From an uncultured Oscillospiraceae bacterium (GTDB taxonomy: Bacteria > Bacillota > Clostridia > Oscillospirales > Oscillospiraceae), in the NCBI GenBank assembly GCA_900758315.1, contig CAAERF010000555.1:1-25836 (forward strand): a stretch of DNA of 25,836 nt, written 5' to 3'. Below, piece after piece: positions 1 to 25,836 of the stretch. Both the position numbers and the translations under genes were made by a program. The notes under the pieces are model-generated. The model was not told the DNA's origin and ran no database searches. It saw only the letters and a program-made list of their open reading frames with translations. Each line of letters opens with the position of its first letter. The stretch's first letter is position 1.

Positions 1-1308
1 GCAGGTACCGATGGGCGAGCCGTAGATGTTGAAGCGGACGGTGCCCACCATGAAGTAGTCAAAGAGCACCATGACCACGCCGCCGATGAGCATGGTAAAG
101 ATGGGCAGTGACAGGATGCTGTGGGCCTGCAATATGGAATTGGCCACCAGCATCAGGCACACGAAGATGTTGGCCACGCCCAGAATGGAGAGGATGGGCC
201 CTGCGATGGCGGGGTTCAGCTCGGGGAACAGGAGCCGCACAATGGGCTTGCCCAAGACCATCATGCCCACGCCCGAGGGCATGGCGATGAGGGCGGCGGT
301 CTTCAGGGAGGAGCCGACGATTTTGGCGGCGCCCGTCCGGTTCCGCTGGGTGAAGCAGATGGTGACGGCGGGGATCACCGAGGCGGTGATGGCCACCATC
401 AGGGCCGCGGGAATCTGGTAGACGGTCTGCACGCCGGTGTAGTTGCCCATCAGCTCCCGGGCCGCGTCCTCCGTCAGCATCAGACCGGCGTGCTGCAGCC
501 GGCCCAGCACCAGGGAATTGTCCACCGCCGTGATGATGGAGGTGGAGGAAGAGGTGAGGGTGATGGGGATGGCCAGGGCCAAGCAGGTCTTGAGGATGGA
601 CAGAGCGCTGTCGGTCCGGTCCTTTGGGGCCGGCGGTTCCAGACTGCGGGTGTGGACGAAGTTGGCCGTCATGTAGATCAGAGCGGCCATCTCGGAGATA
701 GTGACGCCCACGATGGCGCCGGCCGCACCGATGTAGTCGGGCATTCCCAGGACCTGGATCAGGTACCAGGCCAGGGACAGGCCCACAATGAGCTTGAACA
801 GGGCCTCGATAATCTGGGACACCGAGGAGGGCGTCATCTGTTGATGGCCCTGGGCGTAGCCCCGGAAGGCGGCCAGTCCGGCCACCAGCATCACCGACGG
901 AGCCAGCACCCGCATACAGGGCGCGGCCTTGGAGTCGTTCATGATCGAGGCGAAGAAGTCCGCGCCAAAGTACATGACCAGGGTGCAGATCAGGCCCACC
1001 GAGAGGAAAAAGAGGAAGGTGACCTCAAAGATCTTGTGAGTCTGATTCAGGCGGCCGGTGACGTTGGCCTCCGAGATCATCTTGGACACGGCCACCGGTA
1101 CGCCGGCGGTGGAGATGGTCAGCAGAATATTAAAGACGTTGAAGGCGGCGGTGAAGTCGGCGTAGCCACTGCTGCCCAGGATGTTGACCAGAGGCAGCTT
1201 ATAAAACATGCTGATGATCTTCACCAGGACGATGCCCACGGCCAGGATAGCCGCGCCGCCGAAAAAGGTGTTGTTACGCTGTTTTTTTCTGGGTCTTCTA
1301 TGGGACAT
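1..1308 (-). CDS. Polysaccharide/lipid II flippase, SpoVB/MurJ-like (MATE/MOP superfamily), 3' end cut off
   Basis: This is the first 436 codons of a membrane protein; the frame is still open at base 1, so the C-terminus lies outside the window. The start is the ATG at 1306-1308, preceded on the minus strand by AGGAGGACAGTGGTT, a good ribosome binding site. The N-terminus is basic (MSHRRPRKKQR). A run of hydrophobic segments follows, and the region around residues 25-75, with a YKLPL motif, a glycine-rich turn and a TAGVPVAVSKMISE motif, matches the SpoVB/YtgP/MurJ branch of the MOP exporter superfamily. Members flip lipid-linked glycans such as lipid II across the cytoplasmic membrane; SpoVB homologues serve spore cortex synthesis. 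Full-length relatives have roughly 450-550 residues, so little is missing. The exact substrate cannot be told from sequence. It may be the last gene of a leftward unit that includes the deaminase behind it (117-base gap). Confidence 0.85.
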   Translation of the reverse strand, partial: MSHRRPRKKQRNNTFFGGAAILAVGIVLVKIISMFYKLPLVNILGSSGYADFTAAFNVFNILLTISTAGVPVAVSKMISEANVTGRLNQTHKIFEVTFLFFLSVGLICTLVMYFGADFFASIMNDSKAAPCMRVLAPSVMLVAGLAAFRGYAQGHQQMTPSSVSQIIEALFKLIVGLSLAWYLIQVLGMPDYIGAAGAIVGVTISEMAALIYMTANFVHTRSLEPPAPKDRTDSALSILKTCLALAIPITLTSSSTSIITAVDNSLVLGRLQHAGLMLTEDAARELMGNYTGVQTVYQIPAALMVAITASVIPAVTICFTQRNRTGAAKIVGSSLKTAALIAMPSGVGMMVLGKPIVRLLFPELNPAIAGPILSILGVANIFVCLMLVANSILQAHSILSLPIFTMLIGGVVMVLFDYFMVGTVRFNIYGSPIGTC

Positions 1309-1425
1309 AACCACTGTCCTCCTGTTTTGCTTCGAGGTCCGGGACCCGGAGGTGGGCCGGACGGGTTTGGTCACAGCCGCCGGAGAGCATCTGCCCGCCG
1401 GACCGGCTGAGGGAGGGGTTCCCGG

Positions 1426-2751
1426 TTAGTTCCCGAACAGAACGGGGAGGGCTTCCTCCAGTGCGCAGTTCATTTTATCCAGATCAATGGTGGAAAAGAA
1501 GCCGTCACGGTAAAGAATTTTTCCCCGGGCCATGGTCAGTACCACGTCACTGCCACGGGCGGAGTAGACCAGGTGCTCCATCACGTCGTGACAGGGCAGC
1601 AGATGGGGCCGGCTGAAGTCCAGGGCGATCAGATCCGCCACATTGCCGGGGACCAGAGCGCCGGTGTCGGTCCGGCCCAGGGCTTTTGCGCCATTGACCG
1701 TGGCCATGCGCAGGGCGTCCCAGGTGGACAGGGCCTTGGGATCACAGTTGGCGCCGCTCTGGAGGATGGCGGCCAGCTTCAGCTCGGCGAACAGGTCCAG
1801 ATTGTTGTTGCTGCTGGCGCCGTCGGTGCCCAGGGCCACGTTGACGCCGAACTCATGGAGCATCCGGGCGACGGGCGCGATACCGGAGCCCAGCTTCAGG
1901 TTGGAGGTAGGGCAGTGGAGGACGGAGACGCCCTTCTTGGCCATCAGCTCCATGTCCTCAGGAGTGACCCAGACGCCATGGGCGCACATGCCACGGGTGC
2001 CGTCCCAGACGCCCGCCTTGTCCAGGGTCTGGAAGGGGGTGTCGCCGTTGTGGCGCTCCATGCACTCCACATGCTCGCTTTTGGTCTCGGACAGGTGGAC
2101 GTGGATGCCCAGCCCGCGGCTTCGGGCGCAGTCCGCCAGATAGCTCCACACCTTGGGGGCCTGGAAGCTGGTGTACTCACCGTGGATGGACATGTCCACC
2201 TTGATCCGGCCGTCGCCTGCGCCGTCCCACTTGTCCGCCAGCTCCACCGACTCCCGGCAGGAGACAAAGTCCTCCGGGTGCTCCACCGGTTCAAAGACGG
2301 TGACGCCCCGGGAGATGTTCATGTTCAGACCGGCGTCCAGTACGGTCTCCACCATCTCGTCGCAGAAGTAGTACATGTCCGCGAAGGTGGTGATGCCATT
2401 GGCGATCATCTCTGCCGCAGCCAGTTGGGTGCCCGCACGGATGGCGTCGGGGGTCAGCTTGGCCTCCACCGGGAAGATATAGTCGTTGAGCCAGGTCTGG
2501 AGATCGTGACCGCCGCCGTAGCCACGCATCAGGGTCATGGGCGCGTGGCAGTGGGTGTTCACCAGGCCGGGCATGAGGACCTGCTTACCGCTACCCTCGA
2601 TGACCTGGTCGAAGTCGCCGGAGGCGGGCCCGGGAGCGATCTCGGTGATCCGGTCGCCCTCCACAATCAGGTGGCCGTGGGGAATGACCTCCTGCGTTTC
2701 ATTCATGGTGACGATGGTAAAGTCGTTGAACAACAGTTTTTGTGAGGACAT
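1426..2751 (-). CDS. mtaD: Amidohydrolase: S-adenosylhomocysteine / 5'-methylthioadenosine / 5'-deoxyadenosine deaminase
   Basis: A 441-residue metal-dependent amidohydrolase of the TRZ/ATZ-MtaD group. It should deaminate adenosine-type nucleosides carrying a modified 5' position (SAH, MTA, 5'-deoxyadenosine, adenosine) to the inosine analogues in the cytosol. Visible metal-site residues are HCH at 67-69, HVHLSE with H217 and H219 and E222, H258 in AHGV, H279 in HCPTSN, and the catalytic D310 in GTDGASSNNN. The PGLVNTHCHAPMTLMRG block near 61-76 is typical of the family. Length is normal. The start has AAAGGAGA upstream. It sits 33 bases behind a purine nucleoside phosphorylase on the same strand, so the pair probably forms one transcript: deamination followed by phosphorolysis of the inosine-type product. 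Preference among MTA, SAH and 5'-deoxyadenosine cannot be decided by eye. Confidence 0.9.
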   Translation of the reverse strand: MSSQKLLFNDFTIVTMNETQEVIPHGHLIVEGDRITEIAPGPASGDFDQVIEGSGKQVLMPGLVNTHCHAPMTLMRGYGGGHDLQTWLNDYIFPVEAKLTPDAIRAGTQLAAAEMIANGITTFADMYYFCDEMVETVLDAGLNMNISRGVTVFEPVEHPEDFVSCRESVELADKWDGAGDGRIKVDMSIHGEYTSFQAPKVWSYLADCARSRGLGIHVHLSETKSEHVECMERHNGDTPFQTLDKAGVWDGTRGMCAHGVWVTPEDMELMAKKGVSVLHCPTSNLKLGSGIAPVARMLHEFGVNVALGTDGASSNNNLDLFAELKLAAILQSGANCDPKALSTWDALRMATVNGAKALGRTDTGALVPGNVADLIALDFSRPHLLPCHDVMEHLVYSARGSDVVLTMARGKILYRDGFFSTIDLDKMNCALEEALPVLFGN

Positions 2752-2784
2752 AAGGTCTCTCCTTTCCAGGCGGACAAGCCGCCG

Positions 2785-3609
2785 TCACATCCGTTTTAAG
2801 CAGCCGCGAATCAGGGCGGAGAACTTCTCCTTGCCGGCCTCAGCGGCGATAAGCACTTCCTCTTCCGAGAGGGGCTGGTCCAGAATGCCGGCGGCCATGT
2901 TGGACAGCAGACTGACGCCCAGCACCTGCATCCCGCAGTGGGCGGCCACCAGTACCTCGGGAGCGGTGGACATGCCCACGGCGTCGGCGCCCAGAATCCG
3001 GGCCGCCCGGACCTCTGCCGGGGACTCGTAGTGAGGGCCGGTCCAGAACATGTAGACCCCGTGGCGCAGGGTGATGTCCTGTTCCTCCGCCACCTCATGG
3101 GCGATCTGCCGCAGAGCCGGGGTGTAGAGGTAGGAGCAGTCGGGGAACCGGGGACCGAACTGGGACAGATTGGGACCCCGCAGCGGGGAGTCCATCGCCA
3201 TCTTGATCTGGTCATCGATGACCATCAGGTCGCCGGGCTCCCAGTCCAGATTGACGCAGCCTGCGGCGTTGGTGACAATCAGGGTGTCCGCGCCCAGCAG
3301 CCGCAGGACCCGGACGGCGAAGGTGACCTCTTCCAGGGAGTAGCCCTCGTAGGGGTGGAGCCGTCCCTGCATCACCGCCACATTCTGGCCGTCCAGCCGG
3401 CCAAAGACCAGCTGACCCTTGTGGCCCGGAGCGGTGGAGGTTTTGAAGTGGGGGATCTGGCCGTAGGGCACCCGGATGGGCGCTTCGACCTCGTCGCCCA
3501 GATAGCCCAGGCCGGAGCCCAGGATCATGGCGACCTTCGGAGTGAAGGTGCCGATCTGACCGCGCAGATAGTCCGCGCTCTCCTGATATTGTGCAAAGGT
3601 GTAACTCAT
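2785..3609 (-). CDS. punA: Purine nucleoside phosphorylase (trimeric, inosine/guanosine type)
   Basis: A 274-residue trimeric-class purine nucleoside phosphorylase, cleaving inosine or guanosine (perhaps deoxy- or 5'-modified forms) with phosphate to base plus (deoxy)ribose-1-phosphate. Family motifs appear in order: GSGLG at 31-35 (phosphate loop), GRLHPYEG at 82-89, NAAG at 114-117, GPHYESPAE at 191-199 (Tyr and Glu for base and ribose), AVGMSTAPE at 210-218 and SNMAAG at 236-241, with N237 as the base-recognition Asn. Length fits the family (about 270-280). The start is supported by AGAGGAGG just upstream. It is the first gene after the promoter at 3650-3678 and is followed at 33 bases by the deaminase gene. 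The role in salvaging purines from SAM by-products is inferred from that pairing. Confidence 0.93.
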   Translation of the reverse strand: MSYTFAQYQESADYLRGQIGTFTPKVAMILGSGLGYLGDEVEAPIRVPYGQIPHFKTSTAPGHKGQLVFGRLDGQNVAVMQGRLHPYEGYSLEEVTFAVRVLRLLGADTLIVTNAAGCVNLDWEPGDLMVIDDQIKMAMDSPLRGPNLSQFGPRFPDCSYLYTPALRQIAHEVAEEQDITLRHGVYMFWTGPHYESPAEVRAARILGADAVGMSTAPEVLVAAHCGMQVLGVSLLSNMAAGILDQPLSEEEVLIAAEAGKEKFSALIRGCLKRM

Positions 3610-3649
3610 AGTGGGCCTCCTCTGTTTGCATCCTATATAAATATGTCAT

Positions 3650-3678
3650 ATTCTACCCTGCAAGGGCCGAAAAAGCAA
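3650..3678 (-). promoter_or_regulatory. Likely sigma-A promoter of the phosphorylase-deaminase operon
   Basis: On the minus strand TTGCTT (3673-3678) and TAGAAT (3650-3655) are separated by exactly 17 bases. The -10 is one base off consensus and the -35 is weaker (3 of 6). It is about 40 bases before the phosphorylase start. A perfect TTGACA lies a little upstream, but its spacing to TAGAAT (27 bases) is too long to be used with it. Confidence 0.5.
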
Positions 3679-3746
3679 GTGGTGTCAACGGGTTCAGGGG
3701 TTGAGGGGTGTTTCGGTGTCGATGAAGAGTTGCGGCGAGAAAAGCA

Positions 3747-3946
3747 GGGAACCCATGAAGGAGAATCCCCGATTATTATGCTGTACTTGCTTATGATAAG
3801 TTCACTGCACCCGTTAAGACGGGCGCAGCCTACGCTACAAATGTGCCCCCGGCACATTTGCTTTACGCTGCGGCGCAGCGCAATGCGTTTTTGGGTCCAG
3901 CCTTTTTCCAAAAAGGCTGGCGGGGTCCAGGGGCAGAGCCCCTGGG
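3747..3946. repeat. Mosaic palindrome array R1 (between desulfurase and phosphorylase)
   Basis: This fills most of a 339-base gap without a gene. Stem-loops seen, left to right on the plus strand: a decayed GGGAACCC element (3747-3754, with 3763-3770), TGCACCCG/CGGGCGCA (3806-3827), CAAATGTGCC/GGCACATTTG (3838-3860), CGCTGC/GCAGCG (3866-3880), an 11-bp stem CCAGCCTTTTT/AAAAAGGCTGG (3897-3920) and CCAGGGGC/GCCCCTGG (3927-3945). The last hairpin is 3 bases from the desulfurase stop codon. The left part recurs reversed at 7625-7740 with paired base changes in the stems; the right part recurs at 15405-15451 and 17441-17485. No transposase and no target duplication were seen. Confidence 0.9.
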
Positions 3947-3948
3947 AA

Positions 3949-5091
3949 CTAGCTCATCGAGGGAAACAGCGTATCCCGGGCGTGTTTCAAAGCGGCGACG
4001 AAGGCGTCCACTTCCTCCCGGGAAGTGGACCGGTCGAAGGAGACCCGGAAGGCGCCGTTTCGCTGAGGTTTGCTTAGGGAGAGTGCCTCGTACACATGGC
4101 TGGCCTTGCCCCGATGGCAGGCGGACCCGGCAGAAATATATACGCCCTGATCTCCCAGTACCCGCACCAGCACTTCGCTCTTGTAGCCAGGCAGAGTCAG
4201 TGCCAGAATGTGGGGCGCCTCGCCGCAGCCAATCTGCTCCGCCTGGGGCACCTCTACCCGGAGCCGCTCCAAAGTGTACGTCTTCAAATCCTGTAAATAG
4301 GCGGCGGTGTCCGGGAGCTGTGCCTTTCCCACCTGACAGGCGGCGGCAAAGGCGGCGATCTGGGCAGTGGGTTCGGTGCCGGAGCGCAGTCCATTCTCCT
4401 GACCGCCGCCCAGAATCATGGGCTTCAGCGGCAGTCCCGAGCGGATGTACAGAGCGCCGATGCCCTTGGGTGCGTGGACCTTGTGCCCGCTGATGGTGAG
4501 CAGGTCCACTCCCAGCTTGGCCGGGGTGAAGGGCACCTTCAAAAAGCCCTGTACCGCATCGGTGTGGAATAAAATCCGCCGGTCGTATTTCTTTACCAGC
4601 GCTGCGGCTTCCCGGACCGGCAGCAGGGTGCCCAGTTCGTTGTTCACCAGCATCATGGACACCAGTGCGGTCTCGGGCCGCAGAGCGGCCTCCAGGTCGG
4701 CCAGGGAGACGGAGCCCTCCCGGTTGGGTGGCAGATAGGTGACCTCCCAGCCCTCGGCCTCCAGCTGATGGCAGGTCTGGAGCACCGCGTCGTGCTCGAT
4801 GGCGGTGGTGATGATGTGGCGGCCCTTGTGGCGGTTCCGGTCGGCGCCCAGCCGCAGGGCCCAGTTGTCGCTCTCGGTGCCGCAGGAGGTGAAAATCAGC
4901 TCCTTAGGTTGGCAGCCCAGAGCTGCGGCGACGATTTTCCGGTCACTGTCCAGCTGTTTTTTGGCCTGCTGGCCCAGCGAATACTGAGCGGAGGGATTGC
5001 CATAGCCCTCAGTCATCACGCGATAGGCCGCCTCAGCGGCCTCTTTGCATACCGGCGTGGTGGCGGCGTTGTCTAAATAGGCAGTTGTCAT
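3949..5091 (-). CDS. Cysteine desulfurase (NifS/IscS-like, class V aminotransferase fold)
   Basis: A 380-residue PLP enzyme that should take sulfur from L-cysteine as an enzyme persulfide and pass it to Fe-S cluster or thio-cofactor assembly. Seen in sequence: YLDNAATTP at 5-13, CGTESDN at 70-76 (phosphate contact), H100 in the EHDAV segment stacking on PLP, D178 and Q181 in HTDAVQG, the Schiff-base K204 in SGHKVHAPKG, RSGTEP at 236-241 and the catalytic C325 in SAGSACHRGKAS. The Cys-loop version is neither the classical IscS (SACTSASLEP) nor SufS form, so I give no gene symbol. Length is normal. The ribosome site is AGGTGA, 7 bases before the start. It stands alone between two repeat arrays with no scaffold gene (iscU) beside it; mtaB, Mrp and HemZ nearby are Fe-S proteins that could use its sulfur (inference). 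The stop TAG nearly touches array R1. Confidence 0.92.
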   Translation of the reverse strand: MTTAYLDNAATTPVCKEAAEAAYRVMTEGYGNPSAQYSLGQQAKKQLDSDRKIVAAALGCQPKELIFTSCGTESDNWALRLGADRNRHKGRHIITTAIEHDAVLQTCHQLEAEGWEVTYLPPNREGSVSLADLEAALRPETALVSMMLVNNELGTLLPVREAAALVKKYDRRILFHTDAVQGFLKVPFTPAKLGVDLLTISGHKVHAPKGIGALYIRSGLPLKPMILGGGQENGLRSGTEPTAQIAAFAAACQVGKAQLPDTAAYLQDLKTYTLERLRVEVPQAEQIGCGEAPHILALTLPGYKSEVLVRVLGDQGVYISAGSACHRGKASHVYEALSLSKPQRNGAFRVSFDRSTSREEVDAFVAALKHARDTLFPSMS

Positions 5092-5154
5092 TTGGTATCA
5101 CCTGAATTGATCTGAAAACAGTTGTGTATCATTCTTATCTGCTCACGCAGATCA

Positions 5155-5309
5155 GGGAACCCCTGACGTGGGTTCCCTACGGCCAAACTTGGTTTGGCCT
5201 ACCCTCCTGCGTTTTGGGGATCATGGGAGGTTTCGCACTCTGCGGAGTGCGACCAGAGACGCTGTCTCTGGACTCTGCCAGCCTTTGAAAAGGCTGGACC
5301 GAAACTTTC
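5155..5309. repeat. Mosaic palindrome array R2 (behind the DUF554 gene)
   Basis: This lies in the 243-base gap between desulfurase and DUF554 genes. Five stem-loops in a row on the plus strand: GGGAACCC/GGGTTCCC (5155-5177), GGCCAAAC/GTTTGGCC (5181-5199), TCGCACTC/GAGTGCGA (5233-5252), CCAGAGAC/GTCTCTGG (5253-5271) and CCAGCCTTT/AAAGGCTGG (5278-5297), then a conserved linker GACCGAAACTTT. The same five units in the same order and orientation recur at 7732-7888. A further small hairpin (ATCTGC/GCAGAT, 5137-5152) borders the array on the desulfurase side. I see no convincing promoter for the desulfurase in the remaining bases. Confidence 0.92.
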
Positions 5310-5334
5310 TGCTTTGGGAACAGCAGGATTTCAA

Positions 5335-6048
5335 CTAGATCGGCAGGAACCCCAGCGCCCAGGAGAGAATGGGCACGAAGACCAGGGCGGGGAGATAGTC
5401 AGCGACCTTGATTTTGGTTAGGCCGATGAGATTCAGGCCCAGTGCCAGAATCAGGACTGACCCGCAGCAGGTCAGCTCAGCGATGGCAGCGGTGGTGAGG
5501 AAGGGCGCCAGCACCGAGGCCAGCAGGACCAGTGCGCCCTGAAAGACCAGCACGAAGGCGGCGGACAGGAGGACGCCCAGTCCCAGGGAAGCCGCCAGCA
5601 TGGACGAGGAGATCAGGTCCAGCAGGGACTTGGTGAACAGCATCTCATTGTCACCGGAGATACCGGCGTTGAGGGAACCGACGATGGTCATACTGCCCAC
5701 GCAGAAGAGCAGGGAGGCAGTGACAAAGCCCTGTGCCAGAGAGATCCGGGCGGTACCCTCTTCCAGCGACTGTTTGTGGCTGAACTTTCCCTCGATCCAG
5801 TCGCCGAGGGCCTGAATTTTCCCGTCCAGGTCCAGCAGCGTGCCCACCAGGGCGCCCAGCACCATGGAGACGATGAGAACCAGGGTGTTTTCGCCGGCCA
5901 TCATACCGTCGATGCCAATGTAAATGGTACACAGGCCGATGCCCAGCATGATCGCGGAGGTCAGCCGCTGGGGGATGCCCTTTTTCAGCAGCAGGCCCAC
6001 ACAGCTGCCCACGATGACGGTGATGGTGTTGACCAGTACGCCGATCAT
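5335..6048 (-). CDS. DUF554 family membrane protein (YdfK/YqgA-like)
   Basis: A 237-residue integral membrane protein of the DUF554 family, whose transported substrate or role is not established. About six or seven hydrophobic segments cover nearly the whole chain, starting directly at residue 1 (MIGVLVNTITVIVGSCVG). Typical family blocks are the Gly-rich first helix, GIGLCTIYIGIDG near 36-48, GALVGTLLDLDGKI near 65-78 and the short loop around 78-90 ending in a GDWIEGKF-like stretch. Length agrees with the family (about 220-240). Its ATG overlaps the stop codon of mtaB by four bases (ATGA), so it is translationally coupled to mtaB and made from the same transcript. The pairing does not reveal its function. 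The stop is followed after about 25 bases by array R2. Confidence 0.88.
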   Translation of the reverse strand: MIGVLVNTITVIVGSCVGLLLKKGIPQRLTSAIMLGIGLCTIYIGIDGMMAGENTLVLIVSMVLGALVGTLLDLDGKIQALGDWIEGKFSHKQSLEEGTARISLAQGFVTASLLFCVGSMTIVGSLNAGISGDNEMLFTKSLLDLISSSMLAASLGLGVLLSAAFVLVFQGALVLLASVLAPFLTTAAIAELTCCGSVLILALGLNLIGLTKIKVADYLPALVFVPILSWALGFLPI

Positions 6049-7352
6049 AGAATCACTCCTTCCAGAGCACGGCCGGAGCGGCCGGTGATATGGACAGATT
6101 TCACGGTATTGTGGAGGTTCTGTTCCTGCTCCTCCGGCAGAGCGGACCAGAATACCTCCGCATAGTTGGGTGCGTGACCGTGCCAGCGACCCTCCACCTG
6201 CTCCTCGAAGAGAACAGGCAGGGTTTCACCGATCCAGCTGTCCAGGTAGCGCGCTTCCATCTTCCGGGCGACTTCGGCAGCGGCGTGACAGCGGGCCTCC
6301 TTCACCGCGTTGGGGAGCTGGTCGGGCAGACGGTCAGCCACGGTACCGCTCCGGCGGGAGTAGGGGAAGATGTGCATGGCGGCGAAGTCCGCCTGCTGAA
6401 TCAGGTCCAAGGTGGCGGCGAACTCCTCCTCGGTCTCGCCGGCGAAGCCGCAGATGAGATCGGTAGTGATGGCGGGCCGGTCAAAGAACTGGCGCAGCAG
6501 CCGGCAGGAATCCAGGAAGCGCCCGGCGGTGTACTTCCGGTTCATCCGCTTCAGAGTGGCGTCGCAGCCGGACTGGAGGGCCAGATGGAAGTGAGGACAC
6601 AGGTTGTCCTGCTGAGCTGCCCGGCGGCAGAACTCCTCGGTGATCGTCCGGGGCTCCAGACTGCCCAGCCGGATCCGCAGGGTAGGTGCCGCGTGGCACA
6701 CCGCCTCCACTAGGTCGATGAGGGTCTGGCCGGCCCCCAGATCCTCACCCCAGCTGGAGATCTCGATGCCGGTGAGCACGATCTCGTGGTAGCCGGCCTT
6801 GGCCAGCGCCCTGGTCTGAGTCACCGCCGCCGGGATGGAGGCACTGCGCACCGGTCCCCGGGTGAAGGGGATGATACAGTAGGTACAGAAGTTGCTGCAC
6901 CCGTCCTCCACCTTTAGCATGGCCCGGGTGCGGCCGGATAATCCGCCGGCTGGGAGCACCTCGAAATCGTGGCGCCGGAGGGCGTCGTCCACCGACACGG
7001 CGGGTGCGTCGGGCCGGACACTCTGCTGTTCCAGCCGGTCCAGAAAGGCCAGCCGGTCACCGGTGCCCGCCACCAGATCCACGCCCAGGGCGGCGATGTC
7101 CTCGGGTTTGGCCTGGGCGTAGCAGCCGCACACCGCCACGATGGCGTCCGGATGGTCCCGGCGGGTGCGGCGGATCATATTCCGGCACTTTTTGTCGCTG
7201 ACGGCGGTGACGGAGCAGGTGTTGATGATGTACACGTCGGCGTCGCCGTCAAAGGGAGTCAGAGTGTGACCCCGCTGGGTCAGAAGGGTCTCCATGGCCT
7301 GGGTCTCGTACTGGTTGACCTTGCAGCCCAGAGTATAAATCGCAAAGCGCAT
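6045..7352 (-). CDS. mtaB: tRNA t6A37 methylthiotransferase MtaB (radical SAM, two Fe-S clusters)
   Basis: A 435-residue radical-SAM methylthiotransferase converting t6A to ms2t6A at position 37 of ANN-decoding tRNAs. The N-terminal UPF0004 domain carries its cluster cysteines at C10 (TLGCKVNQYE), C46 (NTCSVT) and C77 (CGCYAQ); the radical-SAM CxxxCxxC is C152, C156 and C159 (GCSNFCTYCIIPFTRG); a TRAM-like tail follows after about residue 365. TLGCKVNQYE rather than a MiaB-type start points to MtaB. I chose ATG at 7352, because the family begins directly with (M)RFAIYTLGC and AAAGGCGAG lies upstream; an in-frame TTG at 7376 would add eight residues. A promoter is at 7411-7439. DUF554 overlaps its end (ATGA). 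The clusters need sulfur, which the neighbouring desulfurase could supply (inference). Confidence 0.93.
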   Translation of the reverse strand: MRFAIYTLGCKVNQYETQAMETLLTQRGHTLTPFDGDADVYIINTCSVTAVSDKKCRNMIRRTRRDHPDAIVAVCGCYAQAKPEDIAALGVDLVAGTGDRLAFLDRLEQQSVRPDAPAVSVDDALRRHDFEVLPAGGLSGRTRAMLKVEDGCSNFCTYCIIPFTRGPVRSASIPAAVTQTRALAKAGYHEIVLTGIEISSWGEDLGAGQTLIDLVEAVCHAAPTLRIRLGSLEPRTITEEFCRRAAQQDNLCPHFHLALQSGCDATLKRMNRKYTAGRFLDSCRLLRQFFDRPAITTDLICGFAGETEEEFAATLDLIQQADFAAMHIFPYSRRSGTVADRLPDQLPNAVKEARCHAAAEVARKMEARYLDSWIGETLPVLFEEQVEGRWHGHAPNYAEVFWSALPEEQEQNLHNTVKSVHITGRSGRALEGVIL

Positions 7353-7388
7353 AGAAATAAAGCTCGCCTTTCTCAATCAGAATCGAAG

Positions 7389-7402
7389 GCGGGAAATCCC
7401 GC
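7389..7402 (-). promoter_or_regulatory. Perfect inverted repeat at the mtaB transcription start
   Basis: GCGGGAAATCCCGC has 6-bp perfect arms around a two-base centre. It lies 8 bases downstream of the predicted -10 of mtaB, so it covers the likely +1. It could be a repressor site or a tiny 5' hairpin; nothing in the sequence decides. Confidence 0.3.
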
Positions 7403-7410
7403 AATCATTT

Positions 7411-7439
7411 ATTATAATCGGAAAAGGAGAGGCTGTACA
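7411..7439 (-). promoter_or_regulatory. Likely sigma-A promoter of mtaB-DUF554
   Basis: Minus-strand TGTACA (7434-7439), a 17-base spacer and a perfect TATAAT (7411-7416), about 60 bases before the mtaB ATG. It is divergent from the plus-strand promoter candidate at 7473-7502. Confidence 0.6.
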
Positions 7440-7472
7440 GGGTAAAACCATATAAATTTGTATCAGATGTCA

Positions 7473-7502
7473 TTTACAAGGGCCTTTCCACCGTGCTACA
7501 AT
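7473..7502 (+). promoter_or_regulatory. Candidate promoter reading through array R3 towards yfbR
   Basis: TTTACA (7473-7478) and TACAAT (7497-7502) are each one base from consensus, with an 18-base spacer ending in TGC, which makes an extended -10 (TGNTACAAT). If used, it gives yfbR a leader of about 430 bases containing the whole of array R3. No better promoter is visible between the array and yfbR. Confidence 0.45.
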
Positions 7503-7555
7503 GGTCAGGATATCTACGGATTCTGGAAGGCAGAAATGGGAGATTTCGCACGTAG

Positions 7556-7888
7556 CCATGCCTGTCTTAACGGGCACAGTGAATGCATCGAAACAGGCAT
7601 GGTGCAATCATCGGGGAACCCCGCAGCGCCGCAGCGTGAAGCAAACGTGCCGGGGGCACGTTTGTAGCGTAGGCTGTGCCCGTCTTAACGGGCACAGTGA
7701 ACGTATCGAGAAAGGTAAGGCGTAATCGTCAGGGAACCCCTGGCGTGGGTTCCCTACGACCAAACTTCGTTTGGTCTACCCTCCTGCGCTTTTGGAATCA
7801 TAGAGAGTTTCGCACTCTGCGGAATGCGACCAGGGGCTTTGCCCCCTGGACCCCCACCAGCCTTTGAAAAGGCTGGATCCAAACTTTT
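7556..7888. repeat. Mosaic palindrome array R3 (largest copy, upstream of yfbR)
   Basis: This fills most of the gene-free stretch 7353-7936. On the plus strand: a TGCCTG/CGGGCA hairpin (about 7559-7576), a truncated GGGGAACCCC (7613-7622), CAAACGTGCC/GGCACGTTTG (7642-7664), TGTGCCCG/CGGGCACA (7675-7696), GGGAACCC/GGGTTCCC (7732-7754), GACCAAAC/GTTTGGTC (7758-7776), TCGCACTC/GAATGCGA (7810-7829), CCAGGGG/CCCCTGG (7830-7849) and CCAGCCTTT/AAAGGCTGG (7857-7876), then the CCAAACTTTT linker. The first half matches R1 reversed; the second half matches R2 nearly end to end. Short open frames of 60-75 codons across it are by-products of the repeat and not genes. Confidence 0.92.
7564..7740 (+). repeat. 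Imperfect direct repeat inside array R3 (two units, 118-base period)
   Basis: The 59-base units 7564-7622 and 7682-7740 match at 49 of 59 positions; the first 20 bases (GTCTTAACGGGCACAGTGAA) are identical. In the first unit the GGGAACCC palindrome is cut after its left arm and joined directly to a GCAGCG-type element, which looks like a recombination junction. Confidence 0.85.
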
Positions 7889-7936
7889 ATCTGGCGGGAC
7901 AGAGTACCTGAATAGAAACAGAGGGGAGGACCGGAG

Positions 7937-8524
7937 ATGGACTGTCATTTTTATGCCCTGATGGCCCGGATGCGCTACATTCAGCGCTGGGCGCTGATGC
8001 GAAACACGGAGCCGGAGAACATTCAGGAGCACTCCCACATGGTGGCGGTGCTGGCCCACGCCCTGGTGCTGATCCAGAACCGGTACTACGGCGGGCAGCT
8101 GGACCCGGGACAGGCGGTGCTGCTGGCCCTGTACCACGATGCCACCGAGATCCTCACCGGCGACCTGCCCACGCCCATCAAGTACTACAATCCGGACCTG
8201 CGCAGTTCCTATCAGGTGGTGGAGGACGCGGCGGCCCGACGGCTGCTGGACCTGCTGCCGGAGGAGCTGCGGGGAGATTACGAGCCACTTCTGCTGGAGC
8301 CGGACCCGGAGCTGGCGGCGGTGGTCAAGGCGGCGGACAAGCTGGACGCCTATCTGAAGTGCGTCAAGGAGCTGAAGGCCGGGAACGCGGAGTTCCGCAA
8401 GGCCAAGGAACAGACCTACGCCGCGCTGATGCGCAATCCGCTGCCCGCCCTCCAGCACTTTATTCTGCACTTTTTACCCAGCTTTGAGCTGACATTAGAC
8501 GAGCTGAACGGCTCGACGATCTGA
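7937..8524 (+). CDS. yfbR: 5'-deoxynucleotidase, YfbR family (HD domain)
   Basis: A 195-residue HD-domain phosphohydrolase closely resembling E. coli YfbR, which dephosphorylates deoxyribonucleoside 5'-monophosphates in the cytosol. The metal and catalytic set is visible: EHS with H32, YHDATE with H67, D68 and E71, TGDLPTP with D76, and a late Asp in KAADKLDAYL (D134/D137). The N-terminal SHF-type start followed by an arginine-rich RMRYIQRWALMRN segment is also as in YfbR. Length is typical (199 in E. coli). The ATG has GGGGAGGA upstream. It is the first gene of a plus-strand cluster; the ACT gene begins 44 bases after it. Its mRNA may start at 7502 and so carry array R3 as a long structured leader. 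Confidence 0.93.
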   Translation: MDCHFYALMARMRYIQRWALMRNTEPENIQEHSHMVAVLAHALVLIQNRYYGGQLDPGQAVLLALYHDATEILTGDLPTPIKYYNPDLRSSYQVVEDAAARRLLDLLPEELRGDYEPLLLEPDPELAAVVKAADKLDAYLKCVKELKAGNAEFRKAKEQTYAALMRNPLPALQHFILHFLPSFELTLDELNGSTI

Positions 8525-8568
8525 AAAAGAAAACCAATATTTTTGATAGAGAAGGAGACAGAACAACT

Positions 8569-8838
8569 ATGCGCGCTATTGTCACTGTGGTCGCAAAGGA
8601 CCGGGTCGGAATCATCGCAACCGTCTGCAACCTGCTGGCCAAATACCGGGTCAACGTACTGGACATCAGCCAGACCGTTATGCAGGACTACTTCACCATG
8701 ATTATGATGGTGGACGCCACCGAGTGTGAGCTGCCCATCGCCCAGCTGATTCAGGTCATGAAGGAAGAGGGCCTGAAGCAGGAGCTGGATATCCACGTCC
8801 AGCGGGAAGACATCTTCAACGCCATGCATCGGATTTGA
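8569..8838 (+). CDS. ACT domain protein, UPF0237 family
   Basis: An 89-residue stand-alone ACT domain. The N-terminal MRAIVTVVAKDRVGIIATVC gives the beta-alpha pattern with the DRVGI ligand-loop motif typical of amino-acid-sensing ACT domains, and the chain ends after one domain. Family UPF0237 has no agreed function; binding of an amino acid or other small ligand is inferred from the fold. It is preceded by AAGGAGA and followed after nine bases by the UPF0210 gene, whose ribosome binding site overlaps this gene's TGA. UPF0237 and UPF0210 are adjacent in many Firmicutes, so the ACT domain is likely a sensor or regulator subunit for its neighbour. Confidence 0.92.
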   Translation: MRAIVTVVAKDRVGIIATVCNLLAKYRVNVLDISQTVMQDYFTMIMMVDATECELPIAQLIQVMKEEGLKQELDIHVQREDIFNAMHRI

Positions 8839-8847
8839 GGTGGGACC

Positions 8848-10206
8848 ATGCTGACAAGAAAGGAAATCATGCAGACCCTGGATATGATTGACCAGCAGCA
8901 TCTGGACATTCGTACCATCACCATGGGTATTTCCCTGCTCTCCTGCTGCCACCCGGACCCGGAGGAGGCCTGCCGGAGAATTTACGATAAGATCTGCCGT
9001 CACGCCGAACGCCTGGTGGCCACCGGCGAGCAGATCGAGCTGGAATTCGGCATTCCCATCGTCAACAAGCGGATCTCAGTGACGCCCATGGCCCTGGTGG
9101 CAGGGGCCAGCGAGACGGCGGACTACGTGCCCTTCGCCAAGGCTATGGACCGGGCTGCCAAGACCTGCGGCGTCAACTTCATCGGCGGCTACTCCGCCCT
9201 AGTCCACAAGGGTATGACCGACGCAGACCGGAAGCTGATCGCCTCCATTCCCGAGGCCCTGGCGGTGACCGACTTTGTCTGTTCCTCCGTCAACGTGGGC
9301 TCCACACGGGCGGGCATCAACATGGACGCCGTCCGGCTCATGGGCGAGACCGTGAAGAAAACCGCTCTGCGCACCGCCGACCAGGACGGTCTGGGCTGCG
9401 CCAAGCTGGTGGTGTTCTGCAACGCGGTGGAGGACAACCCCTTTATGGCCGGCGCGTTCCACGGCGTGGGCGAGGCGGAGTCCATCATCAACGTGGGCGT
9501 CTCCGGTCCCGGCGTGGTCTATCACGCCCTCCAGTCGGTGAAGGGACAGCCCTTTGACCAGGTGGCGGAGACGGTGAAGAAGACCGCTTTCCGGGTCACC
9601 CGGATGGGACAGCTGGTGGCCCGTGAGGCCAGCCAGCGCCTGGACGTGCCCTTCGGCATCGTGGACCTGTCCCTGGCGCCCACTCCGGCGGTGGGCGACT
9701 CGGTGGCCCGGATTCTGGAGGAGATGGGTCTGGAGCGCTGCGGCACCCACGGCACCACCGCGGCGCTGGCCCTGCTCAACGACGCGGTGAAGAAGGGCGG
9801 CGTCATGGCGTCCAGCCACGTGGGCGGCCTGTCCGGCGCCTTTATCCCGGTCAGTGAGGACGAGGGCATGATCGCCGCCGCCGAATCCGGCGTGCTGACC
9901 ATGGACAAGCTGGAGGCCATGACCTGCGTGTGCTCGGTGGGCCTGGATATGATCGCCGTGCCCGGCGACACCACCAGCGACACCATCGCCGCCATCATTG
10001 CCGACGAGGCGGCCATCGGCATGGTGAACAACAAGACCACTGCCGTCCGCGTCATTCCCGCCCAGGGAAAGGACGTGGGCGACCGGATTGAGATGGGCGG
10101 TCTGCTGGGCTCCGCACCGGTGATGCCGGTCCACAAGGAGTCCGCGGCGGACTTCATCGCCCGGGGTGGCCGGATTCCCGCACCGCTCCACAGCCTGAAA
10201 AACTGA
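8848..10206 (+). CDS. UPF0210 / DUF711 family protein (PFL-like fold)
   Basis: A 452-residue cytosolic protein of the UPF0210 (DUF711) family. The start ([14 protein letters not shown]), the TMGISLLSC block near 25-34, [17 protein letters not shown] near 68-84 and conserved Gly-rich segments in the second half ([20 protein letters not shown], about 297-316) are family signatures; length is normal. Some members are described as similar to glycyl-radical (PFL) proteins, but I see no activase partner here, and the biochemical function is unknown. GAGGTGG precedes the ATG. It is expressed with the ACT protein upstream, and its TGA overlaps the ATG of the LOG-family gene (ATGA), so translation of the two is coupled. 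Confidence 0.9.
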
Positions 10207-10748
10207 TGCGTATCTGTGTCTACGGCTCGCTGAACCCGCCGGCAAACCCGGCCTGGGAACGGTGGGCGGCGGAGTTTGGTCGCCAGCTGGCCCGGCAGGG
10301 CCACGTGTTTCTCTTCGGCGGCGGCGGTACCGGACTGCTGGGAACTGCGGCCCGGGCAGCCCGGGATGCAGGTGGCGTGCTCACCGCCGTGGTCCGGACC
10401 GACCGGTGCTGGGAAACGCCGCTGGAGGGCGCGTATCAGCGCATCGAAGTCTCCGGTTATCGGGAGCGCAAGCGCGTGATGGAGGAGTCAGCCGACGGAT
10501 TTGTGATACTGCCCGGCGGCATCGGCACCCTGGACGAGTGCGTGGAGACGTTAATTCTGGAGAGCCGCTGGAAGCCGGTGGCGATCTACCAGCCCGATGG
10601 CTACTACGAGTCTCTGCGGGCGTTTTTCCAACAGGCTGCGGCGGAGGGTCTGCTCTCGTCGGATTGGAACCCGGACGCCTGGTTCTGCAATACGATGGAC
10701 CAGCTCTGGGATACGCTTCTGAGGGATTTGCCCCACAGTGAAGAGTAA
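10206..10748 (+). CDS. LOG family protein (nucleoside-5'-monophosphate phosphoribohydrolase-like)
   Basis: A 180-residue Rossmann-type protein of the LOG family, often misnamed lysine decarboxylase. Characterised members split a nucleoside 5'-monophosphate into base and ribose 5-phosphate. Diagnostic motifs are GGGGTGLLG at 38-46 and PGGIGTLDE at 103-111, whose Glu is catalytic in the family, with RERKR at 86-90 in the position of the usual R...M helix. Length is near the typical 180-195. The ATG overlaps the UPF0210 stop. Together with yfbR, a nucleotidase, this gives the operon a nucleotide clean-up flavour (inference). The bidirectional terminator at 10793 follows its TAA by 44 bases. Confidence 0.88.
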   Translation: MRICVYGSLNPPANPAWERWAAEFGRQLARQGHVFLFGGGGTGLLGTAARAARDAGGVLTAVVRTDRCWETPLEGAYQRIEVSGYRERKRVMEESADGFVILPGGIGTLDECVETLILESRWKPVAIYQPDGYYESLRAFFQQAAAEGLLSSDWNPDAWFCNTMDQLWDTLLRDLPHSEE

Positions 10749-10792
10749 ATACGCCGGAGGCACTGACATATCGACAGGTCCCGGTAGATAGG

Positions 10793-10836
10793 AAAACCCC
10801 GTCTGATCTCCAACTGGAGGTCAGACGGGGTTTTTT
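10793..10836. terminator. Strong bidirectional intrinsic terminator
   Basis: AAAACCCCGTCTGA (10793-10806) pairs with TCAGACGGGGTTTT (10821-10834), with an inner CTCCA/TGGAG stem, and six T's follow on the plus strand. On the minus strand the flanking A's become the T-tract. It sits between two convergent genes and can serve both. Confidence 0.93.
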
Positions 10837-10857
10837 ATCGTATTATCCGGATTTCGG

Positions 10858-13800
10858 TTAGGAATGTTTCCGTTTTGTGCCGTAAACAATCATTCCGCCC
10901 AGACTGACGATGCTTACCAGCATAAGAGCGCCCCACAGGAAAACCTGAGATTGATCGCCCGTTTTCGGATTTTCAGAGCCACCGGTCTTGGACGTGGCCG
11001 TACCGCTGGTCTTATCCTTCTTGGTACTGGCTGTATGAGTCACCTTACCCTTGGCCGTACCCTTTGGCTCTGCTTTCCCGCATACCGTACATTTCCCGTC
11101 CTGGTAAGAATGGTCTGTCTGGCTGCCTTCGTCAATGACAGTGTTAGTCGCTCCACAACCGTAGTCGCACACAGCCGTTTTGGTTCCATCTGCTTCACAG
11201 GTCGCATTGCCGTCGGACACATAGTCTGTAAAGCTGTGGTCAATCGGCGTGCCACTGGTGAAGGTCTCGGTGGTGCTGACATAACCGCATACAGAGCAGG
11301 ATTGGTAGTACACTGCCGCATCGACACAGGTTGCGTCAGACTTTTTGGCCTCATCCTTCACGATATTGGCAAAGTCATGAGTGGCGATTTCGCTTTTTTC
11401 GCCGCAGGCACATGCATGCCAATGGCTTTCGGCGTTGGATACCCAGCTGTCGCCATAGCTGTGGGTATGAGTGGGCTCACTGGTATAGGAGCAGTCGATA
11501 GAGCCGATGGTCAGGGCGCCGGAGGTAACACCATCGGTGAAACGGTACACAGGCCGCTGTCCGTCCACGGTAAATTCAGGGTCGGCAATGGCAAAGCCTT
11601 CGTTGTTGGCTGTCTTGTCCACGCCTGCCGCAGGAGTTACATGAACCACAGCAGGCTCATTCGCACCGTTAAAGGTAAGGACTGCGGCCATGTTGCCATA
11701 GCCGTCATCGGCTGCCACCCATAATTTCTTTTCGTAAGTGTCATAGTCCAGGGCCATAGCGCCGCCCAGCTTACTGTCGATGTCAGCGATCTGCACCACG
11801 GTACTGTCAGCATTTAGCACATAGGCGTAAACGTGGCCATTATCCTCCAGCGCGACGAAGAATACGCCGCCTGCCACGGCATTGGGATAGTTGGCAGGGT
11901 CAAAGGCGGCATTGGTGTTCTGGTCGAAGAGCACACCGGATACCTCTGCGTTGGCGACCCACTCCACGGCCTCGATGCCGGTGTTGGCGGCCACATCAGG
12001 GAGGGTGGCGGTGAGATCCCACTGCTGCATGGCGTTTTGCGTGTCACCCTCGGCACGGGGATCAGCCTTCAGAATCACGTTGTAGTTGACGCCCTTGTTG
12101 GAGTTGTCGCGCTCGGAGGCTAGGTACACAAAGCCGTCACTGTCCACGGTGATGCCCTCGGTGTCAGGGCCCTTGGCAGTGGGCGTCACGAAATTCACGG
12201 TCTTGCCATTCTCAAAGCCCTCGGCAAAGGTCAGGGTGCCGTCGGCGGCAACGTCCAGGACCCAGAACGTACCGGTGCCGTTGTCCACGGCGTAGAGCTG
12301 CCCATTATGGAAGTCCAGGCCGGAGGAGTCCTCCAGGAAGCTCAGGTCAGAGGTGGTGACGATATCGCTGCCGGGCCAGACGATCACTTCGGGCGTGCCG
12401 GCAAACACATTGGCCGCACCAGGAGTTGCCTCCAGTGTATTGCGGTATTCGGTGCCGGTCACATTGGGGTACAGGCCCCAAGTGGGATCGGTATGACCTT
12501 CCCATGTGGTGGAGGCGATGAGAACACCGTTTTCAAACAGACGGACGGAGTCTCCCTTCCCCAGACCAAAGCCGAATTCATCATCGGTGATGACAAGAAA
12601 GCCATTGGCGGGGATGGGGGGACCTTCGGGGATCACATATTCGTGGGTATCGTCATTGTCCTTGATGACGATACCGGAGATGTCCAGTGCCGCATCGGTG
12701 GGGTTTGCCAGTTCAATCCAGTCGGGACCACCATCGGGATCATTGGACTGCACCTCGTTGATGACCACGGGGTTGACCACGATGTTGGCTTTTCCCTTGG
12801 TGGCGGTGGCGAAGTCAATGAGCTCACCGGTACCGTCGGGAATCCGGGCATAGACCCCTTCGGCGTGCTGTTCCCACGCATAAGTGGCAACGACCGCCCC
12901 ATCTGCGTTGTAGATGGTCACGCTGTCCTCCTTGCCCAGGCCGAACGTGAAGTGGATGCCGCCGTCAAAGACATAGAACGCGCCGGGCTCCAGAATGGTA
13001 CCTGCGGCAACAGGAGTGATGTCAGCAGCGTGACCAACGGGGTCATTGTCATACAGATACCAGCCGGAGATATCCACGGCAGTGGTGCCTGCGTTATAAA
13101 CCTCTACCCAGTCGGTGTCGTCGCCATTGGACTCCACCTCGTTGATGACCACTGCGGGCGCGTACCAGCTGTTGGCGGCGCCAGGAGTCTCCGGCATCAG
13201 CACGAAAGAGCCGGTGCCATCGGGATAACGGCCCCAGGAGGCGGCGGATTCATCACCGTCCACATTGGCGTGCTCTGTCCAGCTGTGGCTGTCCACCACG
13301 CTGCCCGCAGCATTGTACAGGCGGATGGAGTCACCGGATCCGATGCCAATGGCCTCGTCGAAAGCACCTTCTACGTAGGTGTCGGTGCTGTCATCAAAAA
13401 TCAGGCCCACGGAATCGGCCTTTACCAGCAGGAGGCTGCCTGCCTGAATTGTAGTGCCGTGGGCGAAGCGCCAGCGGTGGTCATCGGAGTTGTCCCGAAG
13501 TTCCCATCCGGTCAGATCCAGGGCGGTGTCACCGATGTTCATCAGCTCCACCCAGTCATCAGGTGAGGAGTTGACCTCGTTAATCACCAGGGCGCCGGTG
13601 GTAACGGCAGGAGCGTCCTCGGACTCCCCGGGTTCCTTGGTCTCCACGGTGTTGACAGCTCCCTTCGTGGGAGCCTGATCCACAAATTCGCCGCTTTCCG
13701 TGCGGGAATAAGTGCCCTCAGCATGACTGGTCCAGGAGAAGGAATCCACCACATTACCTGCGGCATCGTAAAGCGTGACGGTATCCGCTTTCCCCAGGCC

Positions 13801-14142
13801 AAAGTCGAAGTTTACGGTTTCTTCCAGCACCAGCACCTCATCGGCCTTCAGCACAGTACCCTCTGCCAGAGGATAGGTGCTGGCTTCCTCAACACGTTCT
13901 GTGCCCTTATCGTCGGTGATGTACCAGCCGCTGATGTCCGCATCGGTTTCGCCAGCGTTAATGATCTCTACCCAATCGTTGCCTCCATCGGCATCGTCGG
14001 ATTCGATCTCATTGATAAGAATCTTGCTTGTCACTTCTGAAACTTCTGCTGCATATACATTTTGGATCGGTATCGATACCAAACCCACTGCCACGCATGC
14101 ACTAAGCAGACGGCGCAGACTGTTATTCCTCTTTCCTTTCAT
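10858..14142 (-). CDS. Cell-wall-anchored surface protein with four lamin-tail domains and NPKTG sorting signal
   Basis: A 1094-residue secreted protein. I place the start at ATG 14142 (AAAGGA upstream, then a signal peptide of about 32 residues ending in VYAA); an in-frame start 28 codons upstream would spoil the signal peptide. After it come four lamin-tail (LTD) repeats at about 40-162, 184-323, 330-452 and 458-577, each opening with (V/L)INE(V/I) and DWVE, with FGLGK-DSV-LY motifs inside. Residues 585-882 resemble an esterase-like/SdiA-regulated beta-propeller (SSGLDFHNGQLYAVDN, TEGITVDSDGFVYLASE). Residues 890-1022 hold Cys/His repeats (HWHACACG, CSVCG, CTVCG) common in gut Clostridia surface proteins and possibly metal-binding. 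The end has NPKTGD (1058-1063), one membrane helix and a basic KRKHS tail, the pattern for sortase anchoring. No sortase gene is in the window. Binding target or enzymatic role is unknown. Confidence 0.88.
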   Translation of the reverse strand: MKGKRNNSLRRLLSACVAVGLVSIPIQNVYAAEVSEVTSKILINEIESDDADGGNDWVEIINAGETDADISGWYITDDKGTERVEEASTYPLAEGTVLKADEVLVLEETVNFDFGLGKADTVTLYDAAGNVVDSFSWTSHAEGTYSRTESGEFVDQAPTKGAVNTVETKEPGESEDAPAVTTGALVINEVNSSPDDWVELMNIGDTALDLTGWELRDNSDDHRWRFAHGTTIQAGSLLLVKADSVGLIFDDSTDTYVEGAFDEAIGIGSGDSIRLYNAAGSVVDSHSWTEHANVDGDESAASWGRYPDGTGSFVLMPETPGAANSWYAPAVVINEVESNGDDTDWVEVYNAGTTAVDISGWYLYDNDPVGHAADITPVAAGTILEPGAFYVFDGGIHFTFGLGKEDSVTIYNADGAVVATYAWEQHAEGVYARIPDGTGELIDFATATKGKANIVVNPVVINEVQSNDPDGGPDWIELANPTDAALDISGIVIKDNDDTHEYVIPEGPPIPANGFLVITDDEFGFGLGKGDSVRLFENGVLIASTTWEGHTDPTWGLYPNVTGTEYRNTLEATPGAANVFAGTPEVIVWPGSDIVTTSDLSFLEDSSGLDFHNGQLYAVDNGTGTFWVLDVAADGTLTFAEGFENGKTVNFVTPTAKGPDTEGITVDSDGFVYLASERDNSNKGVNYNVILKADPRAEGDTQNAMQQWDLTATLPDVAANTGIEAVEWVANAEVSGVLFDQNTNAAFDPANYPNAVAGGVFFVALEDNGHVYAYVLNADSTVVQIADIDSKLGGAMALDYDTYEKKLWVAADDGYGNMAAVLTFNGANEPAVVHVTPAAGVDKTANNEGFAIADPEFTVDGQRPVYRFTDGVTSGALTIGSIDCSYTSEPTHTHSYGDSWVSNAESHWHACACGEKSEIATHDFANIVKDEAKKSDATCVDAAVYYQSCSVCGYVSTTETFTSGTPIDHSFTDYVSDGNATCEADGTKTAVCDYGCGATNTVIDEGSQTDHSYQDGKCTVCGKAEPKGTAKGKVTHTASTKKDKTSGTATSKTGGSENPKTGDQSQVFLWGALMLVSIVSLGGMIVYGTKRKHS

Positions 14143-14457
14143 GAGACATCCTTTCTTGCATCTCGATAGCTGGGGAGTGCACAAGATGCGGTGTAATACG
14201 GGCCTGATGCAGAAGTGGAAGCGCAATCGTTGTTTTTTACATCAGGTGATCCATGCCAAGTATAACGGAGCACTGTAAAATCCGAAATCAAACAAGAATC
14301 AAATCTGTGTAAAAAGTAGATTAAATCGCCCAACACCAGATCAATACAGAATTTATCGCGCAGAAGTGAGCTGGTTTTCATTCAACGCGGAAAATAGCCC
14401 TGACATTTGAATGTCAGGGCTATTTCACTTGATAAAGAGATCGAGCATCTGTCCACG
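14143..14457. other. AT-rich intergenic region upstream of the surface protein gene
   Basis: These 315 bases contain the terminator at 14391-14425 and a TATACT on the minus strand with no good -35 at the right distance (a TTTACA is only 9 bases away). Promoter assignment for the surface protein is therefore open. I see no gene or repeat here. Confidence 0.6.
14391..14425 (-). terminator. Intrinsic terminator of the HhH-GPD glycosylase gene
   Basis: A 15-bp perfect stem (14392-14406 with 14411-14425) around a TTGA/TCAA loop; on the minus strand the stem ends in ATTTTCC. It is 33 bases after the glycosylase stop codon. The A-rich other side could let it act weakly on the plus strand too. Confidence 0.8.
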
Positions 14458-15219
14458 TTATTTCCAGCTACAGTATGTACCCTGTAGCCGGCATTGGTCG
14501 CAATGGGGCTTTTCGGTGCATATCATTCCGTTATCATGGGAGCAGAAAAGCCACAGAATCGCATCAATTCGACTGGGCAAATAACCTGTTTCGGACGATA
14601 TCGCGTTGATGATATCGATTGATTCCAGTTCACCAGCGACCTCATTGGGAGAGTATCCCAACCGTTTGCTTCCTAATACACGCCGAATGTGGGTGTCCGG
14701 TTTCGCCGCATCGATGCCCACATTTCGCAGGTATTCCATGGCCAGAGCCAGTCCGAGCGCGTTTATTTTGTATTTGAGGCTGTTGGCGAGCAGGTCTGCA
14801 ATTTCAAGAGGAATTCCGCTCAGCACAAAATGGTCAAGGGAACCGAATTCCTGTTCGATACGTTCGAATTTGTGGATATTGCCATGCAGGGCATTCATTT
14901 GTTTTCGGATCCCACGATTTCCGCATTTGATTGCCAGTATTTCCTCAATAAAGTATTCGGGAGAAGTATCAAGAATCTTATCCTTATCGTAATGGAAGAA
15001 GATTTCGTCGATCCGATCAATATTGGCTTCTATCTGCATCCAGGGGCGGTTGTTGCTCAGCTGCGAATAGATCAAAGCACGAATATGCTCCGACATGGAA
15101 AACGTCTTTCCCTCAGCGCGTTGTTGGATCCAGTCCAGATGGGTTAAATGATCGAATGATATGTGCCTGTCTCGAAGCATTGCCTCAATTTCCGAAAGAA
15201 TAGCACAGCTGTTCTGCAT
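14458..15219 (-). CDS. HhH-GPD base-excision DNA glycosylase with C-terminal Fe-S loop
   Basis: A 253-residue endonuclease III-superfamily protein. The helix-hairpin-helix region is around 149-170 (LKYKINALGLALAMEYLRN) and is followed by KPDTHIRRVLG, whose D175 matches the catalytic Asp of Nth/MutY (VDTHI). The last residues hold four cysteines, C234, C240, C243 and C250, spaced 5-2-6 instead of the usual 6-2-5. The damage specificity is not readable. The start is ATG 15219 with a perfect AAGGAGGAG; an upstream extension to 15306 would run through the promoter at 15260-15287. The gene is clearly less GC-rich than its neighbours (28 and 20 G+C in the 60-base lines from 14881 and 14941), suggesting acquisition. 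It has its own promoter and terminator, so it is monocistronic. Confidence 0.75.
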   Translation of the reverse strand: MQNSCAILSEIEAMLRDRHISFDHLTHLDWIQQRAEGKTFSMSEHIRALIYSQLSNNRPWMQIEANIDRIDEIFFHYDKDKILDTSPEYFIEEILAIKCGNRGIRKQMNALHGNIHKFERIEQEFGSLDHFVLSGIPLEIADLLANSLKYKINALGLALAMEYLRNVGIDAAKPDTHIRRVLGSKRLGYSPNEVAGELESIDIINAISSETGYLPSRIDAILWLFCSHDNGMICTEKPHCDQCRLQGTYCSWK

Positions 15220-15259
15220 AGGAACGCTCCTCCTTATTGTATCTGACTCCTCCTGTATG

Positions 15260-15287
15260 ATTATAGTGGAAAATGGGAAAAAGTCCA
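15260..15287 (-). promoter_or_regulatory. Promoter of the HhH-GPD glycosylase gene
   Basis: Minus-strand TGGACT (15282-15287), 16 bases, then a perfect TATAAT (15260-15265), about 40 bases before the chosen start. It also rules out the longer reading of the gene. Confidence 0.65.
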
Positions 15288-15309
15288 TTCCGTTTGCGAA
15301 AAGCAAAAC

Positions 15310-15348
15310 ATAAGCGATACCCGGTCATAAAAGCCAGGCATCGCTTAT
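15310..15348 (-). terminator. Terminator-like hairpin behind the MATE gene
   Basis: ATAAGCGAT (15310-15318) pairs with ATCGCTTAT (15340-15348), with further CC/GG pairs inside. On the minus strand it is followed by GTTTTGCTTTT. It is the first conventional terminator-like structure after the MATE stop, beyond array R4. Confidence 0.5.
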
Positions 15349-15364
15349 TTATATGGTGTGTTCC

Positions 15365-15462
15365 TGCGCCGATTTTTTAATCGGCGCAGCAAAAGTTTTC
15401 GGTCAAGCCTTTTACAAAAGGCTTACGGGGGTCCAGGGGCAGCGCCCCTGGGGGCAAAGCCC
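15365..15462. repeat. Mosaic palindrome array R4 (3' side of the MATE gene)
   Basis: On the plus strand: TGCGCCGATT/AATCGGCGCA (15365-15388, perfect 10-bp stem), the linker AAAAGTTTTCGGTC (15391-15404), AAGCCTTTT/AAAAGGCTT (15405-15424), CCAGGGGC/GCCCCTGG (15433-15451) and a small GGGC/GCCC (15452-15462). The MATE stop codon is at 15464-15466. The same order of units occurs at 17406-17485 behind mrp. Confidence 0.92.
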
Positions 15463-15463
15463 T

Positions 15464-16849
15464 CTACGCAGGCTGTGGCAGACGGTCCAGCCGTTTAAAA
15501 TCGCGGAAGATCAGGGAGAGTGACAGGACGCAGGCCATCACTTCGGCGATGGGCCCTGCGGCGAGTACGCCGTTCAGGCCGAACAGCAGCGGCAGAATCA
15601 GGAGCAGTGGGATGAGGAAAAAGCCCTGACGGGACAGGGAGAGCACAATACCCTGCCTGACATTGCCGGTGCTGGTAAAGTAGTTCACCGTCAGCGGCTG
15701 AATGCCGGTGATACAGACCATCATCATGTAAATGCGCAGATACTGCTCTGCGAACTGGTAGTATAGCTCCTCACCACTGCCGAAAAGGCTGGTGATCTGG
15801 CGCGGGAAAAGCTGGAAGGCCAGAAAGGCCAGGCAGCTGAAGCACAGAGCGGCCAGAGCGGCCTTTTTGTAGGTCTCCTTGATGCGGGGGTAGTTTTTCG
15901 CGCCCATGTTGAAGCTGAAGATGGGCTGACAGCCGTGGGCCAGGCCCACTGTGCAGGAAATCAGGATAGTATTGACCTTCGCCACGATGCCGGAGACAGC
16001 CAGCGGGATGTCACTTCCATAGATGGACATTGCGCCATAGTAGGTCAGCGTGTTGTTCAGAACGATGTTCACCAGGGTCATTACCGTGTGGTTGATAAAG
16101 TTGGAGGTGCCCAGCTTGGCAATCTGGACGATGTAGGAGGGACGCAGCCGCAGCAGTGCCCTTTTGATAGGAAAGGCCCTGAAACGGGGAAAGTAGCCGA
16201 TGCAGAGGCAGGCGGAAATCACCTGACCGGTGACAGTTGCGGCAGCCGCGCCCTGAATGCCCCAGTGGAACTCCATCATAAACAGCCAGTCCAGGAAGAT
16301 GTTCAGGATGGCGCCGGAGACGTTGCAGACCATGGAGTAGGTGGGACTTCCGTCCGCACGGATCAGCATACTGCTGGCGTTGGTGAACAGCAGGAAGGGC
16401 AGGCCGAAGGCGGTGATGCTGAGATAGGAATACGCGTAGGGAAGCACGGCCTCAGTCGCGCCGCAAAGGAGCAAAACCGGCATCCGGAACAGCAGAATGA
16501 GACCGCTCAGCAGCAGGCCCAGGAGAACAGACATCGTCAGTCCGGTCCCGATGTATTTTTCAGCGTCGGACTGATTTTTCGCGCCCATACAGAGGTTGAA
16601 GTTGGCGGCAGTCCCCACACCGGTCAGCTGAGCCAGCGCAGTGGTCAGGGTTGCCGTGGGAAAGGCCACATTGGTCGCCGCATTGCCCAGCATCCCCACC
16701 ACATGGCCGATAAAGATCTGGTCCGTGATATTGTAGGCGGCGCCGACCAGCAAACTGATCATAGATGGGATGGCGAATTTTCGAATCAGCGCCGGAATGG
16801 GTGCGTAGCCTAGCGGATTCTCACGGACAGACTGGACTTGTTCAGCCAT
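15464..16849 (-). CDS. MATE family multidrug/cation efflux transporter
   Basis: A 461-residue inner-membrane exporter of the MATE family, expected to expel cationic drugs or metabolites in exchange for Na+ or H+. About twelve hydrophobic segments span the chain in two halves. The N-terminal IRKFAIPSMISLLVGAAYNITDQIFIG is the typical helix-1 signature, with a second-half counterpart near 250-290. The length fits. I chose ATG 16849, which has GGAGGTGA five bases upstream; the GTG three codons earlier falls inside that site. The first codons overlap the end of the marR gene by eight bases, so the two are co-translated, and the efflux pump is probably under MarR control. The stop lies one base from array R4. 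The substrate is unknown. Confidence 0.92.
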   Translation of the reverse strand: MAEQVQSVRENPLGYAPIPALIRKFAIPSMISLLVGAAYNITDQIFIGHVVGMLGNAATNVAFPTATLTTALAQLTGVGTAANFNLCMGAKNQSDAEKYIGTGLTMSVLLGLLLSGLILLFRMPVLLLCGATEAVLPYAYSYLSITAFGLPFLLFTNASSMLIRADGSPTYSMVCNVSGAILNIFLDWLFMMEFHWGIQGAAAATVTGQVISACLCIGYFPRFRAFPIKRALLRLRPSYIVQIAKLGTSNFINHTVMTLVNIVLNNTLTYYGAMSIYGSDIPLAVSGIVAKVNTILISCTVGLAHGCQPIFSFNMGAKNYPRIKETYKKAALAALCFSCLAFLAFQLFPRQITSLFGSGEELYYQFAEQYLRIYMMMVCITGIQPLTVNYFTSTGNVRQGIVLSLSRQGFFLIPLLLILPLLFGLNGVLAAGPIAEVMACVLSLSLIFRDFKRLDRLPQPA

Positions 16850-17285
16850 GACGATCACCTCCCTGTCTCCCGCGGTTTAAGTTGACCACCATTTTAAGCA
16901 GGGTTCCCCGGAGCGCAGCACTTTCTTCCGGGGAAATGCCGTCGGTCAGCAGCTCGTTGAACTGGTCCAGCGCCGCCTTTACATCCGCAGCAATGGCCTT
17001 GGCCCGGTCTGTGGGGAACAGTAAATTCTGGCGCCGGTCCGCATCGTCCTGGACGCGGGTCAAAAATCCCTTTTCCTCCATGGATTTGACCACTCTGGCA
17101 GTCGCCGACTTGTCCACACCGACCAGTGCGGTCAACCGTTCCTGAGTGACCCCTTCGTTGTGCAGCAGCGCCATAAAGAAGGGCTGTTCCGCCGCCGTCA
17201 GGCCGAAGGGACGCATCGCGTCTGTAATATAACCCTGACTTTTTCTGGCCAGCAGATTGATCAGCCGGGCCGCAGTTACGTTCAT
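16842..17285 (-). CDS. MarR family transcriptional regulator
   Basis: A 147-residue winged-helix repressor of the MarR family. The start is ATG 17285 with GAGGTGA before it; longer in-frame starts would overlap the promoter at 17305-17333. The N-terminal helix ends near residue 30, LTAAEQPFFMALLHNEGVTQERLTALVGVDKSATARVVKSMEEKGFLTR (about 29-77) is the HTH, and the DRRQN... wing motif (about 81-87) follows. The remainder is the dimer helix. It overlaps the MATE gene by eight bases. An inverted repeat in its own promoter suggests autorepression together with the pump, relieved by a ligand such as a phenolic compound (family knowledge; ligand unknown). Confidence 0.93.
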   Translation of the reverse strand: MNVTAARLINLLARKSQGYITDAMRPFGLTAAEQPFFMALLHNEGVTQERLTALVGVDKSATARVVKSMEEKGFLTRVQDDADRRQNLLFPTDRAKAIAADVKAALDQFNELLTDGISPEESAALRGTLLKMVVNLNRGRQGGDRHG

Positions 17286-17304
17286 GTTTCTCACCTCAAA
17301 GGAG

Positions 17305-17333
17305 ATCATATCGCAAATTAGTTGATATGTCAA
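17305..17333 (-). promoter_or_regulatory. Promoter of the marR-MATE operon
   Basis: Minus-strand TTGACA (17328-17333, perfect), 17 bases, TATGAT (17305-17310, one off consensus). It begins about 20 bases before the marR start codon, leaving a short leader. Confidence 0.85.
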
Positions 17334-17334
17334 C
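17321..17334. promoter_or_regulatory. Candidate MarR operator overlapping the -35
   Basis: GTTGATATGTCAAC: arms GTTGA and TCAAC around a 4-base centre, covering the -35 element of the marR promoter. A second loose dyad, ATATC/GATAT, spans the spacer. The position fits autorepression; binding by this MarR is inferred. Confidence 0.5.
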
Positions 17335-17346
17335 GATGTGAATGTG

Positions 17347-17380
17347 AAAATGGGAACTCTCAGTGATAGAGTTCCCATTT
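17347..17380 (-). terminator. Terminator-like hairpin beyond array R5 (mrp side)
   Basis: AAATGGGAACTCT pairs with AGAGTTCCCATTT (13 bp) around CAGTGAT; on the minus strand ATTTTCAC follows. It is about 140 bases after the mrp stop, with array R5 in between, and just upstream of the marR promoter. Confidence 0.55.
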
Positions 17381-17405
17381 CTGAACGCGGTTTAATTTTG
17401 CCTCA

Positions 17406-17510
17406 GCGCCAATGGAATTGGCGCGCAAAAAGTTTTCGGTCAAGCCTTTTGCAAAAGGCTTGCGGGGTCCGGGGCAGCGCCCCGGCGGGATGCAAGGGCA
17501 GCGCCCTTGC
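17406..17510. repeat. Mosaic palindrome array R5 (3' side of mrp)
   Basis: On the plus strand: GCGCCAAT/ATTGGCGC (17406-17424), the linker AAAAAGTTTTCGGT, the 22-base palindrome CAAGCCTTTT/AAAAGGCTTG (17441-17462), CCGGGGC/GCCCCGG (17469-17485) and GCAAGGGC/GCCCTTGC (17492-17510). It ends five bases before the mrp stop codon (TAA, 17516-17518). Same order and orientation as R4, with paired changes in several stems. Confidence 0.92.
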
Positions 17511-17515
17511 TGGAT

Positions 17516-18427
17516 TTACGGCAGCAGGGAAGCCAGCATCTTGGCGGTGTCGGCCAGGTAGTCGGTGTCCATCTCCTCGATCTTGCCGGTGTCGCAGGCG
17601 GCAGCCAGGTTGGGATCGATGGGCAGGCGGGCCAGCACGGGCACGTGATTCTCGGTTGCGACCTTCTCGATGTGGCTCTTACCGAAGATCTCATGCTTCT
17701 TGCCGCAGTCGGGACACTGGAAATAGGCGAAGTTCTCCACCAGACCCAGCACGGGAACCTCCATAATCTGGGCCATCTTCAGGGCCTTGGTGACGATCAT
17801 GGAGACCAGATCCTGAGGAGAGGTGACCACGATGATGGTGTCCACAGGCAGGGACTGGAAGACGGTGAGGGGCACGTCACCGGTTCCGGGAGGCATATCC
17901 ACAAACATATAGTCGATGTCGCCCCAATACACGTCGGTCCAGAACTGCTTGACCACGCCGGCGATGACGGGACCGCGCCAGACGACGGGATCGGTCTCAT
18001 TGCGGGTGACCAGGTTCAGGGACATGATCTTGACGCCGTTTTTGGACTCGGAGGGCAGCAGACCCTTCTCGCAACCGCGGGCCTTCTGGGTGATGCCAAA
18101 GACCCTGGGGACCGAGGGACCGGTGATGTCGGCGTCCAGCACGGCGGTCTTGTAGCCCAGCTTGGTCATCGCGGCGGCCATGGAGCAGGTGACCATGCTC
18201 TTGCCGACGCCGCCCTTGCCGCTGACCACGCCGATGACGTGCTTGATGTTAGAGTAGACGTTCTGATCGACCTTGGGAGGTGCGCACTGCTCACTGCAGG
18301 AGGAGCAGTCGTGACTGCACTGCTGCTGCTCGGCCTCACGGGAGGCGCAGGAGCTCTCGCCGCAGGAGGAACAGTCGTGGCTGCAATCGTTGGGGTTGTT
18401 GTTAGAAGAACAGCTGGAACAGGACAT
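17516..18427 (-). CDS. mrp: Mrp/NBP35-type Fe-S cluster carrier ATPase with Cys-rich N-terminus
   Basis: A 303-residue P-loop ATPase of the Mrp/ApbC/NBP35 family, which carries and transfers Fe-S clusters in the cytosol. The deviant Walker A GKGGVGKS is at 70-77, DAD and GPSVPR follow near 98-107, the switch segment VDMPPGTGD is at 176-184, and the cluster-bridging CPDC is C238-C241 near the end. The first 48 residues contain ten cysteines, with CSHDCSSC present twice (15-22 and 37-44); single Cys-rich tails are common in clostridial Mrp proteins, the doubled form less so in my experience. AAAGGAG precedes the start, and an extended -10 promoter is at 18476-18504. No Mrp partner genes (iscU, NifB-like) are adjacent. 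The stop is five bases from array R5. Confidence 0.9.
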   Translation of the reverse strand: MSCSSCSSNNNPNDCSHDCSSCGESSCASREAEQQQCSHDCSSCSEQCAPPKVDQNVYSNIKHVIGVVSGKGGVGKSMVTCSMAAAMTKLGYKTAVLDADITGPSVPRVFGITQKARGCEKGLLPSESKNGVKIMSLNLVTRNETDPVVWRGPVIAGVVKQFWTDVYWGDIDYMFVDMPPGTGDVPLTVFQSLPVDTIIVVTSPQDLVSMIVTKALKMAQIMEVPVLGLVENFAYFQCPDCGKKHEIFGKSHIEKVATENHVPVLARLPIDPNLAAACDTGKIEEMDTDYLADTAKMLASLLP

Positions 18428-18475
18428 AGTGATAAACTCCTTTGCTTAACGAAATAATAGAATCATAGTGTTTCC

Positions 18476-18504
18476 AATGTAGCATAACTTTACCAAAAAA
18501 TCAA
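18476..18504 (-). promoter_or_regulatory. Promoter of mrp
   Basis: Minus-strand TTGATT (18499-18504), 17 bases, TACATT (18476-18481) preceded by TGC, i.e. an extended -10. It lies in the 91-base gap behind the nucleoside kinase, about 50 bases before the mrp start. No terminator for the upstream operon is visible in this gap. Confidence 0.6.
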
Positions 18505-18518
18505 TGGCGTTGACTGGG

Positions 18519-19457
18519 TCAGCCACTGTAAGAGTAGGCGCTGTCGCCGATAAACTCCCGGAGCAAAGAGTCCGGCGCCACCAGACTGGCGTCGATGGGG
18601 ACGAAGCGCTGGAAGGCGTCGATCATGTGGACCATCTCCTGCTGGCGGGCGCTGTCCTGGGGCAGGGCCTGGCGGAGGATGGGGGCGTACCGGCCCAGAA
18701 CGCAGACCTCGTAGGGCAGGGCGGTGTCCAGAATCAGGTTGGCCCGGTACTTGAAGGGGGAGATATACAGCTTCTCGCCACGGCGCACATTGGCCCACAG
18801 GGCGAAGGTCTGAGGCACGTCACTGCCACGGAAATTCATATCCCGGACACAGCGGCGGGTGAGCCGGAGCCAGGTGCCCTTAAAGACCACCTGATCTCCG
18901 TCCACGATGTCGGACCGGGCGGACAGGTAGATTTTAAAGGCCTCGGGATGCTGACCGCCCAGACTGTCGTTGAGGGCGTGGATTCCCTCAAAGACCACCA
19001 CCTCGTCCGGACCCAGACGCATGGGAGTACAGCGGCTGGTGTCCCGCATTCTCCGGGCAAAGTCGTAGTGGGGAATGCGGATCTCCTTGCCCTCGTTCAG
19101 GGCAGTAAAGTGCTCGTTGAGCAGCTCCATGTCCATGCACAGCGGGGATTCCAGGTCATAGCTGCCGTCCTGAGTCCGGGGGGTGTCCTCGGAGATGGGG
19201 CGGAAGTAGTTATCCATGGAGACGGTGTGGGTGCGGATGCCACGGCGGGTCAGTTCCTCCTCAATTTTCAGGGCGGAGGTGGTTTTGCCCGACCCGGAGG
19301 GGCCGGAGAGCAGCACAATGGGGCTGCGGCGGAGATTTTCTGCGATCCGGTCTGCGGCGGTCCGCACCTTGCTGTTGAACTGGGCGTCGGAGCGGGCCAG
19401 AAAGTCCTCAGGATGCTCCGCGGCCATGCGGTTGATGTCCTTGAGTTGGTATGCCAT
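18519..19457 (-). CDS. Nucleoside kinase, uridine kinase (Udk) family
   Basis: A 312-residue P-loop kinase predicted to phosphorylate uridine/cytidine or another nucleoside. The Walker A GPSGSGKTT is at 52-60, DNYFRP follows near 86-91 (substrate pocket of uridine kinases), and FEGIHALND near 160-168 is the Walker B region. The N-terminal 45 residues (QLKDINRMAAEHPEDF...) match the linker seen in clostridial nucleoside kinases, whose longer relatives of about 550 residues carry an extra threonyl-tRNA-synthetase-like TGS/N-terminal part; this copy lacks it. The start ATG 19457 has GGAGGTGA, which overlaps the hemZ stop codon, so it is translationally coupled. It is the last gene of the long minus-strand cluster. 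Substrate choice is not certain. Confidence 0.85.
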   Translation of the reverse strand: MAYQLKDINRMAAEHPEDFLARSDAQFNSKVRTAADRIAENLRRSPIVLLSGPSGSGKTTSALKIEEELTRRGIRTHTVSMDNYFRPISEDTPRTQDGSYDLESPLCMDMELLNEHFTALNEGKEIRIPHYDFARRMRDTSRCTPMRLGPDEVVVFEGIHALNDSLGGQHPEAFKIYLSARSDIVDGDQVVFKGTWLRLTRRCVRDMNFRGSDVPQTFALWANVRRGEKLYISPFKYRANLILDTALPYEVCVLGRYAPILRQALPQDSARQQEMVHMIDAFQRFVPIDASLVAPDSLLREFIGDSAYSYSG

Positions 19458-19464
19458 GGGGCAG

Positions 19465-20982
19465 TCACCTCCGTTGGGAAATGGATGCGGCGTCCCGGGC
19501 GCTGAGGGCCCGGTGGAATGGGACCAGCTGGGCCTTGTTGGCGCAGATCTGATCCACCCGTTCCAGATAGACGTGGGGATATTTGGGGTTGGTGATCCGA
19601 ACGATCTTGCCGGTGGCCGGGTCGGTGAGCTTGGTGGAGCCACCGCCGCCCAGCGCCAGAATGGTGTGGAGCTCCTCCATAATGCAGATGTTGTACAGGC
19701 CTTCACAGCCGGGCTTGCACCAGCCGATGTTCTCCAGGGCGCCGGACATGTACTTCTGCCGGTACAGGTAGTAGGGGAGATAGCCGGCATCCCGGAGCCT
19801 TGGCCAGGCGTAGTCCAGCATGGCGGCGGTCTCCTCACCGGAGGGAAGGCCCTGGCGCTCCAGAATCAGCCGGGACCCTTTTTTCAGGGCCAGGGTGTGG
19901 ACGGTGATGTTCTCCGGGTCCAGGGCCAGCACCTGTTCCAACGTGTCCTGGAATCCGGCGACGGTGTCCCGGGGCAGTCCCGCGATCAGGTCCATGTTGA
20001 CCATGGGCACGCCGGAGGCCCGGACCATCTCATAGGCCCGGTAGATGTCCTCGGCCCGGTGGTCCCGGCCCATGGCGGCCAGCACATGGTCCTCCATGGT
20101 CTGGGGGTTCACCGACACCCGGTCCACGCCGTGGGCGGCCAGGACCGCCAGCTTTTCCGGGGTGATGGTGTCCGGCCGGCCGGCCTCCACTGTGTACTCG
20201 GTGAGCCGGGACAGGTCGAAGCACGCCTCCACCTGGGTCAGCAGCCGGTCCAGCTGGGGAGCGGACAGGGTGGTGGGGGTACCGCCGCCGATGTAGATGG
20301 TGCGCAGACAGAGCCCGGCCTCCTTCAGCAGGGGCGCGCAGGCGGCCATCTCCCGGCACAGGGCGTCCAGATAGGGCTCCACCAGCTTCAAGGTCTTGGT
20401 CACATCGGCGGACACGAAGCTACAATAGGCGCAGCGGCTGGGACAGAAGGGGATGCCGATGTACAGGGAGATCTCGTCGGATTTCAGGCTGGCTTTGGCG
20501 GCCAATCCCGCCCGGGCGGCATCCAGTGCCAGCTGGGTCCGGGAGGGCGAGACGGAGTAGACCTCCAGGAACTGCCGGCGGGTCTTCTCCACAGTCATAC
20601 CGGACTCCAGTGCCCGGGAGGCCAGCTTGGCCGGCCGGATACCGGTGAGCATACCCCAGGGTGGCGGCGGACCCTCCCGTAGCTGGATAGCGGCCCGGTA
20701 AAAGGACTGCTTGATGAGCCGCTGGAGGAGCCGGTCGGTGACCAGACCGCCGGTGAGGTCCGCGGCGGGACAGGAGGAGACCGACTGAGCCGTTTGGCCC
20801 TTCCACTGGAGCCGGGCCTCAGCGGAGGCGGTGTCCCCGGACACCGTCAGGGTGGACCAGACGGCGTCCTCACCGGGGGCCGGCGGCCCGTCAGGGTACT
20901 CCGGGCGCTGGTCGGGGAACAGGGTCAGCAGACTCTGCTCCAGAGCGTATTGATAGTTATGGCCGGAAAGGTAGAGTTTCAT
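19465..20982 (-). CDS. hemZ: Coproporphyrinogen dehydrogenase HemZ (radical SAM)
   Basis: A 505-residue radical-SAM enzyme of the HemZ family, related to HemN; assigned to oxygen-independent coproporphyrinogen III oxidation, though some HemN-like proteins do other jobs such as heme handling. The cluster motif is C180, C184 and C187 in GIPFCPSRCAYCSF; GGGTPT (232-237) and the GRPDTIT and NPQTM segments are characteristic, as is the long N-terminal domain ahead of the radical-SAM core. I chose ATG 20982, which has GGAGGTG nine bases upstream; the TTG at 21006 would put that site inside the gene. It lies in the order dtd - MBL - hemZ known from Firmicutes. Its stop overlaps the kinase ribosome site. 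Confidence 0.92.
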   Translation of the reverse strand: MKLYLSGHNYQYALEQSLLTLFPDQRPEYPDGPPAPGEDAVWSTLTVSGDTASAEARLQWKGQTAQSVSSCPAADLTGGLVTDRLLQRLIKQSFYRAAIQLREGPPPPWGMLTGIRPAKLASRALESGMTVEKTRRQFLEVYSVSPSRTQLALDAARAGLAAKASLKSDEISLYIGIPFCPSRCAYCSFVSADVTKTLKLVEPYLDALCREMAACAPLLKEAGLCLRTIYIGGGTPTTLSAPQLDRLLTQVEACFDLSRLTEYTVEAGRPDTITPEKLAVLAAHGVDRVSVNPQTMEDHVLAAMGRDHRAEDIYRAYEMVRASGVPMVNMDLIAGLPRDTVAGFQDTLEQVLALDPENITVHTLALKKGSRLILERQGLPSGEETAAMLDYAWPRLRDAGYLPYYLYRQKYMSGALENIGWCKPGCEGLYNICIMEELHTILALGGGGSTKLTDPATGKIVRITNPKYPHVYLERVDQICANKAQLVPFHRALSARDAASISQRR

Positions 20983-21014
20983 GCCGTACCGCACCTCCGT
21001 TTCCAATGAGCGTG

Positions 21015-21069
21015 GTGTCCCGGTGGGGACACAAAGAGAAACCGCTGTACGGTTCGGGGCACAGCGGTT
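21015..21069 (-). promoter_or_regulatory. Two hairpins between the MBL and hemZ genes
   Basis: AACCGCTGT/ACAGCGGTT (21040-21048 with 21061-21069) is followed on the minus strand by TCTCTTTGTG, then GTGTCCC/GGGACAC (21015-21032) lies about 15 bases before the hemZ ribosome site. This could be a weak terminator/attenuator, or processing structures lowering hemZ relative to the upstream genes. Confidence 0.4.
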
Positions 21070-21084
21070 CCTGGTGAGTTGGGA

Positions 21085-21717
21085 TCAGCCCTGCTGCAGA
21101 GCGTAGCGCATGAAGGGATTGGTGTCCCGTTCCTGATCCAGAGTGGTGAACTGTTCGTGACCGGGGTAGACAATGTAGTCACCCTTCAGCTCGGACAGGC
21201 GGCGCAGGGAGGCCAGCAGGTCCATGGGCTTGCTGGAGGGCAGGTCGGTCCGGCCGCAGCTGCCGCAGAACAGGGTGTCACCGGTGAACAGGCAGTCCTC
21301 CACCAGCAGGCTGACGCCGCCGGGAGTGTGGCCGGGAGTGTGGATGACCTGGATGGTCTTGTCGCCCAGGGGCACGGTGTCGCCGTCGTCGTAGAAGTGG
21401 ATCTGCTGCTCGTACGCTTCCAGGGACTGCTTGTCGCCGAAGCCGGCCTCAGCGCCGGGATAGTCGCTCTTGTGGACGTAGATGGGCAGGTCGGGCGCGT
21501 TCAGGGCCAGAAGCAGTTCCGACAGGCCGGAGATGTGATCGAAGTGGGTGTGGGTCAGCAGGATCTTGTCGACCTGGTAGTCGGACTTCTTCACCACTTC
21601 GGCGATCTGCTGGCCGTGGGCGCCGGGATCGACGATGGCGGCGACGTGGGTGCTCTCATCGCCCACCAGGTAGCAGTTGGTGGCCACGGGGCCGACGGTC
21701 ATGGGATAGACAAACAT
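21085..21717 (-). CDS. MBL-fold metallo-hydrolase (glyoxalase II-like)
   Basis: A 210-residue metallo-beta-lactamase-fold hydrolase with the complete two-metal site: THTHFDH with H56, H58, D60 and H61, H130 in HTPGHTPGG, D147 in FTGDTLF, and H187 in YPGHE. It resembles the small glyoxalase II-like proteins found between dtd and hemZ in Clostridia; their substrate is not established, and hydroxyacylglutathione is unlikely in such hosts. No N-terminal signal is seen, so it is cytosolic. AGGAGGAAAG stands before the ATG. It follows dtd with a 56-base gap in the same transcription unit. A hairpin region lies between it and hemZ. Confidence 0.93.
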   Translation of the reverse strand: MFVYPMTVGPVATNCYLVGDESTHVAAIVDPGAHGQQIAEVVKKSDYQVDKILLTHTHFDHISGLSELLLALNAPDLPIYVHKSDYPGAEAGFGDKQSLEAYEQQIHFYDDGDTVPLGDKTIQVIHTPGHTPGGVSLLVEDCLFTGDTLFCGSCGRTDLPSSKPMDLLASLRRLSELKGDYIVYPGHEQFTTLDQERDTNPFMRYALQQG

Positions 21718-21773
21718 AGTAACTTTCCTCCTGTGTGTTGGTATGTGCCGGGATAAACCCGTTGGTTACTTTT

Positions 21774-22217
21774 TTACAGGGTATCGGTGTCGAAGAGCAG
21801 GGTGACCGGCCCGTCATTGACCGAGGCCACCTTCATATCAGCGCCGAATACGCCGTGTTCTACGTGGAATCCCCGCTTTTCGCACTCGGCCAGGAACTGC
21901 TCGTACAGTGGGACGGCCAGATCCGGTTTGGCGGCGTGGGAGAAGCCGGGGCGGCGGGATTTCAGGTCGGCGTAGAGGGTGAACTGGCTGATGACCAGCA
22001 GGGAACCGTCCACGGCGGCTAGGTTCAGATTCATTTTACCCGCCTGATCGGAAAACACCCGCAGATTGCAGATTTTATCGGCCAGCTTCACCACCTGAGC
22101 GGGGGTGTCCTGGGGACCGATGCCCAGCAGGACCAGATAACCGGTGCCGATCTGGCCGTGAACCGTCCCGTCAATGGTGACCGAGGCGGAGGAGACGCGG
22201 GTGACGACTGCGCGCAT
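21774..22217 (-). CDS. dtd: D-aminoacyl-tRNA deacylase
   Basis: A 147-residue Dtd enzyme that removes D-amino acids (and Gly mis-attached to tRNA-Ala) from tRNA in the cytosol. The two active-site motifs of the dimer are seen: SQFTLY at 77-82 and the cross-subunit Gly-cisPro motif NDGPVT at 134-139. The N-terminal MRAVVTRVSSASVTIDG is the usual start, and length is standard (about 145-150). Between relA and hemZ is its usual place in Firmicutes, except that a yitT gene is interposed here between relA and dtd. The ribosome binding site is weak (GGAAGTGTC-like). Confidence 0.96.
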   Translation of the reverse strand: MRAVVTRVSSASVTIDGTVHGQIGTGYLVLLGIGPQDTPAQVVKLADKICNLRVFSDQAGKMNLNLAAVDGSLLVISQFTLYADLKSRRPGFSHAAKPDLAVPLYEQFLAECEKRGFHVEHGVFGADMKVASVNDGPVTLLFDTDTL

Positions 22218-22251
22218 GGGAATGACACTTCCTTCCGTGGGGAGCCGGGAC

Positions 22252-23133
22252 TCAGGCGTCGCCGGACAGCTGTTTTTTTCTGGAGGGGGGCTGCTTCATG
22301 TGGTTGCCGATGACCTCGTTCACATCGGAGATGGTGACGAAGGCGGACTGGTCAGCCCGCTGGATGATTCGGCGGATGGCGGGCAGCTCAATGCGGGTGA
22401 CCACGCAGTAGAGCACGGCCTTCTCACCGCTGATCAGCCCGGTGCCCGCCAGAATGGTGCAGGTCCGGCCGATCTCGTTGTAGATGGCGTTGGCCATGTA
22501 GGTGCCGTCTCCGGTGATAATCATGACGCTCTTGACTTCCTCCATACCGTTCTCCACCACGTCGATGATCTTAAAGGTGATGAAATAGGTGAGCAGGGAG
22601 TACATGGCCCGGTCCAGGCCGAAGAGCAGGCCGGCGGCGGCGTAGATGACGATGTTGCAGCCAAAGACGACCTGGCCCACAGACAGGCGGGTTTTGCGGC
22701 TGATGAGCAGGGCCACGGTCTCGGTGCCGTCCAGACAGCCGCCGCCCCGGAGCACCAGACCCACGCCTACGCCCAGCAGCACGCCGCCGAAGACCACTGC
22801 CAGCAGAGGATCCTGAGTGGCGTTTTGCAGGTCGGCAAAGACGGTCAGCAGGATGGAGAACAGGGACATGGAGTAGGCGGTGCTGACGACGAAGCGCAGC
22901 CCCATATTTTTCCCGCCCAGAATCAGGAAGGGGATGTTGAGTACAAAGGTGAGTACACCCAGAGGGATAGGGGTCAGCTGGCTGATAATCATGCTGACGC
23001 CCACGATGCCGCCGTCCAAAATGGTGGCGGGGACCAGGAATTCCTCCAGGGCGAAAGCGGCGGCCACAGCGCCTACGGTGAGGCAGAAGAAGCTGGCCAG
23101 AGCGCTTTTGATGGTAGCATAGCGATGCTGCAC
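22252..23133 (-). CDS. YitT family membrane protein (DUF161 + DUF2179)
   Basis: A 293-residue membrane protein. The N-terminal two thirds hold five or six hydrophobic segments with the YitT signatures ILDGGIVGVSMIISQLTPIPLGV (about 38-60) and GGGCLDGTETVALLI (about 129-143). The soluble C-terminal domain (about 200-280, starting near VMIITGDG and containing LVLYCVVTR-like strands) is DUF2179. Function is unknown; a transporter with a cytosolic regulatory domain is a reasonable guess. The C-terminus is basic (PSRKKQLSGDA). It is inserted between relA and dtd, 42 bases after relA, in the position where other Firmicutes have dtd directly. Confidence 0.9.
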   Translation of the reverse strand: MQHRYATIKSALASFFCLTVGAVAAAFALEEFLVPATILDGGIVGVSMIISQLTPIPLGVLTFVLNIPFLILGGKNMGLRFVVSTAYSMSLFSILLTVFADLQNATQDPLLAVVFGGVLLGVGVGLVLRGGGCLDGTETVALLISRKTRLSVGQVVFGCNIVIYAAAGLLFGLDRAMYSLLTYFITFKIIDVVENGMEEVKSVMIITGDGTYMANAIYNEIGRTCTILAGTGLISGEKAVLYCVVTRIELPAIRRIIQRADQSAFVTISDVNEVIGNHMKQPPSRKKQLSGDA

Positions 23134-23175
23134 GGGTAAAGAACCTCCTTGTGAGTTGCGTAGATGAGGCGGAGA

Positions 23176-25413
23176 TCAGCCACGGGCCCGCTGGACGCCC
23201 AGGACGCCGCGGATGGAGTGGAGCTTTTTCATGACCTTGTCCAGTTCCTCCCGGTTGCGGATGGAGATGACCACGGTAATCAGGGCGAAGCCGTCGGGCA
23301 TGCCCTTGGCGGTGAGGGTGTCCACCCGAATCTGGGCGGCGGACAGGGCCGCGGCCACGTCCAGGAACAGGTTGGTCCGGTCCTTGGCGGAGATTTCCAG
23401 GGTGGTCTGATACAGATCCTGTTCGCTCCGGCCCCAGCTCACCGGCACCCAGCGGCCCTTTTCCGACTCCTTGCGCTTGGCGGGGTCGGCGTTGGGACAG
23501 TCCTGCCGGTGGACGGAGACGCCGTAGCCCCGGGTGATAAAGCCCACCACCGGGTCTCCGGGGACCGGGGTGCAGCACTTGGCGAACTTGACCATACAGT
23601 TGTCCAGTCCATCCACAATGATGCCGTTTTTGGCGTGGTGCTGTTTTTTGGGCGGCGCGGGATCGGCGGGCAGCGAGGTTTTCACGTGGATGGTCTCGCT
23701 CTCCGGCTGGATCAGCTCCTGAAGGGCGTTCTGTTCCTTGCGCTCCCGGGTGATCTGGAGCATCTCGTTGCGGATTCGGTTCACCGCTTTGAGGGCGGTC
23801 ATACCGCCGTAGCCAATGGCGGCGTACAGGTCCTCCAGGCTGTTGAACTGGACCTTTTTCAGGATCCGGGGCAGGACATCCTCGGAGGAGATCATGGCCA
23901 GGGAGAAGCCGGCCCGTTTCAGCTCGGACTCAAAGGCGGCCCGTCCATGGACGATGTTCTCAGGCCGGCGCTCTTTTTTGAACCATTGTCGGATCTTGTT
24001 TCGGGCCTCATTGCTCTTACACAGCTTCATCCAGTCCCGGCTGGGGCCCTTGGCGGACTGGGAGGTGATGATCTCCACGATGTCACCGTTTTTCAGGGTG
24101 GTCTCATAGGGAACGATGCGGCCATTGACCTTGGCGCCGGTCATGTGGTTGCCCACGGCGGAGTGGATGGAGTAGGCGAAGTCGATGGGGGTACTGCCGG
24201 CGGGCAGACCCTTCACCTCGCCACGCGGGGTAAAGACAAAGACCTGGTCGGAGAAGAGGTCCACCTTCAGGGAGCCGACGAATTCCTCAGCGTCGGTGTC
24301 CTCCTGGCTCTCCAGCAGCCGGCGCACCCACTCAAAGGTGTTCTCGGTACCGGTCTGAGTGTTGGCCATGCCCTGCTTATACTTCCAGTGGGCGGCCACG
24401 CCGTACTCTGCCGTCTCGTGCATCTCCCAGGTGCGGATTTGCACCTCAAAGGGGATGCCCTCCCGGCCGATGACGGTGGTGTGAATGGACTGGTAGAGAT
24501 TGGGCTTTGGGGTGGAGATATAGTCCTTGAACCGGCCGGGCACCGGGTTGTACATGTCGTGGATGTGGCCCAGCACGTTGTAGCAGTCGGGGATGGTGTC
24601 CACGATGACCCGGAAGGCCCGCAGGTCGAAGATTTCCTGGAGGTTTTTCTGCTGGGCGAACATCTTCCGGTAGATGGAGTAGATGTGCTTGAGCCGGCCG
24701 GTGATGGTGCACTTGATGTGCTCCTGATCCATCCGGGACTGAATCTTGGCCTTGGTGGAGATCATAAAGGCCTGATCCTGTTCGGCCCGGGCGGCCAGCG
24801 CGTCCTCAATCTCCTGATAGCCGAAGGGGTCCAGATATTTCAGGGACAGGTCCTCCAGCTCCCACTTGATCCGCTGCATGCCCAGCCGGTGGGCGATGGG
24901 AGCGTAGATCTCCAAGGTCTCCCGGGATTTCTCCCGCTGTTTCTGGGAGGTCTGGTACTGCATGGTGCGCATGTTGTGGAGCCGGTCGCAGAGCTTCACC
25001 AGCACCACCCGGATGTCCTTGTTCATGGCCATGAGCATCTTGCGCAGATTTTCCATCTGCTTCTCCTCCATGGACACGTAGTTGATTCGGGTCAGCTTGG
25101 TGACGCCCTCCACCAGGTCGGCGATGGTGGGACTGAACTCCCGGGCCAGATCGTCGTGGGTGACGTCGGTGTCCTCGATGCAGTCGTGGAGGAGGGCGGC
25201 GGCCAGGGACTCCACGTCCAGCTTGAGATCGGCCACGATCTGCGCCACCGCCAGGGGATGAGTGATATAGGGAGAGCCATCCTTTCGCTTCTGCTCCTTG
25301 TGAGCGTCGTTGGCGAACTGGAAGGCTTTGAAAAGAAGCGTTTTATCCAGAGCGGGGTTGTAAGCCAGCACCTGCTGTTCCAGCTCATTGTATTGTTCCA
25401 GAATAGGGTCCAT
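23176..25413 (-). CDS. relA: Bifunctional (p)ppGpp synthetase/hydrolase, RelA/SpoT family
   Basis: A 745-residue long RSH protein, making and degrading the alarmone (p)ppGpp in response to starvation. In order: the HD hydrolase (H52 in THPL, HD at 76-77, ED at 80-81, D143 and N147 in LCDRLHNMRT), the synthetase (FDLRAFRVI with D263, RFKD at 294-297, the KPNLYQSIHTT segment, EVQIRT near 323), TGS (about 388-450), a zinc-finger/helical part with FAKCCTPVPGDPV, and a C-terminal ACT domain (about 667-745). RFKD rather than the acidic ExDD of monofunctional RelA indicates both activities. The length is typical. AAAGGAGG precedes the ATG. It directly follows recJ (34-base gap); apt, which usually lies between them, is missing. 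Confidence 0.97.
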   Translation of the reverse strand: MDPILEQYNELEQQVLAYNPALDKTLLFKAFQFANDAHKEQKRKDGSPYITHPLAVAQIVADLKLDVESLAAALLHDCIEDTDVTHDDLAREFSPTIADLVEGVTKLTRINYVSMEEKQMENLRKMLMAMNKDIRVVLVKLCDRLHNMRTMQYQTSQKQREKSRETLEIYAPIAHRLGMQRIKWELEDLSLKYLDPFGYQEIEDALAARAEQDQAFMISTKAKIQSRMDQEHIKCTITGRLKHIYSIYRKMFAQQKNLQEIFDLRAFRVIVDTIPDCYNVLGHIHDMYNPVPGRFKDYISTPKPNLYQSIHTTVIGREGIPFEVQIRTWEMHETAEYGVAAHWKYKQGMANTQTGTENTFEWVRRLLESQEDTDAEEFVGSLKVDLFSDQVFVFTPRGEVKGLPAGSTPIDFAYSIHSAVGNHMTGAKVNGRIVPYETTLKNGDIVEIITSQSAKGPSRDWMKLCKSNEARNKIRQWFKKERRPENIVHGRAAFESELKRAGFSLAMISSEDVLPRILKKVQFNSLEDLYAAIGYGGMTALKAVNRIRNEMLQITRERKEQNALQELIQPESETIHVKTSLPADPAPPKKQHHAKNGIIVDGLDNCMVKFAKCCTPVPGDPVVGFITRGYGVSVHRQDCPNADPAKRKESEKGRWVPVSWGRSEQDLYQTTLEISAKDRTNLFLDVAAALSAAQIRVDTLTAKGMPDGFALITVVISIRNREELDKVMKKLHSIRGVLGVQRARG

Positions 25414-25447
25414 GAAAACGCCTCCTTTTCTATCTAAACCAGTGAGA

Positions 25448-25836
25448 TTATTCGTTCAACTGCTGCCGCAGCCGGCGCAGGATGTCAGAGTCGTCCAGGT
25501 TGACCTTTTCGTCCACCTGGCGCAGGGTGATCCGCAGTTGTTCCGACTCTACGTACAGATCGATAAGGCCCCGTTCCTGCATCACGTCCAGACAGATCAT
25601 GGTGCGGGAGCAGCCGCTGGGGAGCCCGAAGGCCCGGGCGATTTTGTCTGACAGCATCAATGGCGGCTCGGTGATGGGGCCCTGGCGGGCGCACCGGGCC
25701 AGATAGCGCCAGGTGGCCACGAAATCCTGCCGCTGAGGCAGCAGGCGCAGCAGCTCCCGGTTGGTGAGGGAATCGCCGGCCCGGAAGCGCTGGTACAGCC
25801 GGAGCTCCAGCATAGCGGGGGACAGGGAGCGGCGGA
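25448..25836 (-). CDS. recJ: C-terminal part of single-stranded-DNA exonuclease RecJ
   Basis: An open frame runs through the right edge, so only the last ~129 codons are seen; the ATG at 25813 is internal because the frame stays open upstream of it. The segment RQDFVATWRYLARCARQG... followed by helical blocks around MLSDKIARAFGLPS and CLDVMQERGLIDLY and a charged ...RRLRQQLNE tail resembles the winged-helix-like C-terminal extension of Firmicutes RecJ. The catalytic DHH region lies outside the window, so identification leans on this region plus the recJ-(apt)-relA order known from Bacillus and Clostridium. RecJ degrades 5' ssDNA in recombination and mismatch repair. Confidence 0.65.
   Translation of the reverse strand, partial: RRSLSPAMLELRLYQRFRAGDSLTNRELLRLLPQRQDFVATWRYLARCARQGPITEPPLMLSDKIARAFGLPSGCSRTMICLDVMQERGLIDLYVESEQLRITLRQVDEKVNLDDSDILRRLRQQLNE

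Follow-up and report, generated by a model that had tools for sequence, protein, structure and literature searches.

Composite intergenic hairpin repeats with conserved, covarying units in an uncultured Oscillospiraceae bacterium and its relatives

The five repeat loci (R1 to R5) of the window, i.e., the whole stretch of 25,836 nucleotides analysed here, are best explained as composite intergenic hairpin elements of a class that is widespread among the relatives of the host, and whose hairpins would be kept as units for recognition or exchange at the level of DNA. We give this reading a probability of about 60%. Apparently, this is a large class of patchwork hairpin repeats of gut bacteria that has no name, and our literature search of open-licence papers returned no title or abstract describing the hairpin family.

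The composites would combine three or more sorts of small repeat: a core of two stems behind an AAAGTTT-like leader (unit B), often at gene 3' ends and, in some genomes, with a series of interchangeable hairpin modules after it; REP-like hairpins with a GTAG foot, as in R2 and R3; and unit A with a second hairpin, a putative protein-free mini-element. As for the function that we infer for these repeats, their hairpins would be kept as units that a DNA-level machinery recognises or exchanges, and unit A is probably recognised as single-stranded DNA of one strand. If hairpins are the unit of exchange, many of the paired changes would be replacements of whole hairpins, through conversion or template switching among copies. 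Their position at gene 3' ends may be tolerated by the host, or it may help to terminate and protect transcripts.

Composition of the five loci

Each locus contains one unit B, and R1 and R3 contain unit A as well (Table 1). The pattern is not a product of chance. A repeat search recovered the mosaic family described in the earlier note, with units in shared order and orientation: R2 and R3 share a direct repeat of 105 nt (89%), and R1 and R3 an inverted repeat of 86 nt (91%). The shared hairpin units are real, although we counted nine kinds of them rather than about eight. The covariance model of unit B matched exactly the five loci in the window (E 6e-21 to 2e-15) and that of unit A matched R1 and R3; the window copies were inside the alignments of both models, so that independent support comes from the many copies in other genomes.

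Table 1 Features of the five repeat loci (positions in the window)
Locus	Feature	Positions	Strand	Remarks
R1	Degenerate remnant of REP-like palindrome C, no GTAG left	3747-3770	-	Partly by eye, against R2/R3
R1	Second hairpin (part m) of A element	3808-3825	-	
R1	Unit A, imperfect strand-specific hairpin	3827-3876	-	Unit A model 74.9 bits; copy in model's alignment
R1	Unit B core, stems 3897-3920 and 3927-3945	3880-3946	+	Unit B model 64.2 bits; copy in model's alignment; ends 2 nt from stop codon of NifS-like gene 3949-5091(-)
R2	REP-like hairpin C, GTAG foot	5154-5180	-	
R2	REP-like hairpin hp4, GTAG foot	5181-5202	-	
R2	18-nt hairpin module CGC-NNNN-CGCA-NNNN-GCG	5234-5251	-	
R2	Unit B core, stems 5253-5271 and 5278-5297	5252-5314	-	Unit B model 78.8 bits; starts 20 nt past stop codon of DUF554 gene 5335-6048(-)
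R3	Hairpin, probably of an earlier m part	7560-7575	+	
R3	P, displaced copy of insertion target	7602-7622	+	End of 64-nt repeat
R3	Unit A	7626-7675	+	Unit A model 74.9 bits; copy in model's alignment
R3	Second hairpin (m) of A element	7676-7695	+	
R3	P', target copy joined to intact palindrome	7720-7740	+	
R3	REP-like hairpin C, GTAG foot; A element's target	7731-7757	-	
R3	REP-like hairpin hp4, GTAG foot	7758-7779	-	
R3	18-nt hairpin module, one T-G pair	7811-7828	-	
R3	Unit B core	7829-7893	-	Unit B model 73.3 bits; 43 nt upstream of YfbR-like gene 7937-8524(+)
R4	Hairpin hp0	15366-15387		
R4	Unit B core, stems 15404-15425 and 15433-15451	15387-15452	+	Unit B model 60.8 bits
R4	Third hairpin	15452-15462		1 nt from stop codon of MATE gene 15464-16858(-)
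R5	Hairpin hp0	17406-17424		
R5	Unit B core, stems 17441-17462 and 17469-17485	17424-17487	+	Unit B model 64.9 bits
R5	Third hairpin	17492-17510		5 nt from stop codon of Mrp-like gene 17516-18427(-)

The paired changes reported earlier were read out position by position and are correct. The G-C pair at 5182/5198 is A-T at 7759/7775, the A-T pairs at 5257/5267 and 5259/5265 are G-C at 7834/7845 and 7836/7843, and T-A at 3842/3856 is C-G at 7646/7660. Likewise, CCAGCC/GGCTGG of R1-R3 is CAAGCC/GGCTT in R4 and R5 (with the outermost pair broken in R4, C opposite A), and GCGCCGATT/AATCGGCGC of R4 is GCGCCAAT/ATTGGCGC in R5.

R2 and R3 display two perfect hairpins of REP architecture each (C and hp4), all four with a GTAG foot, and the whole window contains five GT[AG]G sites, where 20 Markov controls averaged 0.3. 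The proposed likeness to REP/BIME elements holds for these hairpins, but not for most units, as the GT[AG]G foot is missing from units A and B, hp0, hp3, and the 18-nt module. The lack of a RAYT gene was borne out among the 20 window reading frames that were scanned with Pfam, out of 68 of at least 90 aa.

The four GTAG-footed hairpins had been overlooked by the earlier note, and so had the arrangement of R3. Judging from its sequence, R3 is a probable nested insertion, unit A being flanked by two copies of its target that have diverged; a 64-nt repeat at 7559-7622 matches 7677-7740. The hairpin on its left may derive from an A element of which unit A is gone or left as a remnant. No empty site for R1-R5 could be demonstrated among 80 relatives' loci, since the closest MtaB among the matches listed is 72% identical and there was one short match (L034). 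A simple promoter and terminator scan of the window was uninformative (15 terminator-like sites, 11.6 expected).

Covariation and exchange of whole hairpins

Covariance model searches of relatives, as the earlier note had proposed, detected unit A in 65 of 300 genomes and unit B in 11 of 150; the copies per genome, with 20 or 35 candidates scored, are minimum numbers. The structures of both units are conserved and covary. Among 90 distinct copies of unit A, 98.8% of the cells are paired and 107 are double-changed, and all five covariation measures exceed 500 of 500 shuffles. For unit B (56 distinct copies), 99.5% of the cells are paired and 141 are double-changed; three of five measures exceed all 500 shuffles, while the other two are unexceptional (113 and 490 of 500 shuffles equally high). 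Under a tree-conditioned null, computed in imitation of R-scape from 60 null alignments by Fitch parsimony, 3 of 17 proposed pairs of unit A and 6 of 14 of unit B pass at E<0.05, as do three non-proposed pairs of unit B; alignments A3-A5 had been fitted to the models. Near-identical copies of unit B (30 close links) displayed two one-sided and no double changes, so that concerted double change is unseen at short range.

Orthologous composites of three sister genomes from another genus (G068, G212, and G292), whose long aligned pieces are about 92-96% identical, provided insights into how paired changes arise. Three of the seven alignable composites exchange, gain, or lose whole hairpins while the linkers are unchanged. 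In the other four the modules are kept, one having single-sided differences and one a damaged core in G292. In the contig-end stretch of G068 there were ten module clusters, five of which mapped to a sister; two G292 mappings were out of order and dropped, and composite c36596 was unalignable. The layout in the three genomes is unit B, then zero to three modules, and then, at loci 1 and 2, a common end part. The frame of these modules is, by eye, that of the 18-nt module of R2. Most modules are drawn from a small common set of stems: six stem types make up 46 of the 54 modules in the G068 stretches; G212 has all six (18 of 25 modules) and G292 has four (7 of 13).

The paired changes of the arms are real, and they seem to arise largely through the swapping of whole hairpins. 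The part of the earlier note's claim that stands is that pairing is kept by concerted changes of both arms, beyond what decay would leave; the part that does not is a base-by-base origin, since orthologues exchange whole hairpins from a small stem set. For the window itself, exchange of this kind would be an extrapolation from the other genus. A functional RNA is usually argued from covariation. In these repeats, strong covariation occurs together with evidence that whole hairpins are swapped between copies, so that covariation by itself can mislead in repeat families.

Unit A at the ends of genes

Unit A and its second hairpin form the A element, which mostly spans 110-170 nt and encodes no protein. 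Its sites include the ends of the housekeeping genes infB, lepA, tpiA, hinT, and truA (names from NCBIfam on one example each), where a displaced copy of the gene end lies on one side of unit A and a working copy on the other. We scanned 92 of the 95 unit A matches (E up to 1e-4; copies with short flanks omitted), among which at least four places occur twice. An abutting copy plus a second copy downstream scored at least 13 in 25 of the 92, against 4 of 298 cross-locus pairs, these controls reaching 18.5 because some genomes repeat their flanks. Seventeen of the 25 are ends of the five genes, and in all 17 the second copy is joined to the gene. Among the other eight, the match of the copy at pgk (L087) is confined to the inner stem of unit A, and the working gene end lies on the opposite side. 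The remaining 67 copies displayed no gene-end layout at this cut-off, and many lie in larger, genome-specific composites. The flanks of unit A in R3 have a layout similar to that at gene ends.

Displaced and working gene ends differ by 51 synonymous and 5 non-synonymous codon changes (111 and 441 sites, respectively) in 21 hand-picked pairs at infB, lepA, tpiA, and truA, a few of which score below 13; hinT, pgk, tRNA, and non-coding sites and re-fetched duplicates were left out. Two of the five non-synonymous differences are at two-element sites (L098 and L202). At truA, the one gene for which an empty site is shown, the site is empty in the sister species G227 and G175, while in G104 the displaced copy keeps the native 5' flank, the differing end is on the working side, and elements have accreted in tandem at one site. 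As in integrative elements, the target gene end is restored by a copy borne on the element at all five genes. From these sequence patterns, unit A looks like a protein-free mini-element with a replacement gene end.

No mobilising enzyme was found for unit A. Tyrosine-recombinase-like matches occurred in 25 of 25 genomes and none was assignable; an integron integrase was rejected, with 0 of these 25 possibly incomplete genomes over the TIGR02249 cut-off. Terminal inverted repeats with a short identical target duplication, the layout of a MITE of a DDE transposon, were not found for unit A. A larger parent element with cargo was also discarded: among 20 fetched stretches, 16 of them with at least 9 kb on the gene side, none of the far second copies outscored the near one, trivial scores aside, and seven copies without a near second copy but with at least 9 kb on the gene side had no far one. 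Nor did a phage or plasmid carrier hold, as one A element, from L098, was unmatched in phage and plasmid collections; one exact pattern match was found in viral contigs, within a phage-like contig.

We tentatively propose, at somewhat less than even odds, that unit A moves without a protein of its own and, throughout this bacterial family, enters the ends of essential genes as a folded single strand, each version bringing a replacement end for its target. The surrounding mosaics would, in this reading, change cassette by cassette, whole hairpins being switched at breakpoints within their loops, in a hairpin shuffling system served in trans by a putative single-strand DNA recombinase. Should it prove mobile, unit A would rank with the smallest elements we know of that give an essential gene a new end, and would transfer stop codons, 5' leaders, and start codons from one genus to another. 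If a mobilising protein exists, it could represent a compact system for single-strand integration. In this family of gut bacteria the repeats are common, and they affect assembly, annotation, and the mapping of gene ends.

Alternative explanations and known systems

It is possible, although we doubt it, that unit A, once it has arrived at a gene end, spreads without a recombinase of its own, by homologous recombination between species with the gene body and the short displaced copy as arms. The identical insertion point in different genomes at infB, lepA, tpiA, and hinT would fit, as would the flanks of truA. However, the left arm is only 16-58 nt and often has mismatches, the insertion point at truA differs between G225 and the others, and the arrival of unit A at many unrelated sites, including a parS-like sequence and other repeats, is not explained. 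Somewhat less probable, and in our view unlikely, is selection on RNA in cis, with hairpins that end or protect transcripts and change by ordinary compensatory substitution. The covariation of both units, including under the tree-based null, argues for it, and so do the same-strand stop codons within 60 nt upstream of unit B (24 of 45 copies, 15% of random points) and the GC-rich hairpin with T-rich sequence that, by eye, ends the composites at loci 1 and 2. Yet three of the 17 pairs of unit A are mostly G.T (228 of 238 G.T cells; 5 A.C cells), fixed on one strand although unit A occurs in either orientation to the gene, and at infB, lepA, tpiA, and hinT the gene reads the strand opposite to this fold. 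Of the inner-stem cells of unit A, 106 had changed in both arms, 2 to a wobble, and 4 were unpaired; orthologues exchange whole hairpins, and in the window unit B is antisense to the gene at three of four gene 3' ends (R1, R4, and R5).

REP/BIME elements moved by a RAYT encoded elsewhere in the host genome are a distinctly less probable source, despite the GTAG hairpins of R2 and R3. In relatives, weak Y1 matches (22-32 bits) have inverted GTAG hairpins in or beside them (L122, L126, L128, and L129), resembling a RAYT subclass described in PMC6006769. But Y1 genes are not enriched with unit A (29 of 65 genomes with it, 95 of 235 without; p = 0.57) and are absent from 9 of 16 A-rich and 4 of 11 unit B genomes, which speaks against a RAYT as mobiliser of units A and B. 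It is very improbable that the repeats belong, as a divergent branch, to the Clostridiales-2 candidate RNA family (RF02937). Window positions 7749-7863(-) align along its whole model (E 0.002-0.004), but at 22.7 bits against a gathering score of 58.6; six relatives' loci had no match up to E 1, and 0 of 150 genomes exceeded the cut-off, four having weak matches. No Rfam family reached its gathering score in the window, and 20 relatives' loci had only an unrelated T-box. Least credible of all is a decaying dead element with coincidental paired changes: degenerate pieces do occur in R1 and in the left part of R3, but nearly all cells are paired in both units, and chance or decay is refuted by covariation and copy number. 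We favour composite elements whose hairpins are kept for recognition or exchange as DNA.

Among known systems, the Clostridiales-2 RNA resembles R3 by its weak full-length match, and differs in that this match is far below the gathering score and has no counterpart in six relatives' loci. Double-hairpin elements of fungal mitochondrial DNA are small mobile hairpins with variable stems, which likens them to the repeats described here; they are organellar, and we know of no case in which they carry gene ends. They are named in PMC5910586. Unlike a MITE of a DDE transposon, unit A has a hairpin foot at one end and a target copy at the other, and its flanking copies are 16-58 nt long, most of them with differences.

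As described in PMC3049150, streptococcal BOX elements (boxA-boxB-boxC) have fixed end modules and a number of inner modules that varies between strains. The composites of G068, G212, and G292 share this architecture; their inner parts are alternative stems in one frame, and the sequence examined here yielded neither terminal inverted repeats nor a parent IS. REP, BIME, and REPIN elements with their RAYT are likewise intergenic palindrome mosaics with several stem types, preserved pairing, and GTAG-footed hairpins, and a passage of PMC2817692 describes preserved palindromes as 'suggesting selection for complementary mutations'. They differ in the foot, which most units here lack, in the association with Y1 genes, and from unit A, whose fold is bulged and strand-specific and whose layout restores a gene end.

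The ends of IS200/IS605 elements and integron attC sites are strand-specific imperfect hairpins; unit A folds into such a hairpin, its inner stem varies, and cleavage at one foot would suit it, although it has no conserved GT[AG]G foot and its junction does not resemble that of attC. Integrative elements flanked by att repeats restore a gene end. Unlike these, the A element is short, has no integrase or gene inside, and keeps one structure across many different genes. Like them, it displays displaced and working gene ends, mostly synonymous differences between the two, and tandem accretion, as at truA in G104.

Setting and anatomy of the window repeats

The repeats of the window are real and are members of a large class, for which no published description was found in a literature search of open-licence papers. 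No Rfam family reached its gathering score in the window. Among the matches listed, the closest relatives were uncultured Clostridiales/Oscillospiraceae genomes, with an MtaB-like protein at most 72% identical. The genomes sampled belong to the same family as G001, which gave the nearest match.

Unit B, a two-stem core, is composed of a leader like AAAGTTT, a first stem (e.g. CCAGCCTTTT/AAAAGGCTGG), a spacer like GGGGTCC, and a second stem (e.g. CCAGGGGC/GCCCCTGG). The matches of its covariance model in the window were exactly the five repeat loci R1 to R5, and the model of unit A, a 50-nt imperfect hairpin, matched R1 and R3; the alignments behind both models included the window copies. R4 and R5 displayed a simple form, made of hairpin hp0, unit B and a third hairpin adjoining the stop codon. 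R2 and R3 also carry an 18-nt module (CGC-NNNN-CGCA-NNNN-GCG) and two GTAG-footed hairpins.

Unit A was present in 65 of 300 genomes, with at least 20 copies in some of them (counts are lower bounds, with 20 candidates scored per genome). Unit B was present in 11 of 150 genomes, of which G068 has 35 copies or more, and a composite of about 235 nt occurs at dozens of sites in three of the seven genomes of the genus of G068. By crude gene calling (open frames of 100 codons), a same-strand stop codon lay within 60 nt upstream of unit B in 24 of 45 copies vs 15% of random points; three of the four gene-end copies of the window are oriented against the strand of their gene. For unit A, the same calling placed an opposite-strand stop downstream in 41 of 97 copies (16% at random) and a same-strand stop upstream in 24 of 97 (15% at random).

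Features of the window and of stretches from relatives (L-numbers)
Feature	Stretch	Position	Description
R1	window		at stop codon of NifS-like gene
R2	window		near stop codon of DUF554 gene
R3	window		between divergent MtaB-like and YfbR-like genes
R4	window		at stop codon of MATE gene
R5	window		at stop codon of Mrp-like gene
R3 flanking copies	window	7602-7622, 7720-7740	flank unit A and second hairpin
Foot site	window	12643-12674	GTGG
Reading frame	window	10858-14226	1122 residues; four lamin-tail domains, phytase-like stretch
pgk	L086	1501-1626	repeated gene end, working end upstream
pgk	L087	1500-1625	as in L086
Unit A	L213	near 9898-9947	inserted in sequence like parS (TTTCACGTGAAA)
Unit A	L083	near 1499-1549	as in L213; apparent ParA gene beside it (by eye)
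Unit A	L297	11146-11186	one copy in phage-like contig (by eye, from frames)
Unit A	L155	1501-1910	beside duplicated tRNA-like sequence; run of N in contig
Weak Y1, GTAG hairpins	L122	1447-1621
Weak Y1, GTAG hairpins	L126	1671-1860
Weak Y1, GTAG hairpins	L128	1396-1589
Weak Y1, GTAG hairpins	L129	1640-1969

Unit A and duplicated gene ends

Unit A, a putative mini-element, is the most unusual piece of these mosaics. In 25 of 92 copies, a sequence P, read as the displaced copy of the insertion target, ended within 8 nt of the unit A start and a second copy (P') followed downstream at a score of at least 13, which was reached by 4 of 298 cross-locus control pairs. Gene ends account for 17 of these cases (infB 6, lepA 5, truA 3, tpiA 2, hinT 1), and P' was in every one of them the copy continuous with the remainder of the gene. 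With one example of each compared to NCBIfam, IF-2, LepA, triose-phosphate isomerase and TruA scored above the curated cut-off, and the HinT-like protein below it. The other eight cases were R3 of the window, L087 (pgk), L083 (parS-like palindrome), L155 (tRNA-like sequence), and four at other repeats, with one place counted twice among these four.

Across 21 pairs, P and P' differed by 51 synonymous and 5 non-synonymous codon differences, at about four non-synonymous sites per synonymous one, and by this excess both copies probably remained coding during most of the period since they separated. The truA gene illustrates the arrangement. Its start is uninterrupted in the sister genomes G227 and G175, and in G104 the displaced start retains upstream sequence like theirs, followed by two elements in tandem. 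In G015, G197, G104, G227 and G175, the native or displaced start has the sequence ATGAGA or ATGAAA, while the working start of G104 begins with ATGCG, a feature shared by the working copies in G015, G197 and G225; in G225, ATGCG opens both copies.

The elements were mostly about 110-170 nt long, with longer ones of about 250 nt (L155) and 315 nt (L217). The layout of R3 is alike, with the REP-like palindrome C as insertion target; its repeat extends to 64 nt, since upstream there is also a second hairpin from an earlier event. At pgk, the hairpin matches the inner stem of unit A only, and this arrangement is related to, but different from, the gene-end layout. In L162, L163 and L183, a truncated unit A is directly followed by a complete one, as if one had been inserted in another.

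Pairing and the exchange of whole hairpins

Every base pair quoted in the earlier note was correct when positions were read out and stems located by exact string, and the covariation it proposed was also recovered in part of the pairs: against a tree null, in which the same substitutions were replayed on the same tree with columns random, 3 of 17 proposed pairs were significant in unit A and 6 of 14 in unit B, along with no non-proposed pair in unit A and three in unit B. Pairing was nearly complete, at 98.8% of cells in unit A (107 double-changed, 90 distinct copies) and 99.5% in unit B (141 double-changed, 56 distinct copies), and the inner stem of unit A held 106 double-changed cells vs 2 wobbles and 4 unpaired. 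For unit B, two measures did not stand out from shuffles: the count of pairs showing double changes was equalled or exceeded by 113 of 500 shuffles, and the count of pair types by 490. Over all links of the minimum spanning trees of the copies, one-sided and double changes numbered 36 and 26 in unit A, and 25 and 41 in unit B. Among links of at most four differences, unit A displayed 19 double changes and 30 one-sided ones, the majority of the latter being GC/GT and AT/GT steps; unit B displayed two one-sided and no double changes, which counts against concerted short-range change in this unit.

The origin of the paired differences was examined in G068, G212 and G292, whose orthologous stretches are about 92-96% identical over long pieces. 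Of eight orthologous composites examined, seven allowed an alignment. Three of the seven (locus 2, c32494 and c45684) kept the linkers GAAAYNCCC but had entire hairpins exchanged, gained or lost. All three modules of locus 2 differ, each in at least one species, and two G068 modules of c45684 resemble, by eye, arm-swapped chimaeras joined in the loop GCGCAC. Modules, where present, were stable in the other four, one of which had single-sided differences and one a damaged core in G292. Six stem types covered 46 of 54 modules in the G068 stretches, and the same types took in 18 of the 25 modules of G212 and 7 of the 13 of G292, by a pattern that also picks up a few non-modules; four of the eight G068 singletons were single-base departures from a common type. 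With so few shared stem types and hairpins being exchanged, the paired differences are largely differences between alternative hairpins. These observations support the view that copies in the three genomes change mainly by exchange with one another, and applying this view to the window is an extrapolation. The pairing described in the earlier note is right, and the preferred reading shifts from slow compensatory selection to mosaics in which hairpins of several families, mobile now or in the past, are exchanged whole.

At several places in one genus (L323/L324 and L329-L331 of G068, with orthologues in G212 and G292), the apical loop of unit B stem 1 holds, by eye, an inserted sequence of its own, about 160 nt long. 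Insertion may favour the loops of hairpins.

Strand, candidate enzymes and relation to REPs

In unit A, three pairs out of 17 are mostly G.T (228 of 238 G.T cells; 5 A.C cells), and would be A.C on the opposite strand. The gene reads the strand opposite to the G.T fold at infB, lepA, tpiA and hinT, and the G.T-fold strand at truA. A fold kept on one strand irrespective of gene direction suggests either recognition at the DNA level or an independent RNA, and makes a role in the transcript of the host gene less likely.

Y1 transposase matches were present in 124 of 300 genomes with no association to unit A (p = 0.57; 29 of 65 genomes with it vs 95 of 235 lacking it), and were absent from 9 of 16 unit-A-rich genomes. 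No integron integrase was found in 25 genomes at the integrase cut-off, and the stretches around unit A that were inspected gave no sign of a larger parent element.

Inverted GTAG hairpins, each with its own stem sequence, lie in or beside several weak, RAYT-like Y1 matches of relatives. These matches resemble a RAYT subclass described in PMC6006769, and their hairpins suggest that true REPs probably exist in the sampled family beside the units studied here. In the window, four GTAG-footed sites and the one GTGG site compare with a mean of 0.3 expected over 20 Markov controls; the four GTAG-footed sites, all within R2 and R3, display the architecture of REPs.
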